Under the pieces are notes generated by a model. The model was not told where the DNA came from, did not search any database, and worked only from the letters and a program-made list of their open reading frames with translations. Made by a program: the position numbers and the translations under genes. A DNA stretch of 64,000 nt from a virus, in the IMG/VR virus record IMGVR_UViG_3300005965_000002, positions 124,001-188,000 of that record; one strand, written 5' to 3'. Positions 1 to 64,000 of the stretch are shown here, one piece after another; the first letter of the stretch is position 1, and each line of letters starts with the position of its first letter.

Positions 1-93
1 GAGCACAAGCGATCCTTTCATGGTTGTCCAGCTTCGTATCTGATGAGGGCCATCGGAGTCGCGTTTTAACTAACACATAAATGGAGGTTTTTA
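1..93 (+). other. Leader of the capsid gene, with a possible C-terminal end of an upstream gene
   Basis: No complete gene fits here. Frame 2 reads a short protein-like tail (SDPFMVVQLRI) ending in two stop codons in a row (41-46), with the same C-ending codon style as the capsid gene, so it may be the end of an upstream highly expressed virion gene. Frames 1 and 3 also stay open to 69 and 80 and cannot be excluded. A good ribosome binding site (GGAGG at about 83-87) precedes the next ATG. Confidence 0.3.
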
Positions 94-975
94 ATGGAAC
101 AACCTATTACCAATGAACTTAAACAAGAGATCATTGGGCAGTATCTGAAGACTGCTGCCGGTCGTCAGAAGCTGGCTGCCAGCATGATTCAGCCCCTGCG
201 TCTGCGTCGTGACTACACCTCCGTGGCTCGTAAGGCCTTCTTGGTCGAACAGCTTCCGGATGGTGCTCTCCCGATCTATGACAAAGATCCCAATGTGACT
301 GCTTTTGTGGTCGGAGAAGAAGGCGAGAACATTCTCGCTATTACACGTCCTCGCCGTGTAATTTTCCCTCTCTTCGAGATTGCATCTAACCCTGAGATCC
401 CGTTGACACAGGTTAAAGAACGCCGTTTCGATCTTATCGAACGTAGCCAGGATCTTGCTAAAGCACAGATTCAGGCCGCTGAAGATGGTCGTGCATTTGA
501 CGTTCTCGATGCCGTTGCTAGCAATGGTTTTGATAACCTCGGTAGCGCTTATACAAACGCTCCGGTCAACGCTACAGCTCCTCTGACACCTAGTGACATG
601 ATTGATGCCTTCGCACGTATCGAAACTCATGACCTTCGTGTTGCTAGAGTTTTCTGTAACGCTCTGGACTTCGCTGACATCCGTAAGTGGGGTCGTGATG
701 TTCTGGATATCGAAAGCCAGGCTACTCTTCTGCGTACCGGTCTGATGGCCTCTGTTTGGGGTGCTCAGATCATCGTTACCAGAAAGGTCGCCCCGGGTTA
801 CATCTACGTTTGTGCAGAACCTGAGTTCCTAGGCCGTATACCGGTCAGAACAGAACTAACGGTTCTCTCAGCCGATGATCCGAAGGCTCGCCGTATAGGA
901 TTCTCTGTCTTCGAGAACCTTGGGATAGGAGCACATAATCCGCTTGCAGTCACGCGGATTCGTATAGCTCGCTAA
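94..975 (+). CDS. Probable major capsid protein
   Basis: A 293-residue protein, the right size for an HK97-fold major capsid protein without a long delta domain. It is rich in Arg, Ala, Ile and Val and has alternating beta and helical stretches. The segment RVARVFCNALDFADIRKWG followed by a TGLMAS/WGAQIIV strand pattern resembles the axial and peripheral domains of phage capsid proteins. Codons are C-ending and non-AT-rich compared with later genes, as expected for the most abundant virion protein. A strong GGAGG site precedes it and a perfect terminator follows it, so it can be transcribed as a short abundant unit. The fold is inferred from size, codon bias and position; a decoration protein is the main alternative. 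Confidence 0.7.
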   Translation: MEQPITNELKQEIIGQYLKTAAGRQKLAASMIQPLRLRRDYTSVARKAFLVEQLPDGALPIYDKDPNVTAFVVGEEGENILAITRPRRVIFPLFEIASNPEIPLTQVKERRFDLIERSQDLAKAQIQAAEDGRAFDVLDAVASNGFDNLGSAYTNAPVNATAPLTPSDMIDAFARIETHDLRVARVFCNALDFADIRKWGRDVLDIESQATLLRTGLMASVWGAQIIVTRKVAPGYIYVCAEPEFLGRIPVRTELTVLSADDPKARRIGFSVFENLGIGAHNPLAVTRIRIAR

Positions 976-994
976 GTAAATTCTTAGTAAAGTA

Positions 995-1030
995 AAAAAT
1001 CCCGGTATTTTTATATACCGGGATTTTTTT
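995..1030 (+). terminator. Rho-independent terminator after the capsid gene
   Basis: A perfect inverted repeat has arms ATCCCGGTAT (999-1008) and ATACCGGGAT (1015-1024), extended by A-T pairs on each side, with a 6-base loop and a run of T directly after. It separates the capsid transcript from the inserted nuclease genes. Confidence 0.9.
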
Positions 1031-1068
1031 ATGCCCACATACGACCCAAAAAAAGGTATTATTGGATA

Positions 1069-1097
1069 TTGATAAATTTTTTGGCGATATATATATT
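1069..1097 (+). promoter_or_regulatory. Candidate sigma70-type promoter for the first nuclease-methyltransferase gene
   Basis: TTGATA (1069-1074), a 17-base spacer, then TATATT (1092-1097). Transcription would begin around 1103-1105, on top of the preferred ATG at 1104, which would give a leaderless or nearly leaderless mRNA. AT-rich DNA can give such matches by chance. Confidence 0.4.
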
Positions 1098-1103
1098 GTT
1101 AAT

Positions 1104-3032
1104 ATGAATAAACTAGATGAAATCAGAGAGAAAATTAAGAATGGCTCTTCCTATGAGGAACTATCCAAGGAGTATCCTTTAACGATAAATGGATACAAGA
1201 AACTGGGAGGAGTAATAAAAAAGAAGAGAAAAGTAAATAGCCATTCGGTAGCTGCTGTATACGGGAAAAAGTTAAAGGACGGATTAAATACTATAGATAT
1301 AATAGTTCAAGATGAACAAAAAGGTAGAGAAAAGAAATTAAACAGATCTCATATTATAGGAACATTACTAGGAGACGCATCTATAATAGTCACCACAAAT
1401 AAATGCTACCGTAGAACTTTTTACTACACAGTGGCACATACATGGAGACAGATAGAATACACTAAACTTAACTATGAAAAATTAAAGCCATACGTATCCA
1501 GGGTTAATATATCGGAGCCTAGAGATTGTGACGGTTTTAAAGATCACTGTATTTATATAAATACGGAAAGTACATCTGATTTTTTAGAATATTACGATAT
1601 GTTTTATACCCATGGAAAAAGAGATTGTAATCCTAAGAAACATGTTTTTCGCAGCAATATAGCTACAGAAATAGATGTAGAAGTACTATCGTTTTGGTTA
1701 ATGGATGACGGTAATCAGAGGGGAAAAGCAAAAGGTGTATTTGAGTTGACCATAGGAATGCAGGATTTTTATACAGAGAGAGAAGTAAAATGCTTTGTTG
1801 ATATTCTAACAGATAAAATAGGTATACCTTTCTATTACAACTTTGGTTCTACTTCTATCGAGATATATAATAAAATAGAATCATCAGAAAAGGCTATTCA
1901 GTTATTATCTCCGTATATTATCCCTGACTTAAGTTACAAATTGGGTTTAGAACCTGACATGTGCGGTTCTGTTTATAGAGGTGAGATTTGGTATAAAAAC
2001 TGGCAAAAAAGTAGGATAAATATACAGCACCCCTTTTTAGAAGATAATGACATAGAAGACTACAGAAGATCTAAAGATCCAAAGTTTAAGGAAATGTTTA
2101 GAAGAGCTCTTTTATACCGTACGAAAGTAAGAGGGTTTCCACACGCATCTTATTCTAATTCAGAATTACTTGATCTATGGAATAATTTAAAAGAGAGTTC
2201 TTACGAGTGTGTTGAGGCGTATTTAAAACCTAATTACAATTTAAATAGATTTCCCAGTTATTTTTTCCCTAATAGATTCCGGTGTATTAAGAAAGGTCAT
2301 AAATCTGCTGTAGAGGTATTTAACAATAATAAGGATTTATCAAAGGTAATAGATAGACAGCTAAAATCAAAGGACAATATAAACAACAGTAATATAAGGA
2401 ACGCTATAGGTGGATACGGTGCTCCAGTACCCGCTCAGTTTAACCCGGCTTATGCTAGGTACTTCATTGCTAAATATAGTAATGAAGGGGACTTGATATT
2501 AGACCCTTCTGCAGGATGGGGTAGTAGACTAGCTTCATCTATTTCTTTAAATAGAAGTTATTACGGTATAGAGCCCAATAGTGAAACCGTAACAAACTTA
2601 AATAAAGAGATTTCTTGGTTTAAGAATAACAACATAGATGTTAATGCTACTATAGTAAAGGGTTGTTCAGAGGATATAGAATCTTATAGGGGTATTAAAT
2701 TCGATATGGCAATTACTAGTCCTCCGTTTTTTGACAAGGAGGTTTATAGTTATGAGGATACACAATCGATAAGAAGATACTCAGATTTTGAAGAGTGGTG
2801 TGAGAAATTCTTAAAGGTAATGATTTTAAATACATTTAATTCTTTGAAAAAAGGAAAATTTTTTGTACTAAATGTAGCTAATTATTCTGACTGTCATTTA
2901 GCATATATTTCTAAGTACTTGTTAAAAGATGTGGGGTATTCTATAAAGGATATAGTCTATACAAAACCTGTTTCTAGACCAGTTTCCGGTAAATCGTTAA
3001 AAGAGGAATTTATAGTAGCGGAGAAAATATGA
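1104..3032 (+). CDS. LAGLIDADG homing endonuclease fused to a DNA methyltransferase
   Basis: A 642-residue protein in two parts. Residues about 80-300 form a LAGLIDADG-type nuclease, with motif 1 IIGTLLGDAS (about 84-93) and motif 2 LSFWLMDDGN (about 195-204), each ending in the acidic residue that would bind catalytic metal. After a linker starting at RGFPHA (about 343), residues about 435-642 form a Rossmann methyltransferase. It has motif I DPSAGWGSR (about 467-475, the S-adenosylmethionine loop) and motif IV TSPPFF (about 538-543, typical of exocyclic-amino N4-cytosine or N6-adenine enzymes). Both halves appear intact. The gene lies after the capsid terminator and overlaps the next gene by ATGA. 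A longer reading frame begins at a TTG at 1062, but the promoter candidate favours 1104. The AT-rich codon use unlike the capsid gene fits an inserted selfish gene. Confidence 0.85.
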   Translation: MNKLDEIREKIKNGSSYEELSKEYPLTINGYKKLGGVIKKKRKVNSHSVAAVYGKKLKDGLNTIDIIVQDEQKGREKKLNRSHIIGTLLGDASIIVTTNKCYRRTFYYTVAHTWRQIEYTKLNYEKLKPYVSRVNISEPRDCDGFKDHCIYINTESTSDFLEYYDMFYTHGKRDCNPKKHVFRSNIATEIDVEVLSFWLMDDGNQRGKAKGVFELTIGMQDFYTEREVKCFVDILTDKIGIPFYYNFGSTSIEIYNKIESSEKAIQLLSPYIIPDLSYKLGLEPDMCGSVYRGEIWYKNWQKSRINIQHPFLEDNDIEDYRRSKDPKFKEMFRRALLYRTKVRGFPHASYSNSELLDLWNNLKESSYECVEAYLKPNYNLNRFPSYFFPNRFRCIKKGHKSAVEVFNNNKDLSKVIDRQLKSKDNINNSNIRNAIGGYGAPVPAQFNPAYARYFIAKYSNEGDLILDPSAGWGSRLASSISLNRSYYGIEPNSETVTNLNKEISWFKNNNIDVNATIVKGCSEDIESYRGIKFDMAITSPPFFDKEVYSYEDTQSIRRYSDFEEWCEKFLKVMILNTFNSLKKGKFFVLNVANYSDCHLAYISKYLLKDVGYSIKDIVYTKPVSRPVSGKSLKEEFIVAEKI

Positions 3033-3868
3033 AAATAGTATGTAAAATATGCGGGCACTCAGGATTAGACATATCATCGCATATAAGGCTAAAGCACAAT
3101 ATCTCTATTGTAGAGTATCGTGAAAAGTATAAATGCAGAGTAGTTAGTCCAGAGATAGATAAGAAAAGAAAAGAAACTACAAAGAAATTGTATGGGGATC
3201 CTAATTGGCGTAATAAAGACGCTCAAAAATTAATGTTCTCTGATTATAAAGGCGGGCATCCGTTTAAAGATCCTGAATGTAGAAAAAAAGCGTGTAAGAC
3301 AAAAGAAAAATTATATGGGGATCCTAATTACACTAATAGAGAAAAAGCAAAGAAAACTAATTTGGAGAGGTATGGGACTGAATATACATGTGCTTCAGAG
3401 CAAGTGATAGAAAAAAGGATAAAGACTCTAAAAAGCAGGTATGGGAAAGTATTTAATGTTGAGGAACCACATAACAAGACAAAACCTCCAGAAGATTTTA
3501 AGGAAGTATTTATTAAGGAGGGTTTGACATATGATGCCCTGTCTTATAAGTACGAAGTCTCTGTCCCTACTATAAAAAGGTGGGTAGACGAGCTATCTTT
3601 AAAAAGAGAACCTGTAAAATCTTCTGAAAAGAGCTACGAATCACCTGAAGAATTAGTATCAAAGTACTTGGATACATGTTACGAACTATCGAAACCTTTA
3701 TCATTTTATGATTACGGCAAAATAAAAGGTGGGAAGTATTGTAATAGACTTAAGAGGTTATTTAATAAAGGAAAAAAGTTTGAGCATATCAAACCCTTAT
3801 TGAATAGAGCAGTTACAGATCAGTCATTAAAGCATAAGGTTCTGTATGAAATGGAATCTCCGCTATAG
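3029..3868 (+). CDS. Zinc-finger and homing-endonuclease-type repeat DNA-binding protein
   Basis: A 279-residue protein starting inside the stop of the upstream gene (ATGA), so translation is probably coupled. The N-terminus has a zinc-finger-like CKICG...HIRLKH motif followed by EYREKY, reminiscent of MucR/Ros or phage recombination-endonuclease zinc fingers. Residues about 45-145 hold repeated units of the form KLYGDPNW/KLYGDPNY/ERYGTEYT/SRYGKVF, the type of short repeat found in the DNA-contacting arms of phage homing endonucleases and also present in the reverse-strand nuclease at 29302-31731. Residues about 160-195 look like a helix-turn-helix (YDALSYKYEVSVPTIKRWV). I see no nuclease active site. 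It may be a DNA-targeting partner of the flanking enzymes or the remnant of another homing endonuclease. Confidence 0.7.
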   Translation: MKIVCKICGHSGLDISSHIRLKHNISIVEYREKYKCRVVSPEIDKKRKETTKKLYGDPNWRNKDAQKLMFSDYKGGHPFKDPECRKKACKTKEKLYGDPNYTNREKAKKTNLERYGTEYTCASEQVIEKRIKTLKSRYGKVFNVEEPHNKTKPPEDFKEVFIKEGLTYDALSYKYEVSVPTIKRWVDELSLKREPVKSSEKSYESPEELVSKYLDTCYELSKPLSFYDYGKIKGGKYCNRLKRLFNKGKKFEHIKPLLNRAVTDQSLKHKVLYEMESPL

Positions 3869-3902
3869 ATATCTTTATGTTTTTTTAATTATAAATACTT
3901 TT

Positions 3903-3930
3903 TTGTATATTAGAATGAGCGTTAGATAAT
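3903..3930 (+). promoter_or_regulatory. Candidate sigma70-type promoter before the second nuclease-methyltransferase gene
   Basis: TTGTAT (3903-3908), a 16-base spacer and GATAAT (3925-3930), 30 bases before the ATG. The match is moderate in an AT-rich gap of about 90 bases that holds nothing else I recognise. Confidence 0.3.
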
Positions 3931-3960
3931 TCTTGGTTTCTAATAAAGGCCGGTAATAAT

Positions 3961-6000
3961 ATGCATAAGATATCAGATGATACTATAAAAGAGCTAATAA
4001 TCGATAGGAAAATGACAGATCACCAGGCAGCTAAGTATTTAGGTGTAAGCCGCATGACCGTATCTAGGAGAAGAAATAAAATAGGTATAGATCAGAAGCC
4101 TAAGCGTCCTGATGGTTACTATGAATTAACAGCGGAGCAGGAAAAAGAGTTAGAAAGGCACTACAACGAAGGTAGGAACGATTACGAAGTTTCAGAGTTA
4201 ACGTGTTTAGGCAGGAACAGATTACGTGAGTGGAGAAAAAAAAGAGGAATACTCTCTAAGTCTAATAAAAAAGGCTTAGGCAAAGAGGATGCTGAGAAAG
4301 CGATACTAATGAGAAATAGTGGTAGCACATATGAACAGATAGCTGCTGAGTTTGGTGTTAAAAGAACATCAATATCAAAACTACTTAAAAGAAGCGGGTA
4401 TAAAGAAGATAATATGTATAGGCCCACCAGCCCTAAATGGGCTGAATCCTATACTCTTACCAATGACCAGAGGTCTGTCATAATTGGAGATCTTTTAGGA
4501 GATGGTACTTTAGTATCTACTTCAGAAGAAAACGCATACTATCAGTCAGGCCACTCGAATTATCAAGAATTTTTTATAAGATGGAAATATAGTGTGTTAT
4601 CTCCGCTGACTTCGAGTGTGGGTAGTAAAAAAGATTATAGCGCTTACTCTGTAAAGACTTGGACATGCCGAGAACTAGGAGCATTAAAAAAAGTTTTTTA
4701 TCCCGAAGGTAATAAAGTTATTAATAAAGAGATCGCAGACACCATTAATGAGATCACGCTAGCAGTTTGGTATATGGGAGATGGGTCGTTAATTAGGAAA
4801 TCCCCTTATATACATATAGGCAAACAAGTGGATGCAAGTGTTTTTAAGGAATCCATTTTAAGGAATTTAAGCATATCTTCCTATGTGAGGGACTACAGTA
4901 AAGAGAGTCACTTAGTATTTGAGTCCGATTCTTTCTTTAAAAAAACGGCTCCATACATATTACCAGAATTTTATAAAAAGGTTCCTGAAAATTACCACAC
5001 TAACTTAGGGAAGTACTGGTCTGATAAGAGTTTGTTTCCTTATGTAACTTCTGATATTTATTTAAGATTACCGGATAAAGATAAGATACAAGTAGTTAAT
5101 GCTTTGTGCGCTTATTATAGAAAAAAAGGTTTTCCTTACCCGAGATGCAATAGAAGGGAGTTGCTCAAGTCTTATAAGTCTTTTTTAGATAAGGATAATG
5201 AGGTAGCAGCATTTAAGATATGTAACCATTTTATGCCTCATAGATATGATTGTCGTAGGTATGATAGCAACCCGATGGAAAATTGGAATAATGATAAACT
5301 TTTTAGAAAGTTTATTATTAACAGACTAACTTATGGAAAAGGTTATATATCAGATTCTGTCATTAGGACAGGTATGCAACTAAAAGGTGTAGTAGCTAAT
5401 TTCAGCCCTATGACTGCCCGTTACATCTATAATAACTATTTACCGGAAGGAGGATCTTCTCTAGATTTTAGTTCTGGTTTTGGTGGCAGGCTGCTTGGGT
5501 TTCTGGCTTCAAAACCCTCCGGTACGTATTTAGGTGTGGAGCCTTTTACAAAGTCTTATATTGGCTTAGAAAAAATGAAGGAATATTTTTTAGACCACAA
5601 CAAATCTAAGTCCGTAGATATAGTAAAATCTCCTTTTGAAGACTTATGTGGTAAACTTAGTGGTGGCTCGTTTGACATGGTATTTTCTTCTCCTCCTTAT
5701 TATGGCTTAGAGATTTATAGTGAAGACTCTACACAGAGTTTTATCCGTTACCCTAAATATGAAGATTGGCTAAATAACTTTTGGTATTTGGTTTTAGATG
5801 AAAGTATAAGGGTGCTGAAGAGGTCAGGTCATCTTATTTTTTCGATAGGAAACTATAAAAATTATGATCTAATACACGACACTAAATATTATTTAAGGCA
5901 GAAGAGCGTAGAAGAGAAAGGTTCCATTAATATTCATTATAAAAACGTATACCTTAATTCTAAGAAGAAAGAAGATGTATTCGTGTATAAAAAACTTTAA
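3961..6000 (+). CDS. LAGLIDADG homing endonuclease fused to a DNA methyltransferase (second copy)
   Basis: A 679-residue paralogue of the 1104-3032 product. The N-terminus has about three helix-turn-helix-like units: HQAAKYLGVSRMTVSRRR (21-38), a second near 60-95, and YEQIAAEFGVKRTSISKLL (124-142). They resemble the recognition helices common in phage homing endonucleases. LAGLIDADG motifs follow: IIGDLLGDGT (174-183) and LAVWYMGDGS (267-276), both with the catalytic acidic residue. The shared linker begins at KGFPYP (389-394). The C-terminal methyltransferase has motif I LDFSSGFGGR (501-510) and motif IV SSPPYY (576-581); SPPY is typical of amino methyltransferases. The two proteins align over linker, motif I and motif IV, but the first lacks the long helix-turn-helix arm. 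All catalytic motifs look intact. Confidence 0.87.
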   Translation: MHKISDDTIKELIIDRKMTDHQAAKYLGVSRMTVSRRRNKIGIDQKPKRPDGYYELTAEQEKELERHYNEGRNDYEVSELTCLGRNRLREWRKKRGILSKSNKKGLGKEDAEKAILMRNSGSTYEQIAAEFGVKRTSISKLLKRSGYKEDNMYRPTSPKWAESYTLTNDQRSVIIGDLLGDGTLVSTSEENAYYQSGHSNYQEFFIRWKYSVLSPLTSSVGSKKDYSAYSVKTWTCRELGALKKVFYPEGNKVINKEIADTINEITLAVWYMGDGSLIRKSPYIHIGKQVDASVFKESILRNLSISSYVRDYSKESHLVFESDSFFKKTAPYILPEFYKKVPENYHTNLGKYWSDKSLFPYVTSDIYLRLPDKDKIQVVNALCAYYRKKGFPYPRCNRRELLKSYKSFLDKDNEVAAFKICNHFMPHRYDCRRYDSNPMENWNNDKLFRKFIINRLTYGKGYISDSVIRTGMQLKGVVANFSPMTARYIYNNYLPEGGSSLDFSSGFGGRLLGFLASKPSGTYLGVEPFTKSYIGLEKMKEYFLDHNKSKSVDIVKSPFEDLCGKLSGGSFDMVFSSPPYYGLEIYSEDSTQSFIRYPKYEDWLNNFWYLVLDESIRVLKRSGHLIFSIGNYKNYDLIHDTKYYLRQKSVEEKGSINIHYKNVYLNSKKKEDVFVYKKL

Positions 6001-6080
6001 AAAGTGCGTACAAAACAGTATATTAGATTAACTTGATATTATTATCTCATATCAAAAACAAACAACATGAGGAGGCCCTA

Positions 6081-6278
6081 ATGGCTATTGCGGTAAAGAA
6101 GCCGCTGTCGAAGACAGCTCGAATCAAGCTTGTGCGTGCTGCTAAAAAGCAGGCAGGTAGAATGAAGCGTCCGGACATGATTAAGATGGTTCGGGACATG
6201 GACACCCGTGTTACCACAGCTGAAGCCGGTAAGATTGTAACCGAAGCTAACCAGGCAACAAAGGCTAAGAAGAAGTAA
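6081..6278 (+). CDS. Small basic protein
   Basis: A 65-residue Lys/Arg/Ala-rich protein (starts MAIAVKKPL, ends KAKKK). The start is set by the strong GAGGAGG site 8-14 bases before ATG 6081; an in-frame upstream extension lacks such a site. Codons are C/G-ending like the capsid gene, so it is probably a well-expressed virion or DNA-associated protein rather than part of the inserted block. Its own terminator follows. An inverted repeat (TTGATAT 6033-6039 / ATATCAA 6049-6055) lies in its leader. Function is unknown; DNA or capsid-interior binding is a guess from charge. Confidence 0.75.
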   Translation: MAIAVKKPLSKTARIKLVRAAKKQAGRMKRPDMIKMVRDMDTRVTTAEAGKIVTEANQATKAKKK

Positions 6279-6307
6279 GTATATACTTACATACATTTGA
6301 GATATTA

Positions 6308-6340
6308 AAGGCGAGGGCTTAGGCTCTCGCCTTTTTTATT
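6308..6340 (+). terminator. Rho-independent terminator
   Basis: Eleven-base arms AAGGCGAGGGC (6308-6318) and GCTCTCGCCTT (6323-6333), one G-T wobble, TTAG loop, followed by T-rich sequence. Confidence 0.88.
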
Positions 6341-6344
6341 TCAC

Positions 6345-6358
6345 ATAATCTTTTAATA
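6345..6358 (+). promoter_or_regulatory. Late-promoter-like motif, copy 1
   Basis: ATAATCTTTTAATA, 45 bases before the metallopeptidase ATG and directly after a terminator, as expected for a promoter starting a new transcript. One of eleven copies of the shared motif in this window. Confidence 0.6.
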
Positions 6359-6402
6359 CAAAAGCTCTTATGTAGGACTAAAGATATTTTAGAGAGATTT
6401 GT

Positions 6403-7080
6403 ATGAAAAAGACCATAACTTCTAATATTCTAGTATTTGCCTTTACGATATTAGAGAAGAATGCTCCTATAGAGATTGAAAACAAGTACGGGATAAAGGT
6501 AGATGAATCCGTAGAAGGTAAGTTTGCTGTTTTAATTCTCAAGGCTCTCGATAGGCTTCCTTTAGAGTTAACTAAAGCTTGTGGTATAGTTTCATTAGGA
6601 ATAAAGGATTTAGGTCCTTCTAAGGAATATTATCCCAACCATGGAGTCTACGTATCTAATACTCTTTACCTAAATAAATGGAATACCGAAGATCCCTGGG
6701 TAGTTGAGGATTCATCGGGTAATAGGTTAGATAGGTTCGACCACACCTTATACCATGAGATGGGTCATGGCTTAGACGAAGTACTGGGAGGTGAAAAAGA
6801 CCTTTCACTTCAGCCAGAATGGTTAGATTTGTCTGGGTGGAGCCCAGAGCCTAAAGATGGTTTAAAAAGAGTGATTATTCGTGAAGCAGGATCCCCTGAG
6901 TTAGTAGGGGAGTGGTGGTACAATCCGGAGGCTGGGTACACTAGATTTTATGCTAAAAGAAATCCTTGGGATGATTGGGCAGATAGTTTTGCTTATTATG
7001 TAGCAGGACTTAAAAGTTATCTTCCTGAATCCAAAATCAGTTATTTCAATAAGTTAATAGGCAAATTTTTCAAGGAATAG
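6403..7080 (+). CDS. Zinc metallopeptidase (HExxH, gluzincin-like)
   Basis: A 225-residue protein with a clear zinc-protease signature HEMGH (118-122) inside YHEMGHGLDE. A second conserved segment, NPWDDWADSFAYYV (187-200), is where this kind of peptidase has the third metal ligand (usually a Glu in an ExFAExF pattern); here the acids are Asp, a variation worth noting. No signal peptide is obvious. It opens a transcription unit behind a late-like motif and is followed 3 bases later by a gene of unknown function. Roles could be processing of virion proteins or an injected or lysis-stage protease; the sequence does not choose between them. Confidence 0.75.
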   Translation: MKKTITSNILVFAFTILEKNAPIEIENKYGIKVDESVEGKFAVLILKALDRLPLELTKACGIVSLGIKDLGPSKEYYPNHGVYVSNTLYLNKWNTEDPWVVEDSSGNRLDRFDHTLYHEMGHGLDEVLGGEKDLSLQPEWLDLSGWSPEPKDGLKRVIIREAGSPELVGEWWYNPEAGYTRFYAKRNPWDDWADSFAYYVAGLKSYLPESKISYFNKLIGKFFKE

Positions 7081-7082
7081 AT

Positions 7083-7880
7083 ATGAAGGAAGTAAGAAAT
7101 TATTTAGATAAATTAGCCGTGAAGCTAGCCAGCCATGGGTTTGAGGATTTTGCTTTTGATGTGTGGGATGCGGGTACCTCGATAATGAGGTACGCTTCTT
7201 CTAACCAGGTAGAGGAAGCTGAAAAAAGATATTACGAAACAAAAAAAGTAGATGATTTAGTAGAGTATCATAACTCGGGGCAAATGGATAGAGACATCGC
7301 AACTATGATAAAGGGCGGGAAGTCTTATAAAGAGATAGCAGAGAGAAAATTCAAGCAGATCCAACAGGATAACCCGCCGTATGCGCACGATCAAGGAGCT
7401 AAACAGTTAGCAGAAAGTTTAATGCGCGGTGTTCAGAGGGGTGCCATAAGAGCAGCTTCTTTGATTATGTCTAGAATGGCATGTTATCTAAAGGACCTGG
7501 GTTATGATAATGAGGCTCAGATACTGCATAGCTCCTTTTCTAAGGTAGCATCTAAGGGCCGTAACGTAGGTGATAAAGTAGAAAATTTTCAAGTAATTTC
7601 TCTTGAAGAAATGTATGAAAATTCTACTCACAAAGCTGAGCAGAAACCAATATTAGAAAATATCCAAATAATGGTTAAAACATATGAATCTGTACTAAAG
7701 CTTATTAAGAAATTTAAGAAAGATTACGAGAAGCTTATAAAGGTTTACTTGAAACAAACAGGTGAAGAAGTAGACAAAAAAGAATTAGAAGAATATTCAA
7801 CTAAAATGGTAGAGTTAATCACATACTATGACACTGCAATCAGTAATGAATTCAGGTCTCTCGCAAAGGCTATGGTATAG
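7083..7880 (+). CDS. Conserved-looking phage protein of unknown function
   Basis: A 265-residue, largely helical protein rich in Lys and Glu that I do not recognise. The middle has a helical segment of small residues and Arg (RGAIRAASLIMSRMACYL), and residues about 195-265 form a predicted coiled coil. It follows the metallopeptidase by 2 bases, so the two are probably co-translated. No catalytic motif is visible. It could be a virion or scaffold-like substrate of the neighbouring peptidase, which is inference from position only. Confidence 0.6.
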   Translation: MKEVRNYLDKLAVKLASHGFEDFAFDVWDAGTSIMRYASSNQVEEAEKRYYETKKVDDLVEYHNSGQMDRDIATMIKGGKSYKEIAERKFKQIQQDNPPYAHDQGAKQLAESLMRGVQRGAIRAASLIMSRMACYLKDLGYDNEAQILHSSFSKVASKGRNVGDKVENFQVISLEEMYENSTHKAEQKPILENIQIMVKTYESVLKLIKKFKKDYEKLIKVYLKQTGEEVDKKELEEYSTKMVELITYYDTAISNEFRSLAKAMV

Positions 7881-7911
7881 CCTGATCAAGAGCATTTTAA
7901 GGAGCCCCGTT

Positions 7912-8175
7912 ATGAAAGCTCAATTTTTGAGTGAGGCTAGCGGTAAAACTAGTTTTATGAGAGTGATTACCACTTTTATCGTGATTACTATTATGGGAGT
8001 GTTTTTGGCTCAGAATATTATGTCTATGATAAACGGTGGTGGGTTAGTTTCTTTGGGGGTGTCTGAAGCTTCATTGTTAGCCGGTCTCTTAGGTATGAAA
8101 GCTGCCCAAAGGTTTGGTGAACATAAATCAAGTTCTGTGCAGTCATTGCCCGATAATGAGATGCCTAAGTCGTGA
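7912..8175 (+). CDS. Small two-helix membrane protein, holin-like
   Basis: An 87-residue protein. ATG 7912 is chosen because AAGGAGCC lies just upstream; the frame is open further upstream but overlaps the previous gene. The layout is SFMRVITTFIVITIMGVFLAQ (first membrane helix, about 15-35), a Gly-rich turn, then a second hydrophobic stretch (about 48-65), then KAAQRFGE and a hydrophilic tail. This pattern occurs in many small phage membrane proteins annotated as holins or membrane accessory proteins. The next frame overlaps its stop. Confidence 0.6.
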   Translation: MKAQFLSEASGKTSFMRVITTFIVITIMGVFLAQNIMSMINGGGLVSLGVSEASLLAGLLGMKAAQRFGEHKSSSVQSLPDNEMPKS

Positions 8176-8210
8176 AAAAATCAGATATTCTACCATCTTT
8201 GGAGTACTAT

Positions 8211-8444
8211 ATGCCAAACCCAAAGGATTATGATAATAAGCAAGATTGGATGGATGCCTGTATGTCCCAACAAAAGGACGAAGGCAAAAATATGAAGAAA
8301 GAAGATGAGAGGGATCAGGCAGTAGCCATTTGTCTAAATATGTGGAGAGATAAGAATAAGAAGACTGCCAGTAAGGGCAAGGTAGCGAGCGCCGCCAAAG
8401 CTTTATATAAATTATCAAAGAAATTAGAAGATCTTGGAAAGTAA
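8211..8444 (+). CDS. Small phage protein with a Cys-containing N-terminal motif
   Basis: A 77-residue protein beginning MPNPKDYDNKQDWMDACM. The start is set by GGAG 8 bases upstream. A GTG at 8172 overlapping the previous stop (GTGA) could give 13 more residues. The pattern MP-P...DxxxxCM...E...RDQAVAICLNMW resembles the short conserved N-terminal motif seen in front of phage prohead proteases and related head proteins. The Lys-rich tail is probably disordered. No protease follows, so a free-standing version of that motif is the best description. Function is unknown. Confidence 0.6.
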   Translation: MPNPKDYDNKQDWMDACMSQQKDEGKNMKKEDERDQAVAICLNMWRDKNKKTASKGKVASAAKALYKLSKKLEDLGK

Positions 8445-8445
8445 A

Positions 8446-9669
8446 ATGAAATATCTCATATCCGATTCCCTGAGACGTATTGCATCCGCTTTAGAAGTTG
8501 ATCTAGATAATGTTAAGAATAGCAAAAAGCCGGTTGTTTTCTTAGGTGGAAATGCTTCTGATAATTCCTGGAGAGAAGATATAAAAAAGGAATTTTCCGA
8601 TAAGATTATGTTTTTGGATCCCTTTGATAAAGATTGGGAAGCAGAAGAAAACATATATAAGGAATTAGAAGCATTGATGAAATCGGACAACGTCGTTTTC
8701 TATAAGGGCGGAGAAGGATCTGAAAAAGAAAAAGAATTTCTTGATCAGGTCAAAAAAAGTAATTACGAAGATTTTGACGACTTGAGCGAGCTAAAGAATT
8801 ATCTAAAAAAGATAAGCGGTAAAATGGAAAAAACTGCTTATCCTATAGTAGGTCAACCCGCTTCTGACCTTAAGTTGGAGAAGCTCGATAAAGAATCCAT
8901 CGAGGCTTTAATAGAGGATTTAAAACAGGGTGTGGATATTAAGGTAGACCCAGAAGTAAAAAAGATTCCCAATATGTCCGATTTGCATGAGTTGAAAGCT
9001 GAAGACATAAAAAAAGAGATAGCTAAAGGTAATCCTTTTTTAAAAGTGTTGCTTGATAAGTATAAGAGTTTACCCGGGAGTAAAAACCCAGCGCTCAAAT
9101 ATGATAAAGAAAAACATATGTATATACCAACTGAATTGGGGCAAATGAGTAAATCAGCAAAGCAAGGAATGGTATATGACCGGAGTTCTACTCAATATGA
9201 TTTTCCTGAATTAATAGCTGATAAAGTTCTGCGCTGGTCTAAAAAGAATGTCCCGGATATTGCACTAGGAGAAGATGGCAGAGAAGATGAGATTCATGTT
9301 ACTATTCTTTATGGGTTGTTTACTACAAATCCTTCCGAAGTAGAAGATATTATAAAAAAGTATAACATAGAACCTTTTGAGATAAGACTATCCTTAATTA
9401 CTGCTTTTTTAAATGGTGACCAGGATGTTTTGAAGATAGATGTAGAATCCTCTGGACTCCACAACCTCCATAAGCTACTCCAAGAAAATATCAAGAATGA
9501 TAACAAATATCCGGAGTACCGACCCCACGTAACTATAGCCTACCTTAAAAAAGGCGAATCAGAAAATTACATAGGTAGAGATGATTTTCAGGGAATATCG
9601 TGCAAGGTGAATAATATTGTTTTTAGCTCCAGAACGGGCGATAAAATAGACATTCCTCTTATTGGTTGA
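8446..9669 (+). CDS. Deoxyribosyltransferase-like domain fused to a 2H phosphoesterase
   Basis: A 407-residue protein with two recognisable ends. Residues about 30-105 carry VVFLGGNASDNSWRED, then DPFDKDWEAEENIY and a NVVFY strand, the layout of nucleoside 2-deoxyribosyltransferase-like domains (FLGG...SxWR...W...E). The C-terminus has two H-x-T motifs, HVTILYG (residue 284 on) and HVTIAYL (residue 361 on), about 77 residues apart, the signature of 2H phosphoesterases (RNA ligase/cyclic phosphodiesterase family). The middle is Lys/Glu-rich linker. The start is ATG 8446 with GGAAAG upstream; an in-frame TTG is at 8434. Phage 2H enzymes of the Acb1 group degrade cyclic-nucleotide defence signals, so an anti-defence role is possible, but an RNA-repair or nucleotide role fits equally. 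Confidence 0.7.
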   Translation: MKYLISDSLRRIASALEVDLDNVKNSKKPVVFLGGNASDNSWREDIKKEFSDKIMFLDPFDKDWEAEENIYKELEALMKSDNVVFYKGGEGSEKEKEFLDQVKKSNYEDFDDLSELKNYLKKISGKMEKTAYPIVGQPASDLKLEKLDKESIEALIEDLKQGVDIKVDPEVKKIPNMSDLHELKAEDIKKEIAKGNPFLKVLLDKYKSLPGSKNPALKYDKEKHMYIPTELGQMSKSAKQGMVYDRSSTQYDFPELIADKVLRWSKKNVPDIALGEDGREDEIHVTILYGLFTTNPSEVEDIIKKYNIEPFEIRLSLITAFLNGDQDVLKIDVESSGLHNLHKLLQENIKNDNKYPEYRPHVTIAYLKKGESENYIGRDDFQGISCKVNNIVFSSRTGDKIDIPLIG

Positions 9670-9671
9670 TA

Positions 9672-9685
9672 ATATTCTATTAATA
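9672..9685 (+). promoter_or_regulatory. Late-promoter-like motif, copy 2
   Basis: ATATTCTATTAATA directly after the previous stop and 62 bases before the next ATG. Confidence 0.55.
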
Positions 9686-9746
9686 ATACACATAAGTAGA
9701 TTCTATAAGATCTCAGACTATATTCATATCCAGAAAGGAGTATGAG

Positions 9747-10853
9747 ATGGCAGAACGTAACTATGTCGCTCTCGTTGATTTCAATGTCAACATCGACAAC
9801 GGTAAGGAGACAGTAAAAATAACGGCTGGCTCTGAGTTTTCATACGACGGGTTGTATGTTACTTTTGGTGATTCCAGAGGAATGTGCAAACCTCTAGGTA
9901 AGATGGCTGGAGAATGGTTTTCAGTATCCAATAATCAGCCAGCACAGACTAAGCCTGCAGCGCCTAACCCCAATACCACTAAATCTAGAGTAGAGAATAG
10001 TGATGAAGTACCGAACGCTCCTGTAGTGAATGCGGGGAAAGATCGAGAACTAGAAGGCATGGTGGATAACTATGAAAAGGGTACTTACAAAAATCCTTCA
10101 GCAAAAGTTATCCACGATGATGAGGCTGTAGTCGGCCAGGTAAAGAATACCGACCAGAACGCAGTAAAAAATACGACAGGTGTTCAGATGAATGAGCAAC
10201 CGGATAGCGAAAAAAGGGTTGTTTATGAGGAAGAAAGGGTTGCTAAGGAAACCGTCCCCCAGAAGCCTGATGAGGGTGAAAAGCACCTGAAGGTAGAAGG
10301 CGAAGGAGATGGCGTTTTAGTTAAGGAAACCAGTCCTCTGTCTGAAGTAGAAAAGCTTAGGAAGCAGTTAGCAGAAGCTGAGGCTCGTCTTGCCGAATCA
10401 CAGAAACCCCAGGTTTCTGTCGAAGAGGATGCAGTTAAAAAGACTTCTGCTCTGAATAACCAATCTACTGATATTGGTTCTTCCACTCAGGCTCAAACTA
10501 TAGAAAAGCCAGCAACTCCAAAGGGGAAACTTTCCGGAAAAAAGACTGGAACTTTGAAGAGAGCGACAAACTCAGGTAGACCTGTAGTGATAGAAGAGCA
10601 AGAGGGTACTGTAGTTGGTAAGGTAAAAAATACCAACGTTAATCAGACAAAGGATGGTATTACCATCCGTACCCGTGTGAAGAATATGGATGATGTGGAG
10701 GAGGCGGCGGTTACCTATGGTAACTCTGTACCGGATGAACCCTCTGTAGAAATAACCGGGTCTGAACCATCAGCAGTTGACGCCTCTGATGTCGGTGTGC
10801 CTGTTCAAAAGGATGCTGATATCGACGTAGAGGATTTACTTAGCGAAATATAA
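9747..10853 (+). CDS. Disordered virion-type protein with a short N-terminal domain
   Basis: A 368-residue protein with a good AAAGGAG site. Residues 1-70 form a small beta-rich domain (YVALVDFNVN...GSEFSYDGLYVTF). The remainder is Pro/Lys/Glu/Thr/Val-rich and probably disordered, with one coiled-coil block (VEKLRKQLAEAEARLAES). Two degenerate repeats VVGQVKNTDQN and VVGKVKNTNVNQ are about 155 residues apart. Nothing enzymatic is seen. Size, composition and location suggest a head or neck accessory protein, which is inference. Confidence 0.6.
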   Translation: MAERNYVALVDFNVNIDNGKETVKITAGSEFSYDGLYVTFGDSRGMCKPLGKMAGEWFSVSNNQPAQTKPAAPNPNTTKSRVENSDEVPNAPVVNAGKDRELEGMVDNYEKGTYKNPSAKVIHDDEAVVGQVKNTDQNAVKNTTGVQMNEQPDSEKRVVYEEERVAKETVPQKPDEGEKHLKVEGEGDGVLVKETSPLSEVEKLRKQLAEAEARLAESQKPQVSVEEDAVKKTSALNNQSTDIGSSTQAQTIEKPATPKGKLSGKKTGTLKRATNSGRPVVIEEQEGTVVGKVKNTNVNQTKDGITIRTRVKNMDDVEEAAVTYGNSVPDEPSVEITGSEPSAVDASDVGVPVQKDADIDVEDLLSEI

Positions 10854-10864
10854 GGTAGGTTCAA

Positions 10865-12625
10865 GTGGCGGCAAGGGTTTGGAAAGTAGTGGCTGATTAT
10901 TTAGACGGCCCAAACTATAGCGTTTTCTTTCAAGAACCTGCCTGGATGGACTATATGAAGCAGAAGGCTGAGAAGCCTAAAGGAAAAGCTCCTGAGTCCA
11001 TTAAGAAGATGATCAAAGAAAAAGGTCTTTCCGAACCCTTCCCCGCCTATAATCCTTATGATTATCAGTCTCCTACTGATAAGCCAAAGGATTTAAAAGA
11101 CGGGCCTCCTTTTCAAAACGAATTTCCCAATTATCCTATTAATCCTCCCCACGCTGAATTTAACAGAGGTAAAGTATTCAGCCCAGGTGGAGTAATGGAT
11201 TATAAGTATAAGACACGTAACCAAGATTGGACACAGGATCCGAGCGAGCAGTATCCTGCCATCAGTATAGACCGTAAGTATGCTTCTGATGAGCAGGTAA
11301 AGAGGGTGGTAGCTGGGTACTTACTCCAGCATATGCCTCTGGTGCTCAATCCAGAAGATTTCGATGATTTTGGAGCGTATATAAAGACAGCCGCAAGCTT
11401 AAATGAGATCATATCAAAGGATTTTCACTATAAAAATGATGAAAAGATTAATAGAGCAGAACAGTGCTCTGTAAAACGCTTGAATCGACCAAGTGAGATA
11501 GAGCAAGGAATGATACGCTACCATGTAAATTGTACTGGGTCCCCGGATACACATACAGTTGTTTTTCAGTTTATGAGGGATAAAACAGGGAGACGTCCTG
11601 ACACATATGCAGATTACCCTGTACAGATAGCGTGTAGCTGTGAATCTTTTCTTTTTTATGGGGCTCAGTATTATGCCGTGCAGGGTGAGTACATGTATAT
11701 GCCGAGATTTAGAAGATCCTTGGTTCCTCCCACTCCACACGAACAGATTTCTAGCACGGAAGGCAACAGACTGAATCCTGGTAGAGGTTTGAATTTTAGG
11801 GTGTGTAAACATATTCTTGCTTGCTATAACCAAATAAAAGGAATGAGGATTACAAAATACTATAGAAATTACCCGGAAATTGGGGCTCCTTCGAAGATAA
11901 TGAATAAGGAGCAGTGGAAAAAATTACTTAAGTTTGAATTTACTAAAGAAAACATTGTAAAAAGATTGACCTCATCAAAGCCAAAAATACCAGCATACTA
12001 TTCTAGTAAAAACATTAAACCTGAGTTAAATAAGTGGTTTAGAGAAGTATATGTTCCTAGAACAGAAGATGAAAAGATAAAGATTCTTGAAACGTTAGTG
12101 GAGCATCCTGAAGAAATTTTCTTTCTTGCAATAAAGGATGCGTACTTCCGACAGGGTAATCTTTCGAAGAGATATGTTGATAAGGTATATGATCTACTGT
12201 CAAAAGTTATAATGCCAGAAAGTGACCAAGAGCCCAGACAAGAGAAAATGGAAGGGGTGCCTGAGGAACAACAAGAGGTAGGCAAAGGCACTGGTATGGT
12301 CATTCCAGATGTAGAGAATATCCTGTCCGAGCGTGTAGAAGGTGAATTCGATGAAAGCATGATAAAAGATATTGAGACAGAGATAGAAAATATTAACCCG
12401 GAACTAAAGGGTGATAAGAAGGAACAAGCTATAGAAACCATAAAGTCTCAATTGATTGATGGCTTAGCCAAAGAAATAGAAGATGAGCTTAAGAAGCCTT
12501 ATGCTACCACGCCACAGGAAAAAATAGATAACAAATTAAAAAAGATAACACCTACATCTATAAGGAGAAAAATATGGAAGTCTATACAGCAGAATGGTCT
12601 GCAGCAGATATTAGGGGAGCTATAA
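10865..12625 (+). CDS. Large virion-region protein with a SWIM-type zinc-binding motif
   Basis: A 586-residue protein with a GTG start 11 bases after the previous stop. The central region has CSC (C257, C259) followed by a long insert and then CKH (C314, H316), matching the CxC...CxH arrangement of SWIM zinc fingers, which bind DNA or protein. The Pro-rich N-terminus (about 1-130) and the highly charged C-terminal coiled coil (about 440-586) flank it. The last 52 bases overlap the next gene. It is not a known structural protein to me; a DNA-binding head or packaging accessory is plausible. Confidence 0.65.
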   Translation: MAARVWKVVADYLDGPNYSVFFQEPAWMDYMKQKAEKPKGKAPESIKKMIKEKGLSEPFPAYNPYDYQSPTDKPKDLKDGPPFQNEFPNYPINPPHAEFNRGKVFSPGGVMDYKYKTRNQDWTQDPSEQYPAISIDRKYASDEQVKRVVAGYLLQHMPLVLNPEDFDDFGAYIKTAASLNEIISKDFHYKNDEKINRAEQCSVKRLNRPSEIEQGMIRYHVNCTGSPDTHTVVFQFMRDKTGRRPDTYADYPVQIACSCESFLFYGAQYYAVQGEYMYMPRFRRSLVPPTPHEQISSTEGNRLNPGRGLNFRVCKHILACYNQIKGMRITKYYRNYPEIGAPSKIMNKEQWKKLLKFEFTKENIVKRLTSSKPKIPAYYSSKNIKPELNKWFREVYVPRTEDEKIKILETLVEHPEEIFFLAIKDAYFRQGNLSKRYVDKVYDLLSKVIMPESDQEPRQEKMEGVPEEQQEVGKGTGMVIPDVENILSERVEGEFDESMIKDIETEIENINPELKGDKKEQAIETIKSQLIDGLAKEIEDELKKPYATTPQEKIDNKLKKITPTSIRRKIWKSIQQNGLQQILGEL

Positions 12626-12861
12626 ATTTAGGATTCCATTATTTAGAAAACATGGACTGTATTGTGGGTCATGTGTTTACGCCTCCCATATTAATGAAAA
12701 ATATCATTATAGAGTGCTCCGAGGATGTAGTGTTTGACTTCATACCCGAAGGCATCGGCTTAATTAGAACAGCCTATTTAAAGTATAAGTTTGGGAAGAA
12801 TAATAAAATTGTTTTTGTCGATCAGCATAAGACAAAAGAGGTGGTCATTACTTTAAAATAA
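12574..12861 (+). CDS. Small protein of unknown function
   Basis: A 95-residue protein starting inside the end of the upstream gene; the ATG has a strong AAGGAG site, so the 52-base overlap looks genuine. Mixed alpha/beta composition with several hydrophobic strands (IVGHVFTPPILMKNIIIEC; NKIVFV). No motif recognised. Confidence 0.6.
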   Translation: MEVYTAEWSAADIRGAINLGFHYLENMDCIVGHVFTPPILMKNIIIECSEDVVFDFIPEGIGLIRTAYLKYKFGKNNKIVFVDQHKTKEVVITLK

Positions 12862-12905
12862 AGATCAATATAGATATATTATACCAGACAATATAAGGAG
12901 ATAAC

Positions 12906-13367
12906 ATGCCTACCTATGAATACCGCTGCAGTGAATGTGGGACAATAAAGGAAATTGTCCACTCAATCAAGGAATCCCCAAAGTTTTTTTGTGAGTCATG
13001 CGATCCTGAAAATAAAAAAGACCCCTTAGAGCGTCTGATTTCCCAAAACATAGCCGGGGGCTTTTGCTTTAAAGGGATGGGTACGGAGAGCATGATTTGG
13101 AAAGAGAAGCGTATAAGGAATAAGAAAAACGCTGATCTTGAGATGCGCCAGTTGGAGCGTTGGGGAGGTTCCACCCCTAAGCTTACCCCAAATGTTGGTG
13201 GTGAGGTCTATGATAGCTGGGACGATGCCGGTAAAGCTGCGAAATCCAAGGGTTTAGATGACTCAAAGTATAAGCAGCAAGCTGAGGCCAGTAAGAGTAT
13301 CAGCAAAGTATCAGGTATTGATGACAGTAAGTGGAAGGCTGTGAAAGAGAAAAAGAATTCCGTATGA
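12906..13367 (+). CDS. FmdB-type zinc ribbon protein (first copy)
   Basis: A 153-residue protein beginning MPTYEYRCSECG, the classic start of FmdB-family zinc ribbons, with a second pair CESC about 20 residues later to complete the four-Cys site. The rest (about 60-153) is charged and helical with repeated DDSKYK/DDSKWK units. Phages often carry such proteins among head-tail genes, where their job is unclear. A related gene is at 46939-47397. The stop overlaps the next ATG (ATGA). Confidence 0.75.
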   Translation: MPTYEYRCSECGTIKEIVHSIKESPKFFCESCDPENKKDPLERLISQNIAGGFCFKGMGTESMIWKEKRIRNKKNADLEMRQLERWGGSTPKLTPNVGGEVYDSWDDAGKAAKSKGLDDSKYKQQAEASKSISKVSGIDDSKWKAVKEKKNSV

Positions 13368-13630
13368 CCCCAAATTATATAACCATGGTAGGATGGTTAG
13401 GATCTTTTTTCTTAATAGCTTGCGGAGTCCCTCAGCTTTTTAAAACCGTTAAAACAAAAAAAGTAGATGATATATCTATTCTTTTTTTGTTATCTTGGTT
13501 TTTTGGAGAAGTTTTTTCTCTTTTATTTGTGCTGATCCGAGCACCTGAAGTTCCCCTAATAGCAAACTATTCATGGAATCTTTTGATAACCGGGACGCTT
13601 TTGGTTTTTTATATCGTATATAGGAGATAA
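13364..13630 (+). CDS. SemiSWEET-like PQ-loop membrane protein
   Basis: An 88-residue protein with three predicted membrane helices (about 8-26, 37-57, 66-85). The first helix contains the Pro-Gln pair of PQ-loop proteins (CGVPQLFKTVKTKKVDDIS), and length, three-helix topology and PQ position match bacterial SemiSWEET half-transporters, which work as dimers moving sugars. The ATG overlapping the upstream stop (ATGA) is chosen over an in-frame GTG at 13331. The next gene, 2 bases on, encodes four glycosyltransferase modules, so a link to sugar supply or glycan handling is plausible. Transport is inferred from family resemblance. Confidence 0.7.
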   Translation: MTPNYITMVGWLGSFFLIACGVPQLFKTVKTKKVDDISILFLLSWFFGEVFSLLFVLIRAPEVPLIANYSWNLLITGTLLVFYIVYRR

Positions 13631-13632
13631 AG

Positions 13633-16600
13633 ATGGAAAATGCCCTTAAAAAAGGATTAAGCTTAAGTCTTATTGTGGGCCCCGGTGAATCCTCTGAGCT
13701 GGAGAGATGTTTAAAGTCCTGTATTGGATCATTAAACGGGAAAAAGGATCTTTTTGATGAGATAAACATCACATTTGCTACAAAAAAAGAAGACGATAAA
13801 GTCTGGGAGGTAGCAAAAAAGTATGGTACTAAAGTTACGAGATTCGATTGGATAAATGATTTTTCTGCTGCAAGAAATTTCAACTTCAACCAATCAGAGA
13901 TGTCTCATATCTTCTGGGTAGATGCCGATGACGTTATAAAGCCCGAGCAGTACGATAAGTTACTGGAAAGAAAAGAACGTATCTATCAGTTAGATATGAT
14001 TTTAATTTCCTACGTATACGCGCACGACAACGAAGATAAACCTGTCATAGTTCTACCCCGCGAACGAATAGTCAGAAATTGCCCTCAGATAAGGTGGGAG
14101 GATCCGATACACGAGTACCTTCCCATGCTAGCAAACTTTAAAATGCAGGAATGGAAAGATTTAGCGCTTGACCACTATCGGATGAAACCATTTAATCCGG
14201 AGCGAAATGTTTCCATACTAGCGGAACAGTACAAGAAGCCTACCTGTACACCTCGGAATAAGTTTTACTATGGAAAAGAATTATTTGATATACAGCAGTA
14301 CGATAAAGCTCTTCCTATTCTTGAAGAATATGTAAACGAAGGAAAAGATTTCCGAGATAATCTAACGGTTGCTTGCATAAAACTAGCAACGTACTATTAC
14401 GTAAATAATGATAAGCCCTCTGCAAAGGATTTTGCTCTAAGGGGTATGCGGTTTAATAGTGAGTATGCAGAGAACTACGTAATAGTAGGAGATGTGTTAG
14501 CTGAATCAGGATTGTTTGATGAGGCTATCCAATATTATTCAGAAGCATCCGGCAAGAAGCTAACCGGGGGTATGTCTCAGCTAGTAGATTATTACGGGTT
14601 TATTCCGAATTATCGTTTAGCCGTGATGTACGCCAATAAGCGGGATTATAAGAAGTCCAAGGAATATGCCTTACAGGCATTGGAAATAAAACCTAATAAT
14701 CCTGAATTAAAAAATTTGGTAAACCAATTGGACACCAACATCTCTGAGAGCGAAAAAGAGAAGGTAATGGATGAGAACTTTGTAAATGAGTTGCAAAAGT
14801 TCTTGTCTGACCATAATTTTTCCTTAGCTGTTGAAGAAAACAATTCTTTCTTTGGAAGAATAAAACTTTCTGTAAAAAAGAATGTTTCTATAGCCTGGAT
14901 GTTGCCTGGTATAAATCCAGAAGATCCTGCCACCCGTATACGTCGGTTGAATATAAATAAATATTTTAACGATAACTCTGTCGGTGTCAAAACATGTATA
15001 GTAACCAATTATCTCACACTGTCTCCTTATGAGATAAGAAACAAGATAGGCGAGAGCACCGTAGCTGTTTTTACGACCTATACCTCGAAGGATAAGGAAG
15101 CAATAGATTATCTGAAAAATATAGGAGTACGAGTAATCTATGATATCGCTGAAGCCATCTTTGATATGCCGGGTGTTGCAGAATGCCTGAAATTAGCGGA
15201 TGGTATAGTATGCTGTTCCGAGAAGCTTGCAGAAATGTGTATGGAAAGAGGCCTGCGGAATGTAATGGTTATTAAGGATGCCATAGAAAAGTGGGCTCCA
15301 GTAAAAGAACACAAAGAAATAGAAAAACCAAAAGCTCTCTATATGGGTATGGGCGGTAACAGCTTTCTTGTTACAGAATTCTTAAAAGACACAATTACTG
15401 AAGCTGGTTATGATTTAGAAGTAATTACTGAATGGGATGACGCTACTAAGAAATGGTCATTGGAAACCTGGGCGGAAGATATGGTAGCGTGCGATGTTGT
15501 GTTATGCCCCCAAAGAGTTGACGTGCAGCCTGCGAAGTCGGACGTTAAGGCCTCAGTAGCAATGGCATTGGGAATGCCCGTTATAGCCAGCAGCCTGCCT
15601 TCTTATAGAACTATAATCAAAAATGGTGAAAACGGATACATATGCGAGACTAAGGACGATTGGAAAGAAGCTCTGATTAAATGCAAGGATTATAAACATA
15701 GAGCAGAAATCGGAAAGAAAGCTAGAGAATCTATAAAGGATCATAGCATAGAAAAAGTAACTGAGCAATGGAAGCAGGCTAGCCTGGAAACTCTTGAGAG
15801 TGAACAGACAAGCGTTCAGATCCAGCAGTCAACTCCAGATAAAAGAAGAGACATTGTAGACATAATCATTCCTAATTATCAGAATGTAGACTATTTGAAG
15901 ATGTGTCTCACATCGATAAGGATGAATACACTTTATCCTTATCATATCATCATTTCGGATGCAGGTAGCAATAAAGATACATGGGAGTACCTTAAGTCAT
16001 TAAAGGGAATTACGATCCTCGGCGAGGAGGGTGTTAGAAAAACATATTCCGAAACATGCAACACCGGGATAGAAGCGTCTTCTTCTAAGTTCTTTGTGAT
16101 TATTAATTCTGATATTATCGTGTCCAAGGGTTGGATTACAAATATGATGGACAAGATGACGTCAGTTGATCGATTAGCTGCCTGCGGAGTCCTATCTAAT
16201 TGTGATAGAGGGTGGCTGCACAATGTCCCTGGCAGAGATGACATACCGCAGTACCCTATGCGTTTAGAAAAAGCAGGAATAGATCTGGTTCCCGGCATGA
16301 AGAAAGATCAAATAGCTCCTCATATAGAAGAGCTGTACGCTTTTATGGATGCCTCTAACAAGAGATACAAAGGAAAATTTACCCCTCAGAAATGGGTAGC
16401 TGGTTACGCTACGGTATATGCACGCAGTGCTATTAATGAGGTCGGTCTCTTTGATCCTAGATATAAAAATGGGTGCGAAGATTCAGACCTTTGCTATCGT
16501 TTAGAGAAGTGTGGCTATGCCATGGGTCAGGCTATTGATGCTTTTGTTTTCCATTTCGGGGGCGTAAGCAGGGGTGCTTATCAAGATGAGGGGCGGGAGC

Positions 16601-17787
16601 ATTACGATAAGGAAGACAAGGAAAATCATGCAAAGATTAGAACTAAGTGGGCTAAACCCAGAGTGGCTATTTACACAGGACCAGCATGGGAGCCTTGGGA
16701 TAAGGAAAAAGTTGATGAGGGCATGGCCGGATCAGAAACTTGGGCAGTGTATTTAGCCGAAGCCTTTGTACGAAAAGGGTATGAGGTAAGAGTGTACAAT
16801 GATCTTACGGGAGATAAGAAAATACCCAAGGTAGAGCCTGTTTATTTAGATGGAGGTAGAGGAGTCGCCGGTGGAGTAATCTATAGGGATTACTCTGAGA
16901 TGATGGAAGATCTAAAGTACGACCATATAGATCATTTCATATGTTCACGCTCGGTTGCTCCTTTTTACGAAAATCTGCATTCAGGACGAAACTATGTAAT
17001 GATACATGATATCTGGTTGTCACAGGATCCTAATTATGATTTAATTTCCTGGAAAATACAGAGGTATGCCTATTTAAGTGAATGGCATAAAGCATTTCTC
17101 TTACAGCATCATAAAAACATGCCTGCAGAGAAAATGTTTTTAACAGCGAATGGAGTAGTGCAGGATTGGTACTCCGATGTAGATAGTTATGAAAAGAAAA
17201 ATATGGCTGTTTACAGCTCTTCCCCTGATAGGGGTTTATATCAGCTACTACAGATGGTACCTATGATTAGAGAAGAAGTAAAAGATTTTGAGCTGAATGT
17301 TTGCTATGGTTTTTATAACTGGGAAACCGCCGCAAAGTCTCGAAATGATATAGCATCTCTCCATTTGATAGAAAAAATTAAAGATCTGATGAATCAGCCT
17401 GGTGTAAATTACTTAGGAAGAGTCTCTAAAAAGGAGTTGGCTGAGTTACAGAAGCAAGCTAAAGTTTGGCTTTATCCGACCTGGTTTGCTGAAACCTTCT
17501 GTATAGGAAGCGTAGAGTGTGGCCTTAGCAAGTGTGCCCTGCTTACAACGGATCTAGCAGGATTACAGACGACAGCCAAAGATGCTGCGATAATGCTTAA
17601 CCCGAACGGATTGAGCAGAGACGGAGAGTACCCAGACACGTATATAAATGAATTCGTTAGCAAAGCTATTGATCTACTAAATAACGAGGAAGTTAGAAGA
17701 GAATGGGCTGATAAAGCTTATAATAAGATGCTAAATTATACATGGGATAAAATCGCAGACGGATGGGAACAACAATTTAAAGACTAA
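13633..17787 (+). CDS. Giant multi-domain glycosyltransferase (GT2-TPR-GT4-GT2-GT4 type)
   Basis: A 1384-residue protein. In order: a GT-A/GT2 module (about 1-225) with the DxD-type motif WVDADD (96-100 region); TPR-like helical repeats (about 225-370, e.g. AENYVIVGDVLAESGLFDEA); a GT-B/GT4 module (about 418-715, with PVIASSLPSYRTIIKNGENG); a second GT2 module (about 741-1005, opening DIIIPNYQNVDYL, INSDI as the DxD equivalent, and CEDSDLCYRL as the acceptor-base region); and a final GT4-like module (about 1010-1384, GMAGSETWAVYLAEAF and LYPTWFAETFCIGSVE). It probably builds a short glycan in a coupled way on a virion or host surface target. It follows a SemiSWEET-like gene. No signal peptide is present, so it should act in the cytoplasm. 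Confidence 0.85.
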   Translation: MENALKKGLSLSLIVGPGESSELERCLKSCIGSLNGKKDLFDEINITFATKKEDDKVWEVAKKYGTKVTRFDWINDFSAARNFNFNQSEMSHIFWVDADDVIKPEQYDKLLERKERIYQLDMILISYVYAHDNEDKPVIVLPRERIVRNCPQIRWEDPIHEYLPMLANFKMQEWKDLALDHYRMKPFNPERNVSILAEQYKKPTCTPRNKFYYGKELFDIQQYDKALPILEEYVNEGKDFRDNLTVACIKLATYYYVNNDKPSAKDFALRGMRFNSEYAENYVIVGDVLAESGLFDEAIQYYSEASGKKLTGGMSQLVDYYGFIPNYRLAVMYANKRDYKKSKEYALQALEIKPNNPELKNLVNQLDTNISESEKEKVMDENFVNELQKFLSDHNFSLAVEENNSFFGRIKLSVKKNVSIAWMLPGINPEDPATRIRRLNINKYFNDNSVGVKTCIVTNYLTLSPYEIRNKIGESTVAVFTTYTSKDKEAIDYLKNIGVRVIYDIAEAIFDMPGVAECLKLADGIVCCSEKLAEMCMERGLRNVMVIKDAIEKWAPVKEHKEIEKPKALYMGMGGNSFLVTEFLKDTITEAGYDLEVITEWDDATKKWSLETWAEDMVACDVVLCPQRVDVQPAKSDVKASVAMALGMPVIASSLPSYRTIIKNGENGYICETKDDWKEALIKCKDYKHRAEIGKKARESIKDHSIEKVTEQWKQASLETLESEQTSVQIQQSTPDKRRDIVDIIIPNYQNVDYLKMCLTSIRMNTLYPYHIIISDAGSNKDTWEYLKSLKGITILGEEGVRKTYSETCNTGIEASSSKFFVIINSDIIVSKGWITNMMDKMTSVDRLAACGVLSNCDRGWLHNVPGRDDIPQYPMRLEKAGIDLVPGMKKDQIAPHIEELYAFMDASNKRYKGKFTPQKWVAGYATVYARSAINEVGLFDPRYKNGCEDSDLCYRLEKCGYAMGQAIDAFVFHFGGVSRGAYQDEGREHYDKEDKENHAKIRTKWAKPRVAIYTGPAWEPWDKEKVDEGMAGSETWAVYLAEAFVRKGYEVRVYNDLTGDKKIPKVEPVYLDGGRGVAGGVIYRDYSEMMEDLKYDHIDHFICSRSVAPFYENLHSGRNYVMIHDIWLSQDPNYDLISWKIQRYAYLSEWHKAFLLQHHKNMPAEKMFLTANGVVQDWYSDVDSYEKKNMAVYSSSPDRGLYQLLQMVPMIREEVKDFELNVCYGFYNWETAAKSRNDIASLHLIEKIKDLMNQPGVNYLGRVSKKELAELQKQAKVWLYPTWFAETFCIGSVECGLSKCALLTTDLAGLQTTAKDAAIMLNPNGLSRDGEYPDTYINEFVSKAIDLLNNEEVRREWADKAYNKMLNYTWDKIADGWEQQFKD

Positions 17788-17798
17788 GGGGAATAAAA

Positions 17799-18047
17799 AT
17801 GGTGAAAGCAATTCATGTAGCTAACGGTAAGCATTATTATAATGCTAATTTTGATGGTTTTAATTTTGATGGCACTAACAACTTTGTTTATCTACAGAAC
17901 GTAAAAAAGCAAGAAGTGGTATTTGGTGATAATAGGAAGATCATTGCTAATTGCGTAGATGTCTTGGCTGTATACCTGCCTATATCTCAGACATATACCA
18001 CAATTGTAGATAAAGAACCTGATTGGGTTAAGCCTGTAGAGGGGTAG
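17799..18047 (+). CDS. Small protein of unknown function
   Basis: An 82-residue protein with an AAGGGGAAT site before the ATG. It is rich in Asn, Tyr, Phe and Val with no motif I recognise. Its position 11 bases after the glycosyltransferase suggests co-transcription. Confidence 0.55.
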   Translation: MVKAIHVANGKHYYNANFDGFNFDGTNNFVYLQNVKKQEVVFGDNRKIIANCVDVLAVYLPISQTYTTIVDKEPDWVKPVEG

Positions 18048-18100
18048 ACCTGAATATGTTTTTTATTTACGGTACTAAGTTAGCAGATTTACGAGAGTGA

Positions 18101-18137
18101 GCGGGAAAGCCCACGACTTCAGTCGTGGGAGTACGTC
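18101..18137 (+). repeat. IS200/IS605 right-end-like palindrome
   Basis: GCGGGAAAG precedes arms CCCACGAC (18110-18117) and GTCGTGGG (18122-18129) around a TTCA loop, followed by AGTACGTCA. This combination matches my memory of the right end, and TnpB guide-RNA scaffold end, of many IS200/IS605-family elements. No tnpA or tnpB gene is nearby. A TTAC tetranucleotide (18067-18070) sits upstream where such an element's left end might begin. Confidence 0.45.
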
Positions 18138-18419
18138 AGGGATGCACAGCTTAAGATGTTAGGTACAAACATGTGGGTACAGCTAGCGGAAAAGCTAGCT
18201 CCTTCGAATTTGGTAGTGAGAAACATAATTCTCAATGAGATACTTATAAACAACCGTAAGAGAAAAATGGAGAATCGCCTCCAGAAAGTATGCAATATCC
18301 TTTTCGGAAGAGATTGTATCTGGCAAGAGGGGAAACCAGCAGTACCATAGCAAATATCCTTCCTTCTTCCACGAGCTCTTAAGTATGCTCTCTCCCTCCA
18401 GATTTCGCCTCTATTATTA

Positions 18420-18433
18420 ATATTCTTTTAATA
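18420..18433 (+). promoter_or_regulatory. Late-promoter-like motif, copy 3
   Basis: ATATTCTTTTAATA, 40 bases before the next gene's ATG. Confidence 0.6.
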
Positions 18434-18472
18434 AGGCCTCTCTTCATATAACTCATAATAAGAGAGGTTAAT

Positions 18473-18928
18473 ATGGCAGCGCCTAAAATTCAAATATACT
18501 TTAATGATGAAAAGATTAGATTGTACTGGTCAAAGGCTGACTCTAGTACATATAGAGGTTTCTTTTTGTACTATTCGACGTCTTCGGCTATGGCTGGTGA
18601 GTCTAAGGTAACTGATAAGGAACTACCTAATGTAGTAGATTCCACCTACAGCCGTGAACATATAATTTATACTTTTAACCGCAGCGATATCAGCATGCCT
18701 TTAGATTCCGGTTTTTTTGCTCGATTGAAAGGTGTAACGCCAGCCGGATCTGAAGACTCAGCCAGCCCTGGGCCCACTGTTTATATACCAAGCACTTATG
18801 AAAAAGTACCACAGTACCAGGCAGTGATTATTCACGGGTATGATCCAGAGTTTGGTGTGTGGAGGAGGAGCAAGATGCGTAAGGATACTACTGGAGGTAG
18901 TGACGCAGGTGAGATAGATACCTTCTAA
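18473..18928 (+). CDS. Fibronectin-type-III-like virion protein
   Basis: A 151-residue protein with an AGAGAGG site. Residues 1-105 have the beta-sandwich pattern of a fibronectin type III domain (RLYWSKADSSTYRGFFLYYST ... FFARLKGVTPAGSEDSASP), like the FN3 unit in the tailspike at 36813-40208. The C-terminal 45 residues are polar. Probably a virion surface or connector component. The next gene starts 11 bases on. Confidence 0.55.
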   Translation: MAAPKIQIYFNDEKIRLYWSKADSSTYRGFFLYYSTSSAMAGESKVTDKELPNVVDSTYSREHIIYTFNRSDISMPLDSGFFARLKGVTPAGSEDSASPGPTVYIPSTYEKVPQYQAVIIHGYDPEFGVWRRSKMRKDTTGGSDAGEIDTF

Positions 18929-18939
18929 AGGAACTACTA

Positions 18940-19908
18940 ATGATTGAAAGTAACCGCACAGCTGGGATAACAAAATATCTGGATTCTCCATCTCAGGTAT
19001 TTAATAGGCTAAAGGACGAGACTCTATTATTCTTTGACACAGAAACTACTGGTCTTAACCCCCACCAGTGCCAGTTGACTGAAATTGCTGCTCAGGTAGT
19101 AAGAGGCCCTAGCTTTGAAGTCATTGATAGCTTTGATAGGAAAATAGATCTTAACGAAAAGACTTTGAATAAAATCAAAGAGGAGTCTGAGGGTCACAAA
19201 GACCCTAAAAAAATGACTGTCGAACAGATTCTAAAGATGAATCGATATCACGATAATACTAAAAAGTCAGAATCTGAAGACAAAGTGTTGAATGACTTTT
19301 ATGATTTCTGCAAAAAGTATAATCCTATTATAGTAGCTCAGAACGCAAAATTTGATCTTGATTTCGTTAACACTCGTGGAGATAAAAAGATACCGAATAA
19401 GGGTGTTTATGACACAATGCTTATGGCACGGTATTGGTTCATCCCGGCTGTTAAAACTCTTTCAGAAAAAGATGTATTAAAGGAAAAAATTAGAAGTCGA
19501 ATTATTACGGATGATAAAGGAAAAATTCGATCCACTTTAGGAAATCTTATTAAAGCTTTTGCTGAAAAAATCTCAGGATGGCACCGTGCTATAGATGATG
19601 TAAAATCTACGGTTAAGGCGTTCCAAAAGATTATGAACTACTTCGAGGAATATAAGGATGTTCATGAAGAAGATAAATATAAGAGTGAGATGGGAAAAGC
19701 ACTAAGACGGCAAAAAGAAGTCACTATGACGCCTGGTAAAAAGAAGTGGCTGGAAAAGCAAAGAGGCAAGAAATTGGAATATAAGTATGCCTCAAGTATT
19801 GTGAGTGCTTTGGATCTATTAGCAGATAAGTTAGAATTTAAAGGATATACGAAAAAAGCATGTCAATTAGATATACTTAGTAATTCTATAGAATCATTTA
19901 TTAGATAG
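18940..19908 (+). CDS. DEDDh 3'-5' exonuclease (DnaQ-like)
   Basis: A 322-residue protein with all four DnaQ-fold signatures: ExoI FDTETTGL (32-39; Asp and Glu), ExoII NAKFDLDFV (about 134-142; Asp), and ExoIII HRAIDDVKST (about 215-224; His and Asp), which makes it the DEDDh type. Residues about 245-322 are a Lys-rich helical tail. AAAGGA precedes the ATG. Such enzymes remove nucleotides from DNA or RNA 3' ends in proofreading, repair or RNA turnover. There is no polymerase nearby and it sits among virion genes, so it may be a free-standing late nuclease. Confidence 0.85.
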   Translation: MIESNRTAGITKYLDSPSQVFNRLKDETLLFFDTETTGLNPHQCQLTEIAAQVVRGPSFEVIDSFDRKIDLNEKTLNKIKEESEGHKDPKKMTVEQILKMNRYHDNTKKSESEDKVLNDFYDFCKKYNPIIVAQNAKFDLDFVNTRGDKKIPNKGVYDTMLMARYWFIPAVKTLSEKDVLKEKIRSRIITDDKGKIRSTLGNLIKAFAEKISGWHRAIDDVKSTVKAFQKIMNYFEEYKDVHEEDKYKSEMGKALRRQKEVTMTPGKKKWLEKQRGKKLEYKYASSIVSALDLLADKLEFKGYTKKACQLDILSNSIESFIR

Positions 19909-19927
19909 TCTATTAAGGTGCTAACTA

Positions 19928-19941
19928 ATAATCTTTTAATA
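19928..19941 (+). promoter_or_regulatory. Late-promoter-like motif, copy 4
   Basis: ATAATCTTTTAATA, identical to copy 1, 86 bases before the next ATG. Confidence 0.6.
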
Positions 19942-20026
19942 CGGCAAGATTTATGAGAGGAGTCTTTTTATAGGGCTCTATTTACATAAAACACTGTAGA
20001 AATAACTCCTAAAGGAGGAAGTAAAA

Positions 20027-20458
20027 ATGGCTGACAATCAATTAAGAATTCAGTACACCGGTACAAATGTTGGTAAGATTTACCTCAATGATATCGGAAA
20101 ACGTTACCAGCTCGGTGGAGGCCAGGAAGGTGATTATTACAATCATTCTGGTCAAGATAGATACATCATCTGGGGAGAAACTCTCGTCCTGCAGAAGAGC
20201 GGTGAAGTTCTCAGCTCCTGGGCTGATGGTATTCTGAAGTATTTCTCAACTGAAAGCAGCTCAACTGCTTTTACCAATGGCGCTCCTCTGACTATTACTG
20301 AGGGTACCTACACATCTGCTGACGAGGTTCCTCGTTCAGATATTGGTGTGACTTCTGGTTCCCGTTTTGAGGACTCCTACCTCACTCGTCTTGCTAATGA
20401 CCGTTGGGAACCGACCGGTGCTGCTGGTGCGACTGGTAAGTTCGTTGGTACTATCTAA
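20027..20458 (+). CDS. Abundant small virion protein, possibly a decoration protein
   Basis: A 143-residue protein with a strong AAAGGAGGAAG site, its own late-like motif and a downstream UUCG hairpin. Codons are C-ending like those of the capsid gene, all signs of high expression. The sequence is beta-rich with Gly/Tyr/Ser turns and ends in GAAGATGKFVGTI, a collagen-like hint. Size and expression signals fit a capsid decoration or other high-copy virion protein; no family is recognised. Confidence 0.55.
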   Translation: MADNQLRIQYTGTNVGKIYLNDIGKRYQLGGGQEGDYYNHSGQDRYIIWGETLVLQKSGEVLSSWADGILKYFSTESSSTAFTNGAPLTITEGTYTSADEVPRSDIGVTSGSRFEDSYLTRLANDRWEPTGAAGATGKFVGTI

Positions 20459-20475
20459 GTTGGATAGGTAATGGT

Positions 20476-20515
20476 GCTACTGCTCCTTCGGGGGCAGTAG
20501 CTTCCTATAAATTTT
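20476..20515 (+). terminator. UUCG-loop hairpin, probable terminator or mRNA-stabilising element
   Basis: Arms GCTACTGCTCC (20476-20486) and GGGGCAGTAGC (20491-20501) around TTCG, one G-T wobble. The T-rich stretch begins about 10 bases after the stem, so termination may be partial. Confidence 0.65.
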
Positions 20516-20544
20516 TATTATAGATGAAATAAAAGGAATATAGA

Positions 20545-20829
20545 ATGAATAACAGCACAATACATGGAGACTTAATTCACACGGATGAAGGTGTAAAAAC
20601 CTGTGACTTATATCTCGCTGCTTTTTTTGTTTCCGCAGCGTGCCCTATTAAGAAGACACTTAAGGATCCAAGAAGAGTTTATTTTCTTTTTGATAATCCT
20701 GAAATCATAGAAAAGTTAAGAGAAGATTATTACACTCGACAGGCTAATATTGATGCACTAACTTATGCCGATAATATTAAATCTTTAAAAAGTCTTTGCG
20801 CAAGCATAACTGATAACTTAAGGAGATGA
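20545..20829 (+). CDS. Small phage protein (DUF5659-like)
   Basis: A 94-residue protein with an AAAGGAATAT site. The pattern DLYLAAFFVSA...RRVYFLFDNPE...LREDYYTRQANIDALTYADNIKSLKSL matches the layout of a small protein family (DUF5659) common in large phages near structural genes. Its role is unknown. Confidence 0.6.
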   Translation: MNNSTIHGDLIHTDEGVKTCDLYLAAFFVSAACPIKKTLKDPRRVYFLFDNPEIIEKLREDYYTRQANIDALTYADNIKSLKSLCASITDNLRR

Positions 20830-20837
20830 GGTAAAAA

Positions 20838-21047
20838 GTGGCAACCTCTGATACTTTTCAAGGACGAATAGGAACCGTATCTCCAGCCTTCGCCCAATAC
20901 TACGAAACTATCGGTATTAATTTAGATATAGGCGCTTCTGGGGTAGCAGGCGTAACTGGTGCAAATACCCTTCAACCCTGGAAGCATGTTGTAGGTCTAA
21001 CAGGTATACAGGGCAGCAATAGAGTACACTCCAACCACGAGTATTAA
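20838..21047 (+). CDS. Small virion-type protein
   Basis: A 69-residue protein with a GTG start (20838) and a GAGATGAGG site. Gly/Ala/Val-rich (GVAGVTGANTLQPW) with collagen-like GVTG/GLTG snippets. Packed between neighbours with 8- and 1-base gaps. Function unknown. Confidence 0.5.
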   Translation: MATSDTFQGRIGTVSPAFAQYYETIGINLDIGASGVAGVTGANTLQPWKHVVGLTGIQGSNRVHSNHEY

Positions 21048-21048
21048 A

Positions 21049-21546
21049 ATGCTTAGAACTACTGCTGTACAATCTATGAAACTGCTTGCTTCCAAGAATT
21101 TTGAATTGGGTGAGGTAGTTTTTAAAGGTTTTGATTCGGTCGAAGAGTACGAGTCTGAAGGTACTATTAATATCACTAGAGATAACTTTGATCAACAAAT
21201 AGAGCACGAATACAACCAGCTGGATATTTGGGCAGAGCTTTCAATTTCATATTCTGGTGATTGCCCGGATAGCTATAGAGTAATTAATTCCATGATTATG
21301 GATTGGGTTGATGATAACGAGGATAAAATTAAAGAGATCGTTAATCCAGAATTGAAAAAATTTCTAAATGATAAATATCCTGACATAGATGATTCCGATT
21401 TGGATACTGACTTTGATGATTATATATGGGAAGATCAGGTTGATTATACCCCTGAAGTTGATATAGAAAATAAGAAAATAGATTTTTCTGTTGAGCTAGT
21501 CCTTGAGATAGCTGATGAAAACGAGGACGAAGAGGATGAAGAATAA
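21049..21546 (+). CDS. Acidic protein of unknown function
   Basis: A 165-residue, strongly acidic protein ending in a run of Asp/Glu (ENEDEEDEE), starting 1 base after the previous stop. Alternating strands suggest a small beta-rich fold at about 25-90. No motif recognised. Confidence 0.55.
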   Translation: MLRTTAVQSMKLLASKNFELGEVVFKGFDSVEEYESEGTINITRDNFDQQIEHEYNQLDIWAELSISYSGDCPDSYRVINSMIMDWVDDNEDKIKEIVNPELKKFLNDKYPDIDDSDLDTDFDDYIWEDQVDYTPEVDIENKKIDFSVELVLEIADENEDEEDEE

Positions 21547-21572
21547 AAACAAAGAGGGAATTTAGCGATACA

Positions 21573-21719
21573 ATGGTTAACAACAATGTCGCTGATGGGC
21601 CTGACAGATCCAGACCAGATTATAGAGAAGTTAAGCCTGTTAACCAATCTACTAATGTTACTTCCACTAATAGAAGTGGTGGCCCATTAGTGGGTGAGCT
21701 GCAGACAAAACAAAAATAA
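21573..21719 (+). CDS. Small hydrophilic open reading frame
   Basis: Forty-eight codons from ATG 21573 to TAA, product polar and Asn/Ser/Pro-rich (begins MVNNNVADGPDR, ends ELQTKQK). A GAGGG lies about 14 bases upstream, longer than ideal. It fills the gap between well-packed genes and resembles the next small frame in composition. Confidence 0.4.
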   Translation: MVNNNVADGPDRSRPDYREVKPVNQSTNVTSTNRSGGPLVGELQTKQK

Positions 21720-21729
21720 GGAGTGAAAA

Positions 21730-21876
21730 ATGCCTAGAGATACAAGACCTGGAGGAAACAGGATTCAGCCGGATGCTTTTCCTCATGAGCAAACAAATCA
21801 GACTAAAGCTGAGAAAGTAACACAAGTACCGAGCGGTACAATTGTCGGAGAAAAAAAGGATTACATAAACGGTTAA
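21730..21876 (+). CDS. Small hydrophilic protein
   Basis: Forty-eight codons from ATG 21730 with a clear AGGAGTG site. The product is polar and basic (begins MPRDTRPGGNRIQ, ends GEKKDYING). A terminator follows at once, marking it as the last gene of the unit. Function unknown. Confidence 0.55.
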   Translation: MPRDTRPGGNRIQPDAFPHEQTNQTKAEKVTQVPSGTIVGEKKDYING

Positions 21877-21899
21877 CCTTCAGCTTAATCAGATCCACT

Positions 21900-21929
21900 A
21901 AGGCTGGGCAGAAATGTCCAGCCTTTTTT
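21900..21929 (+). terminator. Rho-independent terminator
   Basis: Arms AAGGCTGGGCA and TGTCCAGCCTT around GAAA (21911-21914), one G-T wobble, followed by TTTTT. Confidence 0.88.
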
Positions 21930-21947
21930 GTTTTAAAGGCATAGGTA

Positions 21948-21961
21948 ATAATGTTTTAATA
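21948..21961 (+). promoter_or_regulatory. Late-promoter-like motif, copy 5
   Basis: ATAATGTTTTAATA directly after a terminator and 42 bases before the fibre gene start. Confidence 0.6.
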
Positions 21962-22002
21962 AATCTTGTTATTGATATCTATGTTTCCCGGAGGTATTAA
22001 TC

Positions 22003-26643
<4,641 letters not shown>

Positions 26644-26646
26644 GAT

Positions 26647-27717
26647 ATGGCTGATACAGCAGTAAGCTCGGTACAAATAGGACAAAAGATAGTATCGTCC
26701 GCTGATTCTTCAGATACTGTAACAATTAGTTCCGTAGACACTACAAAGTCTGTCCTTTTTTATAGCGTACGAATGTCTGAAGGATCTGGGCCTGACGAAG
26801 AGAGAATAGTAGGAGAATTAACAGACAGCACTACTTTAACATTTACTAAAAGAAGCTCTGGTTTAGATATTATAGTAGAGTGGAAAGTTGTAGAGTTTAG
26901 CTCCGGTGTGTCTGTGCAAAGAGGGAGCATCACGGGGGCATCCTCAACGGAAGATGTGACTATTACCAATGTATCAGATACTACAAAATGTTTTGTTCTG
27001 GTAAATTCTTTTTATGATGATTCTTCCTATAATAGGACTCCTGAAGTAATTACTGGATATCTGTCTTCGACTACAAATTTGAGGTTAGAGTGTGGTAGTG
27101 GTAACACAAACGGCATATGGGTATGGCAGGTAGTAAAAATAGACAATGCCAGTGTTCAGACTGGTGAGTTTACTATGACAACCATAAGCGCTACTGCTAC
27201 TATCTCGTCGGTGACTACTTCGAAATCTTTTGTTGTATCAGGGGCTCGGGATTCCGCCGCGAAGGTTAACGGTCCAGATGACTGGTCTATTACTTGTGAT
27301 TTAACAAATTCTACAACAGTAACTGCTTACAGAAAAAATAACGCTAGAGATCTTGTAGTTAGGTATCACGTTGTATCTCTGTCTGATACCGATTTTTCTG
27401 TCCAAAGGAATTTAGAAAGTATTACTTCCACATCTGCTCAAAATATTACAATTTCATCAGTAGATACCGATAGATCCGTGCCTATCGTAGGGGGTAAAGG
27501 TAATTTTAGTGCTATTACCAGTGAGGGCAGCACCAGTAACGGACTCCACCATATAGGAACTACTTTAATTCTTACCTCTTCAACTAATTTGCAGGTAGAA
27601 AATGAAGGGTATACCTCTGGTGATGACGTGGATCTATATTGGCAAGTTCTTGAGTTTCCCGGAGAAGCATTGGCTGTTATCCCAATGCAGATCATCTGGA
27701 TCCCAAGCATAAACTAA
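26647..27717 (+). CDS. Fibre-associated repeat protein
   Basis: A 356-residue Ser/Thr/Val-rich beta protein, 3 bases after the collagen-like gene. It has about four similar units of about 85-90 residues, each with a VTISSVDTTKS-type segment (DTVTISSVDTTKSV, DVTITNVSDTTKC, ATISSVTTSKS, NITISSVDTDRS), a strand and a final VVWxVV/VVSL strand. Such tandem beta units occur in tail-fibre or receptor-binding accessory proteins. Position suggests a partner of the collagen-like fibre. Confidence 0.65.
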   Translation: MADTAVSSVQIGQKIVSSADSSDTVTISSVDTTKSVLFYSVRMSEGSGPDEERIVGELTDSTTLTFTKRSSGLDIIVEWKVVEFSSGVSVQRGSITGASSTEDVTITNVSDTTKCFVLVNSFYDDSSYNRTPEVITGYLSSTTNLRLECGSGNTNGIWVWQVVKIDNASVQTGEFTMTTISATATISSVTTSKSFVVSGARDSAAKVNGPDDWSITCDLTNSTTVTAYRKNNARDLVVRYHVVSLSDTDFSVQRNLESITSTSAQNITISSVDTDRSVPIVGGKGNFSAITSEGSTSNGLHHIGTTLILTSSTNLQVENEGYTSGDDVDLYWQVLEFPGEALAVIPMQIIWIPSIN

Positions 27718-27731
27718 ATAATGTATTAATA
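27718..27731 (+). promoter_or_regulatory. Late-promoter-like motif, copy 6
   Basis: ATAATGTATTAATA right after the previous stop and 42 bases before the next ATG. Confidence 0.6.
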
Positions 27732-27772
27732 AAAAATTACCTACGGGTTTAAAGATAAATAAGGAGAGATAA

Positions 27773-29305
27773 ATGTCAGTAGCTTTTTATCCGGGTCAAA
27801 CGCTAGAAAGCACAGACCTTAATATTATCATAAGAAACGACACAGGAACCCCTGTAGATCCGTTTTATATTCGTTACTCGCTTTTTGATAATACTACTGG
27901 TATTCCCGTCCTTATAGGAGCTCCAAATAGAGTGCCCGCGACCACCGGGGTTGGTAAGTACTATGCAAATGCTACTTTACCACTAGATTCCAATATAGGC
28001 GATTGGATGATCCATTGGGATTTTAGAGAAACCTCAGGCAGTCCGATGGTACAGGTAGTCCAAGAATTTAATGTAGTGGACCAGGAAGTACGAATAACTG
28101 TATCCGATAATAATAACATGAATGATATGATCCGTAGAGTCAGAGTGCTCTTGCGAGACAATAATCCCGACAGAAATTATCGCTTCAGACCACCAGCTTC
28201 AGAAAAGTTCCTACAATCTCAAGCACAGGTTTTTGGTTATATCTGGGAAGATGAAGAAATACTTGAATACATTTTAATGGCTATTGATGACTTTAATGCT
28301 GCCCCTCCTGTAACCGGGGTAACTATAGATAGTATCCCGCTGAGATGGCGTACAGCCGTTATTCTTAGGGCTTGTTCGTTTGCCTGTTTTGCTATTGCAA
28401 TGAACTGGATAGCTGATGAGTTTTCCGTAAAAGGGGACGAAAAGGTTAAGGTTAAGGACGAGGAAGGTAACGTTTATGAATTATCATTAGAAGAACTATT
28501 TGATGTAATATATGGTGATAAAATTTTGGAGATGGAGAAAGAAGTACGGGACGAATATAAGAAAGTTATGAAGGAACTAGATAGTGATCAATTAGTTATG
28601 AATAGAGAAAAAAACACATTTGTAAAAACCATAAAAAAAGTTTTCAGGAAGATAAAGGATATCCTTGTAAAGAAAAAAGCATACAATGTTGATAAGATAA
28701 AAGAATCTTTTTATAAAGGTAGGCTAGAAGTAAAAAGCTTATCGGAAGATAAGGGGAATGTTGATTGGGTACCTATAAAGGATATATATAGGCACAATTC
28801 CCTATATAAAAAGATGATAAAGGTAGTTACGGATAAAGGAGATGTAGTAGTAACCGACGACCACAGTTTGTTTTCTTGGGAGACAAAAAAGCCTATAGCA
28901 GCTAATAAGTTGAAGATAGGGTATCCAATAATAGCTAATGAAAATAATATTTTAGTAAAAGCTGTCATAAGAAGTATAGAAGATAATCCCGCCGAAAATT
29001 ATACATATGATTTATGCGTACCTGGAACCGAGAGCGCTTTTTTGTCCTCTGGTATTTTGGTTCATAATTCTTATACCATATCAGGCGTATCTCTGGATGT
29101 TGATAAAAGTGCAAAATATGAAGGTATGAAGAACAACTTTATCACTGAGTATGATAAGTTAAAAGAACAAGCCAAGAGATCTATTAAGATCATCCGTGGC
29201 CTTCGTCAACCGAGATACGGTGTGGGCATTTCCTCAGCACTCGGACCCTATAGTAGCCCGGGTGTCCAAGCCCGCCGCAACTTTATATCTGGCTTTAGAA
29301 ATTAA
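27773..29305 (+). CDS. Virion structural protein interrupted by an intein
   Basis: A 510-residue precursor with an AAGGAGAG site. Residues 1-110 are the same beta domain as the N-terminus of the collagen-like fibre (both have a YxVRYxxxD...IVGTPNR/VLIGAPNRVP pattern). Residues 110-217 and 433-510 are the remaining host protein, helical with a conserved-looking RFRPP and WEDEEILEYILMAIDDFN. Residues 218-432 are an intein. After splicing, ...NWIADEF joins SYTISG..., giving a 295-residue mature protein. A connector or baseplate-fibre adaptor role is likely. The stop overlaps the stop of the reverse-strand nuclease by sharing TTAA. Confidence 0.75.
   Translation: MSVAFYPGQTLESTDLNIIIRNDTGTPVDPFYIRYSLFDNTTGIPVLIGAPNRVPATTGVGKYYANATLPLDSNIGDWMIHWDFRETSGSPMVQVVQEFNVVDQEVRITVSDNNNMNDMIRRVRVLLRDNNPDRNYRFRPPASEKFLQSQAQVFGYIWEDEEILEYILMAIDDFNAAPPVTGVTIDSIPLRWRTAVILRACSFACFAIAMNWIADEFSVKGDEKVKVKDEEGNVYELSLEELFDVIYGDKILEMEKEVRDEYKKVMKELDSDQLVMNREKNTFVKTIKKVFRKIKDILVKKKAYNVDKIKESFYKGRLEVKSLSEDKGNVDWVPIKDIYRHNSLYKKMIKVVTDKGDVVVTDDHSLFSWETKKPIAANKLKIGYPIIANENNILVKAVIRSIEDNPAENYTYDLCVPGTESAFLSSGILVHNSYTISGVSLDVDKSAKYEGMKNNFITEYDKLKEQAKRSIKIIRGLRQPRYGVGISSALGPYSSPGVQARRNFISGFRN
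28424..29068 (+). mobile_element. Endonuclease-free intein (215 residues, Ser1)
   Basis: It begins with Ser at SVKGDEKVKVKDEEGN (block A style). Block B is VVVTDDHSLF with the conserved His. Block F is YDLCVPGTESAFL. It ends GILVHN followed by Ser (+1), i.e. the C-terminal His-Asn and nucleophile. No LAGLIDADG or HNH motif is present. About 70 extra Lys/Glu-rich residues between blocks A and B make it larger than a minimal intein, possibly a tether or decayed insert. Confidence 0.85.
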
Positions 29306-31731
29306 TTTTCTTTATTGATTATATTTATTTGTCTTTTTATCCATCTTTTATTTTCATTTAAATGCTCAGCCATTTCTTGATATGTCATAGTGCCCCTATT
29401 ATTCTTTATAAAGTATATTTTATATTTATTTTTTCGGCTTTTAGTACTACCTATAGGATTCTTCGGAGACAGAATTCCATCTTTTATCATAGATCTTACT
29501 CTGCCACTGACCCATCTTTTAGTTTCGTTTAAGTTTATAGCTATTTTTTCCTGGGTCAAGCTTTGGTAGTTATCTAAGATATATTGATCTTTTTCTTTTG
29601 TGATTCTAGAGTTGTTACTTATCCTTTTGCTTGTTCTTTTGTTTTTAGATATTTTTATCAAGTTACTATAAAAGTCGCTAAAATCATCAACGGGTACACT
29701 ATTTCTTTTAGGGTAAACTTTATCTTTATATGTTTTAAGCTTTTCCAAAATTTGTTTTTCTCTTTTGTTACAGCTTGTGAGAAGTGCGTATTTATGTTTT
29801 TTTGAGATAGGTATCTTTACTGATTTATTAATAATGGATTTTATATCTTTGTACCACTGATGTAATATTTCCTTAGGTATCTTTTTTATATTTTTATATC
29901 CGTTGTCTTTAAACCATTCACTTTTAGTTTCTATTCCTTTACTTTTGCACCAAGCTTTAAAAGCTGAAGTTCTTTTTAAGCTTTGTTCAGAGAAGGGTAA
30001 ACCATTTTTAATTTCTTTATTTTGGTATACATAACCGGTTCCGAAATCATCCCCAAGATACGAAAAGTTACAACTTTGATATATAGTACCTATTTCATTT
30101 GCCTTTGGATCTGCGTAGCAGACAAATAGCCTCTTAGGTGTGTTTTTAGTCATCCACTTACAGGAAAACATTATTAACCTACTCCCTAGGTTTTTCGGTG
30201 TCCATGAAGCAGTAGCTCCCCGTTGTATAAGGGCTTCAAAGTGTTTCGTATTCTCTCCTAATAACTTAGAATAAGAGTTTGGCTCATTAATTAGAACTAC
30301 GCCGCCCAAAAATCCTTTATATCGTGCGGTAAAAACCCATTTAGGATTGTTTCCTATTGTACCTAACCATTCATACTTTTCTATAAAGTGTTTAATTTCT
30401 TTTGTATATTTTTCTTGCTTTAGCACAAAGTCTTTTGCCTTTATCTTTGAATAGTCAAAGCTTATATTTTCTAAATCATTTTTTAATGTAGATACTTTTA
30501 TTTTGTATTGATGGCAAACAGATTTAGACGCTTTTTTGTTTAACTCATCGGTGATAAATTCTATAATATCTCCTTTTTTTTCATGGTCTACGACCAACCT
30601 GGAGTCAAATCTTACTAAATTATCTATAACGGAGTTTTGCCTTTCATCTCTAATAGATGTTTTTAAGATATTTTCCTTTCTAGGCCCTTTCTTAAAATCT
30701 TTAATCTTACCATGCCAGAAATATCCATCATATTGTACCCACACGTTAATAGATGGTAGATAGAAATCAATATTAGATTTTGAAATAGGGTGGTATACCT
30801 GGAACTCGGTATAGGGGTCTATCTTTTTAAGATACATAAGAAATTTTATTTCTTCATCGGAAGAGCTAAAGGTATTTTTTTCTTTTGATGTGTTTAATAC
30901 TTTTTTATAGATTTCCTCATTCTGCAGGGGGCTAGGTACTCCATATTTTTTAATGTTGGTTTCTTTTATTTTTTCTTTTGTAGGTTCATCCTGAAATATG
31001 TTGTCTACTCCATACTTTTTGTTTAATGTAGATTTTACCTTATTCCTTACTGCAGGGTCTTGGGAAGGATACTCTACTCCTCTTCTTTTAAGATTAGTTT
31101 CTCGGCTTTTTCTTTTCATAGATTCTAATTGAGTGGTGTACTGCACTCCGTATTTAGCTTGTACGGCTTTGGAGGTACCTAGGACATTGTCTTTTTTTAT
31201 AATATCCGGGTTTCTACTTAGACCCAATTGGTTAGCTTTATACCTAATAGATTTCCATGATCTACTAAATTTATTGATTAAAAATTCTTTAGTATTGTTG
31301 ACATATATTTCTTTCAAAAGATTTATTTCTTCCTCTTTCCAGAAATCTTCTCTTTCTGGTACTTTTTTACCACCTTCAATAGATTCTTTTTTTACTATTT
31401 CCGGATCTCTCCTTAAACCCATTGCATAAGCTTTCCCCCAAATTCCAGACCAGGGTCTATTTAATTTGTCTTGGATTTCTTTTTTAGTACCAATTGGGTA
31501 TATTGACTTAAGAGTCGATAACTCTTCCTCGGACCAGGAATCTTTTCTTTTCCCCCTAGTGGCTCGGTCTTTTCCAATCACAGTGGCGTCTCTTTTTAAT
31601 CCTAGCTTTTTTGAGCGTCGATAGATAGTAGCCCATTCTTTATCGAGTAGTTTAGTCAATTCCGATTTTCTTTTATTTTCAAAATTTTCTCTTAGGATCT
31701 TATCTTCTTCAGGAGTCCATCGTTTAGCCAT
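29302..31731 (-). CDS. Homing endonuclease with Myb-like repeats fused to a Mom-like GNAT DNA-modification domain
   Basis: An 809-residue protein, the only clear gene on the reverse strand. Three Myb/SANT-like units (about 1-50, 63-110, 128-175; each W...EE...L...W..I..+...LGL) are followed by homing-endonuclease-type repeats (about 188-285; KKYGVDNIFQ, KKYGVPSPLQ, related to those at 3029-3868). Then comes a PD-(D/E)xK or Vsr-like nuclease (about 290-395; SNIDFYLPSINVWVQYDGYFWH). Residues about 440-575 resemble phage Mu Mom: WLGTIGNNPKW, LIQRGATASWTPKNLGSRLI, and YADPKANEIGTIYQSCNFSY. Two helix-turn-helix units close the protein (about 712-750, 775-805). AAGGAT precedes the ATG, and a sigma70-like promoter lies upstream. 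Its stop overlaps that of the intein-containing gene. Confidence 0.82.
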   Translation of the reverse strand: MAKRWTPEEDKILRENFENKRKSELTKLLDKEWATIYRRSKKLGLKRDATVIGKDRATRGKRKDSWSEEELSTLKSIYPIGTKKEIQDKLNRPWSGIWGKAYAMGLRRDPEIVKKESIEGGKKVPEREDFWKEEEINLLKEIYVNNTKEFLINKFSRSWKSIRYKANQLGLSRNPDIIKKDNVLGTSKAVQAKYGVQYTTQLESMKRKSRETNLKRRGVEYPSQDPAVRNKVKSTLNKKYGVDNIFQDEPTKEKIKETNIKKYGVPSPLQNEEIYKKVLNTSKEKNTFSSSDEEIKFLMYLKKIDPYTEFQVYHPISKSNIDFYLPSINVWVQYDGYFWHGKIKDFKKGPRKENILKTSIRDERQNSVIDNLVRFDSRLVVDHEKKGDIIEFITDELNKKASKSVCHQYKIKVSTLKNDLENISFDYSKIKAKDFVLKQEKYTKEIKHFIEKYEWLGTIGNNPKWVFTARYKGFLGGVVLINEPNSYSKLLGENTKHFEALIQRGATASWTPKNLGSRLIMFSCKWMTKNTPKRLFVCYADPKANEIGTIYQSCNFSYLGDDFGTGYVYQNKEIKNGLPFSEQSLKRTSAFKAWCKSKGIETKSEWFKDNGYKNIKKIPKEILHQWYKDIKSIINKSVKIPISKKHKYALLTSCNKREKQILEKLKTYKDKVYPKRNSVPVDDFSDFYSNLIKISKNKRTSKRISNNSRITKEKDQYILDNYQSLTQEKIAINLNETKRWVSGRVRSMIKDGILSPKNPIGSTKSRKNKYKIYFIKNNRGTMTYQEMAEHLNENKRWIKRQINIINKEN

Positions 31732-31772
31732 TTTTTATCCTTCCTAGGATGTAATAGACCTGTTATTACTTT

Positions 31773-31801
31773 AATATACTCTTTTGCTAAAAGAAATTCA
31801 A
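31773..31801 (-). promoter_or_regulatory. Sigma70-type promoter for the reverse-strand nuclease
   Basis: Read on the reverse strand: TTGAAT (31801-31796), a 17-base spacer, TATATT (31778-31773), about 42 bases before the ATG. It is distinct from the late-like motif used by the forward genes. Confidence 0.6.
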
Positions 31802-31805
31802 GTTA

Positions 31806-31819
31806 ATAATCTTATAATA
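31806..31819 (+). promoter_or_regulatory. Late-promoter-like motif, copy 7
   Basis: ATAATCTTATAATA, 38 bases before the next forward ATG and back-to-back with the reverse-strand promoter. Confidence 0.55.
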
Positions 31820-31856
31820 ATCATCCCTATATATTCTTAGTATCATTGGAGAGATT

Positions 31857-32165
31857 ATGCCCATAGAAGTAGAATTTTTTACGTTAACCGGAATGCAGGG
31901 ATCTGGCGGAGAAACCGGAATACTTGAGCTTTCGCGTTACCCATCCACAGGTGTAGATGGTAATTACGATATTGCGATTGATCCGGTGGATGGTCCAGCT
32001 CAAATTTTAGGTGCCGACTTTGGGATCACCCACTATGGAGGTACAGCAAAGGTATTCTTTAACCTTCCTAATTCTGATATAAGAGATGTCCTATTAAACA
32101 GGGATCACGGCATTACGGCACCATTAAGAATTAGAGCTTTATATAACGGTGAAACTGGAATCTAA
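31857..32165 (+). CDS. Small beta-rich virion protein
   Basis: A 102-residue protein with a GGAGAG site. The segment ELSRYPSTGVDGNYDIAIDP...GPAQILGADFGIT matches a segment in the tailspike at 36813-40208 (GNYDVVVNTVNGPAFDYGTDYTVT), so it is a free-standing copy of a beta domain used in the fibre block. Probably a tail fibre or tailspike component. Confidence 0.6.
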   Translation: MPIEVEFFTLTGMQGSGGETGILELSRYPSTGVDGNYDIAIDPVDGPAQILGADFGITHYGGTAKVFFNLPNSDIRDVLLNRDHGITAPLRIRALYNGETGI

Positions 32166-32185
32166 ATATAGGAAATGAGGTGACT

Positions 32186-32401
32186 ATGAGTTTGACTAAA
32201 GACCAAATTATGGGTCAATTCGCGGAAATAAGATATTTAGTTTTAGAATGTAGCAGAGAATTTGAAAAGCCAGATCCTTCCCTTGATGTAATTCAGGATT
32301 TAACTGATAGGTACAAGGAAAAGGTTGATACAAATTACATAAATATTAGAGAATGGTTTTACGATAATACTGACCAGATTTCGGAAGATATGGTAGTATA
32401 A
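32186..32401 (+). CDS. Small helical acidic protein
   Basis: A 71-residue helical protein. ATG 32186 is preferred because GAGGTGAC lies just upstream; an in-frame GTG is 6 bases earlier. Rich in Asp/Glu/Tyr. Its stop shares one base with the next ATG. No motif recognised. Confidence 0.55.
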   Translation: MSLTKDQIMGQFAEIRYLVLECSREFEKPDPSLDVIQDLTDRYKEKVDTNYINIREWFYDNTDQISEDMVV

Positions 32402-33747
32402 TGGCTTTAGAATTTTTACCTTCTGATAAGCTCACTTTTGAGACAGATGATAGAAGATTCCACGACAATCCTTCTATAGTAAAGGATAAGCATGGAAGGC
32501 TGGTAGTATTCTATCAAAAGTACCTCTATTCGGGCAGACTTACGGGAGGTGACTTATCATTTGGTGAAGAAACTTTGAACTGCTCCATATCTGCTGGGAC
32601 GGGAGAACTTAACGGTACTGATATTTCTTGGCCAGATACTAATCTTACTCTCCAGGCAAACTCAGACACTTTGGTTTATGCAGATATTGACGGCGCAGTT
32701 AAAAGCACTACTGAACCAACGATGACTCTGACAAAAGATGTTGTTATGCTATCTTACGTAAACGTTGGTAGCATTATTGTTAGAGCTAAAACTGTACAAT
32801 CGGGTTATTACATCTATAATAGAAGACAAGAGTTCATCAACGGAAGCTATGCTTGGGATGATAAGGAATATAAGATTTGTACAGGAGTGTCACCATACGC
32901 TGCCTATGATGGAGAAAATGACAGAATTTATTTGTCTTACCAAATGAATGGGAGCAGTTGTTTAAGAATATTTGATCTAAATAACTCTTCAACATTTAGA
33001 GATCAGTGGCACTATCATGTAGGTAATGAAGGCGAAATTAGTCCTAAACCACAACCTAAGGAAGAATTATTTCCTGGTTTTGGAGTCAGCTCCGGAAGGG
33101 GAATAGTAACGCAGCCAGAGTTATTTTCGTTTGGTAGGTCTATTGGTATTGGTTATAAATATGAAAATGGAGAGTATGTTCCATATGTCCATCTTCCGTA
33201 CACAGTGAGTGAGCATCTAGATTACATAATTGGTAATCCTATTCTTCAAGTTTTAAGTAAAAACGGAGATTCCTATTCGGTTATTGCTGAGTACAGCATT
33301 AATAAGGGAACAGATCTATATAACGGCCTAAACACAAAGTGGACCTACGGCCACGACAATATGTACTTACGTTTAAAAGTTAATCATCTTTTATTTAATA
33401 ATGTGTTTTATACTGATACGTCCAATTACATGAAGGTGCTAGTACCGGAAACTAGAGATTATCTGAAAGAAAAATCAGAATCAAAAATAGATTTTCAGGT
33501 TAGGGACGCTGTTGTATATCCTAGTTATGGTGTGTCAGAGGGCAAACTTAATAAGACATTCGAATCCAATTTTTTATATAAGTTCCCTAGTGATAATTTG
33601 AGTAATATCTCTTATGGTATATCCGATGGTAAGTTAACTAAAACAGAAGAATTATTTCAAGATTTTAAGTTTTCGGAAGACTCCCTAGAAAATATTTCTT
33701 ATGGAGTATCTGAAGGAAAATATACAATAACAAACAAAGAAGTATGA
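32401..33747 (+). CDS. Tail fibre protein, propeller-like
   Basis: A 448-residue beta-rich protein. The early segment DNPSIVKDKHGRLVVFYQKY looks like a sialidase/Asp-box-type blade, and further blade-like strands follow. The last 100 residues contain three similar units (YPSYGVSEGKLNKT, ISYGISDGKLTKT, ISYGVSEGKYTIT). It overlaps the upstream stop by one base and the next gene by ATGA, so it belongs to a translationally coupled fibre operon. Confidence 0.6.
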   Translation: MALEFLPSDKLTFETDDRRFHDNPSIVKDKHGRLVVFYQKYLYSGRLTGGDLSFGEETLNCSISAGTGELNGTDISWPDTNLTLQANSDTLVYADIDGAVKSTTEPTMTLTKDVVMLSYVNVGSIIVRAKTVQSGYYIYNRRQEFINGSYAWDDKEYKICTGVSPYAAYDGENDRIYLSYQMNGSSCLRIFDLNNSSTFRDQWHYHVGNEGEISPKPQPKEELFPGFGVSSGRGIVTQPELFSFGRSIGIGYKYENGEYVPYVHLPYTVSEHLDYIIGNPILQVLSKNGDSYSVIAEYSINKGTDLYNGLNTKWTYGHDNMYLRLKVNHLLFNNVFYTDTSNYMKVLVPETRDYLKEKSESKIDFQVRDAVVYPSYGVSEGKLNKTFESNFLYKFPSDNLSNISYGISDGKLTKTEELFQDFKFSEDSLENISYGVSEGKYTITNKEV

Positions 33748-36700
33748 GGATTGCTATGATTAAACCTAAAGGTGTTTATAAGTGGAAATTGGTAGATAAG
33801 GTTACAAAAGAAATTCGAGAAGTAGGAGAGCAACAAAATTTAGTAACCGATTCTTTTTACCAATCATTTATAGGGACTAAGCCTGAAAATGATGTGACAG
33901 TTGGCGTTTTCAATCCAGATAGATGGAAATTGGCAATATTTTTATCTGAAACTCCTTTGCCCCTACCTGAGGGTGAATATAGAGACCCTACTGTAGCTGA
34001 CGCTAACATATCAGAAGCCGCCAGCACAGAGGATATGGAAGTTGTTTGGGATATGCCGTCTAGAACTGGAACTGTTAAGCATAATTTTGACCCACCGGAG
34101 GGGGATGATAGAACCATTACCATACTTGGTGTTTACGTTTATAATCCTGGTAAAATAGGTTTGATGTCTTTTGTAGAATTAACAATTCCTATAGTACAAA
34201 GTACTAGCTATTTTTTATATGTTGAATATTCTGTATCATTTGAATACACCGGGGGTGGGTTAAATTCTCCGGATAATGCTTTTATTACAGATTGGTTTAA
34301 TGAGGACCTTAAAAGAGTTAGTGCTTTAGTATGGGGTAAATATCACATATCATTTGTTACAGGACATACTATGTTTCTACCCCCCGTAGACAAAGATAAG
34401 GTAATGAGGTGCCCGTCATTTAGAATCTCGTATAAGGATGCTATTGACTCCGGATGTAATTTTGGGCACACAGTTACTAAGAGTTTTTCATATGAAGACA
34501 TATCAGGTCCGTTAGGAGCCGTTGTCCGTGGTAGGATACATATTGGTGATAGTGATACTTTAGCTTTAGGCTATAATGGTCCAGTTGATCGATGTATTGG
34601 AAGTTATAATTCTAATGAGCAGCCGTCTATATCTCGAATATTTGTTCATCCCGGAGATCATATCGATAAGATTTTTAGCGATCCTTCAAATCCGCCTTTA
34701 ACTCGTGGAAAAATTGTAGCCTCAGGGACTCCTACTAATAAGTGGCCTCTAATAGTTCGTCTTCATGTAACAAAAAGTGGAAAAGCTGTTGATACTATCA
34801 GTGAGACGTTTACAGCAAATCCATCGACCAACGAGCTTACGATTTCATCTGATGATTGGGCCGTTGATGACACGGTAAGGTTTACTTCTACAGGCACTCT
34901 GCCCACACCTCTTCAGGTTGGTACCGACTACACTATTAGTAGCAGGGATGGCGATAATATAACACTTACCCTCGGTGAGAGTTCTGTAGATATTGAGGAT
35001 TCCGGTTCAGGTACTCATACAATTATTACACAAAGCGAAGGTAGATACAAGTTAGAGTTAGAACCGTTTATGGATAGCGGTATAAATGAAGAAGAAGTAA
35101 CTTATAGTAGTACTAGTCTCACTAATCCAGCTTCTTATACAGAAAGTTATTTTACACCTGTTTACCAGTTAACTCCAGGTATAGATATCAACGGTAACTT
35201 GATGGATACGGTGGATCCCGATATCCACATACCCGAAATTCATTATGGGTCTTTTAGAGAGGGTGATTACATATATGGACTAAGTCCGGATTCCAGCGGT
35301 AGCGGGTTGTATATCCATAAGTGGAGATTTGGGACAGTTGAGACATCAGAAGTTATCCACACGGTAAGCACAACAGTAACACATCATGGGGATTCTAGCC
35401 ATGACATGATGCAAGCTATAAGGGCAAAAGGTTCGTACTCAAACAATGTATACATTGCAACAAGAGAAGGCCTGTATGTTTTTGATATCGTTAACGAAAC
35501 GGAACCTACAAAGCTTTCTATTTCTGGAGTTATTGATGAGGATTTTAGGGACGTCACTTTTGATCCAGTTACTGAAATGTTATGGACCGGGCACTCCATG
35601 GGTCTGTGTAAAATTAACTTAGCAACTAATACAGCTACTCAGTATATTTCAGATAATGGGGGTGCTCTGGATGGGATTGGGGAAAATGCATACTCAAACC
35701 CAGGCGGTTTAACTGCGTATGATGGTGTCGTACTGTGCGCCCCGTGTGGTGATGACGATAACTATAATTTCTTTTTTATCTATGATGATAACGTAAATGG
35801 TTATTATTATGAAAATAATATCGATGATTATTTTCATGGTGGTTACATAGATGAAACTGACGGAGCTATAATTATACGTATAGGAAATGATTGGGTTACA
35901 TATGAGGTTTCAGATATAACAGGCAATAACACAGGCACATTGACTAAAATAGAAGAGTATACTATGCCTACAGGATCCGGGAGTCCTAGCAGCCAGGGTA
36001 CCACAATAACAAAAATAGCTAAAGATACATTTATGGCAACCGTTGCTGTGAAGATAGGCTATAACGAGTCTCAAAAATTAGAAATGTATAAAAGAGGAGA
36101 AGGTGTACAAGAAATGATAGGTGCTGGGTGGGGGTTGTACCGTCCTTGGCTAACTCCTTCTCCTTATCAACATACTGGTATACCTAGAAGTCTTATAGAT
36201 TTATCAGAAGATGGTTCAGGTCTATATGCAGTTTCTACGGGTAAAGCATTTTTTAAAACTATACCAGGTATACCTATACCGTACGGTTGGAATGGATCTG
36301 AGTGGAGCAATGAAAGTTCCTCTGATAGAGTAATAGCGAAGACAGGGACACACGATCTCGGTCACGGTGTTGAGGTTTCCTTCTCGAATGCTGTAGGAGA
36401 AACCTGGGATACTCAGTTTGTACTGGACGAGCATATAACTTTTATGATAGCCGCAACTCCTATTAAGGATAACCTGCAGACATATTCTTTTCGAGGCAGA
36501 TATTATTGGGTGGAATCTAGAAGAGTAGAAGATTGGAACACAACAGTATCCGGAACATCGTTGTCAATACCTGAGTCTTCAGATGAAGATTTTAGACAGT
36601 TAGATACTGAAGAAGTAGTTATTTCTGTTAAGGATTCTACTGCTGACACTTATCTAACATATGTAGTGGGTGAGTCCCCTGAAGTTGGTGCCTCCCCTAG

Positions 36701-36803
36701 TGCAGGAGAATTCTCTGCGCAGACGGATGGTACATTATTATTCAATGAGGCTGAAGACGGCCATTCTATTTCAGTTAGCTATAATTACACACTCTACTCA
36801 TAA
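33744..36803 (+). CDS. Large tail fibre or tailspike-associated protein
   Basis: A 1019-residue Ser/Thr/Tyr/Gly-rich protein. The N-terminus (KGVYKWKLVDKVTKEIREVGEQQNLVTDSF) is the type that anchors phage fibres to baseplates. The middle (about 520-850) has propeller-like blades (MLWTGHSMGLCKINLATNT). The C-terminus is beta-rich. The ATG overlaps the upstream stop; an ATG at 33756 with GAGG upstream is an alternative start. No enzymatic site is recognised. Confidence 0.6.
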   Translation: MRIAMIKPKGVYKWKLVDKVTKEIREVGEQQNLVTDSFYQSFIGTKPENDVTVGVFNPDRWKLAIFLSETPLPLPEGEYRDPTVADANISEAASTEDMEVVWDMPSRTGTVKHNFDPPEGDDRTITILGVYVYNPGKIGLMSFVELTIPIVQSTSYFLYVEYSVSFEYTGGGLNSPDNAFITDWFNEDLKRVSALVWGKYHISFVTGHTMFLPPVDKDKVMRCPSFRISYKDAIDSGCNFGHTVTKSFSYEDISGPLGAVVRGRIHIGDSDTLALGYNGPVDRCIGSYNSNEQPSISRIFVHPGDHIDKIFSDPSNPPLTRGKIVASGTPTNKWPLIVRLHVTKSGKAVDTISETFTANPSTNELTISSDDWAVDDTVRFTSTGTLPTPLQVGTDYTISSRDGDNITLTLGESSVDIEDSGSGTHTIITQSEGRYKLELEPFMDSGINEEEVTYSSTSLTNPASYTESYFTPVYQLTPGIDINGNLMDTVDPDIHIPEIHYGSFREGDYIYGLSPDSSGSGLYIHKWRFGTVETSEVIHTVSTTVTHHGDSSHDMMQAIRAKGSYSNNVYIATREGLYVFDIVNETEPTKLSISGVIDEDFRDVTFDPVTEMLWTGHSMGLCKINLATNTATQYISDNGGALDGIGENAYSNPGGLTAYDGVVLCAPCGDDDNYNFFFIYDDNVNGYYYENNIDDYFHGGYIDETDGAIIIRIGNDWVTYEVSDITGNNTGTLTKIEEYTMPTGSGSPSSQGTTITKIAKDTFMATVAVKIGYNESQKLEMYKRGEGVQEMIGAGWGLYRPWLTPSPYQHTGIPRSLIDLSEDGSGLYAVSTGKAFFKTIPGIPIPYGWNGSEWSNESSSDRVIAKTGTHDLGHGVEVSFSNAVGETWDTQFVLDEHITFMIAATPIKDNLQTYSFRGRYYWVESRRVEDWNTTVSGTSLSIPESSDEDFRQLDTEEVVISVKDSTADTYLTYVVGESPEVGASPSAGEFSAQTDGTLLFNEAEDGHSISVSYNYTLYS

Positions 36804-36812
36804 GAAAAAAAG

Positions 36813-39800
36813 ATGAATATTCCAATTGATGATAAAACACAATACGTAGTTAGTTCTACCGGCAGAGAGCACTCGCCAGATATAGTCGTAGCTAAGAGTG
36901 CTCTCTGGTGCGTTTTTTCTCGTTTTGGATCTCTTTATCTAAAGGAGTACAATGGTAGGGTTTTTAAGCGTATAAGATCAAAAAATAAGAACTTCTATCT
37001 TTCTCCAGCGTTAGATTCGCAGGCTAACTTAAATCCGGATAGGTTTTGGTTGTGGGAAGTAACAGGCGAGGGGTCGATAAATCTTATCGAGATAGAACCT
37101 TTTAGTGACAAGGATCCCATAGTACATAGAGAGATTAACATAGAAAATGAAAATATATTAAACATACGAGCTGAGGTACATCCTGGGGAATACACAAGAG
37201 TTTTTATGCTTACGGATACTCCCAGGAAGCTTCATTTGAAAATTTATGCGAATGTCCTCAATGCTGTATCTACATACGAACAGGTGTTTCCTTGGAATAC
37301 ATCAAGATTAGATTCTTTTTCAACAGGAAATAGCTTAGCCTACATAGAGGTTTCTTCACCACCAAATGTGTATGAGCAGGGATTTGCGCAGCCCTCCCCC
37401 TATATCGATTCTGTTTTTCAAGTAGTTCCGTACGCCGAAGTAACTGTAAAATGGAATACTGTTGATGACACTGATCAATATCAGCTTCAGAGATCAACTA
37501 GTCCTACATTTACGACAGGGGTGGAGACCGTCTATGAAGGAGTGGGTATAGAATATACGGATCTGACGCCTAGTTATAGTACATTTTATTATAGAGTAAG
37601 ATCAAGGTTATTAGGTGCAGACGTAGATAGCGATTGGTCTAATATTGAAGGAGTAACTTTACATAGCTCATCAGATTTTCCAAATGATCGACGTCCTGTT
37701 ATATACGTAGACCTGCAAAATGGTTCGGACGCAAATCTGGGCGATATACTACATCCTGTAAGAACCCTTTTTAGAGCCTATGAAATTACGTTTCCAGGAT
37801 CAATTATTATTCTCCAAAATGGCGGAACAAGTACAAGCGTCTCCTATGGAAACCTAACTATTGATAAAAACCTTACAATCCGGGGTGCCTATGGTTCTGA
37901 AGCTTATGTAGGAACTCTTACGGTTACTTCTGGTAATGTACTGTTTGAAAACTTAATTTTCAATAATACTGAGACCGGTATTGCTATAGACCATTCCGGT
38001 ATAGGTTCTGTTGCAGTAAAAGATTGTACATTTAATGAAGTCGATTATGGTATTCAAATAACAAATTCAAATTATGTAAGTGTACACAGAAATACTTTTA
38101 CAGGCCACAAGGTAGGCATAAAAGTTGAGGGCGGTACAGAGGTTAATATTAGTTCTAATGTTTTTGATTCAGGCTTTAGGTCAATTGATATAGAGAGCGT
38201 AGAAAGACTCGATCTGTGGAGAAATACGATCTACGGAGCTGGGAACATTTCTTTAGGAATATCACCTGACGAAAATTTGCGTATTGTGTATGTTACCCTG
38301 AGCAGTTTTAATATTAGTACAAAAAGAATACAACTTCCAGGTTTTGCCTCAGAATCTTCATCTACGCCAGGTAATTATGATGTTGTTGTGAATACCGTCA
38401 ACGGTCCTGCTTTCGATTACGGTACAGACTATACAGTTACAGGAAGCGGTTCTATAGTATCATGGGACGGGTTATCCATAGAGAATACGCTACAGGTAGG
38501 AGATATTCTCCGGGTCATGTATTCAGAGGGTACTGATCCTGGGGGAGGGGATGCTATTCGCCTTTTTAACATAGGTGATGACAGAAGCCGAGTAGACTCT
38601 AATAGCATTACTGGAGTAGGATCGGACATTCTATTTGGGGTGTTTTTTAACACACCAATAAGAATCAGGCATAACAACTTCTTCGGCGTAACTGGTTCTC
38701 AGCCTTACTCATCTATTGTGGCTCCCACGGAACCAGCAACGTATCCTGGAACAAATTTTTCAGATGATCCATTATACGTTGATCCGGGTAACCTAACGGA
38801 TCCGGATTTTAGATTACAGTCTACCTCACCAAACATAGATTCTGGAGACTATATTAGGTGGGGTCAAATACTGGAAGAAATGGGCATAGAAAAAATAAAC
38901 GGTAGCTACACTGGAATCAGTCCTATATTAAGACATAATGTAGCTGCTTTTAACAGAGATATAGACAGAGACGGAGCGCATCGTTTATATGGGGATGCCA
39001 CCGGGGATGTCGGAGCTTACGAATATCTAAGAGGTACATTTACTGGTGATGACTATTATGTAGATGAAAGAGGTTACGATTTAGTTAATACAGGAACTGA
39101 GAGTAGCCCCCTGGCTACGTTAGACCGGGGAGCTGTTTTAGCCGGTACAGGTGGAGCTGTTATCGTACACTCAAATAAGGTAATACCGTATTCTTCAGAA
39201 GGATACAACTATGGTAGGTATAGAAGTAAAAATATAAGGTTTAGTAGTACGGGTAGTGCATTTACGGTAGGTAGCGGAAGAACCCGTGATATGGCTTACG
39301 TGTACCCGTCTTTCCCGACGTACGCCACCGGTGAGGTGTATGTATCCAATGATGGTAACGATTCCAATCCTGGCACACATGACCAACCATTTAGAACTAT
39401 TAATAGGGCTCTTCAAGAAAGTCAAAATTATGTTATTGTGAAACCTGGAATATATAATAGCTTTGAGTCCGTGGCGGGTAAGCATTTAATCGGGGTTTCT
39501 CAGACTGACTCTGTTCTTCTATACGGAAAGAATTATAATACACTAAAATCCGGTTATTGGAGTCAAGATACTGTTTTGCCAGGTAGCGCCTCTTTTAGTA
39601 GTGGTGATGTGCTGACATTAACACCAGAGGTATGCCTGCTTTCCGATTTCTCTATGGAATCTAAAATAGATTTTAAAGCTACAGCGAATATAAACACAGA
39701 TGAATTTATCATAAGACTTGTTAATGATCCCGATTCTGAAGCAAAATTGGATGTACTGACTACAACTAAAAAATTTATAGAGGTAAAAAAATCTGGGACC

Positions 39801-40208
39801 ACTAATCCAAGGATATACCTGAGATATGGTAATGGGACAAACAGTTACTCCTCATCCTATTCCTTCACTGATACAGGTGAAGATGTAAAAATTAGAATCA
39901 TACTTGATGTTTTTTCTGGAATAAAATTTAGAGTAAAGGGAATTAAGAAGTTAGATGACAACCCAGAGAATGGCAGCGCTAATATAGAGAATGTAGATAT
40001 CAGTAAAGACATAAACATAAATAAGACTTTTGAAGACACAGAAGATTGGTGGGAATCCGCAGAAGGGTGGAGGGTCGCTTTTTATTCATCAGGAGGCGGC
40101 ACAACGGAGATAAAAAATATGAAAATAACCGCTAGTGATATCACCGATGTAGAAGCATACTCCTATTCAAAAATTAAAAGAAAAGTATTTGCTATCTTAG
40201 GGGCATAA
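36813..40208 (+). CDS. Tailspike-like protein with FN3 and parallel beta-helix domains
   Basis: A 1131-residue protein. Residues about 1-180 are similar in style to the start of the 32401 product. FN3 lies at about 205-290 (AEVTVKWNTVDDTDQYQLQR...FYYRVRSRLLG). A right-handed beta-helix follows at about 295-490 (IYVDLQNGSDANLGD, then many short V-F-x-N/D-x-T-F turns). A GNYDVVV...GTDYTVT insert is at about 510-560, then more helix-like turns, and a second repeat-start VYVSNDGNDSNPGTHDQPFRTI at about 845. The C-terminus is a beta-sandwich (carbohydrate-binding style). Beta-helix tailspikes usually bind or cut surface polysaccharide; no catalytic residues can be assigned by eye. Confidence 0.72.
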   Translation: MNIPIDDKTQYVVSSTGREHSPDIVVAKSALWCVFSRFGSLYLKEYNGRVFKRIRSKNKNFYLSPALDSQANLNPDRFWLWEVTGEGSINLIEIEPFSDKDPIVHREINIENENILNIRAEVHPGEYTRVFMLTDTPRKLHLKIYANVLNAVSTYEQVFPWNTSRLDSFSTGNSLAYIEVSSPPNVYEQGFAQPSPYIDSVFQVVPYAEVTVKWNTVDDTDQYQLQRSTSPTFTTGVETVYEGVGIEYTDLTPSYSTFYYRVRSRLLGADVDSDWSNIEGVTLHSSSDFPNDRRPVIYVDLQNGSDANLGDILHPVRTLFRAYEITFPGSIIILQNGGTSTSVSYGNLTIDKNLTIRGAYGSEAYVGTLTVTSGNVLFENLIFNNTETGIAIDHSGIGSVAVKDCTFNEVDYGIQITNSNYVSVHRNTFTGHKVGIKVEGGTEVNISSNVFDSGFRSIDIESVERLDLWRNTIYGAGNISLGISPDENLRIVYVTLSSFNISTKRIQLPGFASESSSTPGNYDVVVNTVNGPAFDYGTDYTVTGSGSIVSWDGLSIENTLQVGDILRVMYSEGTDPGGGDAIRLFNIGDDRSRVDSNSITGVGSDILFGVFFNTPIRIRHNNFFGVTGSQPYSSIVAPTEPATYPGTNFSDDPLYVDPGNLTDPDFRLQSTSPNIDSGDYIRWGQILEEMGIEKINGSYTGISPILRHNVAAFNRDIDRDGAHRLYGDATGDVGAYEYLRGTFTGDDYYVDERGYDLVNTGTESSPLATLDRGAVLAGTGGAVIVHSNKVIPYSSEGYNYGRYRSKNIRFSSTGSAFTVGSGRTRDMAYVYPSFPTYATGEVYVSNDGNDSNPGTHDQPFRTINRALQESQNYVIVKPGIYNSFESVAGKHLIGVSQTDSVLLYGKNYNTLKSGYWSQDTVLPGSASFSSGDVLTLTPEVCLLSDFSMESKIDFKATANINTDEFIIRLVNDPDSEAKLDVLTTTKKFIEVKKSGTTNPRIYLRYGNGTNSYSSSYSFTDTGEDVKIRIILDVFSGIKFRVKGIKKLDDNPENGSANIENVDISKDININKTFEDTEDWWESAEGWRVAFYSSGGGTTEIKNMKITASDITDVEAYSYSKIKRKVFAILGA

Positions 40209-40211
40209 TCT

Positions 40212-41606
40212 ATGGATAGAGATGAAGTAAGAAGACCACATCAATTTAGGGATAACTTTGGTAGGCCGGAATTCAGGTTACCATACCGTGACGGTAATGA
40301 TACTCCGTATTCTTTGCCTTTAAGCCCTAAAAATGTAAATGTAACCAGCCCCTACTTAATAGGAGTAATAGACATTAGATGGGATTCTCCTGCTAGCTAT
40401 GCAGCCCATAATAGCTGGGAAGTGCAGGGCGTGAACATTTATAAGTCTTATGACACCCCCGAAGGTCCTTATAAAAAAATTAATGATACGCCTGTAGGTG
40501 CTCTATACTACCGCGATCAGACCAAAGAAGTTTATGTGGTAGATGAAGACCCTCTTGCTGGTGGTAGGTTTATCGCTGGGACTAATGCAACAAATGATTG
40601 GATAATAAAAACATTTCACAAGCCTTTAGTTATTCCTGGTACTAATGGTGAGATAGCTACTACCAGGGACCACGTAACCGTGAAAGTCAAAGAAACAGCA
40701 ATAGACGATTTCATAGAAGTCCCCCCATTTAAGGTATTCGGGGAAACTGGTGAGATATATTTAATAAACAGAAAGATCTATAATCACACGACTAACACTT
40801 TAGATGACCCGATACTTCCTAATATCACTGCCGGTGGTGAGGTGAGAGTAAGCTACACTCATATCGATAACCACATACAAACTAATATCAATAGGAAAAT
40901 TTACTATAAGGTGACTACAGTAGCTATTGATCCGGATGATGGGAATACTAAGGAGACACCTTTAAATGAATGTGAAGCTTATAATCTTTATGATATGGAA
41001 AAGATTGATTGGATATGGGCTGAGGCTATTCGAAGAAATAGATGGATGTTAGAGCAGGCGGGAGAAAGAGTAAACTTATTTATCCGTAAATGGGCGGGGC
41101 AAAGGTGCCATTGTTGGGATGAGCAATATAGAACATCAAAGTCTGATTGCTCAATATGCTACGGCACCGGGTATGTTGGGGGCTATGAAGGGCCGTACCC
41201 GATTATAGTAGCTCCTCCGGAAACCGAAAAAATGGTACAGCTCATGGATATGGGTTTACGGGTATCTTACGATTGGAATACATGGACCGGGCCTTACCCT
41301 CTTTTAAATGATAGGGATATAGTTGTACGTCAGAATAACGATAGATTTATGGTGAGTAGAGTGAATCCTCAGGGTTCAAGGGGAGCTATATATCAGCAGC
41401 ATTTTAGTCTAGAGCATCTTAATCAAAGTGATCCTGTATACCAAGTGGGTATACCAGGAGGAAGTGCTAATGTGCCTGCCGAATGGAATGCTTATAGAGA
41501 GGATCGTCCTACTGATGCTAGTCCAACTATACCTAATAAACCTGAGATACCTGATCAGTATGAATATAGAGGCCGGACTGTTTGTTTCGAGAATATAGTT
41601 TATTAA
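40212..41606 (+). CDS. Virion protein with a CxC/CxxC metal-binding knot, connector- or baseplate-like
   Basis: A 464-residue protein 3 bases after the tailspike gene. Residues about 290-335 have CHCWDEQ...SDCSICYGTGYVGGY, four Cys arranged like a DnaJ-type or rubredoxin-like zinc site, followed by PYPIIVAPP. The rest is beta-rich with FN3-like parts in the N-terminal third. It probably links fibre or head-tail parts; function is inferred from position. Confidence 0.55.
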   Translation: MDRDEVRRPHQFRDNFGRPEFRLPYRDGNDTPYSLPLSPKNVNVTSPYLIGVIDIRWDSPASYAAHNSWEVQGVNIYKSYDTPEGPYKKINDTPVGALYYRDQTKEVYVVDEDPLAGGRFIAGTNATNDWIIKTFHKPLVIPGTNGEIATTRDHVTVKVKETAIDDFIEVPPFKVFGETGEIYLINRKIYNHTTNTLDDPILPNITAGGEVRVSYTHIDNHIQTNINRKIYYKVTTVAIDPDDGNTKETPLNECEAYNLYDMEKIDWIWAEAIRRNRWMLEQAGERVNLFIRKWAGQRCHCWDEQYRTSKSDCSICYGTGYVGGYEGPYPIIVAPPETEKMVQLMDMGLRVSYDWNTWTGPYPLLNDRDIVVRQNNDRFMVSRVNPQGSRGAIYQQHFSLEHLNQSDPVYQVGIPGGSANVPAEWNAYREDRPTDASPTIPNKPEIPDQYEYRGRTVCFENIVY

Positions 41607-41619
41607 TTATCTCTTAATA
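41606..41619 (+). promoter_or_regulatory. Late-promoter-like motif, copy 8
   Basis: ATTATCTCTTAATA, starting at the last base of the previous stop and 48 bases before ATG 41667. Confidence 0.55.
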
Positions 41620-41666
41620 AACAATTTTACAACAAGCATTAGTTTTTAATACTTTTGGAGGATAAC

Positions 41667-42425
41667 ATGGATCTTAAAGTTGCCGCTGAGAATCTGTTAA
41701 AAGTTGCAGATCAAATAGAAAGAGAAGCAGAGCAAAAGACTGTTTTTGCTTGCGAATCCTGTAATCATACTGCCACTCTGGCAGAAATAAATGCGGCTCG
41801 TAAGTCTTTCGCTGAGAAGGAAGCTTCAGAAACTGGTAAATCTGTGCGTGTAGCAAAAATCACTGTAAATGATAAGGTAGCCTGCGGTAACTGTGGTGAA
41901 GGCGCTATGTGCTATGAGTCTGATGAAGTGAGCTCTAAGTATTGGGTCGAAGCTGCAGATGAAGATGATTTAGAAACTCTTGATATAGCTGAAGAAGACG
42001 ATAAAGAAGTTTCGGAAAAAGAAGAGGATAAAGAGGAAGATAAAGAAGATTCTGATACTGAAGAAGATAAAGATACCGATGAAGATACGGACGAAGAGGA
42101 AAGTGAAGAGGAAGAAGAACTTCCCGATGACCTTTTTGAGCCTGTAGATGAACAGGATGATAAAAACGAGAAGGAAGAGGGAGAAGAAGAAGATAAAGAA
42201 GAAGAGTCTACTGAAGAAGATGATGAAGAGACAGACACAGAAGATATTGACGATGAAGAAGATGAAGAAGAGCCTAAGCCTAAGCCTAAGCCTAAGAAGA
42301 AAAAGAAAGACAGCCCTACAGATGGAAAAGCTAATGTGAATAAAGAGCCGCCGCCAAAGTTTGAAAAGATGCCTAAGGAAGCATCTGATCGTTTTTGGTC
42401 TTCGGTTTCAAGATATTCAATCTAA
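41667..42425 (+). CDS. Highly acidic protein with a zinc-ribbon-like N-terminus
   Basis: A 252-residue protein. ATG 41667 is set by GGAGGAT; a TTG 12 bases earlier is in frame. The N-terminal 90 residues contain CESC and CGNC pairs that could form a zinc ribbon. Residues about 95-210 are almost solid Asp/Glu, followed by a Pro-Lys run (PKPKPKPKKKKK). Such polyacidic tracts occur in scaffolds, chaperones and DNA mimics. Unknown function. Confidence 0.6.
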   Translation: MDLKVAAENLLKVADQIEREAEQKTVFACESCNHTATLAEINAARKSFAEKEASETGKSVRVAKITVNDKVACGNCGEGAMCYESDEVSSKYWVEAADEDDLETLDIAEEDDKEVSEKEEDKEEDKEDSDTEEDKDTDEDTDEEESEEEEELPDDLFEPVDEQDDKNEKEEGEEEDKEEESTEEDDEETDTEDIDDEEDEEEPKPKPKPKKKKKDSPTDGKANVNKEPPPKFEKMPKEASDRFWSSVSRYSI

Positions 42426-42449
42426 GGAAAGGGATTTAATCCCTTTCCT
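42425..42449 (+). other. Intergenic hairpin without a T-run
   Basis: Perfect 10-base arms AGGAAAGGGA (42425-42434) and TCCCTTTCCT (42440-42449) with a 5-base loop. No T tract follows, so it may shape mRNA processing or partial attenuation rather than full termination. Confidence 0.5.
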
Positions 42450-42471
42450 CACCAGTATATAAGATATAGAT

Positions 42472-43179
42472 ATGATTAAAGTAATCGGTAATTCTCCTCA
42501 GAAGATCACGATTCCTGACCTCCAGGAAGTCGTTTACTATAAACAAGTTAAAATATTTAGTGATGATGAGTACAAGGGATCTAAAGACCTGCAAAGGAAG
42601 ATCCAACAAGGCTTGTTAACTATAGTAGACGAATCTAAAGACCAGAGATCATCTTATATACCTCCAACATCTGTTAGAGTAGTTACTTCTGGTCAGGAAA
42701 GAACAGAGGTTGGAAAGCTAGTTGATTACATAAAGTCGTTAGAAGATAAGCTTGATCGTCTCCAGCAGGGATCCCCGGCTGTAGAAACTAAATCTGTTGA
42801 TAATGATAAGATAGATTTATTATTAGCGAAGATACATCAGCTAGAAGAGAAACTGAATAGTAAACCGCAAAATGATGCTGGTACTAATAATAGTGACAAT
42901 GAAGGGGTGATGCAGGCCATTTCTAAATTAGAGGAAAAGATTAACTCAAATGTAGAAGTTAATGCTCTAATACAGAAACTAGAAAAGTTAGTTACTTCCG
43001 GAGGTAGATCAGGAGCTGTAGAAAAATCTTCTGAGCCCACAAGACCTGAAGATATTTATATCCCCAATGTTACTGTGGAAGACGGAAGTTCTCATATAAA
43101 GCTTAAGGTAAGGTCTGTAGAAAAGAGCGATAATATCAATGATGCTCTTAAAGCCTTAAAAAAGATGAAATCTAAATAG
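42472..43179 (+). CDS. Coiled-coil virion-type protein
   Basis: A 235-residue protein with a small globular N-terminus (about 1-70), three coiled-coil stretches (KSLEDKLDRLQ, LLLAKIHQLEEKLN, ISKLEEKINSNV) and a short C-terminal beta segment (IYIPNVTVEDGSSHIKLKV). The ribosome site is weak. Position before the actin-like ATPase suggests a partner or tail component; no family recognised. Confidence 0.55.
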   Translation: MIKVIGNSPQKITIPDLQEVVYYKQVKIFSDDEYKGSKDLQRKIQQGLLTIVDESKDQRSSYIPPTSVRVVTSGQERTEVGKLVDYIKSLEDKLDRLQQGSPAVETKSVDNDKIDLLLAKIHQLEEKLNSKPQNDAGTNNSDNEGVMQAISKLEEKINSNVEVNALIQKLEKLVTSGGRSGAVEKSSEPTRPEDIYIPNVTVEDGSSHIKLKVRSVEKSDNINDALKALKKMKSK

Positions 43180-43217
43180 GGTTAGAACAAGATAAAATTT
43201 TTTCTTAGGAGGAAATT

Positions 43218-45329
43218 ATGGCTAAAGGATTGGACGTCGGAACCTGCTTTTTGGTTTGTGCTGCTAATAACCCAAGGGACGAAAACGCAGATACAGAGAT
43301 TAACTCTATAAGAGATGCCTTTCTAGATATTGAGGCGGAAACCTCAACTATGAACATGCTGAAGATGTCTAATGTGTCCTTTGTGCAAGAAAATGATTTA
43401 GTGTATATAGTAGGTGACGCTGCTATGAATATGGCTAATCTCTTTAAAAGAGAAGCCAGGCGTCCGCTGAGTAAGGGTATAATTTCAGCAGGCGAGTTGG
43501 ATGCAGAGAAGATTCTCCTTATTCTTCTGAAGAATATTATAAAGGATCCTCAGGTAGACGAAGAAACAGTATACTACTCAGTCCCGGCAAAGCCTATTGA
43601 TAGAGATACGGACATAGTTTATCACGAGGCTATGTTTAAGAAATTGATTGAATCCCTGGGGTATAAAGCTATCGCTATGAATGAAGCAGCGGCCATTGTT
43701 TACGCTAACTGTGCTGCTGAGGGATTTACAGCTCTTGCTACAAGCTGCCTTACACCAGGTCAAAAAGTCATTACTAATAAAGGGTTTTGTAATATAGAAG
43801 ATATCAAAGATGGTTATGAGATTTTAACTAAAGAAGGTGCTTGGTGCAGGTGCACCCCGACGCAAAGGGCATATGAGGGAGACGTATATAAAATATCATC
43901 ATATGGTGGCAGCCCTTTTGAAGTTACATCAGACCATTTAGTTTGGGTTGGTCGTAATGGGGTATGGTCTTGGGTACCCGCAAAAGAAGTTGTTGTAGGT
44001 GATTTTATAAAGCAACCGTGGGATAACTTTAATTTAGAATTCTTGCCTAGTAGTAAACGTCCTTATATATGTTGTGAGGAAAGAATAACTAATTCTATCA
44101 GTAGCTCTCATAAAACGTACAATCTTACGGATGAAATGGCAGAGTTGATTGGATTTTGGTTAGGGGATGGTCACTTAGAGAGAGAACGTGGGGGTATATG
44201 CTTTACACAGAATGTTGCTGAACAAGAAAATATAGACAGAATTGCATACCTCGTTGATTCCGTTTTTGGTAAAGATATAGCTACATATGATCATGGTGAA
44301 AACTCCTGCAGAATCAAATTTTATACTAACTCTTTCCTAAATTGGTTAGATAAAAATTGCTATGATGAAGATGGTGTAAAGATTGTTCCCTGGAAGGTTT
44401 CCGAGCTAAACGATAGCATTTGTATGTCGATGCTTAGAGGTCTTATTGCTACGGACGGGGACATATCAAAGGACAAGAAACATATAGGATTTACTAATAC
44501 AAGTGCTAACTTAGCCCAATTTGTATATTTATCACTACAAAGATTAGGGTGTAATCCAACAGTTCATATAAGTTCTCCTAGAAAGGGCAAAGATGCAGTA
44601 CCCGATGGCCATAGCATTAACGGGACTAAGGATATTTATACAGTAAGGTCCTCTGGCTACCAATCCTTGTCATATATTTCATGGTTTAAAGCTCCTTATA
44701 AGACTATTAAAAAAAGTTACATAAGAGGAGAAACCGTCACAAAGATCAATAGTATCGATAAAAAGACCTACTCGGGAAAGGTTTATGATGTTTCTATAGA
44801 TGATGATAGTCACTCTTTTTGCCTCCCTGGAGCAGCTATTCATAATTGCGGTGCTGGTATGGTAAATACTTCTTTGGTTTATCAGACTATGGTAGGTATG
44901 TCTTTCTCGATTTCTCAATCCGGGGACTTTATAGACGAAAGCGCAGCTAAGGCAGTAGGAACAACAGCTACCCGCATTATGTCGGTAAAAGAACGCGGTG
45001 TAGACCTGCTCGATCCTTCTAAGGGAGATCCAAAGTACCTCAGGGAACGTGAGGCTATTGTAGTGTACTATCGTAACCTGATCCATAGAGTTATCGATGC
45101 TATTAAGAAAGAGTTCAAGAAGGATCAGAGCACGATAGAGCTTCCAGAAAGTGTACCGTGGATTATCAGTGGCGGCACCTCTAAAGCCATTAATTTCTTG
45201 GACTTCTTCCGCCAGGAATTTGATAAGGTAAAAGACACATTTCCCATTAACATTTCTGAAATTAGAATGGCTCAGGATCCTCTAAACGATGTAGCTAAAG
45301 GTCTTTTAATCGCCGCTATGAATGATTAA
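43218..45329 (+). CDS. Actin-like ATPase (ParM/MreB fold) interrupted by an intein
   Basis: A 703-residue precursor with a TAGGAGGAAA site. The mature 336-residue protein is residues 1-176 plus 544-703. Phosphate-1 loop GLDVGTCFLV is at the N-terminus. A phosphate-2-like CGAGMVNTSL is created at the splice junction, and an adenosine-like PWIISGGTSKAI lies near the C-terminus. These match the actin/Hsp70 ATPase fold, as in ParM-type filament proteins. It follows a coiled-coil gene and is closed by a strong terminator. Roles for phage actins include positioning DNA or particles; the exact role here is unknown. Confidence 0.75.
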   Translation: MAKGLDVGTCFLVCAANNPRDENADTEINSIRDAFLDIEAETSTMNMLKMSNVSFVQENDLVYIVGDAAMNMANLFKREARRPLSKGIISAGELDAEKILLILLKNIIKDPQVDEETVYYSVPAKPIDRDTDIVYHEAMFKKLIESLGYKAIAMNEAAAIVYANCAAEGFTALATSCLTPGQKVITNKGFCNIEDIKDGYEILTKEGAWCRCTPTQRAYEGDVYKISSYGGSPFEVTSDHLVWVGRNGVWSWVPAKEVVVGDFIKQPWDNFNLEFLPSSKRPYICCEERITNSISSSHKTYNLTDEMAELIGFWLGDGHLERERGGICFTQNVAEQENIDRIAYLVDSVFGKDIATYDHGENSCRIKFYTNSFLNWLDKNCYDEDGVKIVPWKVSELNDSICMSMLRGLIATDGDISKDKKHIGFTNTSANLAQFVYLSLQRLGCNPTVHISSPRKGKDAVPDGHSINGTKDIYTVRSSGYQSLSYISWFKAPYKTIKKSYIRGETVTKINSIDKKTYSGKVYDVSIDDDSHSFCLPGAAIHNCGAGMVNTSLVYQTMVGMSFSISQSGDFIDESAAKAVGTTATRIMSVKERGVDLLDPSKGDPKYLREREAIVVYYRNLIHRVIDAIKKEFKKDQSTIELPESVPWIISGGTSKAINFLDFFRQEFDKVKDTFPINISEIRMAQDPLNDVAKGLLIAAMND
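43746..44846 (+). mobile_element. Intein with LAGLIDADG endonuclease (367 residues, Cys1)
   Basis: It starts with Cys (CLTPGQKVITNKGFCNIEDI), has block B SPFEVTSDHLVWV, LAGLIDADG motifs LIGFWLGDGH and LRGLIATDGD, and ends VYDVSIDDDSHSF...GAAIHN followed by Cys. All splicing and nuclease motifs look intact. It sits at residues 177-543, exactly before the phosphate-2 loop of the host ATPase, the kind of invariant site inteins favour. Confidence 0.93.
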
Positions 45330-45355
45330 AGTAATATCCCACCAGGTAGCACACT

Positions 45356-45390
45356 AAAGGGGGAGGAACTAGTTCCTCCCCCTTTTTTAT
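45356..45390 (+). terminator. Strong rho-independent terminator
   Basis: Fifteen-base inverted repeat AAAGGGGGAGGAACT / AGTTCCTCCCCCTTT meeting at ACTAGT, followed by T-rich sequence. Confidence 0.9.
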
Positions 45391-45396
45391 TGGCCA

Positions 45397-45410
45397 ATTA
45401 TCTATTAATA
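45397..45410 (+). promoter_or_regulatory. Late-promoter-like motif, copy 9
   Basis: ATTATCTATTAATA, 7 bases after a terminator and 40 bases before ATG 45450. Confidence 0.6.
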
Positions 45411-45449
45411 AGAAATTGTTATTAGTACTTGTTTTTTAAAGAGATTTTT

Positions 45450-46862
45450 ATGGAAAGTAACCTTTTAAGAGCTATAAAATTTAGGGTTTTTGACGAGCTC
45501 CAGAACTCTGTCAATGCTCATGTGCAGTACCGTAATAAGGTCAAGGTATGGCATAAGTATCCTTATAAAGCGCGTGAGCACATGGGCGTATACATGAGGA
45601 ATGTATCCGCTACTAGGATTAAACTCTCTGCGGATGATTATGCTGGTGCTCTAAAAAGTCATTTGGCTATGGCTCGTGCTGAAAACCACGAGGGTAAATT
45701 TTTAGAGTGGGTATGGGAGGATTCTAATAATATTACCAAGTGGGAAGAAGAAGATGTAAGCAGCCAGGTAGACGGTAGTACTCGATTATTCACATTAAGT
45801 AAGGAAATGATAGCCGGGCAAGGTAATACTAGTATAGCAAATAACATAGGACAAGTTACAGTAACTATTAATGGAACAAAAATTTTTCCAGAGTTTGTCG
45901 ATGGAAAAAGAAAAATAGTTATGGTTCCTGAATGCCCCGCAGCTACAGATGTTGTAAAAATAGGCTATTACTACAACAATCTGACTCCCGCCGGAAGATA
46001 TTACATTCGCATAGCTACTCCTACGCTTTTTGATATTAGCCCACTTTATCAGGTGACCGGTGAGGTAGTTATTCAGCAGACTACAGGTACCGAGACCTCA
46101 GTTACTTTAGATAAGTCTAACCTTTTGCCCGGTAACGAGATTCTTTACACAAAAAAGGGTAAAAATTCTCATAAAATATACCTGGACAGAAGTACAGACT
46201 ATACCATAGATAATACTACAGGAGAGATTACATTTTTAGAACCTTTAAAGGCGAATACTACCCTTTACGCAAACTATAGGTGGATTGGTGATCTATTAGG
46301 TCCTTTTGATATACCTGATGAACGATACCATTATGTGAATGATGCTCTCCCTGGTGTTACTTTGGCTTTTGGTAATGAGATTATAGTAGGGGATCAATTA
46401 GTAGTTATTGTTTATAAAAGTAGAGAAGTTGCCGCAAAGGTATACAGTGGACACTGGGGCATGAACTTTGATATAGAAGTATTTGGTAGAGATCCGATAC
46501 AGTTACCAGAGCTGACAGACCAGATAGTAGATCATATGTGGAGTAAAAGAGAGAAATTAGTTGGTGAGGGTTTGACTTTAGAAGAGCTAGAGCCCACAGG
46601 CGAGGTAGAGGAAGTATACATAGAAGGTACTAACGATCAATATTATAAAAACACTATCACAATGACAATGATGACAGAGTGGAAGAGAATTAATGCTTAT
46701 AAGTATCAGCTTCTTGACTACAATACTCAAGTTTCTACTTCCCTGCAGACTTTTGACTATGTAGTTAATAATCAAGGTGTAATGATGCAGCTTCATTTGG
46801 AGCCTGTATACAAATCTGTGGAGGTTATCTACCCGAAAGTAGGATATCCCAGATATTTATAA
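45450..46862 (+). CDS. Neck or tail-completion-like structural protein
   Basis: A 470-residue protein; ATG 45450 (AAAGAG upstream) is preferred to an in-frame TTG at 45429. Residues about 95-200 carry the EDVSSQVDGSTRLFTLSKEM...VTVTING...IGYYYN unit, the same beta domain found twice in the sheath gene downstream. A second beta unit (IYLDRSTDYTIDNTTGEITFL) follows. The C-terminal 150 residues are mixed alpha/beta. Placement just before the sheath suggests a tail terminator, neck or sheath-interacting protein. Confidence 0.6.
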   Translation: MESNLLRAIKFRVFDELQNSVNAHVQYRNKVKVWHKYPYKAREHMGVYMRNVSATRIKLSADDYAGALKSHLAMARAENHEGKFLEWVWEDSNNITKWEEEDVSSQVDGSTRLFTLSKEMIAGQGNTSIANNIGQVTVTINGTKIFPEFVDGKRKIVMVPECPAATDVVKIGYYYNNLTPAGRYYIRIATPTLFDISPLYQVTGEVVIQQTTGTETSVTLDKSNLLPGNEILYTKKGKNSHKIYLDRSTDYTIDNTTGEITFLEPLKANTTLYANYRWIGDLLGPFDIPDERYHYVNDALPGVTLAFGNEIIVGDQLVVIVYKSREVAAKVYSGHWGMNFDIEVFGRDPIQLPELTDQIVDHMWSKREKLVGEGLTLEELEPTGEVEEVYIEGTNDQYYKNTITMTMMTEWKRINAYKYQLLDYNTQVSTSLQTFDYVVNNQGVMMQLHLEPVYKSVEVIYPKVGYPRYL

Positions 46863-46874
46863 GGATAATGTAGA

Positions 46875-46888
46875 ATTATCTATTAATA
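46875..46888 (+). promoter_or_regulatory. Late-promoter-like motif, copy 10
   Basis: ATTATCTATTAATA, identical to copy 9, 51 bases before the next ATG. Confidence 0.6.
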
Positions 46889-46938
46889 TGTATAAGTTTA
46901 ATGGACCTAATATAAAGATTTAGATATGGAGATGAGAT

Positions 46939-47397
46939 ATGCCGATGTACGAGTACAAGTGCGGTCATTGTGGTTTTGAGTTCGAGGATATCACTTCCTT
47001 CGAGAAGAAGGATGATACCCGTAAATGTCCAGACTGTGAATCTATTGATGTCGTCCGGAAGCAGATATCCAGTTTTTCCTTTAAAACATCAATAGACCCG
47101 AGAAAGGGAGACACGGTAGCGACAAACAAGGAAATCGATAAAGTTGTAGGAGAGGCTTCCGCTATAAGGTGGGAAAATCTCGAAAAGAGAAGAAAAGAGA
47201 GATGGAAAAAAGGAAAACCGTTAGAGATAGCGGTTCCCAAGGATAATAAAGGACAACCCCGACCGATGGAAGTGGTGGGTACTGAGAAGCAGAGGCAGTT
47301 TAGAAAAGAATTCTCAGAAGCTTTAAGAGAGCATAGAAAAGAGAGATCCAAAAAGGGTCTGAAGCAGTTTGATGGTCCTGGAGCTATTACCGACTAA
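46939..47397 (+). CDS. FmdB-type zinc ribbon protein (second copy)
   Basis: A 152-residue protein opening MPMYEYKCGHCGFEFE with a second CPDC pair about 22 residues later, a complete FmdB zinc ribbon. The rest is very basic and helical (ENLEKRRKERWKKGK; EALREHRKERSKKG). It shares only the ribbon with the copy at 12906-13367. Position before the sheath suggests a tail or late-expression role; FmdB proteins are also suspected regulators. Confidence 0.75.
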   Translation: MPMYEYKCGHCGFEFEDITSFEKKDDTRKCPDCESIDVVRKQISSFSFKTSIDPRKGDTVATNKEIDKVVGEASAIRWENLEKRRKERWKKGKPLEIAVPKDNKGQPRPMEVVGTEKQRQFRKEFSEALREHRKERSKKGLKQFDGPGAITD

Positions 47398-47403
47398 TTG
47401 GTA

Positions 47404-47417
47404 ATAATCAATTAATA
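47404..47417 (+). promoter_or_regulatory. Late-promoter-like motif, copy 11
   Basis: ATAATCAATTAATA, 105 bases before the sheath ATG, the longest leader among the copies. Confidence 0.5.
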
Positions 47418-47521
47418 TTAACATCAAATATAATAGAATATCCCATATGAGATTCAGTTGTCCTAAATATTAAGGATATTAGATTGAAATCAATTAGTTC
47501 TGAATAAAAAGGAGAAATAGC

Positions 47522-50485
47522 ATGGCTATAGGACCGTTAGAATCTTTTGCCTTTCCTGGGGTATTTACTAGAACGATAAATGAGTCCACTGCTACCACCG
47601 CTGCAGGAGATATAAGGTTCCCTGCTATTATCGGTGTCGGGGCAGAAGAGCTAAGAGTCAGCGATTTTGAGATGATCAGAGGAAGCTCTTCTGTTGCTGA
47701 TAATCTTATTATCGATGAAGATGTAAGCTCCCAGCTTGATGGTACCAACAAAACTTTCACTGTTGAAAATTTTCCTATTGTTACCGGAGATGGAAATGGC
47801 ACAGTAGCAACATTACCTAATAATGTTATTGTTCTTGTTGATGACGAGCCTGTTCCCGTAGCAAAAGTTGAAGGATTGATTGGTCAGGTTACCCTGGTTA
47901 ATATTCCCGGGACGAACAGCACAGTAAGAGTAAATTATTACTACAAGCGTAGAGATACCTACATTGAAAATGAAGATATCTCCGACCAGGCTGACGGAAC
48001 AAACAAACAGTTTAAAGTAAAAAGTCGCAGAATTGTTACTGGGGACAACGGCGGCACCTCAGCCACAGACACTGAAATTAATCAGACAGTTGAAATTCTT
48101 TATGATCCTACCACTTCGGTAGGTGACGAATTCTTGAGAACTGTTCCGATTATCCAGGTTACTGTCGATGGTAACATTGCTACGATTACCGACCTGGACG
48201 GTGCTGATGGAATGTTCACTCTTCAAACGGCTCCCGCCTCTGATTCAGTTGTTCTTGTTAATTACTTCACGAACGATTGGCAGAATACTTTTGATATCCT
48301 TCCAGCAGCGCAGGTAAACAGGCTGGTTAAAGTCGGTCTTAGTCAGGATACCTCTGATTATTCAATTGGGAATGACTGCGTCTTGGCCGGAAGCAACAGA
48401 ATCCATTGGGGTCATTCTGTACAGACTCAAACTGGTATTTTTACATCTGGAGCTACACCTCTTGTTGATAGTGTTGTTGCTTCTCTTAGAGATGATAAAG
48501 TTTACGGTAGACTGGCTGAGCCTGATAAAGTGGCTACGGATTCGAGCGGAAACACAATTACTGACTCTTTAGGTAGAGCCTTGAATGATACTAACAATAA
48601 AGTGTTTGTTCTTCCTACTAATCCGGTTGATGGTACTGGCGTAGGAAAGTCTACTGAGAATATGAATGATGGTCCCGATTCGGGATCCTCAGATGATATT
48701 ATAGCTTATGTCGGATCAGACTGGGACGATGCTTTAAGTAACGGCCCTGTTACCATCACTAAAGTTGATGGTAATAAAATCTGGTTATCAACCGCTCCTT
48801 CACAGGCTCTTGAAGAAAAGGTTTTCGTTACTTATTACGAAAATAATTTGATAGACGAAACTTGGACAATTACTAATAAAGTTTCTGGTGGAATCGGTGT
48901 TGGAAAATATACGATTACTTCTAGAGTCAGTGGAAACGGAATCGCAGTTACACGCACGGGAGACGGGTCGATTGCTCCTGTTTATGCAGGGTCGGGCGCT
49001 GTAGACGTACAGGTTAATCCTCTTAAGGGCAGTGTAGAAAGAGTAACTATTACTTTTGACGGCACTGGCGGTTTCACAGTTACTTCTAAGCTGGGACCAA
49101 CTTTTACGACTGACGGTCGCACGGGTTCAGTAACAGCTAATGATGCTAATAAAGGATACCTGGGACAGACTTATATTGATCCTACCACAGGGTTCAGAGT
49201 TACTTTCTCTTCAGATACAGGATCCTTTGACCCGGGTGATGGTGATACCGTGGTCTATGATCTTGGTAATCCTGAAACTACTGATGCGGAAGAGAGATTC
49301 TATATCGATGTCGACACCGATTTTATAAGAGCCATTCCGGGCATCAACCTTACGGTAAGCAATACTTCCGGAGGTGGTGTTGATAACGTTGATAACACCG
49401 CCTTGGTAAGAACATATAACAGAAGCGGAAACGAGCCCTCAGTGGGAGATACCTACTACGTTTCTTTTGACAGGCAGAAGACCAGCTATCTTAAGAGATT
49501 TTTCACATCAATGAGTGACGTTATAAGAGAATACGGACCCATTGATCCTAATAATCCTATTGTTGTAGCTGCTAACCTTATGTTCTTGAATGGAGCCAGG
49601 GCGATTGTTATTAAACAGATCCAAAAGGCTGCTGGTCAGACAGACGCAACTGTTCAATCTTATATTGAAGGAATCGATGAATTTGACGAACCTCTGTCTA
49701 ACGGTTTGCGGCCTTCTTTGATCCAACCTCTGACCACTAACAGTGAAGTTCAGAATTATCTGAAACTTTCTAACGCTACTCAGAGTAGTCTCCGTTACAG
49801 AAATGAGCGTACTAGTATTATCGGTTTTGCTACCGGAACTACTCCTGACCAGGTAATACAGAGAGTGAAGGCTATCAAGAGCGAAAAGATAACAGCCGTT
49901 TATCCTGACTCAGGAATCATCGCAATTGAAGATGCCTTTGGAAATGAAGTCGAGTATATTTTCGACGGTTCTTTTATAGCGGCAGCTTTAGCTGGACGAG
50001 ATGTTTCTCCGGTTAATGATATAGCTACTACACTTACTAATAAAAACATTGTAGGATTCAGAAGACTTAACAGGAACCTTGATAATGTGACAGCTTCCTT
50101 GGTTGCTAACGCAGGTTGTACAATGTTAGAGGATAGAAATAACTCAATCCGAGTTATGTTTTATCTAACAACTGATCTAAGTACTCCTCTTACACGTAAC
50201 CCCAGAATAGTAGAAGTAAAACACTTTATTCAGAAGGGACTGCGTGACGTCCTTGATAGATATATAGGGGTAAAGAATCTTCCTAGAGTTATACCTCAGG
50301 TATCTGCTACAGTAGACTCCTATTTCAGGAGTCTAAAGCAAGCAAACATAATAGCAGATTTTCGCCCCAGCAAAGTAACTCAAAATAATACGGATCCGAG
50401 TACTTTAGATGTAGAGGGATTCTATAGCCCAGTATTTCCTGTCAACTGGATTATTGTCACACTTAACCTGAGAAGTTCAATATAA
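47522..50485 (+). CDS. Tail sheath protein
   Basis: A 987-residue protein with an AAGGAGAA site. The start (IGPLESFAFPGVFTRTINES) is the typical sheath N-terminal arm. Residues about 60-240 carry two copies of the EDVSSQ/EDISDQ-DGT beta unit, seemingly decorating domains that make it longer than an average sheath. The C-terminal 270 residues (RNPRIVEVKHFIQKGLRDVL, then VDSYFRSLKQANIIADF and FPVNWIIVTLNLR) match the conserved sheath core and its beta-strand end. Codons are C-ending, fitting a high-copy contractile protein. Terminator follows. Confidence 0.88.
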   Translation: MAIGPLESFAFPGVFTRTINESTATTAAGDIRFPAIIGVGAEELRVSDFEMIRGSSSVADNLIIDEDVSSQLDGTNKTFTVENFPIVTGDGNGTVATLPNNVIVLVDDEPVPVAKVEGLIGQVTLVNIPGTNSTVRVNYYYKRRDTYIENEDISDQADGTNKQFKVKSRRIVTGDNGGTSATDTEINQTVEILYDPTTSVGDEFLRTVPIIQVTVDGNIATITDLDGADGMFTLQTAPASDSVVLVNYFTNDWQNTFDILPAAQVNRLVKVGLSQDTSDYSIGNDCVLAGSNRIHWGHSVQTQTGIFTSGATPLVDSVVASLRDDKVYGRLAEPDKVATDSSGNTITDSLGRALNDTNNKVFVLPTNPVDGTGVGKSTENMNDGPDSGSSDDIIAYVGSDWDDALSNGPVTITKVDGNKIWLSTAPSQALEEKVFVTYYENNLIDETWTITNKVSGGIGVGKYTITSRVSGNGIAVTRTGDGSIAPVYAGSGAVDVQVNPLKGSVERVTITFDGTGGFTVTSKLGPTFTTDGRTGSVTANDANKGYLGQTYIDPTTGFRVTFSSDTGSFDPGDGDTVVYDLGNPETTDAEERFYIDVDTDFIRAIPGINLTVSNTSGGGVDNVDNTALVRTYNRSGNEPSVGDTYYVSFDRQKTSYLKRFFTSMSDVIREYGPIDPNNPIVVAANLMFLNGARAIVIKQIQKAAGQTDATVQSYIEGIDEFDEPLSNGLRPSLIQPLTTNSEVQNYLKLSNATQSSLRYRNERTSIIGFATGTTPDQVIQRVKAIKSEKITAVYPDSGIIAIEDAFGNEVEYIFDGSFIAAALAGRDVSPVNDIATTLTNKNIVGFRRLNRNLDNVTASLVANAGCTMLEDRNNSIRVMFYLTTDLSTPLTRNPRIVEVKHFIQKGLRDVLDRYIGVKNLPRVIPQVSATVDSYFRSLKQANIIADFRPSKVTQNNTDPSTLDVEGFYSPVFPVNWIIVTLNLRSSI

Positions 50486-50487
50486 GG

Positions 50488-50520
50488 GTAGAGGAGCTTA
50501 GCTCCTCTACTTCTTTTTAA
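50488..50520 (+). terminator. Rho-independent terminator after the sheath gene
   Basis: Perfect 10-base arms GTAGAGGAGC (50488-50497) and GCTCCTCTAC (50501-50510), TTA loop, followed by a T-rich tail. Confidence 0.87.
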
Positions 50521-50554
50521 TTAGAATCTTAATCGATTATATAAGGAGAAAACA

Positions 50555-51829
50555 ATGGATCGTATAGCACTGTCGGAAAGATTTGAAGGATTAGCAGACG
50601 TCTTCAGCAGCGAGAGTAAGATTGCTATTGATTTGAAGGCCATGGCTCACGTACTGCGTGAGGCTGATGACGACTCTTTTACAAAAATTATAAATCCTAA
50701 GTTTGCCAGTATGGGGGCTGAAGCTGAGGATAAGGAAGCTGTTTTTAAGGGCGTAGCTCCGGCTGATTACAAATTACCGGAGAGTAAGAGGAGTCTTACA
50801 CCCAGAAAGCTTACGGATGACGAAAAAGCTAAGATGTTCGACGAAATGATTAAAGGCGGGTTTGGTCAGCAGGCTAAAAAATTTGTAACTGATATCGTTG
50901 AAAAGGTGCAAGGTGGTGGGATGTCTAAGGGAGCTACCGAAGAGGAAACAATTGAAGCTTCAGAAGAAGTATCAGAAAACTCCTTTTGGTCTAAGGAAGC
51001 TAATGACACAGTAGCTCAGAATCTACTGCGCAATGTCCTTGGGATGGATAAACAAATTTGTTGTGATACTAAGAGTAAGCTTACTCCTGAACAGACTCCT
51101 GATGGAAAGCATAAAGGAGTTCCGGAGAGGCCTGCTACTTTGAAACCTGAACAGACGCCCGACCAGGTTGATGATCTTGATTCCAATATGGTTGAAAAGT
51201 CTAAGGGTAAAGTTCGCAAGGAAGCTGGAAAGATTAAAGGACCGGGCAACCCTGATGGCACCGGGCCTCACTCAGGTACAGAAGAGTGCCCTAAGTCTGA
51301 AGAAAATAAGAAGGAAGCAAAAGGAAAAGGCAAAGCTAAAATGGTTAAATGCCCCAAGTGCAAAGGTGATGTTCTTGAAACAACCGGATATTGCTTAACG
51401 TGCAAAGGTGATATCAAAGATATGGGCAAGGGCAAAAAGGCTGCTGAAGAGTCCAAAGATATGGAAAAGAAAGAAATGAAAGCCATTAAGGACATCGCTA
51501 AAGCCATCGATAGTCTTAAGGATTTAGAGAAAAAAGAAGAAGAGATGGGTATGGGCGATCCTGAGCATGAAGAAGCAGAAAAAGAAATCCTCGATAATAT
51601 GACTGAGGATGTAGAGAAGTTAAAAGACCTTGAGAAAGAAGAAGGCGGAGAAGATACAGAGGAAGATATAGAAGAAATGAAAGAAATGGAAGCTTCTAAG
51701 AAGGAAGCATCCACTCAGATTCAGTCAACTGTTGTAGCTGAGGGAATTGAACTAAGCGGCGGAGACGCCATGGATGAGATATCACTCGACTCTCCTGAGA
51801 TTCAGAAGCTTAGCTCTCTTTTTAACTAA
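50555..51829 (+). CDS. Charged virion-region protein with a zinc ribbon
   Basis: A 424-residue Lys/Glu-rich protein with an AAGGAGAA site. The N-terminal 150 residues are helical (RFEGLADVFSSESKIAIDLKAMAHVLRE). A Pro-Lys-rich linker follows. Residues about 265-290 hold CPKCKGDVLETTGYCLTCKG, a clean four-Cys zinc ribbon. The C-terminus is acidic coiled coil. It lies between sheath and tube, so it may be an assembly factor; no family is recognised. Confidence 0.6.
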   Translation: MDRIALSERFEGLADVFSSESKIAIDLKAMAHVLREADDDSFTKIINPKFASMGAEAEDKEAVFKGVAPADYKLPESKRSLTPRKLTDDEKAKMFDEMIKGGFGQQAKKFVTDIVEKVQGGGMSKGATEEETIEASEEVSENSFWSKEANDTVAQNLLRNVLGMDKQICCDTKSKLTPEQTPDGKHKGVPERPATLKPEQTPDQVDDLDSNMVEKSKGKVRKEAGKIKGPGNPDGTGPHSGTEECPKSEENKKEAKGKGKAKMVKCPKCKGDVLETTGYCLTCKGDIKDMGKGKKAAEESKDMEKKEMKAIKDIAKAIDSLKDLEKKEEEMGMGDPEHEEAEKEILDNMTEDVEKLKDLEKEEGGEDTEEDIEEMKEMEASKKEASTQIQSTVVAEGIELSGGDAMDEISLDSPEIQKLSSLFN

Positions 51830-51866
51830 GCACAAATCGAATCTCAAATCATAAAGGAGTATATGT

Positions 51867-52601
51867 ATGGCAAGGGATAGAGACACATATGTACATCGTC
51901 ACGGCGTTACACCCGAAACGATGTCTGTTATTAGTACCAAGAATAAGCTTTATGCTGTTCCTGCAGATAGCGGGGCTACCGAAGCTTTTCAAATTGGTGT
52001 AATTGCTACTTTTGATCCGAGCGAGACACGCGGTATCGAAACTGTGCGCGGTATAGGTTTTGGCGATCATGTAGCCGAATTAGTTCCCGGTTTAACGGAG
52101 CCAATGACTATTACTGTTACTCGTACAGCACAGTATCTTTCCATGATCTTTCAGGTTTTTGGTTATAAGGGTGGTATTGATGGTCTGGTCAGGTCTTTAC
52201 GCCACCACAAGTGGCCCTTTGATGTGCGCCAGGAGCAAGTGATTAGTAGCATAGAGCAAGTTACTAGTTCAACTTCAAATCGATCTGGTAGCAGATACGG
52301 AGGTATTGTTCCATCTTCCGACGAATTTGATGAGGATTCTCTCAATGGTGAGCCTCTAGATGCTATAGTCACCTTATATGAGGGCTGTTGGATGTCTGAT
52401 TATAGTGTAAGCTATTCTTCAGATACAGCTTTGGTTCAAGAGAACGTAACTCTTAATGTGACGGATGTTGTTTCTAGTAATGTTGATTACACTGAGAGTT
52501 CCGATTTCTTTAATACGGAAGCTATTTCCAGTATCATGAGAAATCCCGGACCGGGGGTAGACCCGCTTGGTGAGGGTGGAGTTGCCGTAGGTAGGCAATA
52601 G
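51867..52601 (+). CDS. Probable tail tube protein
   Basis: A 244-residue beta-rich protein with an AAAGGAG site, placed after the sheath as in most myoviruses. The pattern of strands (ETVRGIGFGDHVAELVPGLTEPMTITVTRTAQYLSM is two strands and a turn) and the size fit tail tube proteins. The Ser/Asp-rich tail is probably disordered. Assignment rests on order and size. Confidence 0.65.
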   Translation: MARDRDTYVHRHGVTPETMSVISTKNKLYAVPADSGATEAFQIGVIATFDPSETRGIETVRGIGFGDHVAELVPGLTEPMTITVTRTAQYLSMIFQVFGYKGGIDGLVRSLRHHKWPFDVRQEQVISSIEQVTSSTSNRSGSRYGGIVPSSDEFDEDSLNGEPLDAIVTLYEGCWMSDYSVSYSSDTALVQENVTLNVTDVVSSNVDYTESSDFFNTEAISSIMRNPGPGVDPLGEGGVAVGRQ

Positions 52602-52777
52602 TATACGGAATCTTAGGGATTCTTTCATATTTAGATAACATTATATACATATTTTACATTCCATAGATTTAGATAACATTTTGATGGCATATCCTTCCCA
52701 AGTTCCCGCATATATTGCCTATTCAGGTATATACATTCCTGTTTTCCCACAGATTAATATCCATATAAGGAGATGTT
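52602..52777 (+). other. 176-base intergenic region with a direct repeat
   Basis: A weak hairpin GAATC/GATTC (52608-52622) follows the tube gene. The 14-base sequence ATTTAGATAACATT occurs twice (52629-52642 and 52667-52680), 38 bases apart. No late-like motif is present; the repeat may be an alternative control site for the next operon. Confidence 0.5.
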
Positions 52778-53338
52778 ATGTCACAAATTAATTTGGACAG
52801 TGTGCTGAGCAACCTCCAAAAGTCTTTAGCATTTACTAAAGAAGTAGAGGTTATGGGCCTCAAATTAAAGCTAAGGCTGCTAAGCCTCACTGAGGAGCAA
52901 AAAGCTAATTCTGATCCAGAGTTAGAGGAGCTAGATGGTGCCTCATTCATGAATAGAATGAGAAAAAATGTTCTTTGCTACTCGATAATTAAAATCGATG
53001 AACAAGAATTTGACCCCATCGTTGAATACCAGGATAAGGAAGGAAATGTTATAAAAAAAGAGAGATCAATAGTATTAAGAGAGATACTTGATGGTCTGCC
53101 TGCAGATATTGTAGAGGCTTTATTTGATATTTATGTAGACCTTAAGGAAGAATCCGAGCAAAAAATTAAGGATAATTTGAATTATAAATGGTTTAAGGAT
53201 CCGGTTACCCGGGAAAAAGAAATGAGAGAAAGAATAAAAAAGCTTAGTGAAGCAGAACATGAGAAAAATGAGTCCATAAAATTTAAAGAAGTGCCCAAGC
53301 AGGAAGAAGACGATAATATAGAAAAAAATCCAGAATGA
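52778..53338 (+). CDS. Tail assembly chaperone-like protein
   Basis: A 186-residue acidic helical protein with an AAGGAGATG site. Size, charge and position between tube and tape measure genes fit the first tail assembly chaperone. The beginning (KEVEVMGLKLKLRLLSLTEEQK) resembles the XkdN-type small beta-start seen in these proteins. A run of seven A (53322-53328) lies just before the stop, see findings. Confidence 0.6.
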   Translation: MSQINLDSVLSNLQKSLAFTKEVEVMGLKLKLRLLSLTEEQKANSDPELEELDGASFMNRMRKNVLCYSIIKIDEQEFDPIVEYQDKEGNVIKKERSIVLREILDGLPADIVEALFDIYVDLKEESEQKIKDNLNYKWFKDPVTREKEMRERIKKLSEAEHEKNESIKFKEVPKQEEDDNIEKNPE

Positions 53339-53342
53339 AAAA

Positions 53343-54395
53343 ATGGAAACAATAGAAGCATATAATAATATAGAAGATATCATTGCTAAGGGTTTTTTAT
53401 CAGAGTTATTGGAATACGAAGGAATAAAAATAGTACTAAAGAATATCACTGATAAAGAATTCAACATGTTGCCCTATTTTTCGGGCTCAGAAAGCGAGCA
53501 TAATGTTTTTTATAAGCTCGCTTTTGCTACATATATGATTAATGGTGTGAATTACATCAAGAATCGAAGTAGCAATGTGGAAGAATTAGCAAATTTTTAT
53601 AGAGATGTGCCATCTCCCTTTTTATCTGTTTTGTTAGAGGTCCTGGAAGATTTACATTTAAATTATTTGGAGTCTTCCAGGTTTTTGGAGGGGTTTAGTT
53701 ATACTAACAAGTCTAGAAATTTATGGAAGTCAATTAGTAATAATCTATTTGTAATAAACCCATATGGTATAGAAGGTATTGAATCGCTGGGTATTAATAG
53801 TGTACAAGAAAATTGGGTTATTATAAATAAGCAGTTAGATGCTGAAGAATCCTATAAGGTACAGTTCAATTTATCAATATTAGTAGCTTCTTCCTTTAAC
53901 GGTAAGGGCGCAAAGTCGATATCCAACAATTTTGAAGCTCGGCAAAAGGATATAGAGGAATATAGAGAGACAATAAGTAAATATGGTTATGATAAGAAAA
54001 GAGTAGAGGAAGAAAGAAAAAGTGAATGGTCCCCTCAATTACTAACCCGAGAAGATTTAGTACATGAATTAGAAAAACAAATGAGAGGCGAGAAAGATAA
54101 GCACGATTTGTTTATGGAAGAATGGTATGAAAGGCAGAGGCAAAGGTCAGAAGAAGCTAAGCGTAACGCTCTGGAAAGGCACAAATTATTAGCTGCTAAG
54201 TTTGAGGAAATCGACTTGGACTCTGAGCCCTCTAGATCGGCTACAGAAGAAGAATTAAATAGAATATCAAGACCTATAAGAAATCCCGGAGCATCTGTTT
54301 CTCATGATGCATATAGGAAAAAAGAAGATGAAGAGAGATTTCTCTCTAAAATGAGTTCCAAAGTAATTAGAGCAAAAGACCTTGAGGATAAATAA
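53343..54395 (+). CDS. Second tail assembly chaperone-like protein
   Basis: A 350-residue protein. The ATG is 4 bases after the upstream stop and has no ribosome site (GAATGAAAAA before it), so it depends on coupling or frameshifting. The N-terminal 150 residues are helical and mixed; the C-terminus is a charged coiled coil (ERQRQRSEEAKRNALERH). Longer than a usual second chaperone, so another tape-measure-associated protein is possible. Confidence 0.5.
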   Translation: METIEAYNNIEDIIAKGFLSELLEYEGIKIVLKNITDKEFNMLPYFSGSESEHNVFYKLAFATYMINGVNYIKNRSSNVEELANFYRDVPSPFLSVLLEVLEDLHLNYLESSRFLEGFSYTNKSRNLWKSISNNLFVINPYGIEGIESLGINSVQENWVIINKQLDAEESYKVQFNLSILVASSFNGKGAKSISNNFEARQKDIEEYRETISKYGYDKKRVEEERKSEWSPQLLTREDLVHELEKQMRGEKDKHDLFMEEWYERQRQRSEEAKRNALERHKLLAAKFEEIDLDSEPSRSATEEELNRISRPIRNPGASVSHDAYRKKEDEERFLSKMSSKVIRAKDLEDK

Positions 54396-54397
54396 TT

Positions 54398-57300
54398 ATG
54401 TTACCAGAAGATGAAGTTAAGAAATTGACCGAAGCTATAACTAAAAGCTTTAGGTATGCTGATGGTATTCATAGAGCCGCTCAGGAGCAAGAAAAGCTTG
54501 CTAGAGTTATGAAAGATGTCGATGAGATGCGGAAGAAGAACATAGCTACCATGAGAGAAGAGAAGAAAGAGTCTAGGCGATTAGAAGTTGCTGCTGCAGA
54601 CTTAGCAAGAAAGAGAGCAAAAACTGCTGAAGAGAGAAAAAAAGCTGATGAAGATTATAAAAGAAAAGTAAAAAAATTTTATGGCACAGAAGAAGTGAGT
54701 CGTTATGAAAAAACTGTGCTAAGCAGTTTACAAAAGCAGCACGGATCGGTAGAAAAATTAACGAAAGCGCAAAAAGCACATAGAAAAGAATATGAAAAGC
54801 TTTCTGGGGTAAATTTATCCGGTTTAAAAAAAGCACAAGCTGAATTGTTTGATGCTTTCACTTCTAAAAAAACTGGTAAAAGTATAGATGAAATAGCGGA
54901 TAAATACCAGAATGTGGTGAAGTCGATGCAAGATGCCGCAAAGAGAACTGGACAAGAAGGTCCTGAGATGCCCTCTGCTCAGGAAGCTTTGAGAACAGGC
55001 TTTTTGGCTGCTGCAAAGAGCAGAGAAAAAACTATGGAGAAATCTAGTGGGCAGATTGTAGATAGTCTCATAGATGAACTTAGAAGAGCTTCTTCTGAAG
55101 CGGAAGAAATGGAGATAATGGAGAAAGCTCTTGATATAGAGGGAGCCACAAAAGCTTTAGAACAGATGAAGCTTAAGTATGGAAAAGCTTCTTTTTTTAC
55201 AGAGTCTGGAAAGGCCGTGGGAGGTGCCGCAAAGTCCTTATTTAAAGGAGATCAGGGAGGTTTTCAGCATCAGGCTAAGAATATGCAGGAGTGGGCTACG
55301 GCTGCTAAAGCTTCAGGAAAAAAATTGGGATTTTTAGGAAAAAATATAGGATCGTTAGCCGATTTTCTAGGTAAACTGGGGAAGCTTAATTGGATCTTTA
55401 CTCTTATATCTGCTTTAGGTAAAATGATATCTATTTTCAATGACCTGGATAAGTATGTAAAAGGATTAAATCAACAGTTCTTAACTATGGCCGGTCCTGC
55501 AGGTGCTCTCGAAAATGCTGAAGCATCAATGGTGGAATTTAATAGGGCTATACACGACCTACAAAGAAACATGGAATTAGGGTTACTACCTAAAGAGGTC
55601 CAAGCATTTTTTGGTGCGGTGTCTGGAGCGGGTTTAAGCCTTCAAGGTATAATGCAATCTGTAGGAAACTATGGTGACGTTATAGAAGAAGGTAGAAAGA
55701 TGAGTTTAGAATTTGGTGTATCCATGGAAGACATGGGTAAGATGATATCCACTCAGATGCTAGAACTAAGGGCTTCGCTTACTGATGTGTCAGACGGTTT
55801 TGAGAAAATTTCTTATGATGCTGCTATGGCTGGTGTAAGCTCTAATAAGTTTTATAACGCTATTGAGTCTACCGCTCTTTCGCTAGAATTCTACGGAAAT
55901 AGTTTAAAGTACGTTTCGGGTTTACTAGCCGATATTAAGAAGACGGGAAGAATCGGATTTAAAGGAGCAGAAGATTTAGCAAAGTCGTATACTGAAATGT
56001 TTGAAGGAATGGACTTAACTAAAAAGATTTCTTTAATTGAGATGGTCGGTGTGGATCAAATGAGGTCCATTTTCGAGGAGATTGGAAAAAGAGCTGACAA
56101 GCAGTTACAAAACTTAAATAATCAGATCAAGGTAATGACAGCAGAAGGAAAGGATTTAACGGAAGAGGATAAAAAAAGATTAGAAGCTTTAAGAGAGCAA
56201 CAAAAGAATTTGAGGCATCAGGTTGATTACTATGACGAAATAGCTAAATCAGGAGATAGGGGCAGGATGGCCGAAGGTCTGTCGGGAGCTGCTGCTGCCG
56301 GTTTTGCTCCTTATTTGATACAGACGATAATGCAAAGGCTAGGACCTGGATTAATAGGAGGGGGAGAGGGAGAGACTGTAGCCAGGAAAACTATAATGGG
56401 TTCCTTATTAAGTATAGATCCAAAACATATAGATCAGACGGAAGAAATTTTGAGGGTTTTCTACAGGACTTTTGATGAATTAAATAAAAAAGCCTTAAGG
56501 TTATCTCAACAATTTCTTATAGGCGATGAAACTATGAGGAATTTGCTGTTGGAAGCAAGAGAGTCTGGGAAAGGTTTTGATCAATTAAAACCGGAATTGT
56601 TTAAGAAGTTAGTGGAAGCAAATAAAGATTTATTTGAGAACGAAGAGGAACTTAATGCTTTTGTTAAAAATTTAATAGACGCAGTTTCTGATAATATAAA
56701 CTTGTTATTAAAACCAGGAATTACAGGGGAAGAGTACGCTGAAGGAGCATTTGCTCAAATTGGTACAATGACTAGGGGCACGGCTGGGTTATCTGGTAGA
56801 GGGATGGATGAACTTGTTAGGAGCGTAACTCCGTTAGAAAAAATGTTGAATATTACTCAGGATTCTTTGAAGTATGAACTCGCGGATAACCTGATCTTCC
56901 GTAGCATGAATAATTGGTTGCATGATATATTTGAATTGCTCAAGTTTATAGGGAAAATAATGCCCAAAGGAAAATCCTACGAAGAAATGCAAGCGGATAA
57001 AGAAAAAAAGTTTCTAAAAGAAGAATTTGAAATGTACGCTGTAGCTCAAGATAAAGCTGCACAAGCCATTATGGCTATATCCGAAAAGCAGGGCCGACTA
57101 GAGGGAGAAGAAGATCCCAAAAAGATAAAACTATTAAAAGAAGAGATATCAGCAGAAGAAGAAAAATTAAAGTTGGCTAAAGAACAGATGTCAGAAATTG
57201 AATCTACCAGCGGAAGGGGAAGAGATTTAGCCGCAACCAGCAGTGTAAGCATTTCAGAATTAATACGTCGTTTACAGGAGGGTACAATACAGAGGGGTGA

Positions 57301-57802
57301 AAGGAGTCGCTTATCATTTTTACAGGATAGGATATTAGAAGGATTGGGTAGAGATCCCAAAGATAGATCTTTCCAAGATCTTTTACCTATAGAGAAAGGT
57401 TATTACGATCTCTTAGGCTCCAGGGAAGATAAGCAGAATTTTTTGTACAGAAAGCATTATAATCCTGAGGCGAAAACATCCCCCGAAAATAGAAATAAAG
57501 TATTAGATTACCGCGCAGATACAAGTGGTTGGGTAAATATCAGTCGTGGAGATATAGTAGTAAATAGTGGAAGCTTAGCCAAAGGAATTAAAGGTGGGGT
57601 TGGTCAATTTGCTCATCAAGTTATGGCTAAATCAAACATAGGTGGAATTGGGGGGTCACAGCATAATTGGGGTGGTATTAATATTGTTTTCCAGGCACCG
57701 GCTGACAGCACTAACCCGAACGCCTATAAAAGAATGTTTGTTGATGCCGTGGAGCAGATTGTGGATAGAAAGCTATACGCAGAAAAACAGAGGATTAGTT
57801 AA
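54398..57802 (+). CDS. Tape measure protein
   Basis: A 1134-residue protein with GAGGATAA before the ATG. It is long, helical, Lys/Glu/Ala-rich, with coiled coil at about 1-130, hydrophobic stretches at about 315-350 (LGKLGKLNWIFTLISALGKM) and about 625-650 (GAAAAGFAPYLIQTIMQ), and a Gly/Ser-rich C-terminus. This is the usual composition of the protein that sets tail length and enters the host membrane. Position after the chaperones and before baseplate genes agrees. The stop shares a base with the next ATG (TAATG). Confidence 0.85.
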   Translation: MLPEDEVKKLTEAITKSFRYADGIHRAAQEQEKLARVMKDVDEMRKKNIATMREEKKESRRLEVAAADLARKRAKTAEERKKADEDYKRKVKKFYGTEEVSRYEKTVLSSLQKQHGSVEKLTKAQKAHRKEYEKLSGVNLSGLKKAQAELFDAFTSKKTGKSIDEIADKYQNVVKSMQDAAKRTGQEGPEMPSAQEALRTGFLAAAKSREKTMEKSSGQIVDSLIDELRRASSEAEEMEIMEKALDIEGATKALEQMKLKYGKASFFTESGKAVGGAAKSLFKGDQGGFQHQAKNMQEWATAAKASGKKLGFLGKNIGSLADFLGKLGKLNWIFTLISALGKMISIFNDLDKYVKGLNQQFLTMAGPAGALENAEASMVEFNRAIHDLQRNMELGLLPKEVQAFFGAVSGAGLSLQGIMQSVGNYGDVIEEGRKMSLEFGVSMEDMGKMISTQMLELRASLTDVSDGFEKISYDAAMAGVSSNKFYNAIESTALSLEFYGNSLKYVSGLLADIKKTGRIGFKGAEDLAKSYTEMFEGMDLTKKISLIEMVGVDQMRSIFEEIGKRADKQLQNLNNQIKVMTAEGKDLTEEDKKRLEALREQQKNLRHQVDYYDEIAKSGDRGRMAEGLSGAAAAGFAPYLIQTIMQRLGPGLIGGGEGETVARKTIMGSLLSIDPKHIDQTEEILRVFYRTFDELNKKALRLSQQFLIGDETMRNLLLEARESGKGFDQLKPELFKKLVEANKDLFENEEELNAFVKNLIDAVSDNINLLLKPGITGEEYAEGAFAQIGTMTRGTAGLSGRGMDELVRSVTPLEKMLNITQDSLKYELADNLIFRSMNNWLHDIFELLKFIGKIMPKGKSYEEMQADKEKKFLKEEFEMYAVAQDKAAQAIMAISEKQGRLEGEEDPKKIKLLKEEISAEEEKLKLAKEQMSEIESTSGRGRDLAATSSVSISELIRRLQEGTIQRGERSRLSFLQDRILEGLGRDPKDRSFQDLLPIEKGYYDLLGSREDKQNFLYRKHYNPEAKTSPENRNKVLDYRADTSGWVNISRGDIVVNSGSLAKGIKGGVGQFAHQVMAKSNIGGIGGSQHNWGGINIVFQAPADSTNPNAYKRMFVDAVEQIVDRKLYAEKQRIS

Positions 57803-58932
57803 TGACTATTTCTGAAGGAATATTAAGATCATCTTCTACTTTTTTAGAAGAAACTGGTCAGTTATCTACAGTTCCTGAAGCGCTTTCAACCGCAAATATA
57901 CTTGAGAGCAGTCCAGAATTTCTCGCTGAGACAGGCCAAGATCTTCCTACGTCAAATTTAGATAGCCAGTCAATTTCTACACCTACAAATAACGGTTTTT
58001 TAACTTCTGGATATATAGTCGTAAATCCATTAAATGCAGATATGCAGAAAGTTCCTTTAAGCCAAATTGGTTTAGAGGAGGCTCGTGAAATCAGGCCTTC
58101 TATACGAAAGCATCCTGATTGGAGATCTTTTTACATACAAATGGTTGATAGGAACTTTGATAGCGTAGGAATTGTTCTTTCTTCGGGCGTGTTGATATCC
58201 TCTCTTAAGCTTACCCCTACGCCAAACTCTTTGACTATTAACTCCGCTAAAATAATTAATAGATATAATACTATGACACGTTGGGTAGAAGAGCATTGGG
58301 GAGACGAAATCGACACGATAACACTAGCAGGATCAACCTACTCTTTCCTAGCCCATAATCTGGCTAATGTGCCAGAGGTAGGAGTGACAAATAAATACCG
58401 GAGAGGTACTAAAGCTTATGAGATTATGAGGGAAATGCAAAAGATATTTCATTATAATGGTATTATTTTTCAAGATAGTAAAACCTACGAGGGTACTGGC
58501 AATCTCTTTGAAGGTAACTTGGGCGTTTTTGGGTCTAATCTTACAGCTACTGATAGGTTTTTATCTGACCCAACCAATCAATTTTTTATAAACAGACACC
58601 CTCGAAGAGGCCTAGCCAAAGAAAGACTTTATATCAATCTTTACTTCGATTACCTGTCAGCTACTGGATACTTTGAGTCTTTTGATTTAATGCAGGATGA
58701 AAACGATCCTTTTAAGCTTACCTATAGTATATCGTTTAAAGCTGAAAGAATTAAGTGGATACAAGGAAACAAGGCAACCTCTTCTACCTCTTTACTGATA
58801 CCCCCTGGTACCGATACAGGAGCTACGCAGACACCTAATAAGAAAGATCCCGAAGTTCCTAGAGATGTTATGGGGTTTACTGAGCTAGCTTCAGCGGAAG
58901 AAGTAGGGTTTAATGCGGACGTGGGAGTGTAA
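57802..58932 (+). CDS. Baseplate or tail-hub protein, paralogue 1
   Basis: A 376-residue protein. The core (about 120-330) has LKLTPTPNSLTINSAKIINR, then TRWVEEHWGDEIDTITLAGST and DPFKLTYSISFKAERIKWI, the pattern of LysM-less hub proteins between tape measure and gpD/gp27. The next gene has the same segments, so they are duplicates. The Ser/Thr-rich N- and C-termini are disordered. Overlaps the tape measure stop. Confidence 0.6.
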   Translation: MTISEGILRSSSTFLEETGQLSTVPEALSTANILESSPEFLAETGQDLPTSNLDSQSISTPTNNGFLTSGYIVVNPLNADMQKVPLSQIGLEEAREIRPSIRKHPDWRSFYIQMVDRNFDSVGIVLSSGVLISSLKLTPTPNSLTINSAKIINRYNTMTRWVEEHWGDEIDTITLAGSTYSFLAHNLANVPEVGVTNKYRRGTKAYEIMREMQKIFHYNGIIFQDSKTYEGTGNLFEGNLGVFGSNLTATDRFLSDPTNQFFINRHPRRGLAKERLYINLYFDYLSATGYFESFDLMQDENDPFKLTYSISFKAERIKWIQGNKATSSTSLLIPPGTDTGATQTPNKKDPEVPRDVMGFTELASAEEVGFNADVGV

Positions 58933-58934
58933 TT

Positions 58935-60410
58935 ATGGCCATCGAACCTACACAGACATTAAATGCTTTTGCTGATATGGTAGCCCGCCAAGGAGGGGGC
59001 TTAATCTTTTATCAAAATAGAGTATTTCCTGTAAATTCTAGTGAATTTATAACTGCGGCAAGAAAGGTTGATGGCTACCATCCTTTTACGGTTAGCATTT
59101 ATAACTCCAGTACGAGCACTGACGCTGTTTCGCTGACGCTGTTAGTAAACCCTTCTGATATTACTATCGGTAATGTGGCTATTACAAGCAACTCTTATAC
59201 GAGGGAGGGGTGGGTATCAACAATTTGGGGTAACCAACAAACTACCATAGCGGGCAGCGGGGACACGGCAGGTTTTTACATTCCAGAAGCGGGTTTAACA
59301 AATAAAGATAGAAGAAGTTCATTAGCATTTATAGATTTTCAAACGTTAATCGCCATGTTTAAAAACAATGGATACTATTTCCTTACAGCACCTTCTGATC
59401 AGAGCCTTTGGAAAGACGGTTTTAGCAGGGTGATTAATGTCATGGATTCTATTAAAATTGATTATGATGGGACTACGTATATAGGATCTTTTAGCACGTT
59501 TTCCGTAGATGACTCCGCAGAAAATCCTTATAAAATGACCTATAATTTTGAGTTTGTTGTTTCGGCTTTTAATGATGATACCATAGAGGGTCATGTTAGA
59601 AAAAATGGAAACGAATATAGCTCCCGGGTAGTTCTAGATATTCAAGGTCAGGACACAAGCTTTAGCAGAACTGCTCGAATGGATACATCCGAGCTTAATG
59701 AAAATTTTAGGTATGATAGGGTACCCAGAGAGAGGGTACATGAAAGCTATATGAATTTGACAGGCCCTGCAATAAGAGATAGAAGTAGAGTTGATGTGTA
59801 TAAACCCTATATAGCTAGAAATTTGCCCAAAATTGCATATGAAGATTTACCGGAGTCAACAAGGTCTGCTGTAAGAAGTAAAGCCAATAGTTTGAATTTA
59901 ACAGAAGAACAACTAGCAGGATTCCTTACGCATGAGTCTGCAGCTACATGGGATACTAGAGTACAAGCAGAAACCTCTACAGCTCAGGGGATCGGACAGT
60001 GGACAGAAGGTACGGTGATTGATATGGTAGCCTATATGAAAAAAAATAAGTTATTGCCACAGTCGTCAAACATTAGAACTCCATCTCAGCTAGTACAGGA
60101 ATTCAACACAATAGAAAAACAATTAGGTCTGATAGATGTATACATAGACATGAGACAAGTAAAGGGTAGATCCTTAAGGGATAGGATAAATGAGGCCCCC
60201 CCAGAAGAAAGATTAGAGGTAATGCTTGTCGGTTGGTTTTATCCTGATTATGTACTGGAGCCTAGAGATAAAGTTTTCCCCCCAGAAGTGTTAAGAGATA
60301 ATCCAGGGATATATACACCTAACGATTATATAAATTTTGTTAATAAAAGAATACGAAGTTTGGAGAGAAGAGCAAAAGCAAGAACAACAACCCAAGATGG
60401 TGAAGAGTAA
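58935..60410 (+). CDS. Baseplate hub protein, paralogue 2, with a C-terminal lytic-transglycosylase-like domain
   Basis: A 491-residue protein with GGAG before the ATG. Residues about 45-220 repeat the preceding gene's core (LTLLVNPSDITIGNVAITS, then WVSTIWGNQQTTIAGSGDT and NPYKMTYNFEFV). Residues about 305-480 carry LAGFLTHESAATWD and TSTAQGIGQWTEGT; the Glu of HES (about 334) and the AQGIGQ loop are the hallmarks of goose-type/SLT lysozyme folds that cut peptidoglycan. So it is probably the tail-tip enzyme that opens the wall during infection. Its stop overlaps the next ATG. Confidence 0.7.
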   Translation: MAIEPTQTLNAFADMVARQGGGLIFYQNRVFPVNSSEFITAARKVDGYHPFTVSIYNSSTSTDAVSLTLLVNPSDITIGNVAITSNSYTREGWVSTIWGNQQTTIAGSGDTAGFYIPEAGLTNKDRRSSLAFIDFQTLIAMFKNNGYYFLTAPSDQSLWKDGFSRVINVMDSIKIDYDGTTYIGSFSTFSVDDSAENPYKMTYNFEFVVSAFNDDTIEGHVRKNGNEYSSRVVLDIQGQDTSFSRTARMDTSELNENFRYDRVPRERVHESYMNLTGPAIRDRSRVDVYKPYIARNLPKIAYEDLPESTRSAVRSKANSLNLTEEQLAGFLTHESAATWDTRVQAETSTAQGIGQWTEGTVIDMVAYMKKNKLLPQSSNIRTPSQLVQEFNTIEKQLGLIDVYIDMRQVKGRSLRDRINEAPPEERLEVMLVGWFYPDYVLEPRDKVFPPEVLRDNPGIYTPNDYINFVNKRIRSLERRAKARTTTQDGEE

Positions 60411-62890
60411 TGGCTGATCTTAGATCCGGAATTTTTACTTTTAGAGAGTTCGTTAACAGAAACGTACTCAAGTTAGCTCCCGATGGTTTTATTACTGTAA
60501 ACGGGTCGCTTGGGTCTAGAGTTATTGTTCCTGTAGAAACAGACGAAAATAACAGCGTCAAGCAGAGAAACCTTGAAGTCCGGGGCGGGGTGACCAGTAT
60601 AAGTGTAACAGGAGCAGTATCCCCCCCGGGATCTAATAAGGCTACTATTGAAGTCATAGCACCTCAGCATAGGGGATTACACGAGGATTATTATGTCACG
60701 TTGCCTACCGGTGTGAAGGTTCCTTTCTTTGCTCCTATGATGGAAGTAAAAGTTTACATGAAAGGTAGGTTTTTAGATTCAGCCGATGGATACATACCTA
60801 AGTATTATCCAGTTTTTTGGGGATTCATAACAGAAATAAGCGAGAACTATTCGGGCGGAGTACACACTTTCTCCATTACATGTTCAGACATGCTTACGTG
60901 GTGGAAATATCAGAAAATTGTATTAAGACCCTCTGCAGCAAATACCTTTTTTGGTGCGCCCTTGGCTAAAAATATTCCGACAATTTTTAAAAATAAAAAT
61001 CCCTGGCAAATAATTATTGCGCTTTTTACTGAAACCTTTTTTCTCACGAAGGAGAGCTCCTATAATTTTGTTTATCCCAAATTCTCTAAATCGGGTTTTA
61101 TTCCTAATCTGGGAAGGAACTCAGGAGAAATAGGTGACTTGTTTGGGGGTCTGGCGCAAGATGCCATGCGGTACTGGAATAAGAGATTTGGATTTCTGAT
61201 TTCCGATGCTAGTGATCAAGGAGAGAGGATCCCTTTAGAAATTTTTAGCTTACGAGGCAGGTCTATTAGTTATAGGGATGTACAACTAGGAAGATATAAA
61301 AATGTACCGTCGCTAGAGAAAGAGGTTCCTTATAACGAGATTTTATATGCTGACTTGGATCTTGACTTTAATATGCTCGCCAGAGTAATGCCTTTTGGGG
61401 AACTGAGCTTATACGGAGATAGCTCTGAGCCTTTAGAGATGACAAAGCTAGAGATCGCAAACGCTATTTGTGATCAGACTCATTTGGAATTTTTTACCGA
61501 TATGAATGGTAGCTTTGTATTTAAGCCACCTTTTTACAATATGGACACACTTACAGGAGATGTTCCATACTACAACATACAATCAAGTGACATAATTAAC
61601 TTTAATTCTTCAGTCAGCTCAGATAACATTGTTACTTTTTTAGAGGTGACATCTCCTCAAAGATATGACATGCCCAATATAGAGTTGATAGGGTTTCATT
61701 TTGATCTTGATTTGTTAAAAATATTTGGTATGAGACATGAAACAGTAGCTTTTAGGTATGGAAATGACTCTAGATCATTACAAATGTTGGCTGCTGCAGA
61801 GATGACACGTATAAATGGTAGGGCTTATACTGGAAGTGTATCTATACCTCTTAGGCCAGAGTTAAGGCTTGGTTACCCAGTGTATGTAGATCATTTGGAT
61901 GCGTACTTTTATGTCTCCGGTATTAGCCATAATATTACTTTTGGTACTTCAGCTACCACTGATCTATCTCTCGAATTCCGTAGAGATAGGGTTTTTGATC
62001 CAGATGGGACTGTAGGTAAAGGTAAAGAACCAAGTTATCCTGGTAAAGTTTTAAAGGGTTACGTATATAGATTTCAGGAAGGCAGGCTTAATATAAATGA
62101 TACAGAACGAGTGCAGTTAGATAGCGTTGTATCAGCTCAGGTAGAGTTAGAAAGAAGGCAGAGAGAGCTGTCGAACGCAAGAGATGAAAGCGCGGTAGAA
62201 AAGTTGAACAGGGAGATAAGACAGCTCCAGAACGACATATTAAAAGATACTCTTCAAAGAGCTAATAATATAGTAAGCGGACCAAAGACCACAGGGCTAT
62301 ATGATGTTGACTTAGCTCAAAAGAAAGCCATAACTATAGATAATGCAGGGACACAAGATGCAATAGTTTCTAATGAGCTATTAATGATAACAGACGAAAC
62401 CGTTCCTTATACCGATTTAAATGGATACAGGCATATAGGGGCTTTTCCTTATGGGGCCAATTTAAAACTGGTAAGAGGCGGAATTACAGATGCTTTTAAC
62501 AGAGCGGATGAGACAGATGCACAGGTATCTAGATTAGTCACTGCTGGTCCCTATCAGGAAGTTAAAACTAATGTATACAGGAATAATAACGATGAAACTA
62601 TATATCAGTTTGGTAGAGATTCTTTGGAAGAAATAGACGAAAAAACATTTAATCAGCTAATAGAGAACCAGCAAAAAGCAGTGGAAGATGCTGAGCAAGA
62701 TAGAAGAAACGGAGTGAAGGTAAGGCCAGATTTTAAAAATGATCCTAACTACAATCCTAAAACTCCCTTAAAAGCGGAGAAAACTACGGATGTTATTGTG
62801 AACGCAAGTCCTAGAAATACCGGTGACTCTTCAATAGGTATCAGACCGGGACGCCAAGAGCGGCCTTCATCAGGAAATACCTTAGTGTAA
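60410..62890 (+). CDS. Baseplate hub protein (gpD/gp27-like)
   Basis: An 826-residue protein. The N-terminus (about 60-180) has beta domains including FFAPMMEVKVYMKGRF and WGFITEISENYSGGVHTFSITCSD, which match the hub fold of gpD/gp27/VgrG-type proteins. Further hub strands lie at about 310-540 (YPVYVDHLDAYFYVSGISHNIT-like region). The C-terminal third is helical and polar (coiled coil ELERRQRELSNARDESAVEKL) and then disordered. It should form the ring on which the spike sits. Confidence 0.68.
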   Translation: MADLRSGIFTFREFVNRNVLKLAPDGFITVNGSLGSRVIVPVETDENNSVKQRNLEVRGGVTSISVTGAVSPPGSNKATIEVIAPQHRGLHEDYYVTLPTGVKVPFFAPMMEVKVYMKGRFLDSADGYIPKYYPVFWGFITEISENYSGGVHTFSITCSDMLTWWKYQKIVLRPSAANTFFGAPLAKNIPTIFKNKNPWQIIIALFTETFFLTKESSYNFVYPKFSKSGFIPNLGRNSGEIGDLFGGLAQDAMRYWNKRFGFLISDASDQGERIPLEIFSLRGRSISYRDVQLGRYKNVPSLEKEVPYNEILYADLDLDFNMLARVMPFGELSLYGDSSEPLEMTKLEIANAICDQTHLEFFTDMNGSFVFKPPFYNMDTLTGDVPYYNIQSSDIINFNSSVSSDNIVTFLEVTSPQRYDMPNIELIGFHFDLDLLKIFGMRHETVAFRYGNDSRSLQMLAAAEMTRINGRAYTGSVSIPLRPELRLGYPVYVDHLDAYFYVSGISHNITFGTSATTDLSLEFRRDRVFDPDGTVGKGKEPSYPGKVLKGYVYRFQEGRLNINDTERVQLDSVVSAQVELERRQRELSNARDESAVEKLNREIRQLQNDILKDTLQRANNIVSGPKTTGLYDVDLAQKKAITIDNAGTQDAIVSNELLMITDETVPYTDLNGYRHIGAFPYGANLKLVRGGITDAFNRADETDAQVSRLVTAGPYQEVKTNVYRNNNDETIYQFGRDSLEEIDEKTFNQLIENQQKAVEDAEQDRRNGVKVRPDFKNDPNYNPKTPLKAEKTTDVIVNASPRNTGDSSIGIRPGRQERPSSGNTLV

Positions 62891-62902
62891 TAAGGAAAAA
62901 AT

Positions 62903-64000
62903 ATGTTACAAGCAAAAGACTTATCATTAAGTGGTAGAAGAGTTCCTTCGGGTGACAGGCCACCACCAGGCTTCAGAAAACGCAATGATATGACCTTCCA
63001 GATGGGTCTGGTCAGATTAGTCAATGTCGAAAAAATGAGAATGAATATTGAGCTGTTTGATCGTAGGGGTACTCATATTAATATACCGATCAGTCAGCCC
63101 TACTCGGGTCCGGGTAGTTATATAGCTTCTACTCCTGAAATAGGATCAATTGTTTTATTAGCAGTCCAGGAAAATCTAACTATTCCTATAATGTACTTAC
63201 CTAATTATGCTTCAGCTCTTGATCCTACTCATACTCAAATGTGGCCCGATAGCGTTGATATTTTTGCGGATAATGATTACTTCTATAGAATGCCTCAGCT
63301 CCGAAAGGGAGAAATTGGATTAGGATCTTCTGAGGGTATCGATATACTCCTAAATGATAGTTTCTCTGTCCAAAACAGTTTAGGTGATAAGCTTGAGCTT
63401 AGGAGAGCAGATAAATCTTTCATCCTTACCGCAAGAAATAGCTATTTCTTTAATGGCGGAATTTGGCTAAATTCAGGTATAATTTATCGGAATAGTCTAG
63501 GGAAGGAAAACACTCAGGACGGCCAATTTGCCCAAAGGATCCCGCTTGAGGATGGTAGGTCTGCTTTTGCCTTGAAATATTCCGGAAAGGGTGCCGAAGG
63601 TGATTACTTTTCTGAATATTTAATAGAAGCGGAAGAAAAGACTAGTGGGGATGTACCCAGTAACGACGTTAGCCATTATAAGAACATTGGGGCCCGGGTA
63701 CCTATAGCTGTCTTCAGTCTTGGAAACTTTTCAGGAAACAATCCCTATAAGAGAAAATCTTATGGTAAGCTGCTGGGGGTATCTCTATTTAACGACGGGT
63801 TTGCTGAGGATGGCGCTTTTGATTTAAGGGCTTTAAGTAATGAGGATCCAAAGCGCTACGGTATGGCAGTTACTCTGTATAAGCCTGAAAGAAGGAATTA
63901 TGAGACCGGGGCTTTTTTCGGTATAGATAAAGAGGGTCACTTTTATCAGCATATACCTGCAGCTTCTGGCGGAGGTTTAGGGCGAGGACGCTCTATGTCT
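62903..64000 (+). CDS. Baseplate spike-like protein (gp5/gpV-type OB fold), cut by the window end
   Basis: Open from ATG 62903 (AAGGAA upstream) to the window end, 366 codons so far. Residues about 30-95 form an OB-fold-like barrel (MGLVRLVNVEKMRMNIELFD, HINIPISQPYSGPGSYIAS, IGSIVLLAVQE), the domain that joins the hub and precedes the spike in gp5/gpV proteins. The rest is Gly/Asn/Ser-rich and beta-like. Position after the hub supports this. Confidence 0.65.
   Translation, partial: MLQAKDLSLSGRRVPSGDRPPPGFRKRNDMTFQMGLVRLVNVEKMRMNIELFDRRGTHINIPISQPYSGPGSYIASTPEIGSIVLLAVQENLTIPIMYLPNYASALDPTHTQMWPDSVDIFADNDYFYRMPQLRKGEIGLGSSEGIDILLNDSFSVQNSLGDKLELRRADKSFILTARNSYFFNGGIWLNSGIIYRNSLGKENTQDGQFAQRIPLEDGRSAFALKYSGKGAEGDYFSEYLIEAEEKTSGDVPSNDVSHYKNIGARVPIAVFSLGNFSGNNPYKRKSYGKLLGVSLFNDGFAEDGAFDLRALSNEDPKRYGMAVTLYKPERRNYETGAFFGIDKEGHFYQHIPAASGGGLGRGRSMS

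Follow-up and report, generated by a model that had tools for sequence, protein, structure and literature searches.

How can a free-standing homing nuclease be directed at a gene that stays intact in the phage carrying it? The question is posed by three genes in a 64,000-nucleotide stretch of viral DNA (the window, 124001-188000 in a virus record of 258,580 bp), each of which joins a homing-type nuclease to a DNA-modification domain beside a conserved virion gene (Table 1). A possible answer is that such an element marks the gene that it targets. The capsid protein encoded in the window has counterparts in an uncultured 485-kb phage (74% identity), Tunturiibacter phage Tunturi_5 (50%) and Bacillus phage G (39%), identities by which the source virus is classed, on sequence grounds, as a large tailed phage of the wider group of these capsid relatives.

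Nuclease and modification domains in the window

Table 1. Genes at the two insertion sites, in window coordinates
Gene	Position	Strand	Domains and context
Major capsid protein	94..975	+	phrog_2522 (1.1e-53); intact; directly upstream of site 1
LAG1	1104..3032	+	One protein: LAGLIDADG ~1341-1943, predicted amino-methyltransferase ~2028-2969
ZF	3029..3868	+	ROS/MUCR-type zinc finger, DUF7487 repeats, HTH; 4-bp overlap with LAG1
LAG2	3961..6000	+	HTH array 3961-4407, LAGLIDADG 4456-4995, predicted amino-methyltransferase 5083-5940
Gene past site 1	6403..7080	+	Directly after the capsid gene (481 bp) in L113
Tail-associated gene	27773..29305	+	Adjoins site 2; assigned by profile search
EDxHD-Mom	29302..31731	-	HTH-like and DUF7487 repeats (to about 30871), EDxHD nuclease (about 30864-30532), Mom GNAT (about 30525-29662), C-terminal HTHs
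Small gene	31857..32165	+	Far flank of site 2; synteny with empty-site G008

The longest open reading frame of LAG1 opens at a TTG (1062); the ATG at 1104 is the start taken in the original prediction. Pfam profile searches identify LAGLIDADG_2 in LAG1 (E 1.2e-13) and LAG2 (3.3e-22), with domain scores of 51.8 and 79.6 bits against a curated cut-off of 25, and N6_N4_Mtase in LAG1 (4.2e-16) and LAG2 (3.1e-4). The last of these matches is under Pfam's own cut-off, and the methylase call for LAG2 is backed by phrog_12517 (1.2e-16), by relatives that are 38-42% identical and by a structure model (AlphaFold2, mean pLDDT 89) in which Foldseek found methyltransferase folds. A profile of the family matches I-SceI over its LAGLIDADG part (6e-34) and, over its other part, a putative modification methylase (1.4e-9) and N4-cytosine methyltransferases (5e-5), with 2zie and 8s9n among the matches. 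The modification domain of the LAG-type proteins is accordingly named here a predicted DNA amino-methyltransferase (N6A/N4C), with motif I and the SPP[Y/F] motif IV intact.

In EDxHD-Mom, profile searches identify the DUF7487 repeats (2.7e-16) and Mom (6.2e-10; 39.5 bits against a cut-off of 27.1), and the Vsr-like nuclease part matches an annotated homing endonuclease, F-LimIII. The structure model (pLDDT 79) is weaker than that of LAG2; its top PDB match is the Mom protein of phage Mu (8bv8, E 8e-7). Profile and fold together point to the Mom family, for which the predicted activity is adenine modification in DNA. Two nuclease residues, E294 and D322, are invariant in 9/9 sequences and QYDG-(Y/F)WH is found in 7/9; the assignment of the EDxHD letters to these residues is our own reading.

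The original prediction was of three genes of one design, arrived at by convergence within one genome, in which every free-standing homing nuclease is armed with a modification domain. Profile searches bear out the domains of all three genes, but LAG1 and LAG2 are homologous across both domains (4e-33) and therefore represent one lineage, leaving two independent lineages in this genome; the real argument from convergence is the one across phages, taken up below. Likewise, the statement about every nuclease holds for the window and fails for the genome as a whole: the 258,580-bp record also has two free-standing HNH genes (46052-46843 and 47444-47977; PF01844), and a modification domain is absent from both, as it is from the record's LAGLIDADG inteins.

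Fused, unarmed and nuclease-less relatives

Scanning viral contigs with a single protein, LAG1 or EDxHD-Mom, yielded no relatives, and profile scans were needed. Relatives were gathered from IMG/VR by a profile scan, a capsid-gene scan, a Mom scan and from stretches at site 2. They include 85 nuclease-modification fusion ORFs, or 68 after 90% clustering (the window's own genes counted), raw counts in which fusions are over-represented, the profile scans having been seeded with fusion proteins; the capsid-based sample described below is free of that bias. The 68 comprise LAGLIDADG with methyltransferase (53), EDxHD with Mom (9), LAGLIDADG with ParB (2), a PD-(D/E)xK-like nuclease with methyltransferase (2; L141 and L165, tentatively labelled by eye), LAGLIDADG with Mom (1) and LAGLIDADG_3 with methyltransferase (1). 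Since nearly all of these cases lie on other contigs, fusion is not a matter of chance; the existence of a class of nuclease-modification fusion genes is certain. In both LAGLIDADG-ParB cases (L107 and L117) a PAPS reductase/DUF3440 gene comes next. The Mom domain of the window is 48% identical to that of the LAGLIDADG-Mom protein of L105, so that one modification module is found on two unrelated nucleases. Directly before that LAGLIDADG-Mom gene, in the same hotspot, is a TnpB-like (OrfB_IS605, Cas12f-like) gene (L105/L106, 10104-11219). In a 1095-residue protein of L025 (3594-6881), two methyltransferase domains of different kinds come after LAGLIDADG. Of 50,697 annotated phage records a single one, from an uncultured huge phage, has the full LAGLIDADG-methyltransferase fusion, and the class has perhaps been missed for that reason.

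The catalytic Asp residues of both LAGLIDADG motifs (D181 and D274 in LAG2 numbering) are present in 56/56 non-redundant sequences. The original prediction had singled out poorly conserved modification domains as telling against it; the motif I Asp of the methyltransferase is retained in 55 of the 56, and the SPP[Y/F] residues in 50-54. The methyltransferase also has the lower dN in three informative pairs (0.096 against 0.144 for the nuclease, 0.146 against 0.279, and 0.203 against 0.265), pairs in which dS is saturated or high.

Many nuclease-only relatives were likewise to count against the prediction, and they do exist, making up 45 of the 98 non-redundant LAGLIDADG rows. They are not an outright refutation, because 31 of them lie close to a capsid gene, and for about half of these (15/31) a modification gene (methyltransferase, Mom or PAPS/ParB) is found no more than 5 kb away; the same holds for none of the 14 located elsewhere (0/14). 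PAPS reductase and ParB genes follow nuclease-only LAGLIDADG genes in L005, L073 and L085, and in L180 a Mom gene overlaps one. The elements with no partner imply that modification is not the sole means of protection, or that partners were missed. In L132 (9448-11817) a LAGLIDADG_3 intein splits the PAPS reductase that lies near a LAGLIDADG gene on the capsid side.

The converse loss is also found. In L108, whose capsid protein is 86% identical, the LAG1-type protein lacks both catalytic Asp residues and much of LAGLIDADG, but its methyltransferase is still intact and the ZF partner gene is present. The third gene of L142 joins LAG2-type HTHs straight to a methyltransferase, with no LAGLIDADG between them (the contig ends before motif IV). 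Such antidote-only forms are what a self-immune element would be expected to leave behind as it decays, and they are consistent with a modification that guards the cut site of the nuclease.

The ZF protein, in which the profile search found no nuclease domain, had been proposed as a possible targeting subunit, a proposal that gains support from its surroundings elsewhere. ZF homologs come after LAG1-type genes in L108, L134, L142 and L042, with the whole order capsid-LAG1-ZF-LAG2 repeated in L134 and L142. Its C-terminal part is fused onto the ends of LAGLIDADG-methyltransferase proteins in L110, L112, L119, L121-L123, L125 and L133, and the LAG1-type nuclease of L055 ends in a zinc-finger region resembling ZF. 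This conserved synteny and these fusions suggest that ZF is probably a DNA-targeting or DNA-binding partner.

Two insertion sites and their turnover

Related genomes were searched, as the original prediction had proposed, for the same insertion sites with and without the genes, and occupied, alternative and empty alleles were found at both. Site 1 directly follows the capsid gene, homologs of which (73-92% identical) are present in 80 contigs; 63 of the 85 fusions start less than 400 bp downstream of a capsid gene. The site is occupied in many relatives and empty in L113. In the capsid-based sample, which was unseeded by fusions and retains some near-duplicate contigs, 38 of 65 loci have a LAG, methyltransferase, Mom or ParB gene within 6 kb; a modification module is included at 29 of these occupied sites and nine are nuclease-only. 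Capsid proteins that are 93-96% identical can be followed by nucleases that are only 27-30% identical, implying that this locus is replaced quickly. On the tree of the 98 nuclease rows no fewer than 14 changes of the methyltransferase label are needed, nine of them forced by well-supported branches. The capsid-side hotspot may be old, to judge by the position of Bacillus phage G gp28 (L433, 5461-6393); this gene, right after the capsid gene, reads by eye as a zinc-finger PD-(D/E)xK nuclease with no modification domain.

Site 2 is the 3' end of the tail gene, the reading frame of which is kept in the carriers examined. Its occupants are EDxHD-Mom in seven genomes including the window (on the opposite strand) and LAG-methyltransferase in three (on the same strand), so that all 10/10 carry a modification domain. 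In G008 the site is cleanly empty, with ~27 bp from the stop of the tail gene to the start of the homolog of 31857-32165. (Gene 32401-33747 was dropped as a further synteny anchor, having been found in one relative only.) Taking the two sites together, Mom at site 2 is combined with a methyltransferase at site 1 in the window genome, G006 and G012, and with ParB/PAPS at site 1 in G004; in G005, G007 and G013 both sites have a methyltransferase, and G008 is armed at neither. The selection for armed nucleases that had been proposed is well supported by the variety of pairings, the interchange at a given site, the conserved active sites and the derivatives that have lost the nuclease and kept the methyltransferase.

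The tail gene itself contains a 214-residue intein (about 28427-29068), relatives aligning as residues 1-218 joined to 433-509; no endonuclease domain was recognised in it. The relatives lack this intein, except that the G017 copy of the gene also appears to be interrupted.

Proposed homing and self-protection, and the alternatives

We think it probable that these genes are free-standing homing endonucleases with an immunity function of their own, much in the manner of restriction-modification. The LAGLIDADG or EDxHD nuclease would be aimed by its HTH, NUMOD or zinc-finger arrays at a long target, predicted to lie within or close to a conserved virion gene (that of the capsid for site 1, of the tail for site 2), and would cut the copy of that target in a co-infecting phage without the element; repair from the carrier would then copy the element in, or the rival would be disabled. 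Since the element sits beside the conserved gene and not inside it, the carrier would keep its own target intact, and the modification domain (amino-methyltransferase, Mom acyltransferase, or ParB with PAPS reductase) would mark that target and so leave it uncut. The net result would be restriction-modification whose specificity is of homing length, often within a single polypeptide. This reading presumes that nuclease and modification domain share their target DNA; the two are fused in the 68 non-redundant proteins, though nuclease-only relatives exist. An element might also be safe merely because its insertion splits the target.

Several known systems come close. Mom-nuclease fusions in jumbo phages have already been described: Iyer et al. 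2021 (PMC7824862) reported Mom fused to REase-fold nucleases, with the prediction that self DNA is modified and that of others attacked. Those proteins resemble EDxHD-Mom in joining a Mom GNAT domain to a restriction-fold nuclease in a single phage protein. They differ in not being cast as homing elements (the word 'homing' is absent from that paper), and in having no LAGLIDADG partner, no fixed insertion sites and no interchange with methyltransferases. They also suggest a competing explanation, that the present genes are phage weapons of the restriction-modification type, in which modification gives broad protection to the phage's own genome and the nuclease hits host or superinfecting DNA. 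Section 3.4.7 of PMC7824862 predicts as much for the Mom-REase fusions, and the relatives of the Mom and methyltransferase domains are mostly stand-alone phage modification enzymes. We nevertheless regard this as rather unlikely, in view of the fixed position of both intergenic sites, found empty in some genomes and filled by different elements in others, the allele turnover between conserved flanking genes, the homing-type NUMOD/HTH arrays and the I-SceI-like core with its presumably long targets. The two explanations overlap, modification being protective in both.

Less probable still, and by a good measure, is that the modification domain is an accessory unrelated to the nuclease, which would mark DNA for virion-gene expression or packaging, for example, and be retained for its own sake. 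Its position after the capsid gene (site 1) and the persistence of nuclease-only relatives at the same site would fit; what would not is that several nuclease families are recurrently joined to three chemistries unrelated to one another, and that otherwise unarmed nucleases have modification genes near them. That LAGLIDADG is a mere DNA-binding domain of an epigenetic methyltransferase, as the nuclease-dead L108 and nuclease-less L142 forms might suggest, is rejected as highly improbable on the universal retention of both catalytic aspartates.

The homing endonucleases with an immunity function that we prefer as an interpretation share catalytic cores and DNA-binding repeats with known free-standing LAGLIDADG and EDxHD/Vsr-like enzymes (I-SceI-type, I-Bth0305I, F-LimIII), which are also intergenic, with occupied and empty alleles, but consist of DNA-binding and nuclease parts only; the word 'methyl' is absent from a large survey of phage homing endonuclease genes (PMC10448857). 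The PhiPA3 homing endonuclease gp210, which is intron-encoded, mediates interference competition between co-infecting phages (PMC11620839) and resembles the present genes as a homing nuclease, but no methylation is mentioned there. As in the known ParB and PAPS-reductase (DUF3440, IbrA/IbrB-like) pairs, ParB_N lies here beside PAPS_reduct+DUF3440; the differences are that ParB is fused to LAGLIDADG (L107, L117), or that the pair follows LAGLIDADG genes, and the chemistry is putative.

Single-chain restriction-modification enzymes of Type IIC/IIG also unite a nuclease and an amino-methyltransferase in one polypeptide. The phage genes have instead a homing-type nuclease with DNA-binding arrays, and occupy phage insertion hotspots in place of host defence loci. 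LAGLIDADG fused to a methyltransferase, Mom or ParB, or exchange at a fixed site, met with no report in the open-access literature searched, an absence that is weak evidence of novelty. The broader proposition is of a self-immune homing class that bridges homing and restriction-modification: nucleases of two LAGLIDADG families, of the EDxHD type and possibly of another PD-(D/E)xK type would be freely recombined with chemically unrelated modification modules, whether amino-methyltransferase, Mom or ParB/PAPS reductase, and the combinations would occupy fixed sites next to essential virion genes, some of them with a separate zinc-finger targeting subunit; we put the chances for and against it as evenly balanced. 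It would link homing endonucleases to restriction-modification systems, it predicts phage-phage exclusion loci with antidote-only derivatives, and it would supply natural enzymes that may unite very long cutting specificity with matched protection.

Other genes of this phage deserve brief mention. The window encodes a 2'-5' RNA ligase/phosphoesterase domain (8434-9669) with a further match to the anti-CBASS protein Acb1 (1.7e-6), and a 1546-residue collagen-like Gly-X-Y repeat protein (22003-26643), probably a tail fibre. Selfish elements are unusually abundant in the 258,580-bp record: a volactin (actin-like) gene in the window (43218-45329) has a LAGLIDADG intein inside it, and further apparent inteins, read by eye, lie outside the window at record positions 89102-92920, 114696-118139 and 246121-250020, two of them in a helicase-like gene and the others in portal-like and DNA polymerase genes.
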